Assembly (NCBI GenBank): GCA_947073545.1 | Contig: CAMTMP010000005.1 | Span: forward strand, 1 to 64,000 | Direction: 5' to 3' | DNA length: 64,000 nucleotides | From: an uncultured bacterium | Lineage (GTDB): Bacteria; Bacillota; Clostridia; Lachnospirales; Lachnospiraceae | In this document: positions 1-64,000 of the stretch, piece by piece | Layout of the letters: every line of letters starts with the position of its first letter | How positions within the stretch are numbered: the stretch's first letter is position 1 | Translations under genes and position numbers: made by a program | Notes under the pieces: model-generated | What the model saw: the letters and a program-made list of their open reading frames with translations, nothing else | Database searches by the model: none | What the model was told of the DNA's origin: nothing

Positions 1-1614
1 GAGGAGAAGTTTATTCTTGACGTTCTTCAAAATTACATGACCTACAATACCTGTTTTAGAATTGCAAAGACTATGGTGGATAATCCTGATGTTCCGTCCA
101 GCAGGGCGGCAAAGGTCATCCGTAAATATCAAGAGCTGCATCCTTATAATATCAGTCAGAAATCACAGATTATTGTGGAGACATTTAAGAGTACCACAAG
201 GCATAAGATTGATGGCAAAGGAAAGATGATGGTAATCACATCATCCAGACTGGCTGCTGTCCGCTATTACCACGAAATCAAACGATACATTGAAGAAAAG
301 AAATATGATGATGTAGATATTTTGGTGGCTTTTTCCGGTGCAATTGAAGATAAGGGCGAGGAATATACGGAGTCAAAACTGAATGTACGCAAAGACGGTT
401 CTCATATTTCGGAGAATCAGACGAAAGCGGAGTTCCATGACAATTTTAATGTGCTGATTGTGGCGGAAAAGTATCAGACAGGGTTTGATGAGCCGCTTTT
501 ACATACGATGATCGTGGACAAGAAGTTAAAGAATGTGAAAGCAGTACAGACGTTATCCCGTCTGAACCGCACTTGCGAGGGCAAGACAGATACCTTTGTT
601 TTAGATTTTGTAAATAAGGCGGAGGATATCAAGGATGCATTTCAGCCATTCTATCAGGAAACATTTTTACAGGAAGAAGTAAACGCAGACTTATTGTATC
701 AGACACAGAGGGAATTGCGGGCGTATGGTATTTACTCGGATGAGGATATCAAAGCTTTTACAGACGAGTATTACAAAAAAGGCAGGCAGGACGATAGGGC
801 AATGGGGCGAATGAGCAGTATTTTACTTCCTGTTTCCAACCGCTATAATAAAAAGACGCAGAATGAAAGATACCAATTCCGCAGACAGGTACGGAATCTG
901 ATTAAATGGTATAGTTACATATCGCAGATATTGAGAATGTTTGATAAAGAGTTACAGAAGGAGTATGTATTCTGTTCCTATTTAATTGGCTTATTGCCGA
1001 AAGACCCTGTAGAACCGATTGACCTAGAGGGTAAGCTGAAACTGGAATATTATAAGCTGCAAAAGACATTTCAGGGTGAGATTGCTTTGGACGAAGCAAA
1101 GACCGTATATGTTCCGGCGAAGCACAAGGGCGTCAAGGGGATGGATGAAAAAACGCCTTTGGATGAGGTGATTGCGAAAATAAATGAAAAGTTCAAGGGC
1201 AATTTTACGGAAGGAGATAAAGTTATTCTGTCAGCGCTCCGGGATAAACTGCTTTCTGATAAGAAGTTGAAAAAGATGGCGCAGTCCTCTGATCCGCAGA
1301 TTTTTGTGGAAAGTATTTTCCCCAAAGCGTTTGGTACGGCAGCGCAGGATGGGTACATGGAAGCGCAAGAATCGTATCAGAGCTTGTTTGAGGATACGGC
1401 TAAATATCATGCGATTATGAGTGCGTTGGCGGAGGTGGTGTATCGGGAGATGCGTAAGAAGGACAGAAAGGCTTTGGATGAGACGGGCGCTTATACATAT
1501 GAGATGCCGCTGAATTTGTCTATGGTGGCGGAGACGCCGGCACGGTATGGAGAAGGTAATAAGGATCCATTTTGCAACTATTTATTCGCGGAGAACAGGA
1601 CAAATGAAGAATAA
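1..1614 (+). CDS. hsdR: Type I restriction enzyme R subunit, 3' part (cut by window edge)
   Basis: The reading frame is open from base 1 and gives the last 537 residues of a type I restriction R subunit, the ATP-driven DNA translocase and nuclease of an HsdRMS complex. What is visible is the second helicase lobe: MVITSSRLAAVRYY (helicase motif IV region), then NVLIVAEKYQTGFDEP and VQTLSRLNRT (motifs V and VI), then the helical C-terminal region, with DIKDAFQPFYQET following directly. The nuclease domain and Walker A lie outside the window. The end overlaps the next gene by 11 bases. Restriction loci are typically variable accessory DNA, so this may be the edge of an island. Identification of the family is firm; the system's specificity cannot be read from this part. 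Confidence 0.9.
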   Translation, partial: EEKFILDVLQNYMTYNTCFRIAKTMVDNPDVPSSRAAKVIRKYQELHPYNISQKSQIIVETFKSTTRHKIDGKGKMMVITSSRLAAVRYYHEIKRYIEEKKYDDVDILVAFSGAIEDKGEEYTESKLNVRKDGSHISENQTKAEFHDNFNVLIVAEKYQTGFDEPLLHTMIVDKKLKNVKAVQTLSRLNRTCEGKTDTFVLDFVNKAEDIKDAFQPFYQETFLQEEVNADLLYQTQRELRAYGIYSDEDIKAFTDEYYKKGRQDDRAMGRMSSILLPVSNRYNKKTQNERYQFRRQVRNLIKWYSYISQILRMFDKELQKEYVFCSYLIGLLPKDPVEPIDLEGKLKLEYYKLQKTFQGEIALDEAKTVYVPAKHKGVKGMDEKTPLDEVIAKINEKFKGNFTEGDKVILSALRDKLLSDKKLKKMAQSSDPQIFVESIFPKAFGTAAQDGYMEAQESYQSLFEDTAKYHAIMSALAEVVYREMRKKDRKALDETGAYTYEMPLNLSMVAETPARYGEGNKDPFCNYLFAENRTNEE

Positions 1615-2434
1615 AGTGTATTATCTGGCGGTTCCGCTGCTGGCAACGCTGGCCATGTTTATTTCCATATGGGGACCGGAGACGTTGGCGGAGTACAAGG
1701 ATCAGGGGATTCTGGATGTGCCCCACACGGAGAGTGTGGAAAACGCCGGGGAGGGTTACCGCTATCAAATGAACAGCAACGAAAAGCTCTATATTCTGTC
1801 CTGCTGTCTGAGCAGTCAGACGGTTCCGGAGACCGAGACGAGCGCCATGACGCACGAGACGGATGCGGAGGTGGCGTATCAGGAAATGGAGGGGGCCTAC
1901 GCCTTTGTGGTAAACAGAAGGGGGCCGTCGGGCAGAGAGATCACGGATGAGCAGATCTATGCCACATGCAATGAAGGGCTTAGTCTGCTGAAGGAAAAGG
2001 GAATCCTGCCCGCACAGGTGAGGGAAGTGGACGCGTCCTCCTACGACGTGACGCTCTATTCGGCGATCGATGTGCTGGAACCGCGCAACAATGTGGCGGT
2101 CTGGAAAATGAGCCTCTCCAATTCCCAGAAAAACGCGGATAAGGCAAATCGTCTGATGGACGCTTATATCGATGCGGACGACGGAAAAATATATGAGTTT
2201 TATGTGAGAACGCCGCTCTCGTGGGAGGAGATCGACGCGGACGCGCTGGTGGCGGAGTGGGCGGCATACATGGGCCTTTTGGAACCTTCGCCCTATGAGT
2301 CAAACAACCCGCTTTTGGAAACGACACCGTATTTTCGCAAATATGTGTTTGCGGGCATGGGGAACGGGCAGACGGTGGTGACACTGGGATTCTATGAGGG
2401 AATCAACGAGCTGTTTCTGAAAGTTTCCAGATAA
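1604..2434 (+). CDS. Unknown membrane-anchored or secreted protein
   Basis: A 276-residue protein not recognised as a known family. It starts with a short positive stretch and one hydrophobic segment (YYLAVPLLATLAMFISIW, about residues 6-23), so it is likely a signal-anchor or exported protein. The rest is acidic and looks globular. The start at 1604 is chosen because it places the hydrophobic segment at the N-terminus and has GGAG about 10 bases upstream; an in-frame start at 1547 would lie deep inside hsdR. The 11-base overlap with hsdR suggests translational coupling or a recombination junction. Downstream is a repeat-rich intergenic region. No function is proposed. Confidence 0.7.
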   Translation: MKNKVYYLAVPLLATLAMFISIWGPETLAEYKDQGILDVPHTESVENAGEGYRYQMNSNEKLYILSCCLSSQTVPETETSAMTHETDAEVAYQEMEGAYAFVVNRRGPSGREITDEQIYATCNEGLSLLKEKGILPAQVREVDASSYDVTLYSAIDVLEPRNNVAVWKMSLSNSQKNADKANRLMDAYIDADDGKIYEFYVRTPLSWEEIDADALVAEWAAYMGLLEPSPYESNNPLLETTPYFRKYVFAGMGNGQTVVTLGFYEGINELFLKVSR

Positions 2435-2479
2435 ATGAGAATTGGAAAGGATACCGTTTGCCATCCGGATCTGAAATGA

Positions 2480-2567
2480 TGATGCAGATTTGATGCAAAA
2501 ATGATGGTAAACTGATGCAAATATTATGGCGTTTTGATGCAACTTGGATGAAAGTTTGATGCTCCTC
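2480..2567 (+). repeat. Eight tandem 11-bp units (TGATGCAaatt type)
   Basis: Units begin at 2480, 2491, 2502, 2513, 2524, 2535, 2546 and 2557. The first is TGATGCAGATT, the second TGATGCAAAAA, the fourth TGATGCAAATA, the sixth TGATGCAACTT; the fifth (TTATGGCGTTT) and seventh (GGATGAAAGTT) are degenerate. The 11-bp phase is held throughout and is close to one helical turn, so the TGATG motif recurs on one face of the DNA. The last unit runs into the left arm of the inverted repeat at 2557-2575. Confidence 0.75.
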
Positions 2568-2689
2568 TCTTGTATGCTTGATGTGAGAAGTACGGGAAGT
2601 CTGCTTTACAGACTTTTCTCACATTGGGGAATGCCTGAAATGTGGCATTCTTCGTGCGAAATGGCACAGTATACAAGAGAGGAGCATCA
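2557..2689 (+). promoter_or_regulatory. Structured leader with outer 19-bp inverted repeat enclosing hairpin element copy 1; covers the RBS
   Basis: The left arm 2557-2575 is the exact reverse complement of the right arm 2671-2689 (ATACAAGAGAGGAGCATCA); pairing extends three more bases inward with one G-U pair. Inside are hairpin 1 (TGTGAGAA 2582-2589 with TTCTCACA 2616-2623, plus GAAGTCTG with CAGACTT) and hairpin 2 (GAATGCC 2629-2635 with GGCATTC 2644-2650), matching the two-hairpin element found seven more times in the window. The right arm holds AGAGGAG, the ribosome site of the gene starting at 2693, so folding would hide it. The regulatory role is inferred. Confidence 0.65.
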
Positions 2690-2692
2690 GTT

Positions 2693-4171
2693 ATGTACGG
2701 AGAGTCAACGTTCACGTGGGAATATGTCTGTGGTTATGAGACGAGGGTGCAGAGAAAAAGGCGTCTGCTCAGGAGGATATATGGGCTGAGCGCCACGCTG
2801 TGCATTGTCAGCCTGACGGCAGTCTTAGCAGTGAAGATCGCCTCGGCGGGCGGCGTCCGGCTTTTGACGGAAAAGCTGTGGGATACGGAAAAGGAAGCTG
2901 CGGCGGTTTTGACGCCGGGCGGTGCAGGGAAAGAAGCGGTGCAGGAGGAAAGCGCGCTGCCCGCTGCCGTAATGACAGAAAAGACGAAGGTCTCTGAGGC
3001 GGATGAGCGCGCAAAACAGGTGCCGTCGCACATTCCCACGGTCTATCTGGACCCGGGGCACGGCGGCACGGACGAGGGCTGCGCCAGAGGAGGTGTCAGG
3101 GAAAAGGATCTGAACCTTGCAATTGCGCTGCTTGTGAGGGAGCAGCTGAAGGAAAAGGGATATCAGGTAATCATGTCCAGAGAAACAGATATTTACGTTG
3201 CGAAGGAAGCACGCGTGGCGGAGGCAAACCGGTCCGGCGCGGATATTTTTATCAGCATCCATCAGAACGCGACGGAGGAGGGCGCCGGGGTGAACGGGAT
3301 GGAAGTGTGGTACACGCAGGACAGTGACGGGCATGACAGCAAAAGACTGGCACAATTAATCAGACAGCAGACGTTAAAAAGTACGGAAGCCACAGAGCGG
3401 GAACTGCGAAGCGACGCGGATTTTTATGTGACGAAAAACACTTCCATGCCCGCCTGTCTGATTGAGACGGGATTTCTTTCCAATGCGGCGGAACGCAGGA
3501 AACTGAACCTTGCGGAATATCAGCAGCAGATCGCGGATGGTATTGTGCAGGGGATCGCCTACTATTTTCATCCAAAGACCATGTATCTGACCTTTGACGA
3601 CGGCCCTTCCGAAGAGAACACCCGAAAGGTACTTGCAATTCTGCGGGAGAGGAATATCAAGGCGACTTTCTTTTTGGTGGGAGAGAATGTGAGACAGCAT
3701 CCGGAGGTGGCGCGCCAGATCGTGGCGGAGGGACATGCCATTGGCATTCACTGTGACAATCATGATTACGACGCCCTGTATGCGAGCGTGGACAGTTATG
3801 TGGCGGATTTTGAAAAGGCGAGACAGACCGTGTATGAAACGACGGGGGTGGAGACCAACCTGTTTCGGTTCCCTGGCGGCAGCGTCAACGATTTTAATAA
3901 GAAAACGGGCAAAGCCATCATTCGTGAAATGACGGACAGAGGCTGCATATATTACGATTGGAACGCCAGTCTGGAGGACGCGGTCATAAATCCTGATCCG
4001 AAGCAGTTGATAGAAAACGGCGTATCGACCACTCTTGGGCGGAATAAGGTTGTTTTGCTGGCTCATGACGTGGTCGGCAGTACAACCCTTTGTCTGGAAG
4101 AGCTTCTGGACAGCCTGCCGGAGTATGAAATGAAACCGCTTGACGAGGAAGTGGAACCGATTTGCTTTTGA
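2693..4171 (+). CDS. Bifunctional N-acetylmuramoyl-L-alanine amidase / polysaccharide deacetylase, membrane-anchored
   Basis: A 492-residue protein with two peptidoglycan-active domains. A signal-anchor lies at about 27-52. Residues 113-292 are an Amidase_3 domain, a zinc enzyme cutting MurNAc-L-Ala bonds: DPGHGG (His123), RGGVREKDLN (Glu137), SIHQN (His190) and CLIETGFLSN (Glu258) are all present. From about 297 it is a NodB-type deacetylase: LTFDDGPSE (Asp302, Asp303), IHCDNH (metal His pair), RFPGGS and a late LLAHD. All key residues of both domains appear intact. The two activities together suggest removal of stem peptides and N-acetyl groups, as in cortex-type muramic lactam formation, where CwlD and PdaA are separate proteins; that role is inferred. 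The start at 2693 has AGAGGAG 8 bases upstream inside the inverted repeat; the longer frame from 2642 lacks a ribosome site. Confidence 0.88.
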   Translation: MYGESTFTWEYVCGYETRVQRKRRLLRRIYGLSATLCIVSLTAVLAVKIASAGGVRLLTEKLWDTEKEAAAVLTPGGAGKEAVQEESALPAAVMTEKTKVSEADERAKQVPSHIPTVYLDPGHGGTDEGCARGGVREKDLNLAIALLVREQLKEKGYQVIMSRETDIYVAKEARVAEANRSGADIFISIHQNATEEGAGVNGMEVWYTQDSDGHDSKRLAQLIRQQTLKSTEATERELRSDADFYVTKNTSMPACLIETGFLSNAAERRKLNLAEYQQQIADGIVQGIAYYFHPKTMYLTFDDGPSEENTRKVLAILRERNIKATFFLVGENVRQHPEVARQIVAEGHAIGIHCDNHDYDALYASVDSYVADFEKARQTVYETTGVETNLFRFPGGSVNDFNKKTGKAIIREMTDRGCIYYDWNASLEDAVINPDPKQLIENGVSTTLGRNKVVLLAHDVVGSTTLCLEELLDSLPEYEMKPLDEEVEPICF

Positions 4172-4176
4172 GTTTC

Positions 4177-4202
4177 TGTAGGGAGTTTCTGTAGGGAGTG
4201 AA
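4177..4202 (+). repeat. 13-bp direct tandem duplication after the stop codon
   Basis: AGTTTCTGTAGGG occurs twice in direct succession just after the amidase-deacetylase stop. It is probably a slippage duplication; no further role is seen. Confidence 0.6.
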
Positions 4203-4210
4203 GATTTTTC

Positions 4211-4239
4211 TTGACAATCCGGCCTTTCAATGCCAAAAT
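4211..4239 (+). promoter_or_regulatory. Sigma-A type promoter of ileS
   Basis: TTGACA (4211-4216), 17-bp spacer, CAAAAT (4234-4239). It lies directly upstream of the T-box leader, as expected. Confidence 0.65.
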
Positions 4240-4242
4240 GAT

Positions 4243-4599
4243 AAGCAGTTATCATGGATAAAGACACTGAGGAAGACAGTACCTGATTTTTAAAAGTTGC
4301 AGCGAGCCGGTGAGGGTGCAAGACCGGTACGAGTAGAAAGTCAGAGAAAATCACTTCTGAGTTTCAGACTGAACCTTCGCCGTTTTCGCAGCATCCGTTC
4401 TGAAAGAGCCGGAAAGCAGGCGGTGAGACAGTAGGCTCTGACGGCGTCCCGCCGTTATCGGGAACCGTATAGACAAATCGTGTCATGTGAAACGGCGAAA
4501 GAGAAATATGCTGTTTATCGTGTGCGGTTGGTCGGTACGTCGTAACAGGTGGTATCACGAGAACTTTACCCTCGTCCTTTTACGGGACGGGGGTTTTTG
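4243..4599 (+). promoter_or_regulatory. T-box leader with intrinsic terminator, tRNA-Ile specific
   Basis: About 350 nt ahead of ileS. The distal stem I has the usual GCGAGCCGGTGAGGGTGCAAG sequence with ACCGG closing near 4307-4333. A candidate specifier ATC followed by A is at about 4350 (GAAAATCACTTCTGAG). The conserved T-box stretch AGGTGGTATCACGAG is at 4547-4561. The terminator CCCTCGTCC/GGGACGGGG with a T-run ends at about 4597. By the known mechanism uncharged tRNA-Ile pairs with the specifier and with the T-box bulge, stabilises the antiterminator and lets ileS be transcribed. The class is certain; the exact specifier base positions are my reading. Confidence 0.9.
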
Positions 4600-4664
4600 T
4601 GTGTATAAGCAGTTTATTTGCTGCTTATACGCAGGAAACTAGAAAAATTGAAAGGAAGGACACT

Positions 4665-7600
4665 ATGTATCAGAAAGTTGACGCGAACCTGAATTTTGTG
4701 GACAGAGAAAAAGAAGTATGCACCTTCTGGAAGGAAAACGATATCTTTCAGAAGAGTATGGATTCCCGCAAGGACGGTCCCACTTACACCTTCTATGACG
4801 GACCGCCGACGGCCAACGGCAAGCCCCATATCGGGCACGTGCTGACGCGTGTCATCAAAGATATGATCCCCAGATACCGCACGATGAAGGGGTATATGGT
4901 GCCCCGTAAGGCGGGGTGGGACACCCACGGTCTTCCGGTGGAGCTGGAAGTGGAAAAGCTGCTCGGCTTAGACGGCAAGGAGCAGATCGAGGAGTACGGG
5001 CTTGACCCGTTTATCAGCAAGTGTAAGGAGTCTGTCTGGAAATACAAGGGTATGTGGGAGGATTTCTCCGGCACGGTCGGTTTCTGGGCGGATATGGATG
5101 ATCCTTATGTGACGTATCACGATAATTTCATTGAGTCCGAGTGGTGGGCGCTCAAGCAGATCTGGGACAAAGGACTGCTGTACAAGGGCTTTAAGATTGT
5201 GCCTTACTGCCCGCGCTGCGGCACGCCCTTGTCCTCCCACGAGGTGGCACAGGGCTACAAGGCGGTGAAGGAGCGCTCCGCCATCGCCCGGTTTAAGGTG
5301 GTGGGTGAGGACGCTTACTTCCTTGCGTGGACGACCACGCCGTGGACGCTGCCCTCCAATGTGGCGCTCTGCGTGAACCCTGTGGAAACTTACGTGAAAG
5401 TGAAGGCGGCGGACGGCTATACCTATTATATGGCGCAGGCGCTTTTGGATACGGTGCTTGGCAAACTGGCTGAGGACGGAAAGCCGGCATATGAAGTGTT
5501 GGAAACCTATGTGGGCACGGACTTGGAGTACAAGGAGTATGAGCCGCTGTTTGCCTGCGCGGGCGAGGAAGCGGCAAAACAGAAAAAGAAAGCCCATTAT
5601 GTGACCTGCGACAGTTACGTTACCATGACGGACGGTACCGGCATCGTGCATATCGCGCCCGCTTTCGGTGAGGACGACGCGCAGGTGGGACGCAGGTACG
5701 ACCTACCCTTTGTGCAGTTCGTGGACGGCAAGGGCAACATGACGGAGGAGACGCCTTACGCGGGGCTGTTTGTGAAAAAGGCTGATCCGGAGGTGATCAA
5801 AGACTTAGATAAAGAAGGAAAACTTTTTGACGCGCCCAAGTTTGAGCATGACTACCCGTTCTGCTGGCGCTGTGACACGCCGCTGATCTACTATGCACGC
5901 GAGTCCTGGTTTATTAAAATGACGGCGGTGCGCGACGATCTGGTGCGGAATAATAAGACGGTGAACTGGATTCCCGAGTCCATCGGCGAGGGGCGTTTCG
6001 GCAACTGGCTGGAGAACATTCAGGACTGGGGCATTTCCAGAAACCGCTACTGGGGCACGCCTTTAAATGTGTGGGAGTGTGAGGGCTGCGGCCACATGGA
6101 TGCCATCGGTTCCAGAGAGGAGCTGGAGAAGATGAGCGGCAACGCGGCGGCGAAGACCGTGGAGCTGCACAGACCTTATATCGACGAGATCACCTGCACC
6201 TGCCCGGAATGCGGCGGGACTATGAAACGTGTGCCCGAGGTGATCGACTGCTGGTTTGACTCAGGGGCCATGCCTTTTGCGCAGCACCATTATCCCTTTG
6301 AAAATAAAGAGCTGTTTGACGGCCAGTTCCCGGCGCAGTTTATCTCCGAGGCGGTGGACCAGACCCGCGGGTGGTTCTACTCCTTGATGGCGGAGTCCAC
6401 GCTCCTGTTTAACAAAGCACCCTTCGAGAACGTGATCGTGCTTGGGCATGTGCAGGATGAAAACGGGCAGAAGATGAGTAAATCAAAGGGCAACGCGGTA
6501 GATCCTTTCGAGGCGCTGGAAACTTACGGCGCTGATGCGATCCGGTGGTACTTCTACATTAATTCGGCGCCTTGGCTGCCCAACCGTTTCCACGGCAAGG
6601 CGGTGCAGGAGGGACAGCGCAAATTCCTCGGCACGCTCTGGAACACCTATGCGTTCTTCGTGCTGTACGCGAATATTGACAATTTTGACGCGACGAAGTA
6701 CGCGTTGGAATACGACAAACTTCCCGTGATGGACAAGTGGCTGCTCTCCAAATTAAACACGGCCATCAGGGAAGTGGACGATCACCTGAACCATTACAGA
6801 ATCCCTGAGGCGGCGAGAGTATTGGATAACTTCGTGGATGAGATGAGCAACTGGTATGTGAGAAGAAGCAGGGAACGTTTCTGGGCGAAGGGCATGGAGC
6901 AGGATAAGATCAACGCTTACATGACGCTTTACACGGCTCTTGTGGAAATCTGCAAGTGCGCCGCGCCCATGATTCCCTTTATGACGGAAGAGATTTACCG
7001 CAATCTGGTGTGCAGCATCGATCAAGAAGCGCCGGAGAGCATCCATCTGTGCGATTTTCCCACGGCGGACGAGGGGATGATCGACAAAAAGCTGGAAGAT
7101 GCCATGGAAGAGGTGTTAAAGATCGTTGTCATGGGCCGCGCGGCCCGCAACACGGCCAACATCAAGAACCGCCAGCCCATCGGCAGCATGTACGTGAAAG
7201 CGGAAACCGTTCTTGACGATTTCTATCAGGATATCATCAGGGACGAGCTGAACGTAAAACAAATCTCATTCTCCGATGATGTATCTGCGTTTACGACTTA
7301 CAGCTTCAAGCCCCAGCTTAAGACCGTCGGGCCGAAGTACGGCAAACAGCTTGGCGGCATCAAGGCGTATCTGTCCGCAGTGGACGGAAGCGCGGCGATG
7401 GAGACCTTAAAGGCGGAGGGCAGGCTCGTCTTTGACGTGGACGGCACAGAAGTTGCCCTCGCAGAAGAAGATCTGTTGATCGACATGGCGCAGAAGGACG
7501 GTTTTGTGGCGGAGGCCGACAATTATGTGACGGTGGTGCTCGACACGAATCTGTCGGAAGAGCTGATCGAGGAGGGGTTTGTCTATGAGATCATAAGCAA

Positions 7601-7820
7601 GATCCAGACTATGAGAAAAGATGCGGACTTTGAGGTGATGGATCATATAAGAGTCTCCCTGAATGACAATGAGAAAGTGGCGCAGATCGCTGCGAAGAAT
7701 GAAGCCATGATCGCCGGGAAAGTGCTGGCGGAGGGCATCGGCGCAGGAGAAAATCTGGCGCTTTCCAAGGAGTGGAATGTGAACGGGGAGACCGTAACCA
7801 TTGCGATTGAGAAGATTTGA
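4665..7820 (+). CDS. ileS: Isoleucyl-tRNA synthetase
   Basis: A 1051-residue class I synthetase that charges tRNA-Ile in the cytoplasm. It shows the HIGH signature at residues 55-58 (GKPHIGH), the editing (CP1) domain with AWTTTPWTLPSN, CysxxCys pairs in the middle (CPRCG, CEGCG, CPECGG), and KMSKSKGN near residue 603, followed by the anticodon-binding domain. The length and the VDANLNFVDREKEV start resemble the long, eukaryote-like type often linked with mupirocin resistance; that subtype is inferred. The start at 4665 follows AAGGAAGGA; an upstream in-frame ATG at 4599 lies in the terminator run. Control is by the T-box leader. Confidence 0.96.
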   Translation: MYQKVDANLNFVDREKEVCTFWKENDIFQKSMDSRKDGPTYTFYDGPPTANGKPHIGHVLTRVIKDMIPRYRTMKGYMVPRKAGWDTHGLPVELEVEKLLGLDGKEQIEEYGLDPFISKCKESVWKYKGMWEDFSGTVGFWADMDDPYVTYHDNFIESEWWALKQIWDKGLLYKGFKIVPYCPRCGTPLSSHEVAQGYKAVKERSAIARFKVVGEDAYFLAWTTTPWTLPSNVALCVNPVETYVKVKAADGYTYYMAQALLDTVLGKLAEDGKPAYEVLETYVGTDLEYKEYEPLFACAGEEAAKQKKKAHYVTCDSYVTMTDGTGIVHIAPAFGEDDAQVGRRYDLPFVQFVDGKGNMTEETPYAGLFVKKADPEVIKDLDKEGKLFDAPKFEHDYPFCWRCDTPLIYYARESWFIKMTAVRDDLVRNNKTVNWIPESIGEGRFGNWLENIQDWGISRNRYWGTPLNVWECEGCGHMDAIGSREELEKMSGNAAAKTVELHRPYIDEITCTCPECGGTMKRVPEVIDCWFDSGAMPFAQHHYPFENKELFDGQFPAQFISEAVDQTRGWFYSLMAESTLLFNKAPFENVIVLGHVQDENGQKMSKSKGNAVDPFEALETYGADAIRWYFYINSAPWLPNRFHGKAVQEGQRKFLGTLWNTYAFFVLYANIDNFDATKYALEYDKLPVMDKWLLSKLNTAIREVDDHLNHYRIPEAARVLDNFVDEMSNWYVRRSRERFWAKGMEQDKINAYMTLYTALVEICKCAAPMIPFMTEEIYRNLVCSIDQEAPESIHLCDFPTADEGMIDKKLEDAMEEVLKIVVMGRAARNTANIKNRQPIGSMYVKAETVLDDFYQDIIRDELNVKQISFSDDVSAFTTYSFKPQLKTVGPKYGKQLGGIKAYLSAVDGSAAMETLKAEGRLVFDVDGTEVALAEEDLLIDMAQKDGFVAEADNYVTVVLDTNLSEELIEEGFVYEIISKIQTMRKDADFEVMDHIRVSLNDNEKVAQIAAKNEAMIAGKVLAEGIGAGENLALSKEWNVNGETVTIAIEKI

Positions 7821-7864
7821 TGCAAGCGCACAGCGCGGTGCGTAAGATGCCATATAATCAAAAA

Positions 7865-7926
7865 ATTCAAAAATTGGTAATTTGAATACTTTGCTTATGG
7901 TCAAAAGGCGAAATACACGCTATAAT
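7865..7926 (+). promoter_or_regulatory. Promoter of glgP with upstream inverted repeat
   Basis: TGGTCA (7898-7903), a 17-bp spacer and TATAAT (7921-7926) form a good promoter. Just upstream ATTCAAA (7865-7871) and TTTGAAT (7881-7887) form an inverted repeat with a 9-base centre, which may be an operator or the end of the ileS transcript. Confidence 0.55.
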
Positions 7927-7980
7927 AAAAAGGAATGTAAACAAACTTGTCTGACAGCAGGGTTAACGAGGAGGAGAGAA

Positions 7981-10497
7981 ATGATAAAAAAAGCACCTAC
8001 AACAACTTTTGATACAGAGCTTTTTAAGAGAAGCGTCCTTTATAATGTAAAAACCCTTTACAGAAAGACGCTGGAGGAGGCCTCTGATCAGCAGATCTTT
8101 CAGGCGGTATCCTACGCGGTTAAGGACGCTATCGTGGATCAGTGGTTAAAGTCCCAGAAGGAATATGACAGGCAGGATCCGAAGATGGTTTACTATCTGT
8201 CCATGGAGTTTTTGATGGGACGCGCTCTCGGAAACAATATGATCAATCTGCAGGCATATAAAGTGTTTTCTCATGCGCTTGAGGAGCTTGGCATCGACAT
8301 CAATGTGGTGGAGGACCAGGAGCCTGATCCGGCGCTGGGTAACGGCGGTCTGGGACGTCTGGCAGCATGCTTCTTGGATTCTCTGGCAACGCTCGGTTAC
8401 GCGGCATACGGCTGCGGCATCAGATACCGCTACGGCATGTTTAAGCAGGAGATCCGCGACGGCTACCAGGTGGAAGTGCCTGACAATTGGCTCAAAGACG
8501 GCAATCCGTTCGAGCTGCGCCGTCCAGAGTACGCCAAAGAAGTGCGCTTTGGCGGTTATGTAAATGTGTATGTGGACGAAAACGGCAGGAACAATTTCAG
8601 GCAGGAGGGTTATCAGGCGGTAACGGCGATTCCCTACGACCTGCCTATCGTGGGTTACGGCAACGGCATCGTTAACACCCTGCGCATTTGGGATGCGGAG
8701 CCGGTGAACTGTTTTCAGCTTGACTCCTTCGACAAGGGCGATTATCAGAAGGCGGTGGAGCAGGAGAATCTGGCGAGAAATATCGTGGAGGTTCTTTACC
8801 CCAATGATAATCATTACGCGGGCAAGGAGCTTCGCTTAAAACAGCAGTACTTCTTCATTTCGGCATCCGTGCAGGAGGCTGTGGCAAAATATTTGAGAAA
8901 ACACGACGATATCAGGAAGTTTCATGAGAAGGTGACTTTCCAGCTAAATGATACACATCCTACCGTTGCCATAGCGGAACTGATGCGTATCCTCATGGAC
9001 GAGCATTATCTGACATGGGACGAGGCGTGGGAGGTGACGACCAAGACCTGTGCCTACACGAACCACACGATTATGTCCGAGGCGCTGGAGAAATGGCCCA
9101 TCGAGCTTTTCTCAAGACTGCTTCCCAGGGTATATCAGATCGTGGAGGAGATCAACCGCCGGTTCATTGAGAGAATCGGGCAGAAGTATCCCGGTGATCA
9201 TGAGAAAGTCAGAAAGATGGCGATCATTTATGACGGTCAGGTCAAGATGGCGCATTTAGCGATTGCGGCCGGCTATTCCGTGAACGGTGTGGCGAGGCTG
9301 CATACGGAAATCCTGAAGCACCAGGAGTTGAAGGATTTCTATGAGATGATGCCCGAGAAGTTCAACAATAAGACAAACGGTATCACCCAGAGACGGTTCC
9401 TGCTTCACGCGAATCCCCTTTTGGCGGATTGGGTAACCGATCATGTAGGCAGCGACTGGATCACGGATCTGCCAAAGATCAATAAGCTTAAAATTTATGC
9501 CGATGACGAGAAGGCGCAGCAAGAGTTTATGAACATCAAGTATCAGAACAAGGTGCGTTTGGCCGAGTACATTTTGGAGCACAACGGTATCGAGGTTGAC
9601 CCCCGCTCCATCTTTGACGTACAGGTGAAGCGTCTGCATGAGTACAAGCGTCAGCTTTTGAACATCCTGCACGTGATGTATCTGTACAATGAATTGAAAG
9701 AACACCCGGATATGAACTTCTATCCCAGAACGTTCATTTTCGGCGCGAAGGCGGCGGCAGGTTACAAGAACGCAAAGTTGACGATTAAGCTGATCAATTC
9801 CGTGGCGGATGTTGTGAACAACGACCCGGCGATTAACGGAAAGATTAAAGTGGTATTTATCGAGAATTACCGTGTGTCCAATGCGGAGATTATCTTCGCG
9901 GCGGCGGATGTGTCCGAGCAGATTTCCACAGCCAGCAAGGAGGCTTCCGGCACAGGTAACATGAAATTCATGTTAAACGGCGCGCTGACCATCGGTACCA
10001 TGGACGGTGCGAACGTGGAGATTGTGGAAGAAGTGGGCGAGGATAACGCGTTTATCTTCGGTCTGACCTCGGATGAGGTTATCCGCTACGAAAATTACGG
10101 CGGCTATCATCCCACGGATATTTTTAACAACGATCCCGACGTGAGAAAGGTGCTGATGCAGCTTATTAACGGCACATACGCACCCGGCGATCCGGATATG
10201 TTCCGCTCCCTTTACAATTCTCTGTTAAATACGCAGAGCACCTCGAAGGCGGACACCTACTTTATTCTGAAAGACTTCAAGGCTTACGCGGAGGCACAGA
10301 GAAAAGTAGAGGCTGCATACCGGAATGAGAAGGGCTGGGCGAGAAGCGCGATCTTAAACGTGGCATGTTCCGGCAAGTTCACTTCCGACAGAACCATTCA
10401 GGAGTATGTGGATGAGATCTGGAAGCTGGATAAGGTTGTGATCCCGAAGGAGCCTGTGGCGACGACGACTTCTCCGGTAAAAAGAATTTTGAAATAA
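7981..10497 (+). CDS. glgP: Glycogen (alpha-glucan) phosphorylase
   Basis: An 838-residue enzyme of GT35 that releases glucose 1-phosphate from stored glycogen using pyridoxal phosphate. Visible family motifs are YLSMEFLMGR, ALGNGGLGRLAACFLDSLATL, the glycogen-site region FQLNDTHP, QVKRLHEYKRQLLN, and the PLP lysine in SGTGNMKFMLNGALTIGTMDGANVEI-type sequence (Lys about 662). The start at 7981 follows GAGGAGAGAA; the frame upstream of it (from 7882) covers the promoter. It stands alone, with its own promoter and terminator, and no glg biosynthesis genes are next to it. Length is normal for the family. Confidence 0.96.
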   Translation: MIKKAPTTTFDTELFKRSVLYNVKTLYRKTLEEASDQQIFQAVSYAVKDAIVDQWLKSQKEYDRQDPKMVYYLSMEFLMGRALGNNMINLQAYKVFSHALEELGIDINVVEDQEPDPALGNGGLGRLAACFLDSLATLGYAAYGCGIRYRYGMFKQEIRDGYQVEVPDNWLKDGNPFELRRPEYAKEVRFGGYVNVYVDENGRNNFRQEGYQAVTAIPYDLPIVGYGNGIVNTLRIWDAEPVNCFQLDSFDKGDYQKAVEQENLARNIVEVLYPNDNHYAGKELRLKQQYFFISASVQEAVAKYLRKHDDIRKFHEKVTFQLNDTHPTVAIAELMRILMDEHYLTWDEAWEVTTKTCAYTNHTIMSEALEKWPIELFSRLLPRVYQIVEEINRRFIERIGQKYPGDHEKVRKMAIIYDGQVKMAHLAIAAGYSVNGVARLHTEILKHQELKDFYEMMPEKFNNKTNGITQRRFLLHANPLLADWVTDHVGSDWITDLPKINKLKIYADDEKAQQEFMNIKYQNKVRLAEYILEHNGIEVDPRSIFDVQVKRLHEYKRQLLNILHVMYLYNELKEHPDMNFYPRTFIFGAKAAAGYKNAKLTIKLINSVADVVNNDPAINGKIKVVFIENYRVSNAEIIFAAADVSEQISTASKEASGTGNMKFMLNGALTIGTMDGANVEIVEEVGEDNAFIFGLTSDEVIRYENYGGYHPTDIFNNDPDVRKVLMQLINGTYAPGDPDMFRSLYNSLLNTQSTSKADTYFILKDFKAYAEAQRKVEAAYRNEKGWARSAILNVACSGKFTSDRTIQEYVDEIWKLDKVVIPKEPVATTTSPVKRILK

Positions 10498-10509
10498 ACA
10501 AAAAATACG

Positions 10510-10542
10510 AGGCCTTCTCCCGACAAGGAGAAGGTCTTTTTG
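10510..10542 (+). terminator. Intrinsic terminator after glgP
   Basis: GGCCTTCTCC, short loop, GGAGAAGGTC and a TTTTT run lie just after the glgP stop. Confidence 0.85.
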
Positions 10543-10643
10543 CGCGTATAAGCAGAGTCAGAAAGCGTCACAGACATCGCTCGATTTTACGGTGGCAATG
10601 TGCTATGATAAAAAGGACGGATGGCGGAGAGGAGCGGTTATTT

Positions 10644-13600
10644 ATGGACAAAAAGCTGGCGTTTCAGATACTTGGGCTTTCTGAGACGAAGGAAGAAGAG
10701 CAGATCAGACGAAGCTACCTTACACTCTTAAAAAATACGAATCCGGAGGATGACCCGGAGGGATTCAAGCGCCTGCGGGAGGCCTATGAGGAGGCGCTCC
10801 GCTTTGCGGGGCAGCAGGACGAGGAAGAGGAGGAAGAGCCGCAGGGAGAGGTCGGGCTGTGGATGAAGCGTGTGCGGGAAATTTACCGGAACATTTTGCT
10901 GCGCAGGGAAGTGGAGAATTGGGAGCAGATTTTTGATGATCCGGTCTGCGCCGGACTGGATACTTTTTTGGAGGCGAGAGGACAGCTTCTCGGCTTTCTG
11001 TCCGGCCACGCTCTTTTGCCGCAGACGGTTTGGCGGCTGCTTGACCGGGTGTTTCATGTGATGGAGGATTTTGATGCGCTGAAGGAGGAGTTCCATGTGA
11101 ATTTCTTGAAGCACATTGAATACCATGTGCATACGGAGGACTTTCTCGACTACAGTCTGTTTGAGGCGCATGACGGTTATCTGCCGGAGAGCGACGAGGA
11201 TGCGGATGATTATATCAGAGAGTATTTCCAGATCAAAAACCAGTTGGAGAACGATGAGACGGAAGGCGTTATGCAGAGCCTCTTAGATATGAAACGGCAT
11301 GAGATATACCATCCCTACGAGGAGGTAGAACGTTTGCGTCTGTATATTCGCAAAAATGAGTGTGAAAAAGGACGGGAACGGGCGGAGAAGCTGTTGGAAC
11401 GGTATCCGGAGGACAACTATGTGCGTGTCTGGACGGGAAAAATCTTTTATGATACGGGAGACGAGGACAAGGGGCTTGCGTTGTGGGAGGCGGTGCTTGC
11501 CGAGGAGCCGGATTATTATATGGCCAAGTATTTTGCCATGCACTGTCTGGCTGACCGGAAAAACTGGTATCGAGCCGGCAAATATGTCGATGCGCTGATT
11601 AAGGTGTACCGACGCGACGAAGAGCTTTTGGAGCGGCAGAAGGAGATCGACAACGAGCTTGTCCCCGCACTGCGCAAGGCGCTTGATCAAGGAGAGGCAT
11701 ATGAGGATCTTTCAGGGAAGGAGCTGCGGTCATTTTTGGGGTGGCGACTGTTTGATTTGGAGCGGTATGAGGACATTCTGACGCTGCTTTCGGAGGATGG
11801 CGAACTGGCGGGGGAAGAGGACGGCCTTGAACTGAAGGCGTGGAGCCTTTACCGAATGGATCGTTATGAGGAAGCGATTCCCGTTTATCGGGCGCATTTG
11901 AAGTGTGTGGAGGAAAACGGGGACGACGGGAAAAAGAAGGCTTCAAAGGCGGCACAGAGCCATCGGCTTCTGGGCGTATGCTATTTCTGTACGGGTCAGC
12001 CGGACGAGGGAGAGCGGGAGACGAAGACATCCATTGAGATGGAGGCTGACGAAAGAACCCGTATCGACTGTAAATATTATCTGGCGGACAGGTATCTTTC
12101 CCTGAAGGAATATGAGAAAGCAACGGAAGTATGCGATGACGTTCTGGAGACAGACGACGGATTTTATCCCGCTTATCTCGTCAGACAGGAAGCGTGCTAC
12201 CACATGAGAAAAGCGCAGCAGGTGGTGGATGATTATTATCGCGCCATAGAACTGTATGCGGGTTTTGACAAGCCTTATCTCTACGCGGCGATGATTTTTT
12301 ATGATTATGACCAGTATAAAGATGCCCTTGGCGTGATAGAGAGAGCCAGAGAAAATGAAGTGGAGTTTTCCAAAAAGCTGCGTTTTCAGGAAGCGAAGAT
12401 ATTGCGTATGCTCTCGGAAGACGAGGAGAGCCGCAGGCGTCCTTTGGAAATATTGAATGAACTGCTCAAGGAGACGAAAGGAGAGCCGGAGAAAGAGACC
12501 GATGACAGGGATGTTCTTGACCGGGCGGAACTGCTTTTTGAGAAGGGGCTTTTATTTGAGAGAGAAGAGAAACTTGACACGGCCATAGAGCTTGTTCAGG
12601 GCGCCATTATGTTAGACCCGGAGGAGCCATACTATGTGCTTGTGCTGGGCAATCTCCTGCGGGATGCGGAGCAGTTTGACAAGGCGCTTGTGCAGTATAA
12701 GAGACTGGAGGAAGTTTATCACCACACGGAGTACTATTTCGGTATAGGGGTCTGCTATCAGATGGCGGAAGAGTGGCGGCAGGCGGCTGCTTACTTTACA
12801 AAGGCGTTAGAGCAGGACGAGACTTACCGGGATGTAAACTTAAGGCTTTACCGGTGTTATGAAAAGCTGTACGATTCGGAATATAAGCGGGCAGACTATG
12901 ACAAGGCAATGCATTATATCAACAGACAAATGGAAAGCACCCAAAACCGGGGTTACCGTCTCTGGGATCGTGGCAACCTGTATGAGGACGCGATGGAGAC
13001 AGTGCTTGCCGTGGCGGATTATGAGGCCGCTCTTGCGGCGGAAACCGTTCCGGAGGAGGAGAACTATATTCTCTGGGAGAATATCGCGATTGCCTACGCG
13101 AATGACATGCAGTATGAAAAGGGTTACGAGGCCTATAAACGCGCGGTGGAGGCGATGGGAGCAAGAGACAGGGCCGTTCACGGTTACCGGGGGATGGCGG
13201 AGTGTCTTCAGAAGATGGGAAATTATGAGAAAGCCATTGTCTGCTGCAGAGAGGGGCTGGCGGTTTTTCCGGCAGACAGCGGCTTGTGGGATACTCTGAC
13301 AACCTGTTATTCAAAGTTGAATCGTTTGGATCAGGTTTTGCAGATACAGGAAGAGAGGCGCAGGGAGCAGGGGGATAACGAGGATTATTACAGCAGCGTA
13401 GCCGATACATTGATTCGGATGGGAAAGACCGGAGAAGGGCTGGCTGTTTATGATGACGCGAAGCGGTCTTATTTCAAGCGGGCAGCGGACAGGCAGGAGC
13501 TTGCGAAGCTGTACGAGGAGTGGGCAGGCACTTTGGCGGACGTGGCCGAATATGAGAAGGCGGCAAAAAAGTATCAGGAAGCGGCAACTCTTTACGAGAA

Positions 13601-14102
13601 CAGCCGGGAAAAATTTAAAATGGAATGGCGTGTGGCGAAAAGCTATTATATGGCCGGACGGCGAGAAGAGGCGGCGCGCTGGGCGAAGAAAGCGCTGAAA
13701 CACCTTGCGGAATGTAACATAAAGGAGGAGGATTATCTGGCTTATGCCAAGTATGCACCCGTGCAGAGCGGCTGGCTTGCCTGGTGTTATCTGGCGCTTG
13801 GTGAGAAGGAAAAGGCGAAGGTCCTTTTCGAGAGGATGGAGCAGATCAGACCATGCGCCTCCTGTGCGTACAAAAAATGTTTTGAGTCTTCCCTCTGGCT
13901 CGGCTGCTATTATTATACGGAAGGGGCATTTGAGAAGGCGGAGGTATTGTTAGTGGAGGCATCCGCAAGATACGGGGAAGGTCTGACAGAAGCGAAGCAT
14001 TTGTTAGAGAAAATACGTAACGGGGAAAAGGCTGAGGGAGGCGCACAGAAGCAGGGCTTTTTGACGAAGATGTTTCACAGAAAGGAAAAACCTGTGAAAT
14101 AG
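10644..14102 (+). CDS. J-like domain plus long TPR-repeat protein
   Basis: A 1152-residue, strongly acidic protein. Residues 1-50 fold like a J domain (FQILGLSETKEEEQIRRSYL, then FKRLREAYEEALRF), but the HPD tripeptide that stimulates Hsp70 is replaced by NPE. The rest is repeated helical units typical of tetratricopeptides, for example ALVQYKRLEEVYHHTEYYFG, KAIVCCREGLAVFPADSGLW and AAKKYQEAATLYENSREKF, likely a scaffold for client binding. No signal peptide or membrane segment is visible, so it is probably cytoplasmic. The Hsp70 gene follows 44 bases later in the same direction, so the two likely work as a pair. The start at 10644 has AGGAG 9 bases upstream; an extended -10 (TGCTATGAT) lies near 10597. 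Confidence 0.8.
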   Translation: MDKKLAFQILGLSETKEEEQIRRSYLTLLKNTNPEDDPEGFKRLREAYEEALRFAGQQDEEEEEEPQGEVGLWMKRVREIYRNILLRREVENWEQIFDDPVCAGLDTFLEARGQLLGFLSGHALLPQTVWRLLDRVFHVMEDFDALKEEFHVNFLKHIEYHVHTEDFLDYSLFEAHDGYLPESDEDADDYIREYFQIKNQLENDETEGVMQSLLDMKRHEIYHPYEEVERLRLYIRKNECEKGRERAEKLLERYPEDNYVRVWTGKIFYDTGDEDKGLALWEAVLAEEPDYYMAKYFAMHCLADRKNWYRAGKYVDALIKVYRRDEELLERQKEIDNELVPALRKALDQGEAYEDLSGKELRSFLGWRLFDLERYEDILTLLSEDGELAGEEDGLELKAWSLYRMDRYEEAIPVYRAHLKCVEENGDDGKKKASKAAQSHRLLGVCYFCTGQPDEGERETKTSIEMEADERTRIDCKYYLADRYLSLKEYEKATEVCDDVLETDDGFYPAYLVRQEACYHMRKAQQVVDDYYRAIELYAGFDKPYLYAAMIFYDYDQYKDALGVIERARENEVEFSKKLRFQEAKILRMLSEDEESRRRPLEILNELLKETKGEPEKETDDRDVLDRAELLFEKGLLFEREEKLDTAIELVQGAIMLDPEEPYYVLVLGNLLRDAEQFDKALVQYKRLEEVYHHTEYYFGIGVCYQMAEEWRQAAAYFTKALEQDETYRDVNLRLYRCYEKLYDSEYKRADYDKAMHYINRQMESTQNRGYRLWDRGNLYEDAMETVLAVADYEAALAAETVPEEENYILWENIAIAYANDMQYEKGYEAYKRAVEAMGARDRAVHGYRGMAECLQKMGNYEKAIVCCREGLAVFPADSGLWDTLTTCYSKLNRLDQVLQIQEERRREQGDNEDYYSSVADTLIRMGKTGEGLAVYDDAKRSYFKRAADRQELAKLYEEWAGTLADVAEYEKAAKKYQEAATLYENSREKFKMEWRVAKSYYMAGRREEAARWAKKALKHLAECNIKEEDYLAYAKYAPVQSGWLAWCYLALGEKEKAKVLFERMEQIRPCASCAYKKCFESSLWLGCYYYTEGAFEKAEVLLVEASARYGEGLTEAKHLLEKIRNGEKAEGGAQKQGFLTKMFHRKEKPVK

Positions 14103-14146
14103 GGAGTAGAACGGAAAACAGAAAGAACGAAGGGATTTGAGCAAAA

Positions 14147-15835
14147 ATGATTATTGGAATCGACTTGGGAACAACAAATAGTCTGGCGGCGTATTTCACG
14201 GAGGATGGACCGCAGATCATACCGAACCGCCTTGGAAAGAGGCTGACGCCCTCCGTGGTGAGCATGGATGAGGAAGAACAGATTTATGTGGGAGATCTGG
14301 CGGTGGAGAGAAGGCTTCTCTATCCGGACAGTGCGGCGTCCGTATTCAAGAGAGATATGGGCAGCGGCAGAAAATTCAGCCTTCTGCATAAGACCTTTTC
14401 GGCGGAGGAACTTTCTTCTTTTGTCCTTCGCGCGCTTAAGGAGGATGCGGAAGCATATCTGGGTGAGCCTGTTACGGAGGCGGTGATCAGTGTGCCTGCC
14501 TATTTTAACGACGAGAGACGGCGTGCCACCAGAAGAGCCGGGGAACTTGCGGGACTTAAGGTGGAGCGGATTATCAGCGAGCCGACGGCGGCAGCCATCG
14601 CATATGGCTTATACCAGAGTCAGGGTCATATGCGGTTTCTGGTGTTTGATCTGGGAGGCGGTACCTTTGATGTTTCCGTGCTGGAGCGCATTGACAGTAT
14701 TTTGGAAGTGCGCGCCGTAGCGGGAGATAATTTCCTTGGCGGCGAGGATTTTACGAATGTGCTGGAGGAGATGTTTTTCGAAAAATTTCCGCAGTTTGAC
14801 CGCCTTTCGCTTGACGCAAAGACCCTGCGCCATATTCACAAACAGGCGGATAAATGTAAGATTGGCTTCTCGGAGGGGAAGACTTCTATTATGGAGTGCA
14901 AGATCGGTGAGGAGGTGTTTTCCTTTACGGTAGAGCTTTCTGCCTACGAAAATGTATGTGAGGAACTGCTCGAGAAGATCCGGCAGCCCGTGCGGCGCAG
15001 TCTCTCCGACGCGCATATCCGGCTTTCCGATATTGACAAGGTGGTGTTGGTGGGCGGGGCAACTAAGAGTCCGGTGATCCGTCGGTTTGTGAGCAGACTG
15101 TTCCGGGTAATTCCGGATACCAATATCAATCCTGACGAGGCGGTGGCTCTGGGCGCGGCGATTCAAGGCGCTATGAAGGAGCGGAAAGAGGCAATCAAAG
15201 AGGTGATCCTCACGGACGTCTGCCCCTTCACGCTCGGCACGGAAGTGGTCAGAGAGTGGGAGAAGGGCTATTTTGAGAACGGCGTGTTTTGTCCGATTAT
15301 CGAGAGAAATACGATTATTCCGGCAAGCCGCACGGAGCGGCTCTATACGGTGCGGGATGACCAGACGAAGATACGGGTTAATGTGCTGCAGGGGGAGAGC
15401 CGCTTCGCGAAGAATAATCTGTCTCTGGGAGAGCTGAATATAGAGGTGCCGTCCGCCCCTGCGGGGGAGGAGGCAGTGGACGTAACATACACCTATGACA
15501 TCAATTCCATTCTGGAAGTGGAAGTAAAGGTGGTGTCCACCGGAAAGCGGGAGAAACAGGTTTTCGGCGGGAGAAACGCAGACATGACGAAGGAGGAGAT
15601 TGCTGCGCGGTTTGAGACGCTTTCCTACTTAAAAATTCATCCGAGGGACAGGGAGGAGAACAAGTATCTGCTCACGCTGGGGGAGCGGATGTATGAGGAG
15701 AGCCTGGGAGACAAAAGATATCTCATATCTCAGGAGCTTCACAAGTACGAGCAGGCGTTGAATACGTATGATCCGGGGACGATCGAGCGGGCGAAAGAGG
15801 CGTTCCGGGAGTTTTTGAAGGAGTTGGAAGACTAG
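14147..15835 (+). CDS. hscC: Hsp70-family chaperone, HscC-like
   Basis: A 562-residue Hsp70, shorter than DnaK (about 640) and close to HscC (about 556). Nucleotide-binding motifs are present: [10 protein letters not shown] (3-12), [41 protein letters not shown] and [15 protein letters not shown], followed by a beta substrate-binding domain starting near [10 protein letters not shown] and a short helical lid. The DnaK C-terminal tail is absent. Its partner is probably the J-like TPR protein just upstream rather than DnaJ/GrpE, which are not here. The HscC name is by length and context; client proteins are unknown. Its TAG stop is the first base triplet touching hairpin element copy 2. Confidence 0.85.
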
Positions 15836-15960
15836 CGTGAGAAGAACTTTTAAAGCTCAGCAGCAGAGGCTGCTTCGCTAAGAAATTCTAAGTCTCACGC
15901 AGGAGAATGCCTGAAATACGGCATTCTCCGTAGCGATTTGAGATTCCGCGATGCGGAATC
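15835..15960 (+). repeat. Two-hairpin intergenic element, copy 2 (with third hairpin)
   Basis: The outer stem is GCGTGAGA (from 15835) with TCTCACGC (15893-15900); inside are AAGAACTT/AAATTCT and an AGCAGC/GCTGCT subhairpin. Hairpin 2 is GGAGAATGCC (15902-15911) with GGCATTCTCC (15920-15929). A third hairpin GATTCCGC/GCGGAATC (15942-15960) follows and runs straight into ATGGAGGG, the hflX ribosome site. The element starts on the last base of the Hsp70 stop codon. There is no T-run, so it is not an ordinary terminator. Confidence 0.8.
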
Positions 15961-15974
15961 ATGGAGGGATGTTC

Positions 15975-17333
15975 ATGGAACGGGTGCTTTTGGTGGGCGT
16001 AAACTTAAATGACGGGGAAGATTATCTGACCTCGCTGGAGGAGCTTGGGGCGTTAGCCGAGGCCTGCGATATGGAAGTGGCGGGTGTGACGTCACAGACA
16101 CTTGAGACAGTGCACAAGGCTTTCTATATCGGCACGGGTAAGGTGGATGAGGTAAAAGGGCTGGCCCGGGATTTGGGAGCAGATGTCATCATTTTTGACA
16201 ATTCCCTCTCCCCCATGCAGATGCGAAACCTACAGGAGCGGCTGGAGAAGCCGATTCTGGACAGAAGCGCGCTGATTCTGGATATTTTCGCGAGAAGGGC
16301 CAGATCAAGAGAGGCGAAACTGCAGGTGGAAGTGGCGAGACTGCAATATATGCTGCCAAGACTTGTGGGGCTCCACGCGGCACTCTCAAGGCAGGGCGGC
16401 GCCAGCGGTTCCATGAGCAGCAGGGGCGCCGGGGAGACGAAGCTGGAGCTGGACAGACGTGTGTTGGAAAAGAGGCTTTCGGAGCTTAGGCGGGAATTGA
16501 AGGAAGTGGGCAACGAGCGGGAGACACAGAGAAAACGACGTGTGAAGTCGGGACTTCCGAGAGTGGCGCTGGTGGGTTATACCAACGCGGGAAAGTCTAC
16601 GCTCTTAAATGCCATGCTTGATCTTTATGGTGCGGACGAGAGAGAGGTGCAGGAGGAGAAGCGCGTCTTTGAGAAGGACATGCTCTTTGCCACGCTGGAT
16701 ACGACGGTGCGAAAGATTGCGCCGCCGGATCATCACGCCTTCCTGCTGTCGGATACGGTCGGCTTTATCCACAAGCTGCCGCACAATCTGGTGGAGGCGT
16801 TTCAGTCCACGCTGGAGGAGGCGAAGGAGGCGGATCTGCTCATACAAGTGGTGGATTACAGCGACGAACATTATAAGGAGCAGATTGCCGTCACCAATCA
16901 GACCTTAAAGAAACTGCAGGCGGACGGCGTCCCCATGCTCTATATCTATAATAAGTCGGATCTGGTTTCCCCGGACGCGCTGCCGGGGCTTTCCGGGGTG
17001 GCGGCGGAAGAACTGGCCGCACATCTGCCGGTGGTGCCGAAGGCGAATGCGGGAGACGGATTCACTTTGGGGGACAGCTCTGGCGATTCGATTTACCTGT
17101 CCGCCAAAAAGCGGATCGGGATGGAGGAGCTGGTCTGCCTGATCGAGGAGAAGCTTTCCGGCGGATACAAGGAGTGTACGCTGCTGATTCCCTACACGGA
17201 CGGCAGGGCGGTTTCTTACCTCAACGAGAACGCGGTGGTTTTTGAGACGTCGTATGCGGAGGATGGCGTGCGGATGCGGGTGAACTGTAAGAAAGAGGAT
17301 TACGGGTATTATATAAAGTATATGGAAGGGTGA
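15975..17333 (+). CDS. hflX: Ribosome-associated GTPase HflX
   Basis: A 452-residue GTPase of the Obg-HflX group that binds the large ribosomal subunit and splits stalled ribosomes. The N-terminal HflX domain (GTGKVDEV, DNSLSPMQMRNLQ, the SRGAGETKLELDRR glycine-rich linker) precedes the G domain: G1 GYTNAGKSTLLN near residue 200, G3 DTVGFIHKLPHNLVEAF, G4 NKSD. The start at 15975 has GGAGGG 6 bases upstream; an ATG at 15969 is too close to it. It sits directly after the third hairpin of element copy 2, which could affect its translation. Confidence 0.95.
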   Translation: MERVLLVGVNLNDGEDYLTSLEELGALAEACDMEVAGVTSQTLETVHKAFYIGTGKVDEVKGLARDLGADVIIFDNSLSPMQMRNLQERLEKPILDRSALILDIFARRARSREAKLQVEVARLQYMLPRLVGLHAALSRQGGASGSMSSRGAGETKLELDRRVLEKRLSELRRELKEVGNERETQRKRRVKSGLPRVALVGYTNAGKSTLLNAMLDLYGADEREVQEEKRVFEKDMLFATLDTTVRKIAPPDHHAFLLSDTVGFIHKLPHNLVEAFQSTLEEAKEADLLIQVVDYSDEHYKEQIAVTNQTLKKLQADGVPMLYIYNKSDLVSPDALPGLSGVAAEELAAHLPVVPKANAGDGFTLGDSSGDSIYLSAKKRIGMEELVCLIEEKLSGGYKECTLLIPYTDGRAVSYLNENAVVFETSYAEDGVRMRVNCKKEDYGYYIKYMEG

Positions 17334-17359
17334 TTTAAAAACGGTTATTGGGAAGTGTG

Positions 17360-17388
17360 TTGCACCTGCGGCGCATATCCTTTATAAT
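17360..17388 (+). promoter_or_regulatory. Strong sigma-A promoter of the aconitase-family gene
   Basis: TTGCAC (17360-17365), exact 17-bp spacer, TATAAT (17383-17388). Expected transcription start is near 17395. Confidence 0.75.
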
Positions 17389-17447
17389 AATTTTGGTAGT
17401 TATAAATGGAGAAATACGGAAAGAATCACACAGACATGGAGGAGCGT

Positions 17448-19754
17448 ATGATTGAACTGACACAGGGCGGCGCGTATCTGCTAAACGGGACGGAGATCGT
17501 TCCGGACAGCGCGGATGCGGCGGCGCGGATCAAGAATAAGACCGGACGGGACGTATCGAAAAACGAAGCGGCGAAGAACACCATCGCATACGGTATTCTG
17601 GAATCCCATAACACGTCCGGCAATATGGAGAAATTAAAGATTAAATTTGATAAACTGACTTCTCACGACATTACGTTTGTGGGGATTATCCAGACGGCGC
17701 GCGCTTCGGGACTGACCAGATTCCCCATTCCCTACGTGCTCACCAACTGTCATAATTCCCTGTGCGCGGTGGGCGGCACGATCAATGAGGATGACCACAT
17801 GTTTGGCCTTACCTGTGCCAAGAGGTACGGCGGCGTCTATGTACCGCCCCATCAGGCGGTTATCCACCAGTATGCAAGGGAAATGCTCGCGGGCGGCGGC
17901 AGGATGATTTTAGGCTCCGATTCCCATACAAGGTACGGTGCGCTCGGCACGATGGCGATGGGCGAGGGCGGCCCGGAGCTTGTTAAGCAGCTTTTGTCCC
18001 AGACTTATGATATCAATATGCCCGGTGTTGTGGGCGTGTACCTGACAGGCGAGCCGGTAAAGGGCGTCGGGCCGCAGGATGTGGCATTAGCTATCATCGG
18101 CGCGGTATTTGGAAACGGTTATGTAAAAAACAAGGTGATGGAGTTCGTAGGCCCGGGCGTTGCCTCCCTGAGCGCGGATTTCCGCATCGGCATCGACGTG
18201 ATGACCACGGAAACCACCTGTCTGTCTTCGATCTGGCGGACGGACGAGCAGATAAAAGAGTTTTACGATATCCACGGCAGGAAAGAGGAATATAGGGAGT
18301 TAAATCCGGGCGAGGTCACCTATTACGACGGCATGATCACGGTGGATCTGTCGAAAGTTCGTCCTATGATCGCCATGCCGTTCCATCCGAGCAACACCTA
18401 CACCATAGATGAGGTGAACGCGAACCTGAAGGATGTGCTTCACGACGTGGAGGAGCGGGCGAAAGTCAGTCTGGACGGCGCGGTGCCTTATTCTTTGCAG
18501 GATAAGGTTGTGGACGGCAAGTTTATGGTGGATCAGGGGATTATCGCGGGATGCGCGGGCGGCGGTTTTGAAAATATCTGCGCGGCGGCGGATATCCTGC
18601 GCGGCTCCTATACCGGTTCCGACGGCTTTACTTTAAGCGTGTACCCGGCTTCCATGCCTGTCTATATGGAGCTGATTAAAAACGGCTGTGCGGCGGCCAT
18701 TTTGGAGACGGGCGCGGTGCTTAAGACGGCGTTTTGCGGCCCCTGCTTCGGTGCGGGCGACACGCCGGCGAACAATGCGTTCAGCATTCGGCACTCTACG
18801 AGGAATTTCCCCAACAGGGAAGGCTCCAAGCTGCAAAACGGCCAGATTTCATCCGTGGCGCTTATGGACGCAAGATCCATCGCGGCTACGGCGGCCAACA
18901 AGGGTATGCTGACTCCGGCCACCGAGTTTGACGGGGAAATCGGAAAATATAAATATCACTTTGATGCCAATATTTATAAAAACCGCGTCTTTGATTCCAA
19001 GGGTGCTGCGGATGAGAGTGTGGAGATTCAGTTTGGGCCAAACATCAAGGACTGGCCCGCTATGGGCGCGCTGCCGGAGAATCTGGTGCTGCGGGTGGTT
19101 TCGGAAATCCATGATCCCGTTACCACGACGGACGAGCTGATTCCTTCCGGGGAGACATCTTCCTACCGTTCCAACCCGCTGGGGTTGGCGGAGTTTACGC
19201 TCTCCAGAAAAGACCCCGAATATGTGGGCCGTGCCAAGGATATCCAGAGGGCGGAGAAAGCAAGAATGCAGGGAGAGAACCCCTGTCAGGCCCACGCGGA
19301 CGTGAAGCCGGTGATGGATGTGGTGAAGAACCGCTTTTCGGACGCGTCCCACGAGAATACCGGGTTCGGTTCCACAATCTTTGCGGTGAAACCGGGCGAC
19401 GGTTCCGCCAGAGAGCAGGCGGCAAGCTGCCAGAAAGTGCTGGGCGGCTGGGCGAATATCGCCAACGAGTACGCGACCAAGCGCTACCGGTCCAACCTGA
19501 TCAACTGGGGAATGCTGCCGTTTCTGATCGAAGCGGGAGAACTGCCGTTTAAGAATCTGGATTATCTGTTCTTCCCGGGCATCCGCAAGGCGGTAGAGGA
19601 GAAAGCGGAAACTGTCGAGGCTTATCGTGTCTGTGTGGAAGAGGGAACGCTTCAGCCGTTTACTTTGGCTTTAGGGGAGCTGACGGACGAAGAGAGACAG
19701 ATTATTTTAAAGGGCTGCCTGATCAATTACAACAGGGTAGAGGCGGAGAAATAG
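17448..19754 (+). CDS. Aconitase-family hydratase (YbhJ-like)
   Basis: A 768-residue member of the aconitase superfamily, which isomerises hydroxy-acids by dehydration and rehydration at a 4Fe-4S cluster. Cluster cysteines are recognisable: GCAGGGFEN (Cys369) and [14 protein letters not shown] (Cys430, Cys433). Other family stretches are [20 protein letters not shown] and the C-terminal swivel domain with NYATKRYRS-like sequence ([21 protein letters not shown]). It resembles the E. coli YbhJ type more than AcnA/B, so the true substrate is not certain. The start at 17448 has GGAGGAG just upstream; an ATG at 17406 is only about 11 bases beyond the predicted transcription start. It has its own promoter. 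Confidence 0.82.
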
Positions 19755-19834
19755 GCTGAAAGCTTGACGGCGGGGGCCGTCTGGCTGAAAAGCAGGAAGC
19801 TCACACGAAAGAATGCGCAAAAAGCAGCGTTCTT
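19755..19834 (+). repeat. Degenerate copy 8 of the two-hairpin element
   Basis: It begins right after the TAG stop. Hairpin GACGGC/GCCGTC (19766-19781) sits within a longer region bounded by AAGCTT and AAGCT, then CTCACAC, then AAGAATGC (19809-19816) with GCGTTCTT (19827-19834) and the loop text AAAAAGCAG seen also in copy 6. Position and layout match the family, but pairing of the first stem is weak. Confidence 0.4.
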
Positions 19835-19853
19835 CGCATGGCTTAGGGGGATT

Positions 19854-20843
19854 ATGCATAATGGGGTGAAAAAAGAGACAGGGGGTATTGTGCGCCCTCT
19901 TGTCTCTATCTTGATTGTCCTGCTTGTTGCAGCGGCGTTAATTTATGAAGCGCTGCAAAGCAGGACACAACAAAATAAGGACGCGCAGGTGAGCGTGCCG
20001 CCGGATGAATCTTCTATAGACGCGCTGGCGAATGTTGCTCTGCCGGGGTTAGAACCGGAAAAGCCGGAGGTGGATTCTTCTTCCAAGGAGATCATAAACG
20101 ACGTGCTTTTGAGTAATGTTCCCAAGGCGGACTACAGCTATTCTTTCAACGGAAAGCTGAATGACGCGGTTGTGGTGACGAGAGAGGGAGACGAGGGTCA
20201 TTTTAACAATGGCACATACCCGGAGCCATCCGAGGATGTGCTTCCCCTTTTTACGGAAGGGGTGGAAGGAGATGCGCTCTATCTGGACGGCAGTTACGGC
20301 GTGGCGCTTCAAGGCGTGGAGCCTTTGAATGAGTCCTATACGATTTCCTTCTGGTTCCGGGCGGACGAGCTGCTTGACTGGTCGCCGTTTTTGATGATCG
20401 GCTCGCATCTGATGGATGTGGGAGGCAGCCAGAGCTATCTGTCCATCAACAGAAAAACCACGGAGGAAGGGGAGCAGGTTGTGCCGATTTTTAATACGAT
20501 CGACGCGGCTTTGAATAATTCCTGCGAGATCCGGCCTTCTATGGAACAGAAAAAATGGATCAATCTGAATGAATGGGCATACATAACGATATGCGTGGAC
20601 GCTTCCGCAGCCTCCGGAGCGGCGGAGGGAAGGGCGATGGGATATTTGTATATGAACAGCGAGCTGATCGGTTCGGGAGAGGTGTCGCTGTTAAATATGG
20701 ATGAGGAGAGCGTGTGCGCCTATCTGGGGATTAGCTGCTTCGACCAACTGTTCCGCGCCAGCTACGACGAGGTGCATATTTGGAAGTATGTACTCGATGA
20801 GAGCCAGATCAGCAGTATGTATACGGCATACATTGCCTCCTGA
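19854..20843 (+). CDS. Membrane-anchored LamG/concanavalin-like domain protein
   Basis: A 329-residue protein with an N-terminal hydrophobic anchor (VRPLVSILIVLLVAAALIYEAL, about 14-35), an acidic spacer rich in Pro, Ser and Glu, then a beta-sandwich of the LamG type: YSYSFNGKLNDAV, GDALYLDGSYGVALQG, SYTISFWFRADEL, WAYITICVD, GYLYMNSELIGSGE, ASYDEVHIWKYVLDESQI. These domains usually bind glycans or proteins, so a surface-binding role is likely but unproven. The start at 19854 follows TTAGGGGG; upstream in-frame starts lie in the degenerate hairpin element. It probably shares a transcript with the hydratase. Confidence 0.72.
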   Translation: MHNGVKKETGGIVRPLVSILIVLLVAAALIYEALQSRTQQNKDAQVSVPPDESSIDALANVALPGLEPEKPEVDSSSKEIINDVLLSNVPKADYSYSFNGKLNDAVVVTREGDEGHFNNGTYPEPSEDVLPLFTEGVEGDALYLDGSYGVALQGVEPLNESYTISFWFRADELLDWSPFLMIGSHLMDVGGSQSYLSINRKTTEEGEQVVPIFNTIDAALNNSCEIRPSMEQKKWINLNEWAYITICVDASAASGAAEGRAMGYLYMNSELIGSGEVSLLNMDEESVCAYLGISCFDQLFRASYDEVHIWKYVLDESQISSMYTAYIAS

Positions 20844-20955
20844 AACAGCGTGAGAAGTGTTAAGTAAATGGGAAAAGTTCCGATATATAAATTACAGGGA
20901 TACAGCTCATGGCCAGAGCATGTTTTTCTGGAATTTGAATGATGTTGAGACCAGG

Positions 20956-21005
20956 GACGGTATTTTTAGGGAAAAGGAATTTCCATAAGAGTGCCGTCTT
21001 TTTCT
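20956..21005 (+). terminator. Terminator-like hairpin inside the leader of the EF-hand-like gene
   Basis: GACGGTA (20956-20962) pairs with T-GCCGTC (20992-20998) around an inner GGAAA/TTTCC hairpin, followed by TTTTTC. It lies about 80 bases before the TTG start at 21084 and 110 bases after the LamG gene. The region 20880-20955 also holds CCAGA/TCTGG and CTCA/TGAG pairings and a TATAAA, so it may be a separate leader RNA rather than only the end of the previous transcript. Confidence 0.5.
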
Positions 21006-21083
21006 ATTGCCGGGCGTCAGGGAAGGCGCTGTCTGGTGCACAGGCGGGCGCAGAAAGAGGTCTTATACAAAAAGGAGGGAACA

Positions 21084-22151
21084 TTGATCATTGATTCCGG
21101 TACCATAGGGATGCAGTCCTCCAGAACAAGCCGTACGGTGACAAGAGTTCATGCGAAATCTATAGCCGGTACGTTTGCGGGCGGAAAAGAAGGATTGGAT
21201 TCTCTTTTTGAGAATCAGCCCGGCACTGGAGAAAAGACTGCCGGGGAGGAAAAAGACAAGGATAAGGCGAAGCTTGAAGACCTCTCCGCACATATGCGCA
21301 ACACTACCGGCGGATGGCAGATTTCCACGAGGAATGATGAGAAGGAGGCTGCGCGCAGTATCAAACAGCAGTGCGTGGAATTTTTGTTAGAGCTTCTGTT
21401 TCGCTTTCGCGGGAACAGGGGTGTCCAGAACAGCCCGATAGCTGCAGCGGGCGGCACGAACATGTACTCGGTGCAGGGGTTTCAGATGCAGCGTTATTAC
21501 ATGGAAGAGGAACATACCACCTTCGCCACTCAAGGTACGGTGAAAACTGCGGACGGGAGGGAGCTGTCCTTCAATCTGGAGTTTGGCATGAGCCGCAGGT
21601 TTGAAGAGTACTATGAGGAAAATGTGGTTACATCCATAAAAACGTTTAAAGATCCGCTGGTAATCAATCTGAATACCAACGTCGCGAAAGTTTCCGATCA
21701 GAAGTTTTTCTTTGATCTGGACTGCGACGGCGAGGAGGAAGAGATTTCGAGCCTGCAGGCGGGCAGCGGCTTTTTGGCTCTTGATCTGAACGGAGACGGG
21801 CAGATCAATGACGGCAGCGAGCTTTTCGGCACAAAGAGCGGCGACGGCTTTAAAGATCTTTCCAAGTATGATCTGGATGGCAACGGCTGGATTGACGAGG
21901 CGGATCCCATCTGGGAGAAGCTTCTGATCTGGACGAAGGATGAAAACGGGAATGATAAACTGTACCATCTCTCTGACTTGGGTGTGGGAGCCATCGGCCT
22001 TTCCCGGGTAGGGACACAGTTTTCCCTGAATGACAAGCAGACGAATGAGGCCAATGCCATGATCCGAAAGACGGGTATTTTCCTGTATGAAAACGGATCG
22101 GTATCCACACTGCAGCAGTTGGATATGGCGGTGTATAACGAAAAGGGCTAG
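21084..22151 (+). CDS. EF-hand-like calcium-binding protein, unknown role
   Basis: A 355-residue protein with a low-complexity, Lys/Asp/Glu-rich N-terminal part and no signal peptide. The C-terminal half carries two Asp-rich loops of the calcium-binding type, LDLNGDGQINDGSELFG and YDLDGNGWIDEADPIWEKL, preceded by FFDLDCDGEEEE. Similar proteins are found in motile Clostridia and other bacteria, commonly with unknown function. A TTG start at 21084 is chosen because it has AAAGGAGGG 5 bases upstream; no ATG with a ribosome site precedes the conserved part. The stop TAG coincides with the first base of hairpin element copy 3. Confidence 0.7.
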   Translation: MIIDSGTIGMQSSRTSRTVTRVHAKSIAGTFAGGKEGLDSLFENQPGTGEKTAGEEKDKDKAKLEDLSAHMRNTTGGWQISTRNDEKEAARSIKQQCVEFLLELLFRFRGNRGVQNSPIAAAGGTNMYSVQGFQMQRYYMEEEHTTFATQGTVKTADGRELSFNLEFGMSRRFEEYYEENVVTSIKTFKDPLVINLNTNVAKVSDQKFFFDLDCDGEEEEISSLQAGSGFLALDLNGDGQINDGSELFGTKSGDGFKDLSKYDLDGNGWIDEADPIWEKLLIWTKDENGNDKLYHLSDLGVGAIGLSRVGTQFSLNDKQTNEANAMIRKTGIFLYENGSVSTLQQLDMAVYNEKG

Positions 22152-22293
22152 TGTGGAAGTACTTCTAATCACTCGCAGCAAAGGCTGCTTCGCAAAGTCA
22201 GCAAAGCTGACTTGGAAGTACTAAGTCTCACACAAGAGAATGCCGAAAAACGGGCATTCTCCGCACAGATCTGTGTCGCTGTGAAGCAGCGAC
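22151..22293 (+). repeat. Two-hairpin intergenic element, copy 3 (longest, with third hairpin)
   Basis: The outer stem is GTGTGGA (from 22151) with TCTCACAC (22226-22233); AGTACTTC pairs with GAAGTACT. The interior carries two subhairpins, GCAGC/GCTGC and GTCAGC/GCTGAC. Hairpin 2 is GAGAATGCC/GGCATTCTC (22236-22261). A third hairpin GTCGCTG (22275-22281) with CAGCGAC (22287-22293) is followed by ATGGAGG, as in copy 2 but with unrelated stem sequence. A further hairpin (CACCC/GGGGTG) lies before the spoIID start. Confidence 0.75.
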
Positions 22294-22348
22294 ATGGAGG
22301 TTAGTATAAAAGACAGGGCACCCGCATAGAATTTATGTGGGGTGTCAC

Positions 22349-23308
22349 ATGAACAAAAATGGAATCGTTTCAAAAAAAGCAAACAAAAGGGACGCGGGCA
22401 GTTTCCTTTTGTTTGTTTTTTTATTGCCTTATGTATGCGCCAGCCTTTGGGGACATGTGGGGGAAGAGGCGGACCGCCTGCGGGAGAGTAAGAAAGAAGG
22501 AGAATATATGGTGGAGGCATCCGTGGAATGGGGTGTCTGGGAACTGCCGTTGGAGGAATATCTGGCTTACCGTCTCTGTCTCGTAATGCCAAACGATTAT
22601 GAGAAAGAGGCGGGAAAAGCGCAGGCGGTGCTTCTGCGGACAGAGCTTGCGGCTCTCTATGCAGAGCAGGGAGAGAAAAAAGCCGCTGTGGACGGGGACG
22701 GCCTGGCACAGTTTTATAAGAATGCGGCGGGGATGGAAGAGCTTCTGAAAAAGTACAGGCAGGCGGTGAAGGAGACGGCAGGGGAGATTTTGACTTATCA
22801 GGGAGAACCGATCCGGGCATCCTATTTCCGGGTAAGTAACGGCTCCACCAGAGACGCGGGGGAGGAGGAGTGCCCGTATCTATCGGCGGTTTCCTGTGGG
22901 CAGGATCTTGAGGCGCCGGATTATCGCAGTGTGGTGAGAGTGGATAGAGAGCGCTATATAGAAAAACTGCGGGGCGCACTGGAGGGAGATTTTGAGGAGA
23001 AGACGCTTTGGGAAGATGGGAAATTTTCTTTTGACGGGACAGGATATATGACGAGAGTGTCATATATTGATACAAGCGGGGAGGAGGAGAGGATAGACGG
23101 AGAGTCATTCCGGCATCTTTTCGGGCTTTCCTCCGCATCTTTTGCGTTGGACAGAGAGGGGGAACAGGCTGTTTTCCGTGTGACGGGAGTAGGACATGGC
23201 TTTGGCATGAGCCAGTATACGGCGCTGTGCATGGCCTTGAACGGGGAAAATTATGAGGAGATACTCGACGCTTTCTTTTTTCAGACAGAATTAGCAAATT
23301 TTGAATAA
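22349..23308 (+). CDS. spoIID: Stage II sporulation protein D (SpoIID)
   Basis: A 319-residue protein with a hydrophobic N-terminal anchor (SFLLFVFLLPYVCASLWG). SpoIID is the lytic transglycosylase of the DMP complex that thins septal peptidoglycan during engulfment. Family stretches present are LPLEEYLAYRLCLVMP, KAQAVLLRTELAALY, AVKETAGEILTYQGEPIRASYFRVSNGSTRDA, CPYLSAVSC, and the end motif VTGVGHGFGMSQYTALCMALNG. The start at 22349 follows GGGGTG. The next gene, spoIIQ, is 105 bases downstream; this pairing is known from C. difficile. It is shorter than B. subtilis SpoIID (343). Confidence 0.88.
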   Translation: MNKNGIVSKKANKRDAGSFLLFVFLLPYVCASLWGHVGEEADRLRESKKEGEYMVEASVEWGVWELPLEEYLAYRLCLVMPNDYEKEAGKAQAVLLRTELAALYAEQGEKKAAVDGDGLAQFYKNAAGMEELLKKYRQAVKETAGEILTYQGEPIRASYFRVSNGSTRDAGEEECPYLSAVSCGQDLEAPDYRSVVRVDRERYIEKLRGALEGDFEEKTLWEDGKFSFDGTGYMTRVSYIDTSGEEERIDGESFRHLFGLSSASFALDREGEQAVFRVTGVGHGFGMSQYTALCMALNGENYEEILDAFFFQTELANFE

Positions 23309-23413
23309 GGCGGAAAATTTGGGTAAAACTATCAGAGAAACCCGGTGCATGGGCTGCCCTCGCTTCGACGGACGGTTATTGCGGCATCGGAAGAAAAACA
23401 GGAGGCGAGTTTC

Positions 23414-24445
23414 ATGGCGAGAAGAAACAGAAGCAGTATCAGAAAAGAAAGAATCATCATGCTGGCGTCCTCGGTGTTCGTTCTGGCGGCGCTGACGGTG
23501 ACCGGTGTTTACGTACGAAACAACAACCGCGCGGAGAAGGAGGATTATGTGGTAGACTTCGAGGCGCTGGAGCAAAGCAGCACGGAGCTTGCGGAAAATA
23601 TGGTGTCCGGCGAGGAACTTGACACACTTTTTGCGGGCGTGGGAACGGATGATCTGGATTATGACCCCAGTTTCCAGGAGGCTAATTCCCTGCATGTAGA
23701 AAACACGGAAAACGGATTGAGGGTGGACACGAAGTCAGGAAAGAAAACCACTGAGACGAAAACCATTGAAGAAAAAGTAAAGGAAAAGAATCAGGAAGAG
23801 GAGCAGGAAGAAAAGAAGGAAGAGCAGACGAAGAAGGCCGATCAGACAAAGAAGGACGAGCCTAAGAAAGATGATCCGGTAGAAAAAAACGCGGCAGAAA
23901 AGAAGAGCAGCGGTACGGATCAGAGTAAAGAGGAAGAAGAGGCAGGTATGTTCGACGAGACGGTGGACGATGTTTTGAGCGACGAGGTGGAGGCGGAGGC
24001 AATTTCCACCACCGTGCAGCCGAAGCTGGATTTCAGCGAGGAGGATGGACTGGTGTGGCCTATCGTGGGCGACGTGCTCATCAATTACAGTATGGATCAG
24101 ACAATCTATTTCCCGACTCTGGATCAGTATAAATACAACCCGGCCATCGTCATTGCGGCCAAGCAGGGAGAGAACATTTCGGCGGCAGCCGACGGACGCG
24201 TGACTTCGGTCAGCTATGATTCCGGCACCGGCAATACGGTGGTGATGGAGTTGGGGAACGGCTATGAGCTGACTTACGGGCAGCTCGAAAATATCACTGT
24301 ATCCGAGGGCAGTTTCGTACATGTGGGAGACGGCATCGGCACAGTGGCGGCGCCTACGAAATATTACAGTCTGGAAGGCACGAATGTGTATTTCAAGCTG
24401 ACGAAGGACGGAGAGCCGGTGAATCCCATGAGTAAACTGCAGTAA
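23414..24445 (+). CDS. spoIIQ: SpoIIQ-like LytM-fold protein, catalytic residues missing
   Basis: A 343-residue protein with one N-terminal membrane segment (IMLASSVFVLAALTVTGVYV), a long charged linker rich in Lys, Glu and Asp, and a C-terminal LytM/M23 fold (VWPIVGDVLINYSMDQTI ... VYFKLTKDGEPVNPMSKL). SpoIIQ sits in the forespore membrane and pairs with SpoIIIAH across the septum. The LytM zinc motifs are not seen: the first is KYNPAIVIAA where HxxxD is usual, and the last HxH reads VYFKL. So it is probably structural, like B. subtilis SpoIIQ, unlike C. difficile SpoIIQ, which keeps zinc ligands. The start at 23414 has CAGGAGG upstream. It follows spoIID. Confidence 0.85.
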   Translation: MARRNRSSIRKERIIMLASSVFVLAALTVTGVYVRNNNRAEKEDYVVDFEALEQSSTELAENMVSGEELDTLFAGVGTDDLDYDPSFQEANSLHVENTENGLRVDTKSGKKTTETKTIEEKVKEKNQEEEQEEKKEEQTKKADQTKKDEPKKDDPVEKNAAEKKSSGTDQSKEEEEAGMFDETVDDVLSDEVEAEAISTTVQPKLDFSEEDGLVWPIVGDVLINYSMDQTIYFPTLDQYKYNPAIVIAAKQGENISAAADGRVTSVSYDSGTGNTVVMELGNGYELTYGQLENITVSEGSFVHVGDGIGTVAAPTKYYSLEGTNVYFKLTKDGEPVNPMSKLQ

Positions 24446-24524
24446 CAGGGAAAATGCGAAAAGAATATCTGATAAGAAGTATTCTGCGAATGGACAGGAA
24501 AACGTGTTGTGCCGGAGGGACAAA

Positions 24525-25688
24525 ATGTTTATCATACACGGAAATATAAAGACCATGGAAGGGCGCGATTTCGCGGACGGATATGTGGAGATCCGGGACG
24601 GTAAGATTGTTTCGCTGGGAGAGATGAGAGACTGTCCGAAAGCGGAAGGACAGGTTCTCGACGTGGAGGGCAGTCTGGTGATGCCGGGCATCATAGAGGC
24701 GCACTGTCACATGGGAATCACCGAGGAAAAGAAGGGAATGGAGGGGGATGACTGCAACGAGAACGTGAATCCCGTCACGCCTTATCTGCGGGCTATCGAT
24801 GCGATCAATCCCATGGACGCGGCATTCAGGGATGCCATGCAGGCGGGCATCACCTCCGCGATGATCGGTCCGGGCAGTGCCAATGTGGTGGGAGGGCAGT
24901 TTGCTTTCGTGAAAACCCATGGCAGATGCATAGACGATATGATTGTAAAAGCGCCGGCGGCCATGAAGGTGGCTTTCGGAGAAAATCCGAAGGTGAATTA
25001 TTCGGGGCAGGGGGTATCTCCCTCCACCCGAATGGCGATCGCCGCGCTTTTGCGGGAAGAACTGACAAAGGCAGAGGCATATCAAAAAAAACGGGAAAAG
25101 AACAAAGAGGAAGAGAAAGATTTCCGCTATGAGTGCTGGCTGCCTGTTCTCCGTGGAGAAATTCCTCTAAAGGCCCATGTGCATCGTGCTGATGATATTC
25201 TGACGGCAGTGCGCATTGCCAAAGAGTTTCATTTGCGGATGACATTGGATCACTGCAGCGAGGGCCATCTCATTATGGAGGAATTGGAAGCGGCGGGATT
25301 TCCGGCAATTGTCGGCCCGGATATGGCCAGCCGCAATAAAATCGAGGTGCAGAATATGGCCTTTAAGACAGCGGGACTTTTGGCGGGGCATGGGATTCTG
25401 ACAGCCATCACCACGGACCACCCCGTCTCAAAAATCCAATTTTTACCGATTTGTGCAGGTCTGGCGGTGAAGGCGGGAATGTCCCCGGAGGCGGGGATTC
25501 GTTCCATCACGATCAACGCGGCGAAAATTTGTGGTGTGGATGACCGGGTGGGAAGCCTTTCGCCAGGGAAGGACGCCGATATTGCGGTCTTTTCCGGAAA
25601 CCCCATGGAGGTATTTACAAAAACACGGTATACGCTGATTGACGGCGAAATTGTGTATTCGTCGGAGAAAAGCGACACCTCTTTCTAA
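24525..25688 (+). CDS. Metal-dependent amidohydrolase
   Basis: A 387-residue enzyme of the amidohydrolase superfamily, similar in layout to imidazolonepropionase-like hydrolases. Metal-site motifs are IEAHCHMG (HxH), KAHVHRADDI, LDHCSEGHL and TTDHPV, within a TIM barrel preceded and followed by a small beta domain (GRDFADGYVEIRDGKIVSLG; LSPGKDADIAVFSGNPMEVFTKTRYTLIDGEIVY). The substrate cannot be read from sequence. The start at 24525 has GGAGGGAC just upstream. It follows spoIIQ by 79 bases on the same strand. Confidence 0.85.
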   Translation: MFIIHGNIKTMEGRDFADGYVEIRDGKIVSLGEMRDCPKAEGQVLDVEGSLVMPGIIEAHCHMGITEEKKGMEGDDCNENVNPVTPYLRAIDAINPMDAAFRDAMQAGITSAMIGPGSANVVGGQFAFVKTHGRCIDDMIVKAPAAMKVAFGENPKVNYSGQGVSPSTRMAIAALLREELTKAEAYQKKREKNKEEEKDFRYECWLPVLRGEIPLKAHVHRADDILTAVRIAKEFHLRMTLDHCSEGHLIMEELEAAGFPAIVGPDMASRNKIEVQNMAFKTAGLLAGHGILTAITTDHPVSKIQFLPICAGLAVKAGMSPEAGIRSITINAAKICGVDDRVGSLSPGKDADIAVFSGNPMEVFTKTRYTLIDGEIVYSSEKSDTSF

Positions 25689-25713
25689 ATGCTTACTACC
25701 GGAAAATGCCATC

Positions 25714-25742
25714 TGTTACTGTGGCTGAAAATGTGTTAAACT
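25714..25742 (+). promoter_or_regulatory. Possible promoter of the GH9-like gene
   Basis: TGTTAC (25714-25719), 17-bp spacer, TAAACT (25737-25742). Only a fair match to the consensus. Confidence 0.35.
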
Positions 25743-25790
25743 GGATAAGTAATGAGTGTGTAAAGAAAACAGATAATCGGGAAATCAATT

Positions 25791-27386
25791 ATGCAAAAAA
25801 GTGGTATGTTTCAAAATATAACAGGTGGGATTCTCGTCCTTGCCCTTCTGCTTACGACGATGACGGGCTGTGGCAGTCTGCAGGATTTTCAGGTAGATAC
25901 GATGTCCGGCAGGGAGGGTGCGGACGAGTTTACCAGTCTCGGGCTTTCGCCGGAGTTTGACTATGAGGTGCCGGAGAGCCTGCCGAGCATTTTGGTGGAT
26001 CAGGTGGGCTATGATGTTGACAGCAAGAAGGTGGCAATGATAAACTGCGAGACGCCGCCCGAAATCTTTTCGCTTCTTGATGCGGACACCGGACGGGAAG
26101 TCTATACGGGGCAGATTGAGAGCAAAGGGTATGACCCTTCCGTAAATGCTTATATCAGTTATGCGGATTTTACGGAATTTCATACAGCGGGGACATACTA
26201 CATACAGGCGGCCTCGATCGGCCGTTCCTATGTCTTTGAGATTGCCAAGGAGCCGTACAAAGCGCTTTTGAACAAGGTCTTTAAGCAGTACTATTTTAAC
26301 AGATGCGGTCTGACGATTTCTTCTGAGCTTGCCGGAGACGCGGCGCACAACGCCTGCCATTCCAGAGAAGCGCAGATGAAAGAGGAGGCCATGATCAAAC
26401 TGGATGTGTCAGGCGGCTGGCATGTGGATGAGATCGGAAGCCGGGACGTGGCAAGAGGCTGTCAGGCAGTCAATACGCTGCTGCTGGCCTACGAGCTTTA
26501 CCTTGATGATATGGGCGATGATATGGGAATACCGGAGAGCGGGAACGAGATTCCCGACGTGCTTGACGAGGTGAAGTATGAGATTGACTGGCTTCTCAAA
26601 ATGCAGGATATGAAGAGCGGGGCGGTCTATGCTTCTGTCAGCTCCGTGGACAATAAGAACGCGGGCTATCTCCTCTATATAGACGGAATTACTATGGAAG
26701 CGACCATTCATTTTGCGGCGACCATGGCTAAATTCAGCTATCTGTATCAGAACTATGACAGAGAGTTTGCGACTCTGTGTTTACAGGCTTCGGACAGGGC
26801 CTACCGGTATGCGGAAAATTATCTGGCGGATGTATCGGAGAAGCAGTATTTCTTTGCGGCGGCGGAGCTTTACCGCGCCACGGGAGGCTATCAGTATCAC
26901 AGTGTGGTCAAGTCCTATCTGACGCAGAATCCGGACGTGGATCTGGAGGATGACTATGCGTTCTGGGGATGTGTGACTTACCTTTCCACGAAACAGAAAG
27001 TGGATATGAATCTGTGTGAGGCCGTGACGCAAAATCTCATGCGCAAGGGAGAGACCATTTCTTACGCCTCCAAGGATTCCAAGCTTCTGGTCAATACGGA
27101 TGAAAAGCAGGGCGGCAATGCAGGCCTCTTGCGGGATATGGCAAGACTGGCCGTGGTGGATCACATCATCACCAATCATGAATATGCGACGGTGCTGGAA
27201 AATCATGCCCACTATATGCTGGGACGCAATCTGCAGTCCATATCCTATCTGGACGGTGTGGGCGGGCGCAATTACCGCGATGTAGATGCGAGCTTGGGAA
27301 TTATGAATCAGGTTGACCAGAACGCGGAACTGCTGCTTTTGTTTGCCTCTATTATGGATGAAGAGCTGGTGGTGGCGGAGGAATAA
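25791..27386 (+). CDS. Lipoprotein with GH9-like fold, catalytic motifs replaced
   Basis: A 531-residue lipoprotein (lipobox MTGC, Cys27). Residues of about 65-165 form the Ig-like CelD_N domain (ILVDQVGYDVDSKKVAMI), then an alpha/alpha barrel of glycoside hydrolase family 9 (NEIPDVLDEVKYEIDWLLKMQ; NHAHYMLGRNLQSISYLDG). In active GH9 endoglucanases the base and partner come from GGWxDAGD; here it reads GGWHVDEIGSRD. The HHR substrate motif after LGRN is absent, and the acid Glu of the NExAxxWNA motif aligns with NQVDQNAEL, so Gln replaces it. This points to a glycan-binding pseudoenzyme on the cell surface, or to a changed chemistry. The start at 25791 follows GGGAAAT, weak. Confidence 0.78.
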   Translation: MQKSGMFQNITGGILVLALLLTTMTGCGSLQDFQVDTMSGREGADEFTSLGLSPEFDYEVPESLPSILVDQVGYDVDSKKVAMINCETPPEIFSLLDADTGREVYTGQIESKGYDPSVNAYISYADFTEFHTAGTYYIQAASIGRSYVFEIAKEPYKALLNKVFKQYYFNRCGLTISSELAGDAAHNACHSREAQMKEEAMIKLDVSGGWHVDEIGSRDVARGCQAVNTLLLAYELYLDDMGDDMGIPESGNEIPDVLDEVKYEIDWLLKMQDMKSGAVYASVSSVDNKNAGYLLYIDGITMEATIHFAATMAKFSYLYQNYDREFATLCLQASDRAYRYAENYLADVSEKQYFFAAAELYRATGGYQYHSVVKSYLTQNPDVDLEDDYAFWGCVTYLSTKQKVDMNLCEAVTQNLMRKGETISYASKDSKLLVNTDEKQGGNAGLLRDMARLAVVDHIITNHEYATVLENHAHYMLGRNLQSISYLDGVGGRNYRDVDASLGIMNQVDQNAELLLLFASIMDEELVVAEE

Positions 27387-27410
27387 AAGAGGTGGAAATG
27401 TTGAGACTGT

Positions 27411-27476
27411 GCAAATGCTATAACCGACGTAGACGCGCTTGCGCTCCGTTCCAAACCGCATAGTTATAGCATTTGC
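27411..27476. terminator. Long inverted repeat between convergent genes
   Basis: GCAAATGCTATAAC (27411-27424) is the exact reverse complement of GTTATAGCATTTGC (27463-27476), 14 bp, with a 38-base centre. It lies between the GH9-like gene (+) and plsC (-). There is no T-run on either side, so it may be a bidirectional transcript barrier or an operator-like palindrome. Confidence 0.5.
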
Positions 27477-27502
27477 GCAATAATGAACAGCAAAGGGGAG
27501 AC

Positions 27503-28237
27503 CTACACGAGCGATTTGTTTTTGAAGTACATTTCCTTGATGATAGCAAGTACGGTGTCGTCGATGCGGCGCTTTTGGTCTTTGTCGAGGTCATTTATGT
27601 AGATGGGCTTGCCGTACTCGATGACGACGTGGGTTTTCTTAATTTTTGGCAGATGGGCCTCCCAGACCTGATCGGCGTTGTTGATGCTTATGGGTACGAT
27701 GGGACAGCCGGATTTCTCGGCGATCTTAAAGCTGCCGCCGCGGAAGGGCAGAAAAGTGTCCGGTTCGGTGCTGCGGCTTCCCTCGGGGAAGATGCAGATG
27801 GAGATGCCGGATTTTACTTTTTCTACCGCCGCGAGAATGGTTTTCATGCCCTGCTTGATGTCTTTTCTGTCAAGAAAGAGACAGTGCAGGTTCTTCATCC
27901 AAGTAGAGAGAAGGGGTACCTTTAACATGCCGATTTTTGCGATATAGCCTGTAGGTCTGGGAACGCGCACATAGGTCATAACAATATCGAAATAGCTTCG
28001 ATGGTTCCCGATATACAGTACAGGTGTATCTTTGGGTACATTTTCCTCGCCGATCACCGTGACGGTCACGCCGGAAAGAAAAAGGACGCTGCGGAACGCC
28101 CAGTTGACAATGGCCAGAGAGCTTTTGTCTTTGGCACGGGGATTCCATTTTCCGAGGAAATATTCAATAATCAAAAGAGGAATGCTGAAAATCAGGAACA
28201 GGACGACGAAGGTGGCAACTAATATAAGACGTATCAT
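27503..28237 (-). CDS. plsC: 1-acyl-sn-glycerol-3-phosphate acyltransferase
   Basis: A 244-residue membrane enzyme that adds the second acyl chain in phosphatidic acid synthesis. An N-terminal hydrophobic segment (RLILVATFVVLFLIFSIPLLII) is followed by the acyltransferase motifs NHRSYFD (His79, Asp84; HX4D), FLDRKD, IFPEGSRS and PIVPISI. The HX4D and the Glu of FPEGSRS are intact. It faces the GH9-like gene and is divergent from the PrcB-like gene. An AT-rich stretch upstream (28255-28330) probably holds both promoters. Confidence 0.92.
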   Translation of the reverse strand: MIRLILVATFVVLFLIFSIPLLIIEYFLGKWNPRAKDKSSLAIVNWAFRSVLFLSGVTVTVIGEENVPKDTPVLYIGNHRSYFDIVMTYVRVPRPTGYIAKIGMLKVPLLSTWMKNLHCLFLDRKDIKQGMKTILAAVEKVKSGISICIFPEGSRSTEPDTFLPFRGGSFKIAEKSGCPIVPISINNADQVWEAHLPKIKKTHVVIEYGKPIYINDLDKDQKRRIDDTVLAIIKEMYFKNKSLV

Positions 28238-28353
28238 GGGATAAACCTTTCTGTGTTTTTGTCATTTTTAAAATAAGTATAGCATTATTCTATAGGAATA
28301 GACAATGCCTTCGCATAATAAATTAGATAGTAAGAGGATATGCGGAGGAAATT

Positions 28354-28782
28354 ATGGCCGGATTAAGAGAGTATCAGAGGAGAATGGTGAGCATAGGACT
28401 GGTATGTCTTTTGTGCTTTGCCGTGTACGCCTGCGGGCAGAAACAGGATCCTATGGAAAAGATTAAGGACTTGGAATACACGGTGATAGCGGAGGATAAT
28501 ATACCGGAGGAGCTTCTTTCAAAGATTGAGGAGCGGAAGGAAGAAACCTTTAAACTGACGTTTGAAGATCAGGGTTTTCTCTATATCTGTGTGGGGTACG
28601 GCGCGCAGCAGACAGGCGGTTACAGCATTGCGGTGAATGCCCTGTATGAGACGGCGAACGCGGTTTATATTGATACAAACCTGATCGGGCCGTCGCCGGA
28701 GGAGAAGAGCAAACCGGTGACGAGTTATCCCTATGTGGTGGTGAAGACGGAGTTTTTGCAGAAGCCGGTGGTGTTTGAATAA
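28354..28782 (+). CDS. PrcB-domain lipoprotein
   Basis: A 142-residue lipoprotein: an N-terminal hydrophobic stretch ends in VYACG (Cys27). The mature part contains the compact beta domain seen in PrcB-like proteins (FLYICVGYGAQQTGGYSIAVNALYETANAVYIDTNLIGP and SYPYVVVKTE). In treponemes PrcB partners with a protease, but no protease gene is next to it here, so a binding role on the outer face of the membrane is all that can be said. The start follows GCGGAGGAAATT. Confidence 0.75.
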   Translation: MAGLREYQRRMVSIGLVCLLCFAVYACGQKQDPMEKIKDLEYTVIAEDNIPEELLSKIEERKEETFKLTFEDQGFLYICVGYGAQQTGGYSIAVNALYETANAVYIDTNLIGPSPEEKSKPVTSYPYVVVKTEFLQKPVVFE

Positions 28783-28842
28783 ACACTGCGTACATATGAG
28801 AGCGGTCTGACAGCCGGTGTCTGGCCGCGGAAAGGATGAAAG

Positions 28843-30192
28843 ATGCTGTTATTAAAAAACGGATATATGACAGACCCGGTATCGGGGACGGAAGGATATC
28901 GAGATATACTGATTAATACAAAAAGCGGGATGATTGAGAAAATTGTGCCGCAGGGGACGGCCATACCGAGTGGCACTTTTGGACAGGAGACACAGTCTGA
29001 CTCAGAGAATATGGGGAACGGCCAAACGGCCGGAGAACCGATGAATATTATCGACTTAAATGGTCAAATTGTGGCCCCGGGTCTGGTGGATGTGCACGTA
29101 CATTTCCGCGACCCGGGATTTACCCATAAGGAGGATATCTATACCGGGGCGGCCGCGGCGGCAAAGGGCGGCTTTACCTCCGTGGTACTGATGGCGAACA
29201 CGAAACCGGCGGTGGACAATCCTGAAACGCTTGCCTATGTGCTGAAAAAGGGGAAAGAAACGGGCATCCGCGTCTATACTTGCGCCAATGTGACGATGGG
29301 ACTTCAGGGAAAAGAACTGACGGATATGGAGGCGCTTGGCAGGCAGGGAGCTGTAGGCTTTACCGACGACGGTATCCCGCTGATGGATGAAGCGCTTTTG
29401 CGGATGGCGTTGCAAAAGGCGGCGAAATGCCAAAAACCTGTCAGCGTTCACGAGGAAAATCCGTTTTTTATTGCGATCAATGGGGTAAATGCGGGGAAAG
29501 CGGCTGCCCATTTCGGGATAGGCGGCTCGCCCAGAGAAGCAGAAATTTCCATGGTGGAGCGGGATCTGCGGATAGCCGTGGAGGAGGAGGCTGATCTCTC
29601 CATTCAGCATATCAGCACGAAGGAGGCCGTGGAGCTGGTGCGGCAGGCGAAAAAGAAGAGCAGCCACATATTTGCGGAGGCGGCGCCCCATCACTTTACG
29701 CTGACGGAAGATGCGGTGATAGAGTACGGAACGCTGGCAAAAATGAACCCGCCCCTGCGGGAGGAGGCGGATCGTCTGGCGATTATAAAAGGACTGCAGG
29801 ACGGCACGATTGACATGATTGCTACCGATCACGCGCCTCACAGCGCGGAGGAAAAAGCAAAGCCGATTACAGAGGCGCCAAGCGGCATCATCGGACTGGA
29901 GACGGCCCTGTCGCTGGGGATTCGGGAACTGGTGGACAAGGGGTACCTTTCCATGATGGAGCTGGTAGAGAAAATGAGCCTTGCCCCTGCGCGGCTGTAT
30001 CAGCTTGAGGCGGGGTATTTGAAAGAGGGAGGCCCCGCGGATCTGGTTATCTTCGATCCGAAGAAGGAATGGGTGGTGAAAGAGTTCGCGTCAAAAGCCG
30101 CAAACTCGCCTTTTGTGGGGGAGACGATGCCAGGGGTGATAGGATATACCATCTGTGGCGGGAAGATAGTGTATCGCGGCGGAACTGTCTGA
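28843..30192 (+). CDS. pyrC: Dihydroorotase
   Basis: A 449-residue zinc amidohydrolase that cyclises carbamoyl-aspartate to dihydroorotate in pyrimidine synthesis. Motifs are DVHVHFRDPGF (first His pair), GGFTSVVLMANTKPAVDNPE, SVHEENPF, ISTKEAVELVR, EAAPHHFTLTED and IATDHAPHS with the catalytic Asp. A run of about 25 residues near the N-terminus (FGQETQSDSENMGNGQTAGE) is an unusual insert compared with most PyrC proteins of about 425 residues. pyrK and pyrD are 3 kb downstream, separated by unrelated genes. Start ATG follows GGAAAGGATGAAAG. Confidence 0.93.
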   Translation: MLLLKNGYMTDPVSGTEGYRDILINTKSGMIEKIVPQGTAIPSGTFGQETQSDSENMGNGQTAGEPMNIIDLNGQIVAPGLVDVHVHFRDPGFTHKEDIYTGAAAAAKGGFTSVVLMANTKPAVDNPETLAYVLKKGKETGIRVYTCANVTMGLQGKELTDMEALGRQGAVGFTDDGIPLMDEALLRMALQKAAKCQKPVSVHEENPFFIAINGVNAGKAAAHFGIGGSPREAEISMVERDLRIAVEEEADLSIQHISTKEAVELVRQAKKKSSHIFAEAAPHHFTLTEDAVIEYGTLAKMNPPLREEADRLAIIKGLQDGTIDMIATDHAPHSAEEKAKPITEAPSGIIGLETALSLGIRELVDKGYLSMMELVEKMSLAPARLYQLEAGYLKEGGPADLVIFDPKKEWVVKEFASKAANSPFVGETMPGVIGYTICGGKIVYRGGTV

Positions 30193-30265
30193 GGAGGCGA
30201 AACGGCAGATTGCGGAGTGGGAAGAAAATCATAACAGCGTGTCCATATACATGGGAAAGGAGTGA
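30182..30265 (+). other. Short open stretch of protein-like sequence overlapping the end of pyrC
   Basis: In a second frame, from just before the pyrC stop to a TGA at 30263, the sequence reads ELSEEAKRQIAEWEENHN and continues to MGKE. It has helix-like, charged composition typical of a real protein tail but no start codon with a ribosome site. It may be the remnant C-terminus of a deleted gene or chance. Confidence 0.3.
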
Positions 30266-30340
30266 AAGTTTCTATATTTTAAGCCAAGCCGTGATACGGG
30301 AGGCGTAAGTCAAAACAGGAGCTGCAGCACAGGACAACAC

Positions 30341-30385
30341 AAAAAAGCGGTCAGGATATGGATGAATTTCTAATCCGGCCGCTTA
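30341..30385. terminator. Bidirectional terminator
   Basis: AAAAAAGCGGTCAGGAT pairs with ATCCGGCCGCTTATT. Read on the minus strand the stem is followed by six T, suiting the end of the XRE gene; on the plus strand the tail is weaker and could end the pyrC transcript. Confidence 0.65.
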
Positions 30386-30432
30386 TTATGAAAAACAACG
30401 GGCATGCATTATGACATGTTCTGCCAGAACTT

Positions 30433-30792
30433 TTAAGACATGCGGTTGACAGAGTTTCTGAGTGTCAGCAGTTCATAGTAGTCCAAAAGTGCCGCAGTGT
30501 TTTGACGGTCAAGCTCCAGTGTTGCATTCATAAGGTCGCTGACGGTATAATCTGCGGAAAGACGCTTGTTCAATGTGCTGATACTTGCGCGATACCGTGT
30601 ACGCTGTAAAAGAAAATCTGTGGATACGTCGTAAAAGTCCGCAAGTTTAATAAGTGTGTCGAGATCAGGCGTATGTACGCCTTTTTCATAATTGGAAACA
30701 GTTGCTACCGTTACATTCAGATAAGCGGCAACTTCTTTCTGCAGGCAGCCTTTCTCCTTTCGCAATTTAGCCAAAAATGTACCAAATTCCAT
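30433..30792 (-). CDS. XRE-family helix-turn-helix regulator
   Basis: A 119-residue DNA-binding protein. The N-terminal 65 residues are a Cro/CI-type HTH: FGTFLAKLRKEKGCLQKEVAAYLNVTVATVSNYEKGVHTPDLDTLIKLADFYDVSTDFLL. The C-terminal half (LNKRLSADYTVSDLMNATLELDRQN) probably helps dimerisation. The start at 30792 has GGAGAG 4 bases upstream on the minus strand; a longer frame from 30864 lacks one. A palindrome about 100 bases upstream may be its own operator. Target genes are unknown. Confidence 0.82.
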   Translation of the reverse strand: MEFGTFLAKLRKEKGCLQKEVAAYLNVTVATVSNYEKGVHTPDLDTLIKLADFYDVSTDFLLQRTRYRASISTLNKRLSADYTVSDLMNATLELDRQNTAALLDYYELLTLRNSVNRMS

Positions 30793-30891
30793 CGTTCTCT
30801 CCATACCAAAGTAAGACGCTTCGGTCTTTTTCTGAAAGTAGGGCAGGCCTGTAAAGGTCTGCATGTCAGTGTGCTTCTAAAATAGTTATAA

Positions 30892-30910
30892 CGATATTTT
30901 AACTGTATCG
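30892..30910. promoter_or_regulatory. Candidate operator palindrome
   Basis: CGATA (30892-30896) and TATCG (30906-30910) form an inverted repeat with a 9-base AT-rich centre in the intergenic region upstream of the XRE gene (30793-31112). Autoregulation is a guess from position. The rest of this AT-rich 320-base gap shows only the promoter at 31028. Confidence 0.35.
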
Positions 30911-31027
30911 CATTTTAATGTAGAAAAAAGTAAATTAAACGTACCGCATAAAATATGGAAAATATTGGGCGGAAAATTAAGAGTTAATTAATTTCAGGAA
31001 ATAATAAGTGGATTTTGGAAGGAGAAA

Positions 31028-31056
31028 TTGTTTGCTTGACAGTACTATGCTAAAAT
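31028..31056 (+). promoter_or_regulatory. Promoter of the isochorismatase-family gene
   Basis: TTGTTT (31028-31033), 17-bp spacer, TAAAAT (31051-31056) with an extended -10 TGC directly before it. A second TTGACA at 31035 is out of spacing. Confidence 0.5.
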
Positions 31057-31112
31057 TAAGAGGATATATGTAAAAACTGCCTTAAATTGTACAGATATTT
31101 CGGGAGGATGAA

Positions 31113-31646
31113 ATGATTTTACTTGTGGTAGATACCCAGAAAGGTATTACAGATGAACGGCTGTTTGCATTTGCGCGGTTGAGAGAGAATATAAAAATGC
31201 TGATAGCGCAGGCCAGAAAGCATTGTGTAGAGGTGGTGTATGTGAGGCATGATGACGGCCCGGGAACAGGCTTCTCTGTGGGGGACGATGAGTTTGCGAT
31301 ATTTGAGGAGTTTGCGCCCTTAGAGGGGGAGCGCGTTTTTGATAAGACTGTAAACAGCGCGCTTCATGAATCGACGGGGCTTGCAGAATATTTGACAAAG
31401 AAAAGGGAAACGAAAATTATGATCGTGGGTCTGCAGACAAATTTTTGTATAGACGCCACCATTCAAAGCGGCTTTCATCTGGGATACGAGATGATCGTGC
31501 CGGCTTACGCGAACTCCACTTTTGACAGTGACTATATGGCGAAAGATGTGTGCTATCATTACTATAATGATTTTTTATGGCATGGCAGATATGCGAGGTG
31601 CGTTTCGATGGAGGAAGCAGTGGAGATGCTGGTTTCCCAACAATGA
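31113..31646 (+). CDS. Isochorismatase-family cysteine hydrolase
   Basis: A 177-residue hydrolase with the full Asp-Lys-Cys triad of the family: LLVVDTQKG (Asp7), VFDKTVNSAL (Lys78) and IVGLQTNFCIDAT (Cys112). Such enzymes act on small amides or ethers, for example nicotinamide or N-carbamoyl compounds; the substrate cannot be read here. The ribosome site is GGGAGG, 8 bases before the ATG. It is divergent from the XRE regulator, which may control it. Confidence 0.87.
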   Translation: MILLVVDTQKGITDERLFAFARLRENIKMLIAQARKHCVEVVYVRHDDGPGTGFSVGDDEFAIFEEFAPLEGERVFDKTVNSALHESTGLAEYLTKKRETKIMIVGLQTNFCIDATIQSGFHLGYEMIVPAYANSTFDSDYMAKDVCYHYYNDFLWHGRYARCVSMEEAVEMLVSQQ

Positions 31647-31816
31647 ATGACAGATAAAACATGCAGGGTTATATCTATTTCCTGATTTGTCGTGGACTGT
31701 AAATACAGTGAACGGGATGGAATCGTTTAAAATGTGAAAATTTGCCGCTTCCTGTTTGGTTGTAAACTTGATCTTGCAGGGAAAAATAAGTATAAATAAT
31801 GTGGAGGTGGCAGCGT

Positions 31817-32230
31817 ATGTGGTTTTTATTTGCAATCCTGTCCGCGGTATTTGCGGCATTGACATCGATCCTTGCAAAAATCGGTATAGAGGGCGTTGAT
31901 TCCAATCTCGCCACGGCAATACGGACGGTCGTGGTCGTTATTATGGCATGGGGCATGGTGTTTCTGACAAACACGCAGGGCGGCATTGCCGAGATCAGCA
32001 GAAAAAGCTGGACGTTCCTGATCCTTTCCGGGCTTGCGACCGGCGCGTCATGGCTGTGCTATTACCATGCCCTGCAGATCGGAGAGGCATCCAAGGTGGT
32101 GCCGATTGACAAACTGAGCGTGGTGATCACCCTCATATTGGCTTTTGTTTTTCTGCATGAGGAATTTACCGCCAGATCACTGATCGGCTGTGTGCTGATC
32201 GGGGTGGGAACGCTGGTTATGGTTATTTGA
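31817..32230 (+). CDS. EamA-family half transporter (small multidrug/metabolite type)
   Basis: A 137-residue membrane protein with about five hydrophobic segments and one EamA repeat: FLFAILSAVFAALTSILAKIGIEG, TAIRTVVVVIMAWGMVFL, FLILSGLATGASWLCYYHAL, VVPIDKLSVVITLILAFVFL and SLIGCVLIGVGTLVMVI. Full-length EamA transporters carry two repeats, so this form probably dimerises in the membrane. The start at 31817 follows GGAGGTGGCAGCGT. Substrate unknown. Confidence 0.82.
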   Translation: MWFLFAILSAVFAALTSILAKIGIEGVDSNLATAIRTVVVVIMAWGMVFLTNTQGGIAEISRKSWTFLILSGLATGASWLCYYHALQIGEASKVVPIDKLSVVITLILAFVFLHEEFTARSLIGCVLIGVGTLVMVI

Positions 32231-32455
32231 TTTAGTCTGCGAAAGCTGGAGCTTTGGCGGATGATGAAGCTGGATAATCTGGATTTCATCAGCTCTCTTG
32301 TAAACCTTGAAACGATAAAACTGCAGGACTTGAAGCATATCAGAACACTTCCAGACGTAAGCGGACGCAAGAGGCTTAGGGATATTCAGATAAGCAATGT
32401 TCCCATTCAAATGGAAACGCTTGACGAATCGGTATGGAGAATGGTTCACTCGTAA
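32231..32455 (+). pseudogene. Leucine-rich-repeat protein fragment
   Basis: Directly after the EamA stop an open frame reads FSLRKLELWRMMKLDNLDFI, SSLVNLETIKLQDLKHIRTL and PDVSGRKRLRDIQISNVPI before a stop at 32453. The spacing of Leu/Ile residues (LxxLxxL..L in about 22-residue units) is that of leucine-rich repeats. There is no proper start with a ribosome site and no signal peptide, so it looks like the 3' remnant of a larger LRR gene. An ATG at 32261 gives at most 64 residues. Confidence 0.55.
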
Positions 32456-32523
32456 AGCGGCTTCCGCTTGGAAAGGTATAAGTATAACAGGCGGTCACAA
32501 GTTCCGCCCCAAGGAGGTGCCAG

Positions 32524-33039
32524 ATGGAATATACAAACGAGTATGTTTCCCCTCTCGGAAAGATATTGCTTGCGTCAGACGGACATGCCCTGACGGGATT
32601 ATGGTTTGAGGAGCAGAAATATTTTGCGGCAAAACTGAACCCGGATCACGAGGAGAAAAATCTGCCTGTCTTTGCGCGGGCGGTAGAGTGGCTCACCCAG
32701 TATTTTGGCGGGAAGAAACCTGCTTTTACGCCGCCGCTTACTTTGAAAGGATCGACTTTTCAGAAAGAGGTTTGGGAAGCGATGCTTGCGATTCCGTTTG
32801 GACAGACGACCACCTATGCGAAAATTGCGGTGGGGATTGCGGAGAATAGAGGGCTTGCCTCCATGTCGGCGCAGGCGGTGGGCAGTGCGGTAGCCCATAA
32901 CCCCATTTCCCTTATTATCCCTTGCCACAGGGTTGTCGGGTCGGACGGCAGCCTGACGGGGTATGCGGGCGGACTGGAGAAAAAAGAGTGGCTTTTGGCA
33001 ATGGAAAGACAGGCAGCGGGAAATGTGGTATACTATTAA
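32524..33039 (+). CDS. ogt: Methylated-DNA-protein-cysteine methyltransferase
   Basis: A 171-residue DNA-repair protein that takes the methyl group from O6-methylguanine onto its own cysteine. The acceptor site is intact: IIPCHRVVGSDGSLTGYAGG (Cys134), with the HTH part FQKEVWEAMLAIPFGQTTTYAKIA. The N-terminal domain is short, as in Ogt. The start follows AAGGAGGTGCCAG. It is followed by pyrK after 24 bases, so it may be co-transcribed with the pyrimidine genes. Confidence 0.94.
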   Translation: MEYTNEYVSPLGKILLASDGHALTGLWFEEQKYFAAKLNPDHEEKNLPVFARAVEWLTQYFGGKKPAFTPPLTLKGSTFQKEVWEAMLAIPFGQTTTYAKIAVGIAENRGLASMSAQAVGSAVAHNPISLIIPCHRVVGSDGSLTGYAGGLEKKEWLLAMERQAAGNVVYY

Positions 33040-33063
33040 AAAACAACCAGAAAGGAACCGCAT

Positions 33064-33840
33064 ATGGCGCAAAAGAGAAAAGTAACGGCGACGGTAATAT
33101 CGCAAAAACAGATAGGAGAACAGATTTATGATCTGTGGCTTGAGACGAAGCTCGCAAAGAACGCCCATCCAGGGCAGTTTGTGGCGGTCTATCCCCGTGG
33201 TGAGAGTATGCTCCTTCCCCGTCCTATCAGCATTTGTGAGACGGACAGGGAGAAAAACAGGCTGCGCTTGGTGTACCGCGTGGCGGGAAAGGGCACGGCT
33301 GAATTTGCGACCTGTAAAGCGGGCGATCGGCTGGACATACTCGGCGTGCTCGGAAACGGGTTCCCTGTCGATAAGGCGAAAGGGAAACGAGTCTTTCTGA
33401 TGGGCGGTGGGATCGGCATTCCGCCCATGCTGGAGCTGGCAAAGGCTATGGATGAGAAGAAGCAGATTCTCCTTGGCTATCGGAACAGGGATCTTTTTTT
33501 GGAAGAGGATCTGGCGGAGTACGGCGACGTTTATGTGGCGACGGAGGACGGCAGCGTGGGGACGAAAGGAAACGTGATGGATATCATCAAAGCCTACGCG
33601 CTTCATGCGGATGTGATTATGGCATGTGGGCCGATGCCGATGCTTCGGGCGATTAAAAAGTATGCGTCGGAGAACGGGATTGAGGCATACATTTCTCTGG
33701 AGGAGCGTATGGCGTGCGGTGTGGGCGCGTGTCTTGGCTGCGTATGCCGCACGACGAAGGTGGACGCCCATTCCCATGTACACAATGCGCGTATCTGTAC
33801 GGAGGGGCCGGTGTTTGAAGCCGGGGAGGTGGATATATGA
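33064..33840 (+). CDS. pyrK: Dihydroorotate dehydrogenase B, electron-transfer subunit
   Basis: A 258-residue flavin and iron-sulfur protein that passes electrons from PyrD to NAD. The N-terminal FAD domain has LLPRPISICETD, the NAD part has FLMGGGIGIPPMLELAKAM, and the C-terminal 2Fe-2S site has ERMACGVGACLGCVC with a later ICTEGPVF cysteine, all ligands present. The start follows AGAAAGGAACCGCAT. It overlaps pyrD by 4 bases (ATGA), indicating tight coupling. Confidence 0.95.
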   Translation: MAQKRKVTATVISQKQIGEQIYDLWLETKLAKNAHPGQFVAVYPRGESMLLPRPISICETDREKNRLRLVYRVAGKGTAEFATCKAGDRLDILGVLGNGFPVDKAKGKRVFLMGGGIGIPPMLELAKAMDEKKQILLGYRNRDLFLEEDLAEYGDVYVATEDGSVGTKGNVMDIIKAYALHADVIMACGPMPMLRAIKKYASENGIEAYISLEERMACGVGACLGCVCRTTKVDAHSHVHNARICTEGPVFEAGEVDI

Positions 33841-34739
33841 ATACAGAGGTAAAAATCGCGGGAGTTACCTTTAAGAATCCTGTTATGACGGCATCCGGCA
33901 CCTTCGGTTCCGGCATGGAGTACTGTGATTTTGTGGATTTGAACAGACTTGGCGCGGTGGTGACCAAGGGAGTGGCGAACGTGCCGTGGGAGGGAAATCC
34001 GACGCCCCGTGTGGCGGAAGTGTACGGCGGCATGTTAAATGCCATCGGCCTGCAGAACCCGGGGATCGACGTTTTTATGGAGAGAGACTTGGAATTTTTA
34101 AAGAATTATGACACCAATGTCATTGTGAATGTCTGCGGCAAAACCGTGGAGGATTATCTGGAAGTGGTGGAGCGTCTTTCGGACACGTCCGTTTCCATGC
34201 TGGAAATTAATGTGTCCTGCCCCAATGTGAAAGAGGGGGCGATCGCTTTTGGGCAGAAGGCGGATTCCCTCTATGATATCACATTGCAGATTAAGAAAAA
34301 GGCGAAACAGCCGGTGATTATGAAGCTGAGCCCGAATGTGACGGACATTACGGAAATGGCAAAAGCGGCGGAGGCGGCGGGCGCCGACGCGCTTTCCATG
34401 ATTAACACGATCACGGGCATGAAGATTGATATTCACAAAAAAAAGTTTGTGCTTGCCAATAAGACAGGCGGCATGTCCGGCCCTGCGGTCAAGCCGGTGG
34501 CTGTGCGCATGGTTTATCAGACGGCGCAGGCGGTGAAGATTCCGATTATCGGCATGGGCGGTATCGGAAACGCGGAGGATGCGATTGAGTTCCTGCTTGC
34601 CGGAGCCAGTGCAGTGGCGGTTGGCGCGATGAATTTTGTGAATCCTTACACGACTGTGGAGGTGGTGGAAGGAATTGAAGCTTACATGAAACAGTACGGG
34701 ATTGAGAACGTGACAGAGCTGATCGGGGGCGTAGCGTGA
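33837..34739 (+). CDS. pyrD: Dihydroorotate dehydrogenase B, catalytic subunit
   Basis: A 300-residue FMN enzyme oxidising dihydroorotate to orotate. Class 1B features are VMTASGTFGSGMEY, KGVANVPWEGNPTPRVAE, LEINVSCPNVKEG with the catalytic Cys, VIMKLSPNVTDI, SMINTITGMKID and PIIGMGGIGNAEDAIEFLLAGASAVAVG. It is coupled to pyrK by a 4-base overlap. Its TGA stop lies within the first stem of hairpin element copy 4, and a strong terminator follows at 34857. Confidence 0.96.
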   Translation: MNTEVKIAGVTFKNPVMTASGTFGSGMEYCDFVDLNRLGAVVTKGVANVPWEGNPTPRVAEVYGGMLNAIGLQNPGIDVFMERDLEFLKNYDTNVIVNVCGKTVEDYLEVVERLSDTSVSMLEINVSCPNVKEGAIAFGQKADSLYDITLQIKKKAKQPVIMKLSPNVTDITEMAKAAEAAGADALSMINTITGMKIDIHKKKFVLANKTGGMSGPAVKPVAVRMVYQTAQAVKIPIIGMGGIGNAEDAIEFLLAGASAVAVGAMNFVNPYTTVEVVEGIEAYMKQYGIENVTELIGGVA

Positions 34740-34829
34740 AAAGTGCTTCGAAAGACGTTCCGCCATAGGACGGGACGCCAAGAAGCACTAAGTTTCACGC
34801 AGGAGAATGCCTGAAATGCGGCATTCTCC
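34734..34829 (+). repeat. Two-hairpin intergenic element, copy 4
   Basis: The outer stem is GCGTGAAA (34734-34741) with TTTCACGC (34793-34800); AGTGCTTC pairs with GAAGCACT; the inner stem GACGTTCCG pairs with CGGGACGCC around the loop CCATAGG. Hairpin 2 is GGAGAATGCC (34802-34811) with GGCATTCTCC (34820-34829). The pyrD stop codon lies inside the first stem arm. Confidence 0.85.
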
Positions 34830-34856
34830 GCACGACATATTTTTAAGAACATAATC

Positions 34857-34909
34857 TGCCCTCCCTGCGCATAGATTTATAGTAACTATACGCAGGGAGG
34901 GCATTTTTT
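34857..34909 (+). terminator. Strong hairpin with T6, carrying the next gene's RBS in its 3' arm
   Basis: TGCCCTCCCTGCG (34857-34869) pairs perfectly with CGCAGGGAGGGCA (34891-34903), followed by TTTTTT (34904-34909). The 3' arm contains AGGGAGG, 9 bases before the GTG start at 34910, so the hairpin both fits an intrinsic terminator and would hide that ribosome site in any read-through RNA. Confidence 0.8.
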
Positions 34910-36466
34910 GTGGAATTGGTGAAGAAAAAGATACATATGGATCGAATAAACGGCAGAGCCGGCACGCAGATGGTATTGGAAGAGGACGTAAACATTTCAG
35001 ATAATAAACTGGATGCAAACTATCTGTTAAGCAGTAAAGGCGAGATCATAATGGAGGAAATCCGCCTCGGTGAAAACGTAGTCAGCCTGAAGGGCAGGCT
35101 GGTGGTGTCCATACTGTATCTGACGGACATGGAGGGGATGTGCGCCAGCATGGAGGCGGTGATTCCCTTTGAGGAAAAGGTTAATATGGAAGGGGTAAAC
35201 AATGGCGATACGATCCTGACGGAAAGCTGCATCGAGGATCTGACGGTGGGGCTTATTAACTCGCGCAAATTCAGTGTACAGGCGGTGGTTTCCCTGTCGC
35301 TTGCGCGGGAGGAGCAGATGGAGTGTGAGACGGCGGTTGACCTTTACCATGAGGAACCCGTGGAGTACCGCAAGTGCGTCTATCCCGTGATAGAGCTGGT
35401 GCTGCATAAGAAAGATATTTTCCGCATGAAAGAAGAGATGGAGCTGACGGGAAATCTGCCCAATGTGTTCCAGACCATATGGCATCATATTTGCTTTGAC
35501 CATGTGGAATTTAAGGCGCTGGAGGAGAAACTTTCGATTCAGGGTGAGATGCGGGCATTTTTCCTATATGAGGGGGAAGGGGATAACGATAAAACACAGT
35601 GGTATGAGAATACCGTACCATTCAGCGGTATTATCGAGTGCCACGGATGCCGGGAAAATATGATTCCCGATATTCAGTATCACTTGGGACAGTGCAACGT
35701 GGAAGTGAGGCAGGATTTCGACGGCGAGGAGAGAGTGTTCTGCGTGGAGCCGGTGCTGGATCTGGATATTCACCTCTACGAGGAGGAAAATCTGGAGGTG
35801 ATTTCCGATGTTTACGGCGTGGATAAGGAAATTGAGGCGTTGACGACACAGATGCCCATTAAGAGTCTGCTCCTTGCCGGAAGTGGAAAATGTAAGATTG
35901 CGGAGCATACGAGAATACAAAATCCGGAGATGCCGATGTACCAGCTCATTCATTCCGACGGGGAAATCAGAATCGACGAGCAGAGCATTGTGGAGAACGG
36001 CATTGCTGTTGCGGGAACGCTCCTGGTGACGACGCTATACCTGAGTGCGAGCGGTGCGAAGTCCATTTATTCCACGGTCAATGAGCTGCCCTTCCAGTAT
36101 GTGATCGAGGCGGAGAACATTCTGCCCGCCTGTGTCTATAAGCTGCGAAGCAGCATCGAGCAGTTGACGGTGACCATGCTTGACAGCGATGAGCTGGATG
36201 TGAAAGCTGCATTACAGTTTAAGGTGATTGTATTTTCTGTGCAGAACCGCGATCTGGTGACGGACATTAGGGTGGAACCGCTCGACTTAAATAAGCTCAG
36301 TGAGCTGCCGGGCATGGTGATCTGTATTGTGGGGCAGGGAGAGACACTGTGGGACATCGGTAAGAGATATTATGTGCCGGTGGCGCAGCTTAAGGAAGTG
36401 AACGAACTGCCGACGGAGGAGATTTCGGCGGGGGATAAAATTTTGGTTGTTAAGGGCGGGATTTAG
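34910..36466 (+). CDS. SPOCS (DUF3794) and LysM domain protein, spore-coat type
   Basis: A 518-residue protein without signal peptide. It carries repeated DUF3794/SPOCS-type beta domains (for example VVSLKGRLVVSILYLTDMEG and IAVAGTLLVTTLYLSASGA, about 90 residues each) and a C-terminal LysM of about 45 residues (VGQGETLWDIGKRYYVPVAQLKEVNELPTEEISAGDKILV). Related proteins such as SipL of C. difficile bind the SpoIVA coat base through LysM, so a role in spore-coat assembly is likely. The GTG at 34910 has AGGGAGG 9 bases upstream; an ATG at 34937 is an alternative start. The expected sporulation promoter was not identified. Confidence 0.85.
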   Translation: MELVKKKIHMDRINGRAGTQMVLEEDVNISDNKLDANYLLSSKGEIIMEEIRLGENVVSLKGRLVVSILYLTDMEGMCASMEAVIPFEEKVNMEGVNNGDTILTESCIEDLTVGLINSRKFSVQAVVSLSLAREEQMECETAVDLYHEEPVEYRKCVYPVIELVLHKKDIFRMKEEMELTGNLPNVFQTIWHHICFDHVEFKALEEKLSIQGEMRAFFLYEGEGDNDKTQWYENTVPFSGIIECHGCRENMIPDIQYHLGQCNVEVRQDFDGEERVFCVEPVLDLDIHLYEEENLEVISDVYGVDKEIEALTTQMPIKSLLLAGSGKCKIAEHTRIQNPEMPMYQLIHSDGEIRIDEQSIVENGIAVAGTLLVTTLYLSASGAKSIYSTVNELPFQYVIEAENILPACVYKLRSSIEQLTVTMLDSDELDVKAALQFKVIVFSVQNRDLVTDIRVEPLDLNKLSELPGMVICIVGQGETLWDIGKRYYVPVAQLKEVNELPTEEISAGDKILVVKGGI

Positions 36467-36549
36467 AGTAGAAAGGGATGCGCAGGCGTGAAATGATTCT
36501 ACGTCGCCGCTCTTTCGTTCCGTAAAAAGCGCAGCAGGTGAAATCCGAA

Positions 36550-36578
36550 TTGTAAAATGAAGGGTTATCGTATATACT
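36550..36578 (+). promoter_or_regulatory. Promoter of the spermidine-synthase-like gene
   Basis: TTGTAA (36550-36555), 17-bp spacer, TATACT (36573-36578). Confidence 0.6.
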
Positions 36579-36635
36579 ATGAGATAGGCTTTGTGAGTTT
36601 GGCAGGGCTGAAATACGAAAAGGGACGAATTTATC

Positions 36636-38237
36636 ATGAACACATCATCCATTTTAAAGAATAAAATATTTTTGTACTTGACGGAATTTTTTTCAGGAAT
36701 GTCCGTGATGGCGGTGGAGCTGGGGGCGAGCAGGCTGCTCGCTCCCTATTTCAGTTCTTCTCAGATCGTGTGGACGATCATTATCGGCACCATTATGATC
36801 GCCATGGCGCTTGGCAATATTTACGGCGGGAAAAGTGCGGACAAGGATCCGAACCCGGACAAGCTCTACACGCGGATTTTAATTGCCGGAGTGTGGATCG
36901 CGTTGATTCCGGTGGTGGGAAAGTATATTATTATAGGTATTTCCGCGCTGCTCATTTTTGCGGTGAATACAAATTTCCTGATCTGGGCGGCTTTTGCGGC
37001 CTGCATGGTGATCTTTGTGTTTCCGCTTTTCCTGCTGGGAACGGTGACGCCGTCTCTGGCAAAATATACGGTGCAGAGCCTTTCGGACAGCGGCAGTATC
37101 GTGGGTACGCTTGGCGCATTTAATACGATCGGCAGCATTATCGGTACGTTTGTGCCGACTTTTGTATCGATTCCGGCGGTGGGCACTTCGGTTACGTTTT
37201 TGATTTTTGCGGCGATTCTCCTAGGGCTTGGCATCATCTATTTTATCAGCAAAAGAAGCGGGCGCAAAAGGAGCGCGGTATCGGCGGTCATCTTTATTCT
37301 GTGCTGTATTTTCGGGGCGTCGAACAGCTTTGCTTTCTGGGAAAACAATCTGGCTTATGAAGGAGAGTCTGTTTACAATTATTTGCAGGTGAAAGAAAAC
37401 GACAGAAACGTCGTATTATCGACAAATGTGCTGTTCGGGGTGCAGTCTATTTTGATCAAGGACGAAGGGCTGACCGGAATGTATTATGACTATGCCATGG
37501 CGGCTCCGCTTATGACGGGAAAGGATGATCCGGCGGACTGCAATACGCTGATCCTTGGCATGGGGACGGGTACCTATGCGCATCAGTGCCGCGCCTATTT
37601 CGGGGACATGCCTGTGGAGGGTGTGGAGATCGATGAGAAGATCACGGATCTGGCGAGGGCTTATTTTGAACTGCCGGAAGATGTGCCGGTGACTACCTAT
37701 GACGGCAGGGCTTATTTGAATGCGATCGACGGCAAATATGACGTGATCATGGTGGACGCCTATCAGGATATCACGATTCCCTTTCAGATGTCCTCTGTGG
37801 AATTTTTTACATTGGTGAAGGAGCATCTTGCGGAGAACGGCGTGATGGTGGTCAACATGAACATGCGCGGCAGCGGGGCGGACAGCATCAATGCCTATCT
37901 TTCCGATACCATTGGCAGCGTTTTCGGCAAGGTCTACACTGTGGATGTGAAAGGCTCTACCAACAGGGAGCTTTTCGCCTCTGACAACCCTCAGATATTA
38001 GAGAATTTGGACAAACACAAGGAGACTGTCGCGGACGAAAGTCTCTTTGCCATGATGCATACGGTTTCTGAGAATCTGGTTCCCTATGAAGCGGGAAATC
38101 TCATTATGACGGACGACAAAGCGCCGGTGGAACTTCTGGGTATGCGCGTCATAGACGAGCTGATCAGAAACGAGGTTGCCTATTACAAATCCGTTTATGA
38201 AACGCAGGGCATTTGGGGTGTGATCGATGCGCTGTAA
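36636..38237 (+). CDS. Membrane-fused spermidine synthase-like methyltransferase-fold protein
   Basis: A 533-residue protein. The N-terminal 240 residues hold about seven membrane helices (FFSGMSVMAVELGASRLLAPYF is the conserved first one), and the C-terminal half is a spermidine synthase-type Rossmann domain: LILGMGTGTYAHQCRAYFG, VEGVEIDEKITDLARAYF, YDVIMVDAYQD. The nucleotide loop is intact, but I cannot confirm the polyamine-site Asp pair, so true spermidine synthesis is not assured. Many Clostridia carry such fused forms as single genes. It has its own promoter and a downstream bidirectional terminator. Confidence 0.83.
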   Translation: MNTSSILKNKIFLYLTEFFSGMSVMAVELGASRLLAPYFSSSQIVWTIIIGTIMIAMALGNIYGGKSADKDPNPDKLYTRILIAGVWIALIPVVGKYIIIGISALLIFAVNTNFLIWAAFAACMVIFVFPLFLLGTVTPSLAKYTVQSLSDSGSIVGTLGAFNTIGSIIGTFVPTFVSIPAVGTSVTFLIFAAILLGLGIIYFISKRSGRKRSAVSAVIFILCCIFGASNSFAFWENNLAYEGESVYNYLQVKENDRNVVLSTNVLFGVQSILIKDEGLTGMYYDYAMAAPLMTGKDDPADCNTLILGMGTGTYAHQCRAYFGDMPVEGVEIDEKITDLARAYFELPEDVPVTTYDGRAYLNAIDGKYDVIMVDAYQDITIPFQMSSVEFFTLVKEHLAENGVMVVNMNMRGSGADSINAYLSDTIGSVFGKVYTVDVKGSTNRELFASDNPQILENLDKHKETVADESLFAMMHTVSENLVPYEAGNLIMTDDKAPVELLGMRVIDELIRNEVAYYKSVYETQGIWGVIDAL

Positions 38238-38260
38238 TGCTGCCCGCGCAACAGTAAAGA

Positions 38261-38289
38261 AAAGGAACCGGGCGCGACCCGATTCCTTT
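38261..38289. terminator. Bidirectional terminator between convergent genes
   Basis: AAAGGAACCGGG and CCCGATTCCTTT form a stem with the loop CGCGA, T-rich on the plus strand (TTTGTTTTC) and on the minus strand (TTTCTTTAC). Confidence 0.75.
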
Positions 38290-38308
38290 GTTTTCTCATC
38301 ATTCCTGT

Positions 38309-38971
38309 TTAGTTGGAAGCGATCTGCCCGGCACCTGCCTGATTTAAAATATCCTGCGTGGCATTGTTCTGTGCGGCTGCATCCTCAGCCATCTTGTCAA
38401 AGCCTGCCATAACAGCGTCGTAAGTCTTCTTGGAGATCTCAGGAAGCTCGCCGCCCCAAGTCTTTTCAGCCTGCTCGTAGCCTTTCTTGAAAGCTTCGCG
38501 CATATCCTCAATCTTGCTCGGGTCGCCGCCCGTCAGAGCCGTTGCGAAATCAAGGATTCTGCCGGAAGTCTGCTTTACGCCCCAGTAGCCGTCCTCGGAA
38601 ACATCCTCCTGCGCCTGCAGTCTGGTAGCCTCATCCACTTCAAACTTGCCGCTGGCAAGAAATTTCCACATATCGCCGTTCGCAATGCCGGAGGCCTGAC
38701 TCTGTTTGGTCATCAACTGCTGCACAATGTTCTGCAGCTGCTTTGTGTGCGCGTCAGCGTCGGCTTTCATCTTATTTACAAGTTCTGTGTTCTGTACATA
38801 CTTTTTCACAGGTATGTTGACACTGTCCTTTGAAGGCTCGTAAACAACACCGTTCTCGCCCTTGTTGGAAGTGCTGTCCTTTACCTCTTCAACAGGCTTG
38901 TTTTCTGTCTGCGTGGTGGTAAGAGCTTCGTAAGCGTTAGTGCCTGCTCCTGTAATTCCATTTACGCCCAT
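38309..38971 (-). CDS. Conserved protein of unknown function
   Basis: A 220-residue acidic, Gln/Ala/Lys-rich, mostly helical protein with no signal peptide or membrane segment. It begins MGVNGITGAGTNAYEAL, has a flexible N-terminal tail (ENKPVEEVKDSTSNKGENG), then helices such as VNKMKADADAHTKQLQNIV. The start at 38971 has AAGGAGGGATACCC upstream on the minus strand; the longer frame lacks one. Upstream on the minus strand TTAATTAGGAAAATGGTACGATATAAA includes TACGATAT, loosely like a flagellar sigma-28 -10, so export or motility links are possible but weak. I do not recognise the family. Confidence 0.72.
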   Translation of the reverse strand: MGVNGITGAGTNAYEALTTTQTENKPVEEVKDSTSNKGENGVVYEPSKDSVNIPVKKYVQNTELVNKMKADADAHTKQLQNIVQQLMTKQSQASGIANGDMWKFLASGKFEVDEATRLQAQEDVSEDGYWGVKQTSGRILDFATALTGGDPSKIEDMREAFKKGYEQAEKTWGGELPEISKKTYDAVMAGFDKMAEDAAAQNNATQDILNQAGAGQIASN

Positions 38972-39162
38972 GGGTATCCCTCCTTGGAAAAATTTGTATA
39001 TTTGTGGTTGCGAAAAGACTGCCACATGGGCAATCTCCTTTTTCTACTATTTATATCGTACCATTTTCCTAATTAAATTAGGAGGAAAGGCACAGAAAAT
39101 CAAAAAATTCCATAAAATACCATGTCTTGGCGGTGAAGCCCGTGCGCGTGGGGAGGTGGCGC

Positions 39163-39191
39163 TTGACATTTTGTACAAAATTAAGTACAAT
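39163..39191 (+). promoter_or_regulatory. Promoter of ispE-gntR with overlapping palindrome
   Basis: TTGACA (39163-39168), 17-bp spacer, TACAAT (39186-39191). The inverted repeat TTGTAC (39171-39176) / GTACAA (39185-39190) with an 8-base centre lies across the spacer and -10, as a repressor site would. A related GTATACAAAGTAC follows at about 39197. Confidence 0.7.
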
Positions 39192-39281
39192 CCCTGTATA
39201 CAAAGTACATTGATTGTTACAGAAGAGAATAGAGAGCAGGAAATGGCTGACCGCGGGGTCAGCGAAACATAGGGAGCTGCT

Positions 39282-40151
39282 ATGATAAGACAGAAAGCCT
39301 ACGCAAAAATTAATCTGGGACTGGATGTGCTGCGGCGCAGACCTGACGGTTATCACGAGGTAAAGATGATTATGCAAACCGTGGATATTTGTGATCACCT
39401 GACTTTTGAGAAGCGTGAGGAGCCGGGAATCGGTTTCCTGATAGAGGGGTCAGATCTTTTGGCGGATGAAAACAATCTGGTTTACCGGGCGGCGGCGCTG
39501 TTGATGGGGAGAAGGAAAATCCGTGAGGGCGTCTCTATCACCTTGCAGAAACGGATTCCCATTGCGGCGGGGATGGCTGGCGGCAGTGCGGATGCGGCGG
39601 CGGCCCTGCGGGGACTGAACGAACTTTTTGAAATGGGATATTCCGTGGAGGAATTGAAAGATATTGGCGTTACGCTGGGGGCGGACATTCCTTACTGCAT
39701 TCAAGGCGGGACTATGCTGTCGGAGGGCATTGGGGAAATTTTGACACCGCTGTCTGAGCCGCCGTCCTGTTATCTGGTGATAGCAAAGCCGGATATCGAT
39801 GTGTCTACGGCGTTTGTTTACGGACATTTGCAGGCGGACAGACTGCACTTTCACCCGGATATCGACGGGATGGCGGCGGCGCTTGCGTCGGGCGATTTAA
39901 AAGGGATCACGGATAGAATGGGGAATGTGCTGGAGACGGTTACCGTAAAGGAGTACCCAGTTATCGACAAACTGAAACGTAAGATGTGCAGGCTGGGGGC
40001 GGAAAATGCGCTGATGAGCGGCAGCGGGCCCACCGTGTTTGGCATTTATAAAGAGGAGGAACCGGCGGAGAAAGCGGCTGCTGCCATAAAGGAAGAGGAA
40101 CCGGCGTGCGCGGTTTTTGTGACAACGTTTTGGAACGGCCGACTGCTCTGA
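39282..40151 (+). CDS. ispE: 4-diphosphocytidyl-2-C-methyl-D-erythritol kinase
   Basis: A 289-residue GHMP kinase of the MEP isoprenoid pathway. Motifs are AYAKINLGLDVLRRRPDGYHEV (substrate and catalytic Lys region), IPIAAGMAGGSADAAAALRGLN (ATP-binding glycine loop), LGADIPYC with the catalytic Asp, and ALMSGSGPTVFGIY near the end. The start follows ATAGGGAGCTGCT. gntR follows after 14 bases and is probably in the same operon. The promoter with palindrome lies about 90 bases upstream. Confidence 0.95.
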   Translation: MIRQKAYAKINLGLDVLRRRPDGYHEVKMIMQTVDICDHLTFEKREEPGIGFLIEGSDLLADENNLVYRAAALLMGRRKIREGVSITLQKRIPIAAGMAGGSADAAAALRGLNELFEMGYSVEELKDIGVTLGADIPYCIQGGTMLSEGIGEILTPLSEPPSCYLVIAKPDIDVSTAFVYGHLQADRLHFHPDIDGMAAALASGDLKGITDRMGNVLETVTVKEYPVIDKLKRKMCRLGAENALMSGSGPTVFGIYKEEEPAEKAAAAIKEEEPACAVFVTTFWNGRLL

Positions 40152-40165
40152 TAAGGGGGGCGCGT

Positions 40166-40861
40166 ATGGAGCATGATTTCACTGTGAATATGGATGAATT
40201 TCTTCCTTTACGGGATGTGGTATTTAACACACTGCGCCGTGCCATTTTGACGGGTGAACTGAAACCGGGGGAGAGGCTGATGGAGATCCATCTGGCGAAC
40301 CGCCTGGGGGTGAGCCGCACGCCGATCCGCGAAGCGATACGAAAGCTGGAACTGGAAGGGCTGGTGACCATGATTCCAAGACGCGGCGCGGAGGTGGCGC
40401 AGATCACGAAGAAAAGTTTACAGGATGTGCTGGAGGTAAGACGCGCTCTGGACGCGCTCTGCGCCGAGCTTGCCTGCGACAGGATTACGCCGGAGGGCAA
40501 GGTATCGCTAAAAAAAGCCTGCGACAGCTTTGAGGAGGCCACCAAGACGGGAGATGTGGTGACCATCGCGGAAGCGGACGTGGCGCTGCACGATATCATT
40601 GTGCAGGCGACGGGAAACCAGAGGTTGATCCAGTTGATCAATAACCTGTCCGAGCAGATGTACCGTTACCGCTTTGAGTATATCAAGGATGAGAGCGGGC
40701 ATGAAAATCTGGTCAACGAGCATAGGATGATATATGAGAGTATTATGAACGGCGACAGAGAGAAAGCGGCGGCCGCGGCGAGGCTTCACATTGATAATCA
40801 GGAGCGGTCTATTATCAGGCAGATCCGCATAGATCCCGGAGGAAAACAGCACAGACATTAA
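40166..40861 (+). CDS. GntR-family regulator, FCD (FadR) subgroup
   Basis: A 231-residue regulator. The winged helix at 10-75 has LRRAILTGELKPGERLMEIHLANRLGVSRTPIREAIRKLELEGLV, and the all-helical FCD ligand domain follows (EADVALHDIIVQATGN, QMYRYRFEYIKDE, NEHRMIYESIMNGDREKA) with His and Asp residues that usually bind a metal and an organic acid. The start at 40166 follows AAGGGGGGCGCGT; the frame before it lies inside ispE. It is the best local candidate for binding the palindrome in front of ispE, which is an inference. Confidence 0.9.
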   Translation: MEHDFTVNMDEFLPLRDVVFNTLRRAILTGELKPGERLMEIHLANRLGVSRTPIREAIRKLELEGLVTMIPRRGAEVAQITKKSLQDVLEVRRALDALCAELACDRITPEGKVSLKKACDSFEEATKTGDVVTIAEADVALHDIIVQATGNQRLIQLINNLSEQMYRYRFEYIKDESGHENLVNEHRMIYESIMNGDREKAAAAARLHIDNQERSIIRQIRIDPGGKQHRH

Positions 40862-40935
40862 AAAAGCTGTATCAGGGCGGTCAGAAGCGGGAATACTCCT
40901 AATGTCAAAGAGAATGACAGACGGGAGTGTGGATC

Positions 40936-41181
40936 ATGAAGAAAAAGACAAAAACGTTGGCGGCCGGCCTCTTTGCGGCAGTCTGGTGGGGGATATTTTA
41001 TCCGGAACTGTGTTTTACGCAGGAGACCTGCGAGGCGGTAATGCCGGAAGGAACGCAGACGGACGCTGCTCTGGGGCAGACCGGGGCAATGGAGGTCTGG
41101 CATGCCTCCGGGGATGAGATTGTGATAAGCAGCAGGTTTTTGGAATGGTTGGAGGAAAATTTGTCTGCCGGTAAGGATTAG
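40936..41181 (+). CDS. Small exported protein, unknown
   Basis: An 81-residue protein with a signal-like N-terminus (MKKKTKTLAAGLFAAVWWGIFYPELCF) and an acidic tail ending in FLEWLEENLSAGKD. Start at 40936 after GGGAGTGTGGATC. It lies between gntR and murI, 15 bases before murI, so the three genes may share a transcript. No family was recognised. Confidence 0.6.
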   Translation: MKKKTKTLAAGLFAAVWWGIFYPELCFTQETCEAVMPEGTQTDAALGQTGAMEVWHASGDEIVISSRFLEWLEENLSAGKD

Positions 41182-41196
41182 GAAGGGTCGGGAACC

Positions 41197-42030
41197 ATGA
41201 ACGGACAGGGAGAGTGGCATAACAGCCCCATAGGTGTGTTTGATTCAGGGGTGGGAGGGCTGACTGTGGCCCGCGAGATCATGCGTCAGCTCCCCAACGA
41301 GCGGATCGTATATTTCGGAGACACGGCGAGAGTGCCCTACGGAAATAAGTCGAGGGAGACGGTGACAAGATATTCCGGACAGATCGTGCGCTTTTTGAAA
41401 ACGCAGCAGGTGAAAGCTATCGTGGTGGCCTGCAATACGGCCAGCGCTTACGCATTGGAGGATCTGGAAAAAGAGGTGGATATCCCGATGATCGGAGTGG
41501 TGAAGCCGGGGGCCAGGGCGGCTCTCGCGGCTACCTCGAATAAGAAAATCGGTGTCGTGGCCACGGCGGCCACCATAGACAGCGGCATATACAGCAGGTA
41601 CATAAAAGAAAATGACAAGAGTGTTGACATTATCGGAAAAGCTTGTCCGCTCTTTGTACCACTGGTGGAGGAGGGGCTTTGGGAGGACCCGGTGACGGAC
41701 GAAATTGCCCGCCGCTATCTGACGGAGCTGATCGACAGTGGCATTGATACCTTGATTCTGGGCTGCACGCATTACCCGATGCTGCGCTCCACGGTCGGAA
41801 AAATAATGGGGGAGGGTGTGACCTTAGTCAACCCTGCTTATGAGACGGCAAGGGAACTGAAGGGGCTTCTTGCGGAGCACGGTCTGGAGAGTGAGCACAG
41901 GCCGGGGCTGGGGACGGAGCTGTACCGCTTTTTTGTCAGTGATGCCGCAGATAAATTCCGGCAGTTTGCCAACTCCATTTTGCCTTACGGCATTTTGTCC
42001 GCAAAGGTGATCCGGATTGACGAATTTTAA
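41197..42030 (+). CDS. murI: Glutamate racemase
   Basis: A 277-residue cofactor-independent racemase making D-glutamate for peptidoglycan. The substrate motif is IGVFDSGVGGLTVAREI, and both catalytic cysteines are present: VVACNTASA (Cys79) and ILGCTHYPML (Cys190), with PYGNKS between. The length is typical. The ribosome site is GGAAGGGTCGGGAACC. A DUF1934 gene follows. Confidence 0.95.
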   Translation: MNGQGEWHNSPIGVFDSGVGGLTVAREIMRQLPNERIVYFGDTARVPYGNKSRETVTRYSGQIVRFLKTQQVKAIVVACNTASAYALEDLEKEVDIPMIGVVKPGARAALAATSNKKIGVVATAATIDSGIYSRYIKENDKSVDIIGKACPLFVPLVEEGLWEDPVTDEIARRYLTELIDSGIDTLILGCTHYPMLRSTVGKIMGEGVTLVNPAYETARELKGLLAEHGLESEHRPGLGTELYRFFVSDAADKFRQFANSILPYGILSAKVIRIDEF

Positions 42031-42077
42031 ATTCTGCCCGGAGCCTCAGTGCAAAATGCTTCGAAACGGAGGAAAAT

Positions 42078-42530
42078 ATGACGAAGGAAGTGTTGTTGAC
42101 TTTACAGGGACTCCAGTTTGATCAGCGTGAGGAGAACGCCGATCAGATCGAAATGGTCACTGTGGGCGATTATTATAAAAAGAATGACAAACACTATGTG
42201 GTTTATGAGGAGGTCACGGAAGGGTTTGACCGTGCTACGAAAAACCGTCTTAAATTTGGCGGACAGATGGTGGAGCTGATACGCCACGGCCTCGTGAACG
42301 TACATATGGTCTTTCAGGAAAACAAAAAGAACTTGTCGAACTACAATACGCCTTTCGGACAAATTTTGGTGGGAATTGACACGAAAAGGATAACGATTGA
42401 CGAAAAGGAAGATAATATTGTGGTGGATGTGGACTATGCGCTGGACATCAATTATGAGTTTTTCTCGGACTGCCACATCAAAATTGACATCCGTTCAAAG
42501 GAAAACAGCAGTTTTACATTATTATCGTAA
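42078..42530 (+). CDS. DUF1934 protein (YwiB-like)
   Basis: A 150-residue beta-rich, lipocalin-like protein with the family end YALDINYEFFSDCHIKIDIRSKE. It begins MTKEVLLTLQGLQF and has no signal peptide. The YwiB family is widespread in Firmicutes and of uncertain function. The start has GGAGGAAAAT directly upstream. Its stop codon lies in a strong hairpin. Confidence 0.85.
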   Translation: MTKEVLLTLQGLQFDQREENADQIEMVTVGDYYKKNDKHYVVYEEVTEGFDRATKNRLKFGGQMVELIRHGLVNVHMVFQENKKNLSNYNTPFGQILVGIDTKRITIDEKEDNIVVDVDYALDINYEFFSDCHIKIDIRSKENSSFTLLS

Positions 42531-42538
42531 AACTGCTG
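42506..42538 (+). terminator. Hairpin overlapping the stop codon of the DUF1934 gene
   Basis: CAGCAGTTTTAC (42506-42517) pairs with GTAAAACTGCTG (42527-42538), loop ATTATTATC. The TAA stop is inside the 3' arm. There is no long T-run after it, so it may end transcription weakly or protect the mRNA end. Confidence 0.5.
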
Positions 42539-42598
42539 TGCTGTGTTTGCAAATGCGAAGCGGTGCTCATAGCGTAATTGCGAAACGATTTACGCCGT

Positions 42599-43075
42599 TT
42601 ATTTAACGGGCTTAGCTCCTGCTTTTTCCTGCATTCTTTCAACCATTTGTTTGAATTTGCCCTTTTTCTTCTGCTCGACAGCCGGCGCCCTGCCGTGAAG
42701 ACCCTTTACGTCCGTGATGTAGATGCCGCTGACAACGGCCCTCACTTCCTTCTTGACGGGAACCGTGTCGAAAATTTTTTCTTCGCAGATAAGGGTCATG
42801 ATCTGCGGTCCTACTTTAGCTTTCACCACGGGAAGTTTAGAACCGCGCAGGAGCTTGGGCGTCTGTTCCAATATGACCGGGGGTAGTCCCGCATCTTTCA
42901 GCTTCATCCTCTTTTTATCGATGATGAGCATGGATACGGTCTGCTTCATCGCATCGATCTGTGCCTGCTGTTCGGCCTGTTTTTTCTGGGCTTTCTTTCC
43001 TAAGAAATATAATACGACTACGGCGATCAGCATAACCGCCAAAATTACCAATAAGACAATGGTAAACGTGCTCAT
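42599..43075 (-). CDS. Small membrane-anchored protein, unknown
   Basis: A 158-residue protein with one N-terminal membrane helix (FTIVLLVILAVMLIAVVVLYFLG) followed by a coiled, Lys/Gln-rich stretch (KKAQKKQAEQQAQIDAMKQT) and a compact beta part (PKLLRGSKLPVVKAKVGPQIM), ending in a Lys-rich tail. The start has GGAGGCATTCCC upstream on the minus strand. It may act on the cytoplasmic face of the membrane. Family not recognised. Confidence 0.72.
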   Translation of the reverse strand: MSTFTIVLLVILAVMLIAVVVLYFLGKKAQKKQAEQQAQIDAMKQTVSMLIIDKKRMKLKDAGLPPVILEQTPKLLRGSKLPVVKAKVGPQIMTLICEEKIFDTVPVKKEVRAVVSGIYITDVKGLHGRAPAVEQKKKGKFKQMVERMQEKAGAKPVK

Positions 43076-43351
43076 GGGAATGCCTCCGTTCTCAAAATAT
43101 ATGTAAAAAATATTTTATCATTGATCTGCGTGTAACGCAAGCGTCAAAATACGACTTCAGCCATTTTATGCGCGGCAGGTTTCACAAAGAGGCTGACGCA
43201 GGCCATGACGGCGCCGTGCGCCGCGAAATAGAGACGGCCGGATATAGACAAATGAAGGACGGCTGTGGTAAGATAAGGGTTGAATTTACAGCAGGTGTGA
43301 AGATACCGGGCAGCTATAATGTTGATTTGAGAAAAGAGGAATTGAGGAGAT

Positions 43352-44443
43352 ATGAAAAGAAAAATCGGTGTTGTCGCAGCGGTGTTTGCTTCATCGCTGT
43401 TTCTGACTGCCTGCGGCAGTAAGGAATATTTAAAGGATATAAAGGCAGAGAAATATGTGACGCTCGGCGCTTATACGGGCATTGAGGCCGCGGTCAATAA
43501 GCTGGAGGTGCCGGAGGGCGCGGTGGACAGCTACATTTACGATAATTATCTGGCGCCGAAGGCGGAGAAAGTACCGGTGACGGACAGGGCGGTACAGGAA
43601 GGCGACGTGGCGAACATCGACTTTGTGGGGTACCATGATGATGTGGCATTTGAGGGCGGCACGGGAGCGGATTTCGATCTGACGATCGGTTCCGGGCAGT
43701 TTATAGAGGGCTTCGAGGAAGGGCTGATCGGCGCGGATATCGGGGAGACCCGGCGCTTAAATCTGACATTTCCCGATCCCTATACCAATCCTGAGCTGGC
43801 GGGAGAGGACGTTGTGTTTGAAGTGACGGTGAACGGCATCAGCGAGAGCAGGGCGCCCGAACTCACGGACGCGCTTGTGAAACAGCTTGACGAAGAGGGC
43901 TATAATATGGGCGGCGCGCAGACAGCCCAAGAGCTGAACGATTACGTCTATCAGCTTTATGATCAGTCGGTGCGGAGCGCTTATGACAATGAGATCGAGA
44001 CCGCCATGGCGTCTGCCATTATGGAAAACAGCACGTTTCAGGACCCGCCGGAGGAGATGGTGCAGCGTTTTATTACAAGCATAGAGAACAATATGAGCGT
44101 AAGGGCGTCCTCTATCGGTATGTCTCTCATGCAGTATATGCAGCTCTACCAGGGACTTGACGAGGCGGGATACCGGACGCTTTTCGATGAAGAGGGTCTG
44201 CGGATGGCAAAGCAGTATATCATGTATCAGGCGATTGCGGACAAAGAGGGGCTTGTACCGACAGAGGAAGAGGTTGCCGGTGAGATTTCCTCGTTGATGA
44301 CGATTTACGGTTACACCTCTGAAGAGGAATTGAAAAAGAGCGTGGATGTGGAAGCGTTGAAGGAAGATCTGATGCGCAAAAAAGTGATCGCATTTTTAAA
44401 AGAGAACGGAAATATTCAGGAAAAGGCGGCAAGCGCGGAATGA
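43352..44443 (+). CDS. Extracytoplasmic trigger-factor-like PPIase lipoprotein
   Basis: A 363-residue lipoprotein (lipobox LTACG, Cys21). It has an FKBP-type PPIase domain at about 75-165 (GDVANIDFVGYHDDVAFEGG, LTIGSGQFIEGFEEGLIG, RRLNLTFPDPY, VVFEVTVNGI) and a helical trigger-factor C-terminal domain. This combination resembles an exported relative of Tig, likely helping exported proteins fold at the membrane, unlike cytoplasmic Tig, which has an extra ribosome-binding N-domain. The start follows GAGGAGAT. Confidence 0.86.
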   Translation: MKRKIGVVAAVFASSLFLTACGSKEYLKDIKAEKYVTLGAYTGIEAAVNKLEVPEGAVDSYIYDNYLAPKAEKVPVTDRAVQEGDVANIDFVGYHDDVAFEGGTGADFDLTIGSGQFIEGFEEGLIGADIGETRRLNLTFPDPYTNPELAGEDVVFEVTVNGISESRAPELTDALVKQLDEEGYNMGGAQTAQELNDYVYQLYDQSVRSAYDNEIETAMASAIMENSTFQDPPEEMVQRFITSIENNMSVRASSIGMSLMQYMQLYQGLDEAGYRTLFDEEGLRMAKQYIMYQAIADKEGLVPTEEEVAGEISSLMTIYGYTSEEELKKSVDVEALKEDLMRKKVIAFLKENGNIQEKAASAE

Positions 44444-44474
44444 AAACAAGAAATCATAAGAGGAGGATACGAAA

Positions 44475-45866
44475 ATGGATTTGACAGATATCAAAGATTT
44501 GTACCGTAACAGCGAAGCGTATATTGATAAGGAAGTAACGGTAGGCGGCTGGGTCAGAAGCATCCGGGACTCCAAGACTTTCGGTTTTATCGTGGCAAAC
44601 GACGGCACCTTTTTTGAGCCGCTGCAGATTGTCTATGCGGACGGCCTTGAAAATTTCGAGTCGATTTCAAAACTGAACGTGGGTTCCGCTATAGTGGCGC
44701 GGGGAAAGATCGTGGCTACACCCCAGGCGAAACAAAAATTTGAAATGCAGGCGGAGGAAATTCTCGTGGAGGGAATGTCCACGGCGGATTACCCGCTGCA
44801 GAAAAAGAGACATAGTTTCGAGTATCTGCGCACCATTTCCCATCTGCGCCCCAGAACAAATACTTTTCAGGCGGTGTTCCGCGTGCGTTCTCTGATCGCT
44901 TACGCGATTCACACGTTTTTTCAGGAGAGAGGTTTCGTCTATGTGCACACGCCTATTATCACGGGCAGTGATTGTGAGGGCGCGGGCGAGATGTTTCAGG
45001 TGACGACCATGGATTTGAACAATCTGCCGCAGACGCAGGACGGACAGGTTGACTACAGCGCGGATTTCTTCGGCAAGCCCACCAACCTGACGGTGAGCGG
45101 ACAGTTAAATGTGGAGACATATGCCTTTGCGTTTAAGAATGTATACACATTCGGGCCTACGTTCCGTGCGGAAAATTCCAATACGACCAGACATGCGGCG
45201 GAGTTCTGGATGATTGAGCCGGAGATGGCTTTTGCCGATCTGACGGACGATATGATGGTGGCTGAGGCGATGCTCAAACATGTGATCAGCTATGTGCTTG
45301 AAAACGCGCCGGAGGAGATGAACTTCTTCAATCAGTTTGTGGATAAGGGGCTGATCGAGCGGCTGAATCATGTATTACACTCCGACTTTGCCCATGTGAC
45401 TTACACGGAGGCAATCGAGATTCTGAAAAAGAATAATGACAGCTTTGAGTATAAGGTGGAGTGGGGCTGCGATTTACAGACCGAGCATGAGCGGTTCCTT
45501 ACTGAGCAGGAGTTTAAGCGTCCCGTATTTGTGACGGATTATCCAAAGGAAATCAAGGCTTTTTATATGAAGTTAAACGAGGATGGGAAGACAGTGGCGG
45601 CCATGGACTGCCTGGTGCCGGGCATCGGCGAAATTATCGGCGGCAGCCAGAGAGAGGACGATCTGGAGCTTCTGGAGCGCAGAATGGACGAGCTTGGACT
45701 GAACAAAGAGGATTACGGGTTTTATCTGGATCTTCGCAAGTACGGGTCGGCCAGACATGCGGGATTCGGGCTTGGCTTTGAGCGCTGCGTCATGTATCTG
45801 ACCGGCATGGGCAATATCCGCGACGTGGTTCCCTTCCCAAGAACGGTCAACAACTGCGAACTATAA
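44475..45866 (+). CDS. asnS: Asparaginyl-tRNA synthetase
   Basis: A 463-residue class II synthetase. The OB-fold anticodon domain at 1-120 ([24 protein letters not shown]) leads to motif 2 ([24 protein letters not shown]) and motif 3 ([27 protein letters not shown]). The amino-acid site resembles AsnS rather than AspS. The start has GAGGAGGATAC upstream. Hairpin element copy 5 begins just after the stop. It is probably in the same transcription unit as the preceding PPIase gene, 31 bases away. Confidence 0.95.
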
Positions 45867-45868
45867 TA

Positions 45869-45982
45869 GAGTGAAAAGAACTTCTAAAGCTCAGCAGCAA
45901 GGGCTGCTTCGCTAAGAAGTTCTAGGAGCTGCACTGCAACTCCGCTTCACTCAGGAGAATGTCTGGGAAACAGGCATTCTCC
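45869..45982 (+). repeat. Two-hairpin intergenic element, copy 5 (with stem insertion)
   Basis: The outer stem is GAGTGAA (45869-45875) with TTCACTC (45946-45952); AAGAACTTCT pairs with AAGAAGTTCT and AGCAGC/GCTGCT lies inside. Relative to other copies, about 20 bases with the self-paired GGAGCTGCACTGCAACTCC replace the usual AAG before the closing arm. Hairpin 2 is GGAGAATGTCTG/CAGGCATTCTCC (45954-45982). Confidence 0.78.
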
Positions 45983-46005
45983 GTACAAAAAATCGGGGCA
46001 GAGAG

Positions 46006-47232
46006 ATGAAAAAGTACAAGAGACGGCTGTACGTCATATTATCTTTCATACTATGTCTTTCAGTGGTAGATCCGATTTCGGCTGCCACTATTTCCGAACT
46101 CCGGGATAATGTGAAAAAAAATCAGTCCCAATTGAAAAATGCCCAGCGGAAGGCGGACGAAGCGCAGGAGGCGCAGGAGGGCGTGGAAGAGGAGATTGAG
46201 GAGATCGACGCGGAACTGGTGAATCTGATCACGGATATCAACCTGTGCGAAGAGGCGATCAATGACAAAGAGGAGGAGATTTACAGGACGCAGCTTGACT
46301 ATGATGCGGCGGTGGCGGAGAAGGATGAGCAGTACGAATCCATGAAAATCCGCATCCAGTTTATGTACGAAAAGGGTGATTCTTCCTACTTGCACATGTT
46401 TTTCGGTGCAGGCAGCATGGGCGACATGGTAAATAAAGCGAAGTATGTGGAAGAGCTTTACGATTACGACAGGAAGCTTCTCGCCGAATACGAGAATACG
46501 GTAAAGCGAGTGCAGGAGCTTTGGGATACGTTAGAGGAGGATAAGTCGGAGCTTGAGACTTCAAGAGCCGAGCTGCAGGAAGGGCAGGCTTATATGGAGG
46601 AACTGCTTGCCCGGAAAAAGGAAGAGTATGAGAACTACAGCGTGATGCTCACCAAGGCGAAGCAGGAGGCGGCGACTTACACTGCGCGGATCAAGCAGGA
46701 GACTGCCCAGATCAGGAAGCTGGAGGAGGAAGAGCGCAAACGCCGGGAGGAAGAAGAAAGAAAGCGCAAGGAAGAGGAGGAAAAGCGCAGGAAAGAGCAG
46801 GAGGCGCTGCTGGCGCAGGGTGAAGAGGACGCCGATTCGAAGGAGAAACCAAAGAAACAGGAAACGCCAAAGCCCACGTCGTCCGGCGGCGGAAAAGGGC
46901 AGGATATCGCGAACTATGCCTGCAAGTTTATCGGGAATCCCTATGTGGCAGGGGGCACAAGCCTGACAAACGGGGCGGACTGCTCCGGCTTTGTGATGTC
47001 GGTCTACAAAAATTTTGGAATTAACCTTCCCAGAAGCTCCTACTCGCAGTCAACTGCGGGCAAAGGTGTGTCCTACTCCGACGCAAGACCGGGAGATGTG
47101 ATTTATTACGGCGGCCATGTCGGTATTTATATTGGAAACGGACAGATTGTACACGCCAGCACGGAGCGGACAGGGATTAAAATCACCTCGGCTACTTACC
47201 GGAATATCATTACGGTGAGACGGATTGTGTAG
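46006..47232 (+). CDS. Secreted NlpC/P60 cell-wall endopeptidase with coiled coil
   Basis: A 408-residue wall hydrolase. A signal peptide (YVILSFILCLSVVDPISAA) precedes a long coiled coil (ISELRDNVKKNQSQLKNAQ to about residue 265, Glu/Lys/Arg-rich), as in PcsB- or CwlO-type hydrolases, then a C-terminal NlpC/P60 domain: GADCSGFVMSVYKNFG (Cys326), RPGDVIYYGGHVGIYIG (His) and QIVHAS (second His). The coiled coil probably docks to FtsEX-like machinery, which is an inference. The start follows GGGGCAGAG. It is downstream of hairpin element copy 5. Confidence 0.88.
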   Translation: MKKYKRRLYVILSFILCLSVVDPISAATISELRDNVKKNQSQLKNAQRKADEAQEAQEGVEEEIEEIDAELVNLITDINLCEEAINDKEEEIYRTQLDYDAAVAEKDEQYESMKIRIQFMYEKGDSSYLHMFFGAGSMGDMVNKAKYVEELYDYDRKLLAEYENTVKRVQELWDTLEEDKSELETSRAELQEGQAYMEELLARKKEEYENYSVMLTKAKQEAATYTARIKQETAQIRKLEEEERKRREEEERKRKEEEEKRRKEQEALLAQGEEDADSKEKPKKQETPKPTSSGGGKGQDIANYACKFIGNPYVAGGTSLTNGADCSGFVMSVYKNFGINLPRSSYSQSTAGKGVSYSDARPGDVIYYGGHVGIYIGNGQIVHASTERTGIKITSATYRNIITVRRIV

Positions 47233-47270
47233 TCGGTGTGGGACTGCGGCTTGAGCGGACGCTGATTCAT

Positions 47271-48155
47271 ATGGAAATGTACACGCTAAATCAATATTTG
47301 CACGATACGTTTGGTCAAAAACTGTACAAGATAGCCTTGGACGGCGGATTTACCTGTCCGAACCGGGACGGCACGATAGACACCCGCGGATGCATTTTCT
47401 GCTCCGGAGCGGGTTCGGGAGAGTTTGCCGGAGACTGCGCGATGAACATTACGCAGCAGATCGAAAAGGGGAAGGACCGAGTAGCGGCAAAAATGAAGAA
47501 TGGCAGATATATTGCGTATTTTCAGGCTTTTACAAATACTTATGCGCCTGTCGGGAAACTGCGCTCTCTGTATATGGAGGCGATAAACCACAGGGATATA
47601 GCGGTGCTATCCGTTGCAACGCGCCCGGATTGCCTTCCGGACGAGGTGTTGGACCTGTTATGTGAGTGCAGGCGGATAAAACCGGTCTGGGTAGAACTTG
47701 GACTGCAGACGATACATCCGGCAACGGCTGCCTACATCCGCCGGGGTTATCCGCTGTCCGTGTACGACGACGCCGTAAACCGACTGAAAGCGCGTGGCAT
47801 CGAAGTGATAACGCATGTGATGCTCGGACTGCCGGGTGAGTCAAGGCAGGATATGCTTGACACGGTATCCTATGTGGGGAAAAGCCGCGCGGACGGCATA
47901 AAACTGCAGCTTCTGCATGTGATCAGGGGCACGGATCTGGAAAAGGATTATCGGGAAGGAAAGTTCGAAACGCTCACTTTCGAAAGCTATGTAGAGCTGG
48001 TTGCAGAGTGTGTTGCCCTGCTTCCGGAAAATATGGTTATTCATCGCTTGACAGGAGACGGAGACAAGCGCACGCTGGTGGCGCCGATGTGGAGTGGCGA
48101 TAAAAAGCGTGTGCTCAATGCGATTTATAGGGCAATTTGTAACGGTTCAGCCTGA
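47271..48155 (+). CDS. Radical SAM protein, YhcC/TIGR01212 type
   Basis: A 294-residue radical SAM enzyme. The cluster region reads ALDGGFTCPNRDGTIDTRGC, then IFCSGAGSGEFA, as in the YhcC family, and the barrel shows YFQAFTNTYAPV, SVATRPDCLPDEVLDLL, WVELGLQTIHPATAAYIRRG and THVMLGLPGESRQDMLDTVSY. The family's substrate is unknown. The start at 47271 is chosen by comparison with the family start; the ribosome site (GAGCGGAC) is weak, and GTG at 47238 is an alternative. It is 33 bases after the NlpC/P60 gene. Confidence 0.9.
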   Translation: MEMYTLNQYLHDTFGQKLYKIALDGGFTCPNRDGTIDTRGCIFCSGAGSGEFAGDCAMNITQQIEKGKDRVAAKMKNGRYIAYFQAFTNTYAPVGKLRSLYMEAINHRDIAVLSVATRPDCLPDEVLDLLCECRRIKPVWVELGLQTIHPATAAYIRRGYPLSVYDDAVNRLKARGIEVITHVMLGLPGESRQDMLDTVSYVGKSRADGIKLQLLHVIRGTDLEKDYREGKFETLTFESYVELVAECVALLPENMVIHRLTGDGDKRTLVAPMWSGDKKRVLNAIYRAICNGSA

Positions 48156-48194
48156 CACGATTCCGGCGGTTTCGCAAAAAGGCAGGATAAGGGA

Positions 48195-48224
48195 TTGACT
48201 TTTTCGCAGTGCATAAGATAGAAT
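48195..48224 (+). promoter_or_regulatory. Promoter of the lar-nik operon
   Basis: TTGACT (48195-48200), 18-bp spacer, TAGAAT (48219-48224). The long leader follows. Confidence 0.65.
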
Positions 48225-48228
48225 AGAT

Positions 48229-48418
48229 AAAGATAAAAGCGGGCAAGAAGCCTGCATGGGGACAGAAGTTCCTATAAGACACAGTACGATTTTAGGCGGA
48301 AAAACCTTGTCAGCGGCATGTATATGCCGTTTTCAGCGAAATAGATTAAGTGGTGCAATGTATACGCAGGAAGGTATACGATTCCTAGAAAGGGAATCCT
48401 ATGTCTTCCTTTCTTTGT
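48229..48418 (+). promoter_or_regulatory. Structured leader ending in a terminator, candidate nickel-sensing riboswitch
   Basis: After the promoter come hairpins GCGGGC/GCCTGC (about 48239-48255), CCTATAA/TTTTAGG (about 48271-48296), and CGGCAT/ATGCCG (about 48312-48326), separated by unpaired GGGGACAG and ACACAG. Then an 18-bp stem, AGGAAGGTATACGATTCC against GGAATCCTATGTCTTCCT with one mismatch, ends in TTCTTTG (48368-48417), fitting an intrinsic terminator. With larE-larB-larC and a nickel-type transporter downstream, a metal-responsive (NiCo-like) switch is a reasonable reading but is inferred. Confidence 0.5.
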
Positions 48419-48459
48419 GCTTATAAGCACAGCGAATAGAGGAGTCGGAAGGAGCAATT

Positions 48460-49206
48460 ATGGATCTTACTATTTTTTTCAAAGAAAACCCGAAAGCTGC
48501 GGTCGCTTTTTCCGGCGGCACTGACTCGGCGTATCTGCTCTATGCGGCGGCAGCGGCGGGGGCGGATGTGCGGGCATACTATGTAAAGAGCGCGTTTCAG
48601 CCGCGTTTTGAGCTGGAGGATGCGAAGCGTCTCTGCAGGGAATTGGATATTGACTTAAAAATATTCACGGCGGACGTGCTTGCCCACAAAGCCGTCCGGG
48701 AAAATCCTGCTGACCGCTGCTATTATTGTAAAAAAATAATATTTACGGCGATCGCAGAATCGGCGGCAGCGGATGGCTATGAGCTGCTGCTTGACGGCAC
48801 AAATGCCTCCGATGAAGAGGGAGACCGCCCGGGGATGCGGGCGCTGCGGGAACTGTCCGTGCGCTCTCCGCTGCGGGAGTGCGGGCTTGCCAAGGAGGAG
48901 ATACGCAGACTTTCCAGAGAGGCGGGGCTTTTTACATGGAACAAACCGGCGTACGCCTGTCTGGCGACCCGGATACCCGCAGGAGAGGAAATTACGGCGG
49001 AAAAGCTAAAAAACACGGAGGCTGCGGAAGAATTTCTCTTCTCGCTTGGTTTTACGGATTTTAGGGTAAGGCGGTTCGGTGAGGCGGCAAGACTGCAGTT
49101 TCCGGTGTCACAGCTTGGGAGTGTTCTGGAGAAAAGAGAAAAAATTGTTGGGAAACTGAAACAATATTACGGAGCGGTTTTGCTGGATATGGAGGCGAGG
49201 ACATGA
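48460..49206 (+). CDS. larE: Sacrificial sulfur transferase for nickel-pincer cofactor (LarE)
   Basis: A 248-residue ATP pyrophosphatase. LarE adenylates the carboxylated pyridinium precursor and supplies sulfur from its own cysteine. The PP-loop VAFSGGTDSAYLLYA is at 14-28. The conserved PAYACLATRIP holds the Cys (167) equal to the sacrificial cysteine of Lactobacillus LarE, and RCYYCK adds two more (Cys about 87 and 90), a pattern seen in some LarE that may bind a cluster. The stop overlaps the larB start by 4 bases. The start follows GTCGGAAGGAGCAATT. Confidence 0.92.
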   Translation: MDLTIFFKENPKAAVAFSGGTDSAYLLYAAAAAGADVRAYYVKSAFQPRFELEDAKRLCRELDIDLKIFTADVLAHKAVRENPADRCYYCKKIIFTAIAESAAADGYELLLDGTNASDEEGDRPGMRALRELSVRSPLRECGLAKEEIRRLSREAGLFTWNKPAYACLATRIPAGEEITAEKLKNTEAAEEFLFSLGFTDFRVRRFGEAARLQFPVSQLGSVLEKREKIVGKLKQYYGAVLLDMEART

Positions 49207-49973
49207 GTGATTATCGAAAAATTCTGGAACAGGTGAGGGACGGTGAAGTTTCCGTGGAGGAGGCGCTTCTTGCCATCAAAAAAAAGCCTTTCGAGGATAT
49301 CGGTTATGCCAAGGTGGATCATCACAGGGGCGTTCGTCAGGGAGCGCCGGAGGTGATTTTTGGCGCGGGAAAAGAGGCGGCGCAGATTGCAGGCATCGTT
49401 GACAGTATGAAGAAAAACGGACAGGAGACGATTCTGATCACCAGACTTGCCCCGAAAAAGGCAAAGAAGGTGGCGAAGCGCTGTGAACTGACTTACCATG
49501 AACAGGCGCGGATCGGTATTGTCGGCGATATGCCGAAGCCGTCCGGAATCGGAAAAATCGTGGTCGCCACAGGAGGAACTTCGGATATTCCGGTAGCGGA
49601 GGAGGCGGCGCTTACCGCACAGGTGCACGGCAACGAGGTGGTGCGGCTCTATGATGTGGGTGTGGCCGGACTGCATCGGCTTTTGTCCCATATGGACGAG
49701 ATTATGGATGCCTCTGTGATTGTTGCGATTGCGGGTATGGAGGGCGCGCTTGCCAGTGTGATCGGGGGACTTGCGGACTGTCCTGTGATCGCGGTGCCTA
49801 CCAGCGTGGGGTACGGCGTGTCCATGCACGGGGTTTCGGCCCTTTTATCCATGTTAAATTCCTGTGCGAGCGGCGTTTCGGTGGTAAATATCGACAATGG
49901 ATTTGGGGCCGGCTATCTGGCGAGTATGATCAACCACAACATGAGAAGTACTTCTAAAGACGTCTTGCCATAG
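49203..49973 (+). CDS. larB: Nickel-pincer cofactor biosynthesis protein LarB
   Basis: A 256-residue protein of the AIR-carboxylase (PurE-like) fold. LarB carboxylates and hydrolyses nicotinic acid adenine dinucleotide in making the lactate-racemase cofactor. Family signature stretches are DHHRGVRQGAPEVIFGAGK, VVATGGTSDIPVAEEAALTA, YDVGVAGLHRLL, AGMEGALASVIGGL, VIAVPTSVGYGVS and LNSCASGVSVVNIDNGFGAGYLAS. The last ten residues (RSTSKDVLP and before) are encoded by hairpin element copy 6, which also supplies the TAG stop. It overlaps larE by 4 bases. Confidence 0.93.
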   Translation: MSDYRKILEQVRDGEVSVEEALLAIKKKPFEDIGYAKVDHHRGVRQGAPEVIFGAGKEAAQIAGIVDSMKKNGQETILITRLAPKKAKKVAKRCELTYHEQARIGIVGDMPKPSGIGKIVVATGGTSDIPVAEEAALTAQVHGNEVVRLYDVGVAGLHRLLSHMDEIMDASVIVAIAGMEGALASVIGGLADCPVIAVPTSVGYGVSMHGVSALLSMLNSCASGVSVVNIDNGFGAGYLASMINHNMRSTSKDVLP

Positions 49974-50034
49974 GACGAGACGCCAAGAAGTACTATGTCT
50001 CATGTGAGAGAATGCCAAAAAGCAGGCATTCTCT
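49939..50034 (+). repeat. Two-hairpin intergenic element, copy 6 (inside the 3' end of larB)
   Basis: The outer stem is ACATGAGA (49939-49946) with TCTCATGT (49998-50005); AGTACTTC pairs with GAAGTACT; inner GACGTCTTG pairs with CGAGACGCC around CCATAGG. Hairpin 2 is AGAGAATGCC (50007-50016) with GGCATTCTCT (50025-50034). larB reads into the first arm and stops at the TAG of the apical loop. Confidence 0.82.
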
Positions 50035-50058
50035 GCACAATTACAGGAGGGAAAATTT

Positions 50059-51297
50059 ATGAAGACATTATATTTAGACTGCGGTATGGGTGCGGCGGGA
50101 GATATGTTGACTGCGGCATTGCTGGAGCTTCTGCCGGATCGGGAGGAGGTGATCGGGGAGCTAAATGCGCTGGGGATTCCCGGTGTGGAGATAGTGTGTG
50201 AGAAAGCGCAGAAGTGCGGCATCGGCGGCACCCATATTTCCGTGCGTGTGCATGGAGTGGAGGAGTCCGAGGAGATATATGGGCAAGGGCATTTGCATGA
50301 GTCAGAGCATCACCATGACCACGACCATACGGGTGATGCAGGGCACGGACACGGTCACACCCATCATCATCACAGCGGTTTGCATGAGATCGGGCATATC
50401 GTGGAGGCACTGCCTTTGTCGGGGCGGATACAGAAAGATATTCTGGCAGTGTTCGGGATGATTGCGGAAGCGGAGAGTCATGTCCATGGCGTGCCGGTCA
50501 ATGAGATTCATTTTCATGAAGTGGGAACCATGGATGCGGTGGCGGATATCACGGCAGTCTGTGTGATGATGGACAGACTGGCGCCGGATCAGGTCATTGT
50601 GTCTCCTGTGCATGTGGGCAGCGGACAAGTGAAATGCGCCCACGGGATTCTGCCTGTGCCTGCGCCTGCGACGGCTTATATTTTACAGGATGTGCCGATT
50701 TACGGCGGGGAGATCCGTGGAGAGCTCTGCACGCCGACAGGAGCGGCCCTTTTGAAATATTTTGCCAGCCGCTTTGGAGCGATGCCGGTTATGCGCACAC
50801 TCGCTATCGGTTATGGAATGGGGAAAAAGGATTTTCCGGCGGCGAACTGTGTGCGTGCGCTGCTTGGCGAGACGGAAGGGGCGGGAGATACGGTGGCCGA
50901 GCTTGTCTGCAATGTGGACGATATGACGGCGGAAGCTGTCGGTTTTGCCGGGGAGACGCTTCTTGAGGCGGGTGCGCTTGATGTCTTCACTGTGGCGGCT
51001 GGGATGAAGAAGTCCCGTATGGGGATGGTACTGCATGTGATGTGCACGGAGTCCATGAAAGGCAAAATGGTGGAGCTGATTTTTAAACACACGACCACGA
51101 TTGGCATCCGGGAAAATATTTCCAGAAGATATACGCTTGCCCGCTCGATTCGGAAGGTGCAGACGCCCTACGGGGAAGTGAGGAAAAAAATCTCGGAGGG
51201 CTACGGCGTGACGAGAGAAAAGTATGAATATGAAGATCTGGCGCAGATCGCGAGGGAACGGGGGATGTCCATCCGAGAGGTGGAGGAATCCCTGTGA
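50059..51297 (+). CDS. larC: Nickel insertase for nickel-pincer cofactor (LarC)
   Basis: A 412-residue single-frame LarC. LarC puts nickel into the pincer cofactor. The N-terminal LarC1 part begins LYLDCGMGAAGDMLTAALLEL and has EIHFHEVGTMDAVADI and TPTGAALLKYFASRFGAMP. A His-rich loop (HESEHHHDHDHTGDAGHG, then further His) at about 82-110 is a plausible nickel store. The LarC2 part follows (ETTIGIRENISRR-like, VQTPYGEVRKKISEGYGV). In Lactobacillus LarC1 and LarC2 are joined by programmed frameshift; here one frame covers both. The start follows ACAGGAGGGAAAATTT. Confidence 0.94.
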   Translation: MKTLYLDCGMGAAGDMLTAALLELLPDREEVIGELNALGIPGVEIVCEKAQKCGIGGTHISVRVHGVEESEEIYGQGHLHESEHHHDHDHTGDAGHGHGHTHHHHSGLHEIGHIVEALPLSGRIQKDILAVFGMIAEAESHVHGVPVNEIHFHEVGTMDAVADITAVCVMMDRLAPDQVIVSPVHVGSGQVKCAHGILPVPAPATAYILQDVPIYGGEIRGELCTPTGAALLKYFASRFGAMPVMRTLAIGYGMGKKDFPAANCVRALLGETEGAGDTVAELVCNVDDMTAEAVGFAGETLLEAGALDVFTVAAGMKKSRMGMVLHVMCTESMKGKMVELIFKHTTTIGIRENISRRYTLARSIRKVQTPYGEVRKKISEGYGVTREKYEYEDLAQIARERGMSIREVEESL

Positions 51298-51341
51298 GGG
51301 AATGTGGAACAGATGACGGAAGAAACTTGCAGAGGTAAGAA

Positions 51342-53000
51342 ATGAAAAGATTAAATAATAGAGAAAAAGAGGGGAAACGGCGTATAAGAAGGGCGGCGGG
51401 ACTGCTTGTAATTGCTTTGTCGACAGGCTGTGGCATGTTAACGTCCTGCGGAGCTGAGAAGGCAGACGGGGCAGAGACAGGAAACGGACAGGAAACGCAG
51501 GCGGGCGGTCCGGTGACGGGCAAAGGACAGACAGCAGATTTGCAAGGAGAACCGAGTACTCTTGTCTACGGCAGCGGAGACTATACCCGCATCAATCCGG
51601 CATTGGATGAGCACGGCGAAATCAATCTGCTGCTCTTTGACGGGCTGACCGCGCACAACGGGGACAATGAGGTTGTGCCCGGACTGGCGAAAAGCTGGGA
51701 GTTCGACGAGGCGGCCTGCACTTATACGTTCTATCTGGAAGAGGGCGTTACCTGGCACGACGGAGAACCTTTTACGGCAGAGGACGCGAAGTTTACGATC
51801 GAGACGATTATGGCTCCGGAAAACGCCTCCGAGAACGCGCCGAATTATGAGGATGTGGAGGAAATCACGGTGACGGATGACCACACGATTTCGTTTCGGC
51901 TGTCCGCGCCGAATGTTGCGTTTCTGGACTATATGACCATGCCGGTACTTCCCGAGCATCTGCTTGCGGGGGAGGACATGCAGACTTCGGATTTTTTCCG
52001 CGCGCCGATCGGAACAGGGCCGTATCAACTGGAAAACTGGGATATGGGTCAGGCCATTGTCCTTAAGAAAAACGACTCCTATTTCAAGGGGGCGCCCCAT
52101 ATCGACAGGGTGGTTTTTAAGATTGTAACTGACGATAACGCAAAGACGCTCCAACTGGAAGCGGGAGAGCTTGATCTGGCGCTTCTGCCGCCGAAAGCGG
52201 CAAAGACGTTTGAGAACCGGGAGGACTATGTCTGCTATCATATGCAGACCTCCGATTACAGAGGGATTCTTTTCAATTTTAACAATCCCTACTGGCAGGA
52301 AAACAGGGATATTATTCCCGCTGTCTGCTATGCGATAAACAGGCAGGCGATTGTCGATGCGGTGCTGTTAGGACGGGGGATGTCCGCCTACGGTCCGCTG
52401 CAGCGCAATGTTTATAACAATGAAAACGTGGAGCATTATGACTATAATCCGGAAAAGGCGGCAGAAATTCTCGAATCTGCTGGATGCGTCAAAGGAGAAG
52501 ACGGGATTTATATAAGAGACGGAGAACCGCTCTCCTTTGTGATCAGTGTGGGGGCCGGAGATCAGGTGCGGGCGGACATGGCGCAGGCTGCGGCACAGCA
52601 GATCCGGGAGGCTGGGATCGACTGCAGAGTGGAGTTTCCGACAAAAATTGACTGGAACGGTCAAATATCCTATCTGATCGGATGGGGAAGTCCTTTTGAC
52701 GCAGACGACCATACCTATAAAGTTTTCGGCACAGGAAAGGGCGCAAACTACAGCGGTTATTCCAATGCGGCGGTGGACCGGTATCTGACGCAGGCGCGCA
52801 GCTCTGATGATCCGCAGGTGCGCGCGGAAAATTATGCCCGGTTTCAGGAGGAGCTGGCAAACGATCCGGCGTATGCGTTTATCTGCTATATTGACGCCGA
52901 TTATGTGGCGGATGCCTCGATTCAAGGCATTTCACCCGATACGGTGATGGGACATCATGGCGTGGGGATTTTCTGGAATATCGTAGAGTGGACAAAGTGA
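51342..53000 (+). CDS. Nickel/peptide ABC transporter substrate-binding lipoprotein
   Basis: A 552-residue SBP_bac_5 family lipoprotein. The N-terminus has a positive stretch, a hydrophobic core (AAGLLVIALSTGCGMLTSC) and a Cys after it, then a Gly/Gln-rich linker. The mature part shows RINPALDEHGEINLLLFDGLTAH, GLAKSWEFDEAACTYTFYL, WHDGEPFTAEDAKFTIE and YCYINR-like IPAVCYAINRQAIVD. In this operon, after larC, its cargo is probably nickel or a nickel chelate; oligopeptides are the family alternative. Start after AGAGGTAAGAA. Confidence 0.85.
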   Translation: MKRLNNREKEGKRRIRRAAGLLVIALSTGCGMLTSCGAEKADGAETGNGQETQAGGPVTGKGQTADLQGEPSTLVYGSGDYTRINPALDEHGEINLLLFDGLTAHNGDNEVVPGLAKSWEFDEAACTYTFYLEEGVTWHDGEPFTAEDAKFTIETIMAPENASENAPNYEDVEEITVTDDHTISFRLSAPNVAFLDYMTMPVLPEHLLAGEDMQTSDFFRAPIGTGPYQLENWDMGQAIVLKKNDSYFKGAPHIDRVVFKIVTDDNAKTLQLEAGELDLALLPPKAAKTFENREDYVCYHMQTSDYRGILFNFNNPYWQENRDIIPAVCYAINRQAIVDAVLLGRGMSAYGPLQRNVYNNENVEHYDYNPEKAAEILESAGCVKGEDGIYIRDGEPLSFVISVGAGDQVRADMAQAAAQQIREAGIDCRVEFPTKIDWNGQISYLIGWGSPFDADDHTYKVFGTGKGANYSGYSNAAVDRYLTQARSSDDPQVRAENYARFQEELANDPAYAFICYIDADYVADASIQGISPDTVMGHHGVGIFWNIVEWTK

Positions 53001-53005
53001 GAAAC

Positions 53006-53099
53006 GCGAAAAGTACTTCTAAAGATGTCCCGCCATAGGACGGGACACCAAGAAGTACTAAGTTTCGCATAAGAGAATGTCTGAAAAAAGACATTCTCT
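53006..53099 (+). repeat. Two-hairpin intergenic element, copy 7
   Basis: The outer stem is GCGAAA (53006-53011) with TTTCGC (53063-53068); AGTACTTC pairs with GAAGTACT; inner GATGTCCCG pairs with CGGGACACC around CCATAGG. Hairpin 2 is AGAGAATGTCT (53072-53082) with AGACATTCTCT (53089-53099). It lies 5 bases after the binding-protein stop and ends 22 bases before the ATPase start. Confidence 0.85.
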
Positions 53100-53121
53100 G
53101 TATTTTGCGGAGGTTGGAGAA

Positions 53122-53883
53122 ATGGATCTGCTGGAAGTCGAGAATCTATCGGTCAGTTTTTACAGACCTGAGGGGGAAATAGAGGCTGTGAAAAACGTCA
53201 GTTTTTCTCTGGGGGAGGGGGAAATTCTGGCGGTGATGGGGGAGACGGGCTGTGGGAAAAGCGTGCTGTGCAAAAGTATACTGAAGCTTTTGCCGGATAT
53301 TGCGAAAATCAAGACGGGTCATATTATTGTCAGGGGAGAAGACATCATCGGTTATTCGGAAAAACAGATGCGGAAGCTGCGCGGCAGTTTGTTCTCCATG
53401 GTTTTTCAGAATCCTATGACAGCGCTTAATCCGTGCATGTCCGTGGGTGAGCAGATTGTCGAGGCGGTGCGTCTGCGACAGCCTGGGCTTTCGGGGAGAG
53501 AGCGGCAGCAGAGAGCTTCGGAGCTGATGTATCTGGTAGGGCTGAGTCATCCGGAGGAACGGGCAAAGCAATATCCCTTTCAGCTTTCGGGAGGTATGGC
53601 GCAAAGGTGCGTCATCGCCATTGCGCTGGCGGCGCAGCCATTGGTTTTGTTTGCGGACGAAGCGACCACGGCGCTGGACGTGACGGTGCAGGCACAGATT
53701 TTGGATTTGTTTCTGGAACTGCGAAAAAAGACGGGTATGTCCATTGTCCTTGTCACGCACAATCCGGGTGTAGCGGCAAGGACGGCTGATCGTGTGGCGT
53801 TGATGAAGGATGGGGAGTTGACTGGGATTGGAGATGTGGAGGAAATCTTTGAGGAAATTATGCATCAGCAAAATTTTATATAA
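53122..53883 (+). CDS. nikD: Nickel/peptide ABC transporter ATPase (NikD/DppD type)
   Basis: A 253-residue ABC ATPase. Walker A is GETGCGKSVLC, followed by the Q-loop VFQNPMTALNP, signature LSGGMAQRCVIAIAL, Walker B LFADEATTALDV and the H-loop VLVTHNPGV. The long C-terminal Fe-S/oligopeptide tail of DppD is absent. It provides energy for the permeases that follow. Only one ATPase is present, where this family usually has two (NikD and NikE). The start at 53122 has GGAGGTTGGAGAA upstream; a frame from 53077 begins inside the hairpin element. Confidence 0.9.
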   Translation: MDLLEVENLSVSFYRPEGEIEAVKNVSFSLGEGEILAVMGETGCGKSVLCKSILKLLPDIAKIKTGHIIVRGEDIIGYSEKQMRKLRGSLFSMVFQNPMTALNPCMSVGEQIVEAVRLRQPGLSGRERQQRASELMYLVGLSHPEERAKQYPFQLSGGMAQRCVIAIALAAQPLVLFADEATTALDVTVQAQILDLFLELRKKTGMSIVLVTHNPGVAARTADRVALMKDGELTGIGDVEEIFEEIMHQQNFI

Positions 53884-53884
53884 C

Positions 53885-54853
53885 ATGGGAAAGTTTGCGC
53901 TGCGTGTCTTTGCATTGTCTGTTCTTGTGTTCCTTATTTCCAGACTGGCGCCGGGTGATCCGCTTTACGCCTATTACGGGGAGCGAGTAGAGAAAATGAG
54001 CGTGGCGGATCAGGAGCAGGCAAGAGAGAGACTTGGCCTGCATGAGCCGCTCTTTACGCAGTATGCGCGCTGGCTGCAGGCGGCGTTTCACGGAGACTTT
54101 GGCATTTCCTATCAGTATAAAACGGACGTGAAAGAGGTGATTGCCGCAAGAATCGGCAATACACTGGTTCTGGGCGGTCTGGGATTTCTTCTGATTTTTG
54201 TGTTTGCACTCGGGCTTGGACTTTTTTGCGCGTGGAGAGAGGATCGGACGGCTGACCGGATTATTTGCCGAATCGGCACTGTGACGAGCTGCGTTCCAGA
54301 GTTCTGGCTGTCCTTGCTCTTCCTTCTGGTGTTTGCGGTATGGCTTGACTGGCTGCCTGGTTCCGGGGCATATTCTGTGGGAGAAGAGGGGAATGTGGCA
54401 GATAGGGCGGCGCATCTGATCCTGCCCCTTGCGGTGGTGGTGCTGGGGCATCTATGGTACTACGCCTTTCAGGTCCGCAACAGGCTGCTTGAGGAGGTGC
54501 GCGCGGATTATGTACTGTTGGCAAGAATGAAAGGACTGAGTGGAAGACAAGTACTATTCAGACATTGTCTGCGGGGGGCGCTGCCCTCCTATTTGAGCAT
54601 GATGGCAGTTGCCTTGCCCCATATACTTGGCGGAACATATGTGGTGGAGACGGTGTTTTCCTATCCTGGCATCGGCACTCTTGCCTATGAGAGCGCCAGA
54701 TATCAGGATTACAACATTCTGATGGTAGTGAGCCTGCTTACGGGGACACTGGTTATTTTTTGTAATCTGCTGGCGGGGATTGTCAGTGGGCGGATTGATC
54801 CACGGATGAGGATACAAAACGGAGCAGGAGGCGGGGAGGTGCGTAACTTTTGA
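53885..54853 (+). CDS. nikB: Nickel/peptide ABC transporter permease (NikB/DppB type)
   Basis: A 322-residue inner membrane permease with about six helices. The family start LRVFALSVLVFLISRLAPGDPLYAYYG is followed by the insert with GLHEPLFTQYARWLQAAFHGDFGISYQ, and the EAA-like loop (ADYVLLARMKGLSGRQVLFRHCLRGALPSYLS) that contacts the ATPase. The start at 53885 lies one base after the ATPase stop and has a weak ribosome site, so coupling is likely; the frame upstream (from 53828) is inside the ATPase gene. The stop overlaps nikC by 4 bases. Confidence 0.9.
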   Translation: MGKFALRVFALSVLVFLISRLAPGDPLYAYYGERVEKMSVADQEQARERLGLHEPLFTQYARWLQAAFHGDFGISYQYKTDVKEVIAARIGNTLVLGGLGFLLIFVFALGLGLFCAWREDRTADRIICRIGTVTSCVPEFWLSLLFLLVFAVWLDWLPGSGAYSVGEEGNVADRAAHLILPLAVVVLGHLWYYAFQVRNRLLEEVRADYVLLARMKGLSGRQVLFRHCLRGALPSYLSMMAVALPHILGGTYVVETVFSYPGIGTLAYESARYQDYNILMVVSLLTGTLVIFCNLLAGIVSGRIDPRMRIQNGAGGGEVRNF

Positions 54854-55698
54854 AAAAGAGATTTCCGTTTTTTTCGCTGTCTGTACTGACTGCCATAGTT
54901 GTTTCTTGCTTAGCCTGCAGTGCGATTATGACGAAGAACCCGCTTTATATGGATCTGGCGCACTGCAATGAGGCGCCGGGAAAAGAATTTCTGTTCGGTA
55001 CGGATGCGATGGGGCGGGATATTTTTTCCATGATCTGGTATGGCGGCAGAATATCTCTCACAATCGGGTTTCTTGCAACCCTTTTCTCCACCATTCTGGC
55101 AGTTTTTGCGGGCAGCGTGAGCGGCTGCGCTCCGGCCCGGATAGACGGCGTTCTCATGGGGATGACTGAACTTTTCCTAAGTGTGCCGGGACTTTTGCTC
55201 ACAGTTTTTTTACAAGCTGTTTTTGTCAGGACCAATGTGTACAGTCTGTCTGTTGTGATCGGACTGACGGGCTGGATGAGCATGGCAAAGGTAGTGCGCA
55301 CGGAGGTTATGCAGTTGAAAAATATGGATTATGTGCTGGCGGCAAGGTGTCTTGGCGGTGGTTTTTTTCATGTGCTGATCAGACATCTGGCGCCCAATTT
55401 TTTTCCGTCCGTTCTATTTATGGCAGTTATGAATGTGAGAAATGCGATTGTCGCGGAAGCCACGCTGAGCTTTATGGGGCTGGGGCTTCCCGTGGAAGAG
55501 GTCTCCTGGGGGAGTATGCTTTCCCTGTCGGAAAATGCGTTCCTTTCCGGCTCATGGTGGATCATATTGATTCCCGGCGCCTTTTTGACGGGGACGCTGC
55601 TTTGCCTGACTAACCTTGGTAATTATATGAGGGGGAGCGCGAATAAGCGGCACAGCAATCTCGGACGGCAAGGGATACTAAAAATAAAAAAAAGATAA
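54850..55698 (+). CDS. nikC: Nickel/peptide ABC transporter permease (NikC/DppC type)
   Basis: A 282-residue permease with about six membrane helices. It has the family FLFGTDAMGRDIFSMIWYGGRISL opening and the EAA loop MDYVLAARCLGGGFFHVLIRHLAPNFFPSVL, then NAIVAEATLSFMGLGLPVEEVSWGSMLS. The start is a TTG at 54850 with GGGGAGGTG upstream, overlapping nikB by 4 bases. It is the last gene of the lar-nik cluster; an AT-rich gap follows before the chemotaxis gene. Confidence 0.9.
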   Translation: MKKRFPFFSLSVLTAIVVSCLACSAIMTKNPLYMDLAHCNEAPGKEFLFGTDAMGRDIFSMIWYGGRISLTIGFLATLFSTILAVFAGSVSGCAPARIDGVLMGMTELFLSVPGLLLTVFLQAVFVRTNVYSLSVVIGLTGWMSMAKVVRTEVMQLKNMDYVLAARCLGGGFFHVLIRHLAPNFFPSVLFMAVMNVRNAIVAEATLSFMGLGLPVEEVSWGSMLSLSENAFLSGSWWIILIPGAFLTGTLLCLTNLGNYMRGSANKRHSNLGRQGILKIKKR

Positions 55699-55715
55699 AT
55701 GAAATGTAAATTAAG

Positions 55716-55745
55716 TGTAAAAAGAGAAGGACAGTGTGGTATAAT
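55716..55745 (+). promoter_or_regulatory. Promoter of the chemotaxis receptor gene
   Basis: TATAAT (55740-55745) with extended -10 TGG directly before it and TGTAAA 18 bp upstream. A 155-base AT-rich leader follows before the ATG. Confidence 0.6.
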
Positions 55746-55903
55746 ATCAGTGTACCTATTACATTTAATAACTTAGATAAATATACTGTTTTATTGCTGA
55801 ATCGTTATCTGCTAGTCCTTTTTACGGTTATCTATTCGATTTTGTTCTATTTTGGTCTGTTTGTCTATCTTATTAATCCAACATGTGAACGGGGGAAAAC
55901 TTC

Positions 55904-57937
55904 ATGCAGGGAAAGAAAGCGGACAGCGCAAAAAAGGTTTCGCGCGGGAAAAAGGACAAAAATGACGGCCGTTTTATCGGTATCGGAGAAAAGATTTCAA
56001 AACGTTTTGGCAGGGTTATTATGGTCTGCTGTATTGTTTTAGGTGTGATGGCATCGATTTTGAGTTATATGTCTTCGATCAGCGCGGTTCTGGAAACGAT
56101 CGATAACACATCCGATGTGGCGGCAGAGTATGTTTCCGCTTCGATGCAGAAGTTTGTCGCGATTGCCTATGAGACGGGCAGTATTGCACGGCTGGCTGAT
56201 GCGGAGAGATCGGTGGAAGAAAAGACGGCTATTTTGGAACAGAGGATCAAAGATCATGATCTGGACGGCGGATATCTGCTTGACGGAAACGGGATAGACG
56301 TTATCACAGGGCAGAACCTTTCTGACAGGGAATACTTTAAGGAAAGCATGAAGGGAAATACCTATATTTCCACACCGGCATACAGTGAAGTGACAGGAAA
56401 AGTATCGTATGTGGTATCGGCGCCGCTGTGGGAAGGCGGCATTCCGGGAACTACGCCGGTTGGTGTAATCGCCTACGTGCCAAACGGAGAGTATTTGAAT
56501 GATATTATGCGTTCCATAAAGGTTGGAGAGGGCGGCACCGCTTTTATGCTGGATAAAAACGGCATTACGATCGCGGATTTAGATTCCTCGCTGGTTGGCG
56601 TTGAGGACAGCGTTGCGCTTGGCAATACGAATCCCAAGCTTAAGAAATATAGTGCGATTTGTAAAAAAATGATCACAGGAGCTAACGGTACGGGTACATA
56701 CAGCTATAACGGCAAGAGCAAGGTGGTGGCCTATTCTCCCGTTCCTGATACGGACGGCTGGAGCATCGGTGTGGCGGCAGTGAAAAAAGAATTTTTAACA
56801 ATGTTCTATATTTCGCTCGTGGTTACGATTCTTTTCGTAGTGGGATTTACAGTGTACGGCATTAAAGTCGGTGTGAAAATGGGATATGCGGTGTCTGCGC
56901 CGCTTAGCAGAGCGATAGAAAGGCTTAAACTTCTGGCGGAGGGAGACATTCATTCCGAAGTACCTGAGCCGACGGAAAATGATGAAACGAAAATCCTGCT
57001 TGATTGTCTGTCGGAGACGCTGCAGGATTTGAATACGATCATCACGGATATCAGCGGTGATCTGGCGGAGCTGGCCGACGGAAACTTTATGATCAATGTG
57101 GATAATACTTACAAAGGGGACTTTGCTCAGATCAGCGACTCTTTCCGGGATATTGTCGGGTCACTCTGCGATGCGCTGGGAGAGATCGACAGCAACGCGG
57201 AAGGCGTCAGAAAGGGTGCGACGGACCTGGCAGGCGCATCTCAGCTTCTGGCAGAGGGCGCGACGGATCAGGCGAGCGCGATTGAAGAGCTGACGGCGAC
57301 AATGACGGATATATCGGAAAAGATTCATACCAATGCCGAGAATGCGGCAAAAGCCAAAAAAGTAGTGAACGGCATGAACGATCAGGTGAGAGAGAGCAAT
57401 GCCCAGATGAAACAGAGCACGGAAGCGATGGAAAGAATCAGGGAGGCATCCAATAAGATTGCCGAGATCATCAGTAGTATTGAAGAAATTGCTTCCCAGA
57501 CGAACCTTCTTGCGCTGAATGCCTCTATAGAGGCGGCAAGAGCGGGAGAGGCAGGAAAAGGCTTTGCGGTGGTTGCCGCGCAGGTCGGCACGCTCTCAGA
57601 ACAGAGCAGTGAAGCGGCGAAGAATACCAAACAGTTGATCCAGAATGCCATTCAGGCGGTGGAGGATGGAACAAAGCTGGCAGATGCCACGGCAGAATCA
57701 CTGCTGCTTGTGGTTGAGAATGCAAAGACGGTGGGTGCAGCGATCGATGAAATAGCGGTAGCTTGTGAGGAGCAGGCGGATGCCACGGCACAGATCACCG
57801 AAGGCGTCAATCAGATCGCTCAGGTTGTGGAATCTAATTCCGCTACTTCCGAGGAGAGCGCGGCGTCGTCGCAAGAGCTGTCATCCCAGGCGGATCTGCT
57901 CAAGGAACTGGTTGACAGATTTAAATATCATGCATAA
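55904..57937 (+). CDS. Methyl-accepting chemotaxis protein
   Basis: A 677-residue receptor. A first membrane helix ([20 protein letters not shown], about 37-56) precedes an outside dCache-type sensor (60-295; [48 protein letters not shown]), a second helix ([20 protein letters not shown]), a HAMP domain and the cytoplasmic signalling coil. The conserved hairpin tip is [32 protein letters not shown]. The final residues VDRFKYHA lack a tether pentapeptide. Ligand unknown. Indicates a flagellated cell. Confidence 0.93.
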
Positions 57938-57955
57938 ATACAGTTTGCGAAAAAG

Positions 57956-57984
57956 GCGGCGTCTGCACAGGGCGCCGCTGTTTT
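57956..57984 (+). terminator. Terminator after the chemotaxis receptor gene
   Basis: GCGGCG and CGCCGC form a stem around TCTGCACAGGG, followed by TGTTTTG. Confidence 0.7.
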
Positions 57985-58078
57985 GCTATTGCGCCTGGCC
58001 TTCAAGCGCAGATTATGTTATGATGGTTTCGTATGTCCGGGACATACCTGTATTAGCTGCTTCGGATAGGAGGATAAC

Positions 58079-58819
58079 ATGAAAGAGATAAAGGGGAGCG
58101 GCTTTTTCCGTGTCCTGTTTAAAATGAATGTACTGCCGATTATTCTGCTTACCATAGTGATTACCACATTCAGCGCTATGCGGTTTGCCGCTTCTATGAA
58201 GATAGAGACGAAAAACGGTCTTGTGGACCTGAGTCATACGGTTGTCACGCTGTTTGACAAGTTATATGAAGGAGACTATCGTACGGAAGTAAAGGATGGC
58301 GGGGGGCTGCTGTGGAAGGGAGACCATCTGCTGATCGGAGCGGCCTGCGGACTGATAGCGGGCTGTAACAGTGTTTCCTTTTCTTTGATAGAGCCGGGCT
58401 TTTATGAACTGGCGGTTGAACCGATTCTTACGACCCTGTCTGTGCTGGTGATGTTTTCTATCGTATTTTACATTATTTTAAAGCAGAATCCGTACAGAAA
58501 TTTCAGAAGAAAAGAACTGATTTTCTCTGATGAAGTCAGAAGTGAGCTGCAGCAGGAGTTTTCCAAAATGAAAAAAGCGCTGCTTTCGGGTATCGCCGTC
58601 TGCCTGCTGATCGTAGGAATAAACGAGCTGCAGTTTGCCGTCTGGATCAGCAGGAACTGGCAGACGATGTATCTTCTGGACAGTGTAAAAATGCGGTGGG
58701 ACGATGTGCTTTATATGGTGATGGCGGGCGTCTGCGTCTTTGTCATGGTTTTCTGCGCAGGGGTGTATTGGTCTTATGCTGTGCTGCTTTCGAATTGTTC
58801 TTCGATAATCCGCAGATAA
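58079..58819 (+). CDS. Membrane protein with chemoreceptor-like N-terminus fused to an unrelated membrane part
   Basis: A 246-residue protein. Residues 1-85 read like the start of a chemoreceptor with a small Cache sensor: first helix VLPIILLTIVITTFSAMRFA, then LVDLSHTVVTLFDKLYEGDYRTE and GGLLWKGDHLL. From about residue 90 (IAGCNSVSFSL onward) the sequence changes to a different membrane protein with about three further helices (ILTTLSVLVMFSIVFYIIL, ALLSGIAVCLLIVGINELQF, VLYMVMAGVCVFVMVFCAGVYW). No HAMP or signalling domain follows. It may be a chimera made by a deletion, or a genuine family I do not recognise. The start follows GGAGGATAAC. Its end overlaps the small minus-strand gene by 77 bases. 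Confidence 0.65.
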   Translation: MKEIKGSGFFRVLFKMNVLPIILLTIVITTFSAMRFAASMKIETKNGLVDLSHTVVTLFDKLYEGDYRTEVKDGGGLLWKGDHLLIGAACGLIAGCNSVSFSLIEPGFYELAVEPILTTLSVLVMFSIVFYIILKQNPYRNFRRKELIFSDEVRSELQQEFSKMKKALLSGIAVCLLIVGINELQFAVWISRNWQTMYLLDSVKMRWDDVLYMVMAGVCVFVMVFCAGVYWSYAVLLSNCSSIIRR

Positions 58820-58952
58820 AATAGAAAAACAGGAAAGCGGTGGATAATCTGGTAAACACTTCTGCGGCCTGCTCGCTTATTGTGAATGAAAGGACCATTC
58901 GTACGCCGATAATTGCTGTTATGGAAGCTGCTGCGATCAATACTTTTTTCAT
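58743..58952 (-). CDS. Small membrane protein
   Basis: A 69-residue protein with two hydrophobic segments (KVLIAAASITAIIGVRMVLSF and RLSTAFLFFYFICGL) and a Lys/Arg-rich tail. The start at 58952 has AAAAGGAGACATTAGAT upstream on the minus strand, a good ribosome site, which is why it is accepted despite the 77-base overlap with the opposite gene. No family assigned. Confidence 0.55.
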   Translation of the reverse strand: MKKVLIAAASITAIIGVRMVLSFTISEQAAEVFTRLSTAFLFFYFICGLSKNNSKAAQHKTNTPLRRKP

Positions 58953-59513
58953 ATCTAATGTCTCCTTTTCGATTGTTGTCCGGTTTGTTTTGTTCTGAAA
59001 TAAGAATAGCAAAAAGGGAGAGCGGCAACCATTGATCTGCCTTACAGTTTGCAGGCCGTAACTTACAATTTTGTAAGGTTAAAGGTTATACTTCGCCTGA
59101 TATCTGATTTGGCGCTGCGGTGACAATAATTTCTCTTTGGGAAAACCGCAATGGAAACTCATAAGCCCGTTTTGATCATTTTTATTGAATCAGATTAAAA
59201 ATAAGGAATTTTACCAGGGTATAGATGCAGGAGAAACATCAATACCCTGATTGCATTATGATAAAATTTTGCTCTTCAAAATATGTAATTGTGCGATAAT
59301 ACTGGTAAGGGTATAATAGATACAGGAAGTTTTCGATTCCTGCCGGATACAGATTTCTGTCGTTTAGAGTCGCATGGGATATATTAGGCTTAATTTTGAC
59401 AGGATTAACAGAATACGTCAGGTAAAGGAAAACATCAATGCAGGATAGAGAAATACGGAGAACCGTAGTTGGTATGAGAGGCATAGAGTAATACGAATGA
59501 GGGAAAGAGAAAG
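58953..59513. other. Long intergenic region with palindromes and a promoter
   Basis: This 561-base gap holds CTTACAA/TTGTAAG (59062-59077), a perfect inverted repeat with a 2-base centre that looks like a regulator site. It also holds a hairpin CAGGGTATAGATG/CATCAATACCCTG (59215-59249) with one mismatch, and a promoter TTGTGC-17-TATAAT (59289-59317) pointing to the SNF2 gene, leaving a leader of about 190 bases. I saw no gene in the region. Confidence 0.5.
59289..59317 (+). promoter_or_regulatory. Promoter of the SNF2 helicase operon
   Basis: TTGTGC (59289-59294), 17-bp spacer, TATAAT (59312-59317). Confidence 0.6.
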
Positions 59514-62096
59514 ATGAGATTTATTATAACGGAAACAAGTTTTTATATGGAAGAAGGGGGTGTGCTTTCAGAAGAAATTCAGGCGTGGCAGGACGAATTT
59601 AAAAAGGACAAGAAGTATGCATGGTATTTGCTTGGACTAAAGGGATGCCCGCCGGATGCTGATATTTCCATGCGTTTTTTATGTAAGGTAGCGGAAAGCT
59701 ATTTCCGGTGTCTGACTTCCCTGCCGGAGCTGGAGCTTTCCAGAGAAAAAACGGAAGTGCTTTTGGATGCGGATAGCGCAGCAGGGCTGGAAGCGGCAGT
59801 TCCTTTTATGCATGGAGCCGAGTATGTGGATGGCAAGTGGATCGGCAGAGCATTTGACGGACTGCACGATATTTTTCAGAGGGAAATTGTGGCATATCAG
59901 GGTACGGTGGCAATGTATCTGGCGGAACAGAGCCAGCAGCTGCGTGTGCCGGAGCGTATTTTCTTTCATCTTGTGGAGAGCAATGAGGAAGAGGGGTTTC
60001 CTTTTGCTTTTCTCGCTACCTATGCAACAAAAAAAGATGGCGGAAAGATTAACCACATGCCCCTGCAATATGCACTGGTGGAGTATCAGACGGAACGGGA
60101 AAAGCTGTTAAAGCTTTTGGCCTGTCTGAATATAGCCTCAGAAAAGTCGGGTTTTGTACAGGAGGCAGTAGAGAGCGGAGAAATGTTTCACCCTTTGAAA
60201 CTTACAGCACCGGAAGCTTATCAGTTTTTGAAGGAGATTCCCGTGATTGAGGAGGCCGGTATTCTGTGCCGCATCCCCAACTGGTGGAAAAGGCGGGCCA
60301 TGATGGTCAGCATGAATGTGTCTTTGGGAGATGAGCAGCCTTCATTTTTGGGATTTGAGTCTGTTTTATCCATGACGCCGCATCTGGAAGTGGATGGTAC
60401 GCCGCTTTCGAGAGAGGACATTGAGCTTCTGTTAAAGCAGACGGAAGGGCTGGCATTTTTAAAAGGGAAATGGATCGAAGTAGACCACAGCAGGCTGGAG
60501 CAGCTTTTGAAAGAGATGGAGGAACCGAGGGAAGGCATTACTTTTCTGCAGGCATTAAGGGGAATGCCGGCAGATATGCTGCCTGAGGACGAGGGAGTTG
60601 TCATCTCCAACGGGAAGTGGCTTTCAGAGCTTCTGCAGAAGCTTCGCAAGCCGGAGACGATGCGCAAGGCAAGGGTTCCCGCAAGCGTACATGCACAATT
60701 GCGGCCTTATCAGAAAAACGGGTTTACCTGGCTTTATTATATGAATGAGCTGGGATTCGGAGCCTGTCTGGCGGATGATATGGGCTTGGGAAAAACACTT
60801 CAGGTACTGACATTTTTGGAAAAGCTTCGAAAGGAGAGCAGACAGAAGCGGGCGCTCCTGATTGTTCCGGCATCTCTGCTTGGCAACTGGAAACGGGAGG
60901 CAGAGAAATTCGTCCCGGATATGCCGATCCATATTCTTCACGGCGGTGGTGCGGCAGTGTTGGCGGAGGAATTAAAGCGCGAGAAGGCGTTTTTGTTTAT
61001 TACTACATATGGAATGACGGTCAGAGTAAAGGAGTTTGCGGAGCGGACTTGGGACTGCCTGATTCTGGATGAGGCGCAGGCAATCAAAAATCCGACTGCA
61101 AAGCAGACCCATGCGATTAAGAAGATACCTTCCAGAATGCGGCTGGCTATGACGGGAACGCCCATTGAGAACGATCTGACGAATCTCTGGTCCATTTATG
61201 ATTTTATTGATAAGGGGCTTCTCGGAGGATTTGCGGAGTTTAAGGAATATACGAAAAAGCTGGCAAGGGAGCCGGAGGAGTATGCACATCTGAAATCCGC
61301 AATCTCTCCTTTTATGCTGCGGCGGCTGAAAACGGACAAACGGGTGATTACTGACCTGCCGGAGAAGGTAGAAACAGTGGACTATGTCAGTCTGAGCAAG
61401 AAACAGGTTGTGCTTTACCGCAAGCTGGTGGCGCAGCTTGCGGAAAAACTGGAAACGCTGAGCGGTTTTGAAAGGTGCGGGCTGATTCTGGGAGCGCTGA
61501 CTCGCCTGAAACAGATTTGTAACCATCCGGACCAATATCTGGGACAGGAAAAATTCGCACCGGAAGAAAGCGGAAAATGGGAAATGCTTAAGACCATCTG
61601 TACGACAATTTATGAAAAGCGGGAGCGGGTTCTGGTATTTACACAGTTTAAAGAGATAACGGCGCCGCTGTCGGCATTTCTGGAGTCAGTTTTTCAAAAG
61701 AAGGGTTTTGTGCTTCATGGTGGTACGCCTGTGAAGGCGAGGAGCCGGATGGTGGAAGAGTTCAATGGAGAGGATTATATTCCCTATATGGTTTTGTCGG
61801 TAAAGGCCGGCGGAACAGGGTTAAATCTTACAAGTGCAAACCACGTGATTCATTTTGACCGCTGGTGGAATCCCGCCGTGGAGAATCAGGCGACTGACCG
61901 CGCGTTCCGGATCGGACAGAAAAGGAACGTCTTTGTGCACAAACTGGTATGTGAAAAGACCATTGAGGAAAAGATCGACCAGATGCTGAACTTCAAAAAG
62001 GAACTGGCGGAGAATGTAATTGGAGGAAGCGGTGAAAATTGGATTACAGATCTCAGCAATGAAGAACTGCTTTCGATATTAAGGCTTGATGTGTAG
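59514..62096 (+). CDS. SNF2-family DNA translocase/helicase
   Basis: An 860-residue Swi2/Snf2 ATPase. The N-terminal 370 residues are a less conserved region. Helicase motifs follow: Q-like RPYQKNGFTWLYYMNELG, Walker A ADDMGLGKTLQ (about 421), Ia LLIVPASLLGNWKREAEKF, DEAQ box CLILDEAQAIKN (about 518), III LAMTGTPIENDL, IV VLVFTQFKEIT, V VLSVKAGGTGLNLT and VI ATDRAFRIGQKRNVFVHKLV. It resembles HepA/RapA-like bacterial Snf2 proteins with a neighbouring SWIM protein, whose role may be DNA remodelling or repair. The start follows GAGGGAAAGAGAAAG. Confidence 0.88.
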   Translation: MRFIITETSFYMEEGGVLSEEIQAWQDEFKKDKKYAWYLLGLKGCPPDADISMRFLCKVAESYFRCLTSLPELELSREKTEVLLDADSAAGLEAAVPFMHGAEYVDGKWIGRAFDGLHDIFQREIVAYQGTVAMYLAEQSQQLRVPERIFFHLVESNEEEGFPFAFLATYATKKDGGKINHMPLQYALVEYQTEREKLLKLLACLNIASEKSGFVQEAVESGEMFHPLKLTAPEAYQFLKEIPVIEEAGILCRIPNWWKRRAMMVSMNVSLGDEQPSFLGFESVLSMTPHLEVDGTPLSREDIELLLKQTEGLAFLKGKWIEVDHSRLEQLLKEMEEPREGITFLQALRGMPADMLPEDEGVVISNGKWLSELLQKLRKPETMRKARVPASVHAQLRPYQKNGFTWLYYMNELGFGACLADDMGLGKTLQVLTFLEKLRKESRQKRALLIVPASLLGNWKREAEKFVPDMPIHILHGGGAAVLAEELKREKAFLFITTYGMTVRVKEFAERTWDCLILDEAQAIKNPTAKQTHAIKKIPSRMRLAMTGTPIENDLTNLWSIYDFIDKGLLGGFAEFKEYTKKLAREPEEYAHLKSAISPFMLRRLKTDKRVITDLPEKVETVDYVSLSKKQVVLYRKLVAQLAEKLETLSGFERCGLILGALTRLKQICNHPDQYLGQEKFAPEESGKWEMLKTICTTIYEKRERVLVFTQFKEITAPLSAFLESVFQKKGFVLHGGTPVKARSRMVEEFNGEDYIPYMVLSVKAGGTGLNLTSANHVIHFDRWWNPAVENQATDRAFRIGQKRNVFVHKLVCEKTIEEKIDQMLNFKKELAENVIGGSGENWITDLSNEELLSILRLDV

Positions 62097-62235
62097 GAAA
62101 AAATGTAATACTTTAAGTACGACTTTGCACTTGCTTCAAAATCTGTAAGAACATGTAAATTGGGTCAGAAAGGAATCTGGTCTTCGCCGAAGGCGATTTG
62201 AAATGGGAATGTGCGGGCAGGGAGGGACAGACAAT

Positions 62236-62961
62236 ATGAGCCGGTATTGGGAAGATACTGTTTATGAACAGCCGTCAGAAGAAAAAATCAGGAAAAATGC
62301 GGCGGACACGGTACAGAAAGAGAAGAAAAAGGGAAAGGTTCTCTCCCCGGTTATCATATCCGGGAGAGTCATTGCAAAGGAATGGTGGGGGAAAGCGTGG
62401 TGTGAGAACCTGGAGCGCTATGCGGATTATGAGAGCAGGCTTGACCGGGGAAAAAGATATGTCAGAACCGGGGCGGTGGTTGACCTGCAGATACAGAAGG
62501 GGAAGATTAACGCCAGAGTACAGGGGCGCAGGAAGACACCTTATAAAGTGGAGATCAGAATCAGTCCGCTTTCGGAGGAACGCTGTCAGAATATCATCGC
62601 CTTGTGCGGAGATAAGATTCAAAATCTGGAGGTTTTGATGGAAGGAAAGTTCCCGGAGGAACTCAGGGAAGCTTTTCTCCAACGGGGAGGACTCTTCCCA
62701 GAGCCGAAGGAGATTGGGTTTGGCTGCAGCTGTCCCGACTGGGCGCTTATGTGCAAGCATGTGGCGGCGGTTTTATACGGGGTTGGAGCGAGGTTTGACG
62801 AGAACCCCCTGCTGTTTTTTGAACTGCGCGGGCTTGATGTGGGAAGGCTGATTGATGTGACGCTGGCAGACCGGGTGGAGAAAATGCTGGAGAACGCGGA
62901 TCGGCCCAGTGAGAGGATTATCAGGCAGGAGGATTATCTGAAAATTTTTGGGCTTTGCTGA
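62236..62961 (+). CDS. SWIM zinc-finger protein
   Basis: A 241-residue protein with the SWIM finger GCSCPDWALMCKHVAAVLYG (CxCx7CxH) near residues 165-185 and an N-terminal region beginning MSRYWEDTVYEQPSEEKIRKNA. SWIM fingers bind DNA or proteins and often sit next to an Snf2 helicase, as here (140 bases after it). In similar loci the pair acts together, but the biological role is not established. The start at 62236 follows GGGAGGGACAGACAAT. Confidence 0.87.
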   Translation: MSRYWEDTVYEQPSEEKIRKNAADTVQKEKKKGKVLSPVIISGRVIAKEWWGKAWCENLERYADYESRLDRGKRYVRTGAVVDLQIQKGKINARVQGRRKTPYKVEIRISPLSEERCQNIIALCGDKIQNLEVLMEGKFPEELREAFLQRGGLFPEPKEIGFGCSCPDWALMCKHVAAVLYGVGARFDENPLLFFELRGLDVGRLIDVTLADRVEKMLENADRPSERIIRQEDYLKIFGLC

Positions 62962-62978
62962 CATGAACGTCGGGTGGA

Positions 62979-63221
62979 ATGAAAATTCATAGCAAGCCCG
63001 GTGATCATAGGGTCTTAGATCGAGGAATTGATTCAGTTATTAAAGAACCAGCAGGAGAAAGGCGCCGAATAAGAATTGTTACGTGGCAGCCGGACAGTTA
63101 TGGATTTAGCGACAGTGCATATTGGAAGGCGCTTCAGGAGAGGATGCGAAGTAATGGGTTTGAAATGAATCTTACAGAGGATTGCTGCCAGCATTACTGT
63201 ATCGTTGATCGGGAATTTTAA
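62979..63221 (+). CDS. Small protein of unknown function
   Basis: An 80-residue open frame beginning [20 protein letters not shown] and ending [12 protein letters not shown], 18 bases after the SWIM gene. No clear ribosome site is visible and no family is recognised, though residues [19 protein letters not shown] look protein-like. It may be a fragment; moderate doubt. Confidence 0.45.
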
Positions 63222-63267
63222 GAGTCGGATGTCTAAGCCAATTTATGGAAAATGGGAGGACGAAAAC

Positions 63268-63780
63268 ATGCTAAAGGCAATAAAAGGCGACATTACAAGA
63301 ATCACGGATGTGCAGGCGATCGTCAATGCGGCGAATACGAGCCTGCTCGGAGGCGGTGGTGTGGATGGGGCAATCCACAAGGCGGCAGGGCCGCGGCTTT
63401 TGGAAGAGTGCCGAATGCTTCACGGCTGTCCAACGGGAGATGCAAAGTTGACAAAGGCTTATCATTTACCGTGCGATTATGTGATTCATACGGTCGGGCC
63501 TGTCTGGCATGGAGGTTCCTGCGGAGAGCCGGAAAAACTGGCCTCCTGTTATTACAATTCTTTAAAGGTCGCAATGGAGAATGGAATCCGCACAGTGGCG
63601 TTTCCGTCTATTTCAACAGGGATTTACGGTTATCCCGTGGAGGAGGCGGCAAAGGAAGCAGTTGGGGCAGTCTGCCGGTTTCTGGAGCAGTTTCCCGATG
63701 TGGTCGATCTGGTTGAGTGGGTGCTGTTCGATGACAGGACATTTATGGCGTATGAGGCAGAGATTGACAGACGGAATTGA
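63268..63780 (+). CDS. Macrodomain protein (O-acetyl-ADP-ribose deacetylase type)
   Basis: A 170-residue single macrodomain of the YmdB type that hydrolyses O-acetyl-ADP-ribose or removes ADP-ribose from proteins. Seen are [36 protein letters not shown] (the Asn and catalytic loop), [14 protein letters not shown] and [20 protein letters not shown]. The start at 63268 has GGGAGGACGAAAAC upstream, so the longer frame from 63205 is rejected. It follows the Snf2-SWIM pair on the same strand. Confidence 0.93.
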
Positions 63781-63801
63781 TCTGATAGTTTTCCGGAATA
63801 T

Positions 63802-64000
63802 ATGAGAAATGGGGAGGGGCAGTTTTTATCGGATGTTAAGGTGCAGATTGATGATGGGATGTCCTTGGGAAATTCTGTCAATGCGGTTCCAATCCGGATT
63901 ATATTCAAAAGATGGAGAGCAGAGAAGCTGTACTGCAGCTGGTGTCTGGCGGGGGAAAGCAATGAACTTCTGATAAGAATTGTAAAGTTGGCACATCTCT
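63802..64000 (+). CDS. Possible partial gene running off the window end
   Basis: An open frame from ATG 63802 reaches the window end, reading MRNGEGQFLSDVKVQIDDGM, then VPIRIIFKRWRAEKLYCSW and onward. The composition is protein-like, but the ribosome site (TTTTCCGGAAT) is poor and the frame is only 66 codons. Real gene, or continuation of a broken frame, cannot be decided here. Confidence 0.35.
   Translation, partial: MRNGEGQFLSDVKVQIDDGMSLGNSVNAVPIRIIFKRWRAEKLYCSWCLAGESNELLIRIVKLAHL

Follow-up and report, generated by a model that had tools for sequence, protein, structure and literature searches.

A dispersed, stop-codon-anchored palindromic repeat family in Lachnospiraceae, probably mobile and non-autonomous

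An apparently undescribed family of hairpin repeats is dispersed through Lachnospiraceae genomes. We interpret it, at a probability of roughly 60%, as a non-autonomous family of mobile palindromic repeats with a habit like that of MIRU or BOX elements, anchored at stop codons. It was noticed in the window, a 64,000-nt stretch of contig CAMTMP010000005.1 from an uncultured Lachnospiraceae bacterium, by a first-pass annotation that proposed either an undescribed structured RNA or a palindromic mobile element. Mobility is supported; RNA-level selection, which compensatory base changes would seem to imply, is not.

Architecture and window copies

The copies share a branched hairpin (P1–P3) and a second hairpin (P4), within a core of ~100 nt that reads YAR-YGTGAGAAG...P3...CTAAGTYTCAC through P1–P3, followed by P4. 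A third hairpin, P5, is present in some: full-length copies add it together with a tail, CATGGRGGTTAG, and units span ~130–156 nt where their full length is readable. Optional small accessory hairpins occupy two fixed loops, varying between orthologous copies while their positions stay fixed. By eye, some full-length copies terminate in a Shine-Dalgarno-like GGAGG ahead of the next start codon.

All window copies lie on the plus strand. Flanking genes were called with an in-house codon-usage script, which places gene starts only roughly. Copy c2 (15833–15932; P4 at 15902–15929) contributes its TAG (15833–15835) as the stop of an upstream DnaK-like gene (14147–15835), and its P5, GATTCCGCGATGCGGAATC, lies at 15942–15960. 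The TAG of c3 (22149–22265) is likewise the upstream stop; this copy has an accessory hairpin at 22195–22213 and continues through P5 (22275–22293) and a 3' tail, CATGGAGGTTAG (22293–22304), the two together covering 22275–22304. Downstream of pyrD, c4 (34732–34832; P4 at 34802–34829) supplies the upstream stop from its own TGA at bases 6–8, and a terminator-like hairpin lies 3' of it at ~34850–34910. Copy c5 (45867–45985), at the junction of asnS and an NlpC/P60-like gene, begins right behind a TAA stop and has an accessory hairpin at 45925–45943. At the larB/larC junction, c6 (49937–50037; P4 at 50007–50034) holds the larB stop as a TAG within its P3 loop. Copy c7 (53002–53102; P4 at 53072–53099) begins 1 nt past a TGA, between an ABC substrate-binding-like gene and an ABC ATPase-like gene.

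Seven copies had been called clear. Six of these, c2–c7, hold up as model matches (73–117 bits; folding z of −7.5 to −10.3 against dinucleotide shuffles). Copy 1 is weaker (37 bits, z −6.4), a reduced element at 2579–2656 that retains P1 and P4 with a small hairpin in place of P2/P3. The rest of the extent first assigned to it, 2557–2689, is a separate, near-perfect 22-bp inverted repeat (2557–2578 and 2668–2689) that encloses the element. An eighth, degenerate copy, originally placed at 19755–19834 and here delimited as 19752–19837 including the TAG that ends an aconitase-family hydratase gene, was missed by the model both at E≤1 (150 of 806 candidates scored) and at E≤0.01, and its folding is no more than moderate (z −3.0). 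It is nonetheless credible as a real though degraded member, because it follows a TAG stop and the corresponding junction is occupied by an intact element in relative G016 and by a weak remnant in G034. The position of copies at the upstream stop was also seen correctly the first time; the count was not, since seven of the eight, rather than six, overlap the stop, abut it or lie 1 nt away.

Dispersal and the search for a mobilising enzyme

Searching the 4.37-Mb genome of origin with a model built from c2–c7 gave 113 matches at E≤1e-3 (150 of 806 candidates scored), of which 107 lay outside the training set; copies occur far beyond the contig. Within the genus, 55 of 59 other genomes had matches, and copy number ranged from 0 to at least 68. 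Across the family Lachnospiraceae the distribution is patchy (14 of 299 genomes positive, the genome of origin included). Tandem units were observed. No Rfam 15 family reached its gathering score anywhere in the window, so that the earlier statement that no named family matches holds for Rfam 15; relaxed searches of locus L251 and of window positions 34600–34950 returned only matches far under gathering scores. None of the outcomes that the first-pass annotation had named as refuting it occurred, given copies well outside the contig, strong covariation and no Rfam match. Phage carriage was rejected on zero exact matches of one strict pattern among viral contigs.

Orthologous junctions in related genomes are often empty or carry remnants. 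Intact c3 was found in none of 11 relatives, with a matching empty site in G034, and intact c2 in none of 10; c5–c7 are polymorphic, with deleted remnants in some relatives and orthologous copies kept in others. As to a target-site duplication, the flanks of c3 read TAG and TTAG against a single TAG in the empty site, although the element may itself carry the TAG. Genome G374 has dispersed copies that are 97–100% identical, including three that match a fourth at 97–98% over 107–133 nt within differing flanks. These filled and empty junctions, the variable copy number and the near-identical G374 copies support mobility. Recent movement in the genome of origin is not supported, because no pair of copies there exceeds ~97% identity. 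Some junctions, including those beside NrdR and M20-peptidase genes, are occupied in several species, a pattern that retention for function would also give.

A mobilising gene beside the copies was sought among 420 predicted neighbour proteins grouped by single linkage. Of the 25 clusters listed, seven representatives were scanned, and none was a transposase (ABC/C39 peptidase, chemotaxis receptor, permease, homoserine dehydrogenase, NrdR, HAD hydrolase and M20 peptidase); an adjoining gene as mobiliser was rejected on those seven. The ends TAGYGTGAGAAG and CATGGRGGTTAG, read by eye, are non-complementary, so they do not form the terminal inverted repeats of a classical MITE. Nor do the ends fit integron attC sites or IS630-type TA insertion, and both were dropped.

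Hairpins with a single loop orientation, insertion beside a short motif ending in TAG, the lack of inverted ends and the presence of Y1 genes in the same genome would suit a REP/REPIN or IS200/IS605-derived element moved by a Y1 (HUH) transposase. We consider this very unlikely. Neither of the two Y1 loci of the genome yielded a model match to the element (other hairpins are visible there by eye), and 8 of 18 high-copy draft genomes have no Y1 match; the resident loci were rejected as parents on these grounds. Between Y1 transposase count and copy number there is no clear correlation (Spearman 0.23, p=0.08). A GTAG-tagged REP was also rejected, because only 8 of the 47 copies that start with TAG have G as the preceding base (A 24, C 8, T 7).

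Pair spectrum and stop-codon register

The compensatory changes described in the first-pass annotation are real. In an alignment fitted to the structure, 92.4% of cells are paired, compared with a shuffled mean of 81.2% and 33–53% in slid controls, and double-sided changes, far more numerous than one-sided ones, occur in 33 of 34 pairs. This strong covariation was measured over 117 rows, one per model match, and includes three opposite-strand overlaps that were removed for the 114-copy counts.

Such covariation might be a mutational by-product, with template switching or gene conversion between copies maintaining perfect arms in repeats whose movement has ceased. The near-perfect Watson-Crick stems, the large excess of both-sided changes and the accessory hairpins that differ at fixed positions between orthologous copies are consistent with this, and template switching is one proposed route by which hairpins form and persist (PMC8794818, in the part cited here). 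As a mark of that process, however, loop inversion was rejected: T never outnumbers A in the 80 parsed P4 loops, and no inverted P3 loop occurs in 114 copies, judged on a few fixed motifs. The by-product account also leaves dispersal and the stop register without explanation, and we hold it to be distinctly unlikely.

The kinds of imperfect pair bear on whether DNA or RNA is the folded form. Copies in the genome of origin have 90 G-U pairs to 65 A-C mismatches, in itself a weak G-U excess (p=0.054). The ratio is 6:13 in the best 30 copies; in the 40 with the lowest scores G-U is the commoner of the two (52:28), which counts against a DNA-level reading. Model-found copies from other genomes (sets A4, A6 and A7) give 21:22. 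Set A5 (7:9 alone) was excluded as biased, because its loci were fetched by a pattern fixing the P1 and P2 arms. Transfer RNAs of the same genome gave 40:3, in a small control (29 of 30 tRNAs, register imperfect, 29 other non-pairing cells). Since G-U barely exceeds A-C in the element, unlike in this control, pairing is probably kept at the DNA level.

Copies had been described as co-directional with flanking genes, and this extends genome-wide: at same-strand gene junctions, with operons inferred from gene direction and spacing, 102 of 105 copies are sense and three antisense (p=1e-26). The upstream stop falls at register 0 or −3 in 52 of the 102, compared with 2.2 expected. In CCATAGG-type copies the first 37 nt close all three frames (TAG at base 1, TGA at base 6, TAG at base 35); on inspection, a frame from GTG at base 5 of c4 and c6 ends at bases 35–37. 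The reported lack of a T-run was borne out, and intrinsic terminators were rejected because a run of at least five T follows P4 in only 1 of 114 copies.

Sense orientation and exact stop register could also mean that the element is mainly a cis-acting mRNA structure, selected at the RNA level, that insulates against re-initiation or stabilises the upstream cistron. The folding of seven window copies (z −6.4 to −10.3), the covariation and the retention of orthologous c5–c7 copies in some relatives favour this, as does the report, in the part of PMC7518266 drawn on here, that stop-adjacent structures govern re-initiation and are enriched at intergenic distances >25 nt. The depletion of such structures behind non-terminal operon genes, reported in that paper too, tells against it, as do the lack of a clear G-U preference, the absence of the element from many orthologous junctions and its near-identical dispersed copies; we regard it as unlikely.

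In the preferred reading, a mobile repeat family, copies would spread inside Lachnospiraceae genomes and be retained almost solely in sense, their 5' edge mostly on the upstream gene's stop codon. The relevant folded form would be that of DNA, probably as a single-stranded hairpin on which a putative mobilising enzyme acts, because the stems are near-perfectly Watson-Crick with no clear G-U preference and the parsed P4 loops have one orientation; template switching or conversion between copies may also homogenise the arms. The element would be tolerated at gene junctions because CCATAGG-type copies close three frames early, no T-run follows and some copies end in GGAGG. In mRNA it would probably have incidental effects as a strong hairpin behind the stop codon, dampening re-initiation and shielding the upstream 3' end. 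A more specific proposal, which we find rather unlikely, is that a putative enzyme acting on folded single-stranded DNA directs sense insertions to the 3' margin of translated genes, perhaps through a link with the termination of transcription or translation.

Known repeats and significance

Tandem units, as seen here, are also a feature of the mycobacterial interspersed repetitive units (MIRU), and both elements are inserted in sense between co-directed genes (102 of 105 here, with c4 then followed by a terminator-like hairpin). The comparison is by description rather than sequence, and spans different phyla. As PMC12548453 describes MIRU, citing Supply 1997, it too is a short, apparently mobile repeat that inserts at gene junctions with little disturbance of expression; there its insertion point is given as the start codon, with a 4-nt overlap coupling its internal ORF, whereas the Lachnospiraceae element sits on the stop codon, closes its frames early and is strongly branched. 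BOX of Streptococcus pneumoniae is similarly modular, highly structured, interspersed and presumed non-autonomous, and supplies the stop codon in 36 of 58 BOX-overlapping CDSs; the same account (PMC3049150, in the portion cited) has it over-represented between convergent genes with inverted ends linked to an IS, unlike our element, which is sense-oriented at same-strand junctions and lacks inverted ends. REP palindromes with GTAG or CGTC are likewise high-copy and mostly downstream of coding regions, those with GTAG being proposed to move by Y1 transposases (RAYTs); as outlined in PMC3733652, however, they are 20–40 bp and bear GTAG or CGTC as an unpaired tag, whereas the units here are 100–156 nt, branched and without a GTAG tag. 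A stable post-stop hairpin is shared with the ribosome termination structure (RTS), which lies right behind the stop of 18–66% of genes across species. The cited part of PMC7518266 presents a generic folding signal, whereas the Lachnospiraceae element is one homologous, dispersing sequence family.

In high-copy species, roughly a hundred gene junctions in each genome are touched by this large and apparently undescribed family. The family also carries a warning, in that very pronounced "compensatory" covariation, normally taken to mark functional RNA, here accompanies a pair spectrum pointing to DNA. With many copies and species at known junctions, the origin and maintenance of perfect hairpins become directly testable. 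Insertion aimed at stop codons, if real, would add a new principle to how mobile DNA selects its targets.

Copy set, fold and distribution

The six main window copies, c2–c7 (15833–15932, 22149–22265, 34732–34832, 45867–45985, 49937–50037 and 53002–53102), were aligned and a structure of outer stem P1, P2, inner stem P3 and P4 was assigned by hand. P3 takes two main types in this alignment, CCATAGG loop and GCAGC..GCTGC. When 150 of 806 first-look candidates from the source genome (4.37 Mb, 94 contigs) were scored with the resulting model, at least 129 matched at E ≤ 1 and at least 113 at E ≤ 1e-3. Re-searching the surroundings of these matches yielded 117 at E ≤ 0.01, and removal of three opposite-strand overlaps left a set of 114 copies. 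Against dinucleotide shuffles, folding z was −6.4 to −10.3 for c2–c7 and the reduced copy 1 (2579–2656), and −3.0 for a degenerate copy (19752–19837). Across 117 alignment rows, both-sided changes occurred in 33 of 34 pairs, 481 cells were changed on both sides (shuffled mean 159), and 92.4% of cells were paired (33–53% in slid versions), numbers that lean towards the structure because the alignment had been fitted to it.

Two internal loops admit additional hairpins. A 19–21-nt segment is present in the P1/P2 bulge of 21 of the 114 copies and a 14–27-nt segment in the loop 3' of P3 in 14, with both together in three. In 18 of the 21 and 11 of the 14, the segment folds into a stem of 6 bp or more with a 3–4-nt loop. 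These segments are of several sequence types, and their presence or sequence varies among orthologues, as between the source genome and its relatives G068 (c5, c6) and G003 (c7).

Within the genus, 56 of 60 genomes, own included, matched at E ≤ 1e-3, with copy numbers of 0 to at least 68, the latter being the scoring cap. The family draw, counted with the source genome, gave matches in 14 of 299 genomes and 13 of 298 genera at E ≤ 1e-5 with stricter filters. Copies inspected from other genera have altered stems in the same layout, and 12 of 21 lie between two sense genes, many flanks being without gene calls. The class draw yielded matches in 4 of 391 genomes, own included, one of them outside the family; that genome's two copies, on one contig (G683:C11:40140–40237 and 32510–32601), may reflect transfer or contamination. 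One strict pattern located 25 loci in named genomes (23 Lachnospiraceae, one Lachnoclostridium sp. and one 'Bacterium 1xD42-87'), and one strict pattern had no exact match in viral contigs. An NrdR gene lies near the element in four different records, another genus included (L218, L246, L276, L277), which may mark either an ancient insertion or a hot spot.

Gene orientation and upstream stop codons

Genes in the element's own direction flank 102 of the 114 copies on both sides; three copies lie between two opposite-direction genes, four are convergent, two divergent and three unassigned. Since most junctions at these loci join same-strand genes in any case (248 of 263), the informative orientation figure is sense versus antisense between same-strand genes, 102 to 3 (p = 1e-26).

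The upstream stop codon occupies element bases 1–3 in 29 copies, the position immediately 5' of base 1 in 27 and bases 6–8 in 10; it ends at base 21 in five and at base 37 in four, and lies 1 nt before the element in four. The top two registers account for 52 of 102 copies versus 2.2 expected, and 76 have the stop within −37 to +1 versus 43 expected, assuming equal probability at every position from 40 nt within the upstream gene up to the next gene. Stops immediately preceding the element are TAA 21, TAG 6 and TGA 0; predicted genes of the same loci use TAA 124, TGA 90 and TAG 77.

Genes flanking the window copies are ordinary (DnaK-like/hflX, pyrD, asnS/NlpC-P60-like, larB/larC, ABC-transporter-like). 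Downstream of c4, at ~34850–34910, lies a strong terminator-like hairpin with a T-run at its end, kept in several relatives, so the copies need not all sit inside operons. At the c4 junction of relatives G034, G003 and G048 (L198, L199, L200), pyrD is separated from the following gene by ∼0.87–1.0 kb of extra DNA, apparently including a small gene, at the position of the element in the source genome. Reduced copy 1 is surrounded by a near-perfect 22-bp inverted repeat (2557–2578/2668–2689), no arm of which was found among the other fetched loci.

Filled, empty and remnant junctions

Syntenic stretches of relatives were compared with the source genome one junction at a time. Intact c3 was present in 0 of 11 relatives and intact c2 in 0 of 10, while c5 was intact in 3 of 19 (G068, G048, G072) and c6 in 4 of 19 (G068, G048, G016, G062). 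At the c3 junction, G034 reads ...GGTTAG TATAAA... versus ...GGCTAG [element, ending CATGGAGGTTAG] TATAAA... in the source genome; G048 retains a short remnant. The c2 junctions are mostly short, with different, unrelated sequence in G003 and G068. Five further relatives (G003, G067, G033, G060, G058) bear apparent c5 remnants by eye. In G025 the two genes flanking c5 overlap by 4 nt, as do larB and larC at the c6 junction. Judged by parsimony, the direction of change reads clearly only at c2 and c3. By eye, the c5 junction has one P3 type in the source genome, G068 and G048 and the other in G072 and G003, which argues that re-insertion or conversion between copies occurs.

A second repeat was noted in relatives at the same gene junctions (L168, c6 junction of G003; L191, c2 junction of G068). 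Its core is AACGCAGACGCGC..CAAACGCAGCGG, enclosed in L191 by inverted ends GAATGGCATAAT / ATTATGCCATTC. This two-part pattern was absent from every other fetched locus; its first 13 bases alone, as query, gave eight window matches at two mismatches and none exact.

In G374 (isolate S10_Bin3), three copies are 97–98% identical to a fourth across 107–133 nt, with differing flanks by eye; one stands second in a tandem pair. Tandem units are present in several genomes and show the full unit to be P1..P5-CATGGRGG, after which come TTAG and a further unit.

No mobilising gene was found among Y1 (IS200/IS605-type HUH transposase) loci, Y1 counts and proteins beside copies. Y1 loci of the source genome contain no element, Y1 count across 60 genomes did not clearly track copy number (Spearman 0.23, p = 0.08), and among the 18 draft genomes with at least 25 copies, 8 lack a Y1 match. 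Those recurrent proteins adjoining copies that were scanned have metabolic, transport, or regulatory and sensory roles.

Level of pairing and nature of the element

Under RNA-level selection, A-C mismatches are expected to be purged far more than G-U pairs. The P1, P2 and P4 cells of the 114 copies comprise 2684 Watson-Crick, 90 G-U and 65 A-C, a G-U excess with p = 0.054. Ranked by model score, the best 30 copies are 96.8% Watson-Crick (G-U 6, A-C 13), the next 44 94.0% (32:24) and the last 40 88.0% (52:28). Model-found rows from other genomes are 90.2% Watson-Crick in relatives' syntenic stretches (17 rows), 96.1% in other genera (21) and 99.1% for the best matches in the genus (25), with G-U 21 and A-C 22 when pooled. 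A control on 29 of 30 tRNAs from the source genome gave G-U 40 and A-C 3 (Fisher, 7e-6 against 90:65 and 9e-6 against 21:22); its register is imperfect, as 29 more cells in it are unpaired. Because A-C is not clearly purged more than G-U in the element, stem pairing is probably maintained at the DNA level, or through copying from well-paired source copies. Among the 80 P4 loops that could be parsed, of 114, none has more T than A; this uniform orientation suggests strand-specific recognition and lends no support to template switching that inverts loops.

The simplest account fitting all the data, to which we give a probability of roughly 60%, is that of a mobile, non-autonomous palindromic repeat with copies that would either be retained at stop codons in sense or insert there in that orientation. 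To explain why 97% are in sense, a trinucleotide target combined with the purging of harmful insertions would be insufficient alone, since TAR sites between genes should lie on both strands.

No description of the family was found in Rfam 15 or the literature searched, and within that scope it is undescribed; supplements of PMC8040213, a large survey of structured RNAs of human microbiomes, could list the motif. Papers drawn on, in part, were PMC12548453, PMC7518266, PMC3049150, PMC3733652 and PMC8794818. By analogy with post-stop hairpins, as described in the portion of PMC7518266 drawn on, the element may act on mRNA by dampening re-initiation and protecting 3' ends.
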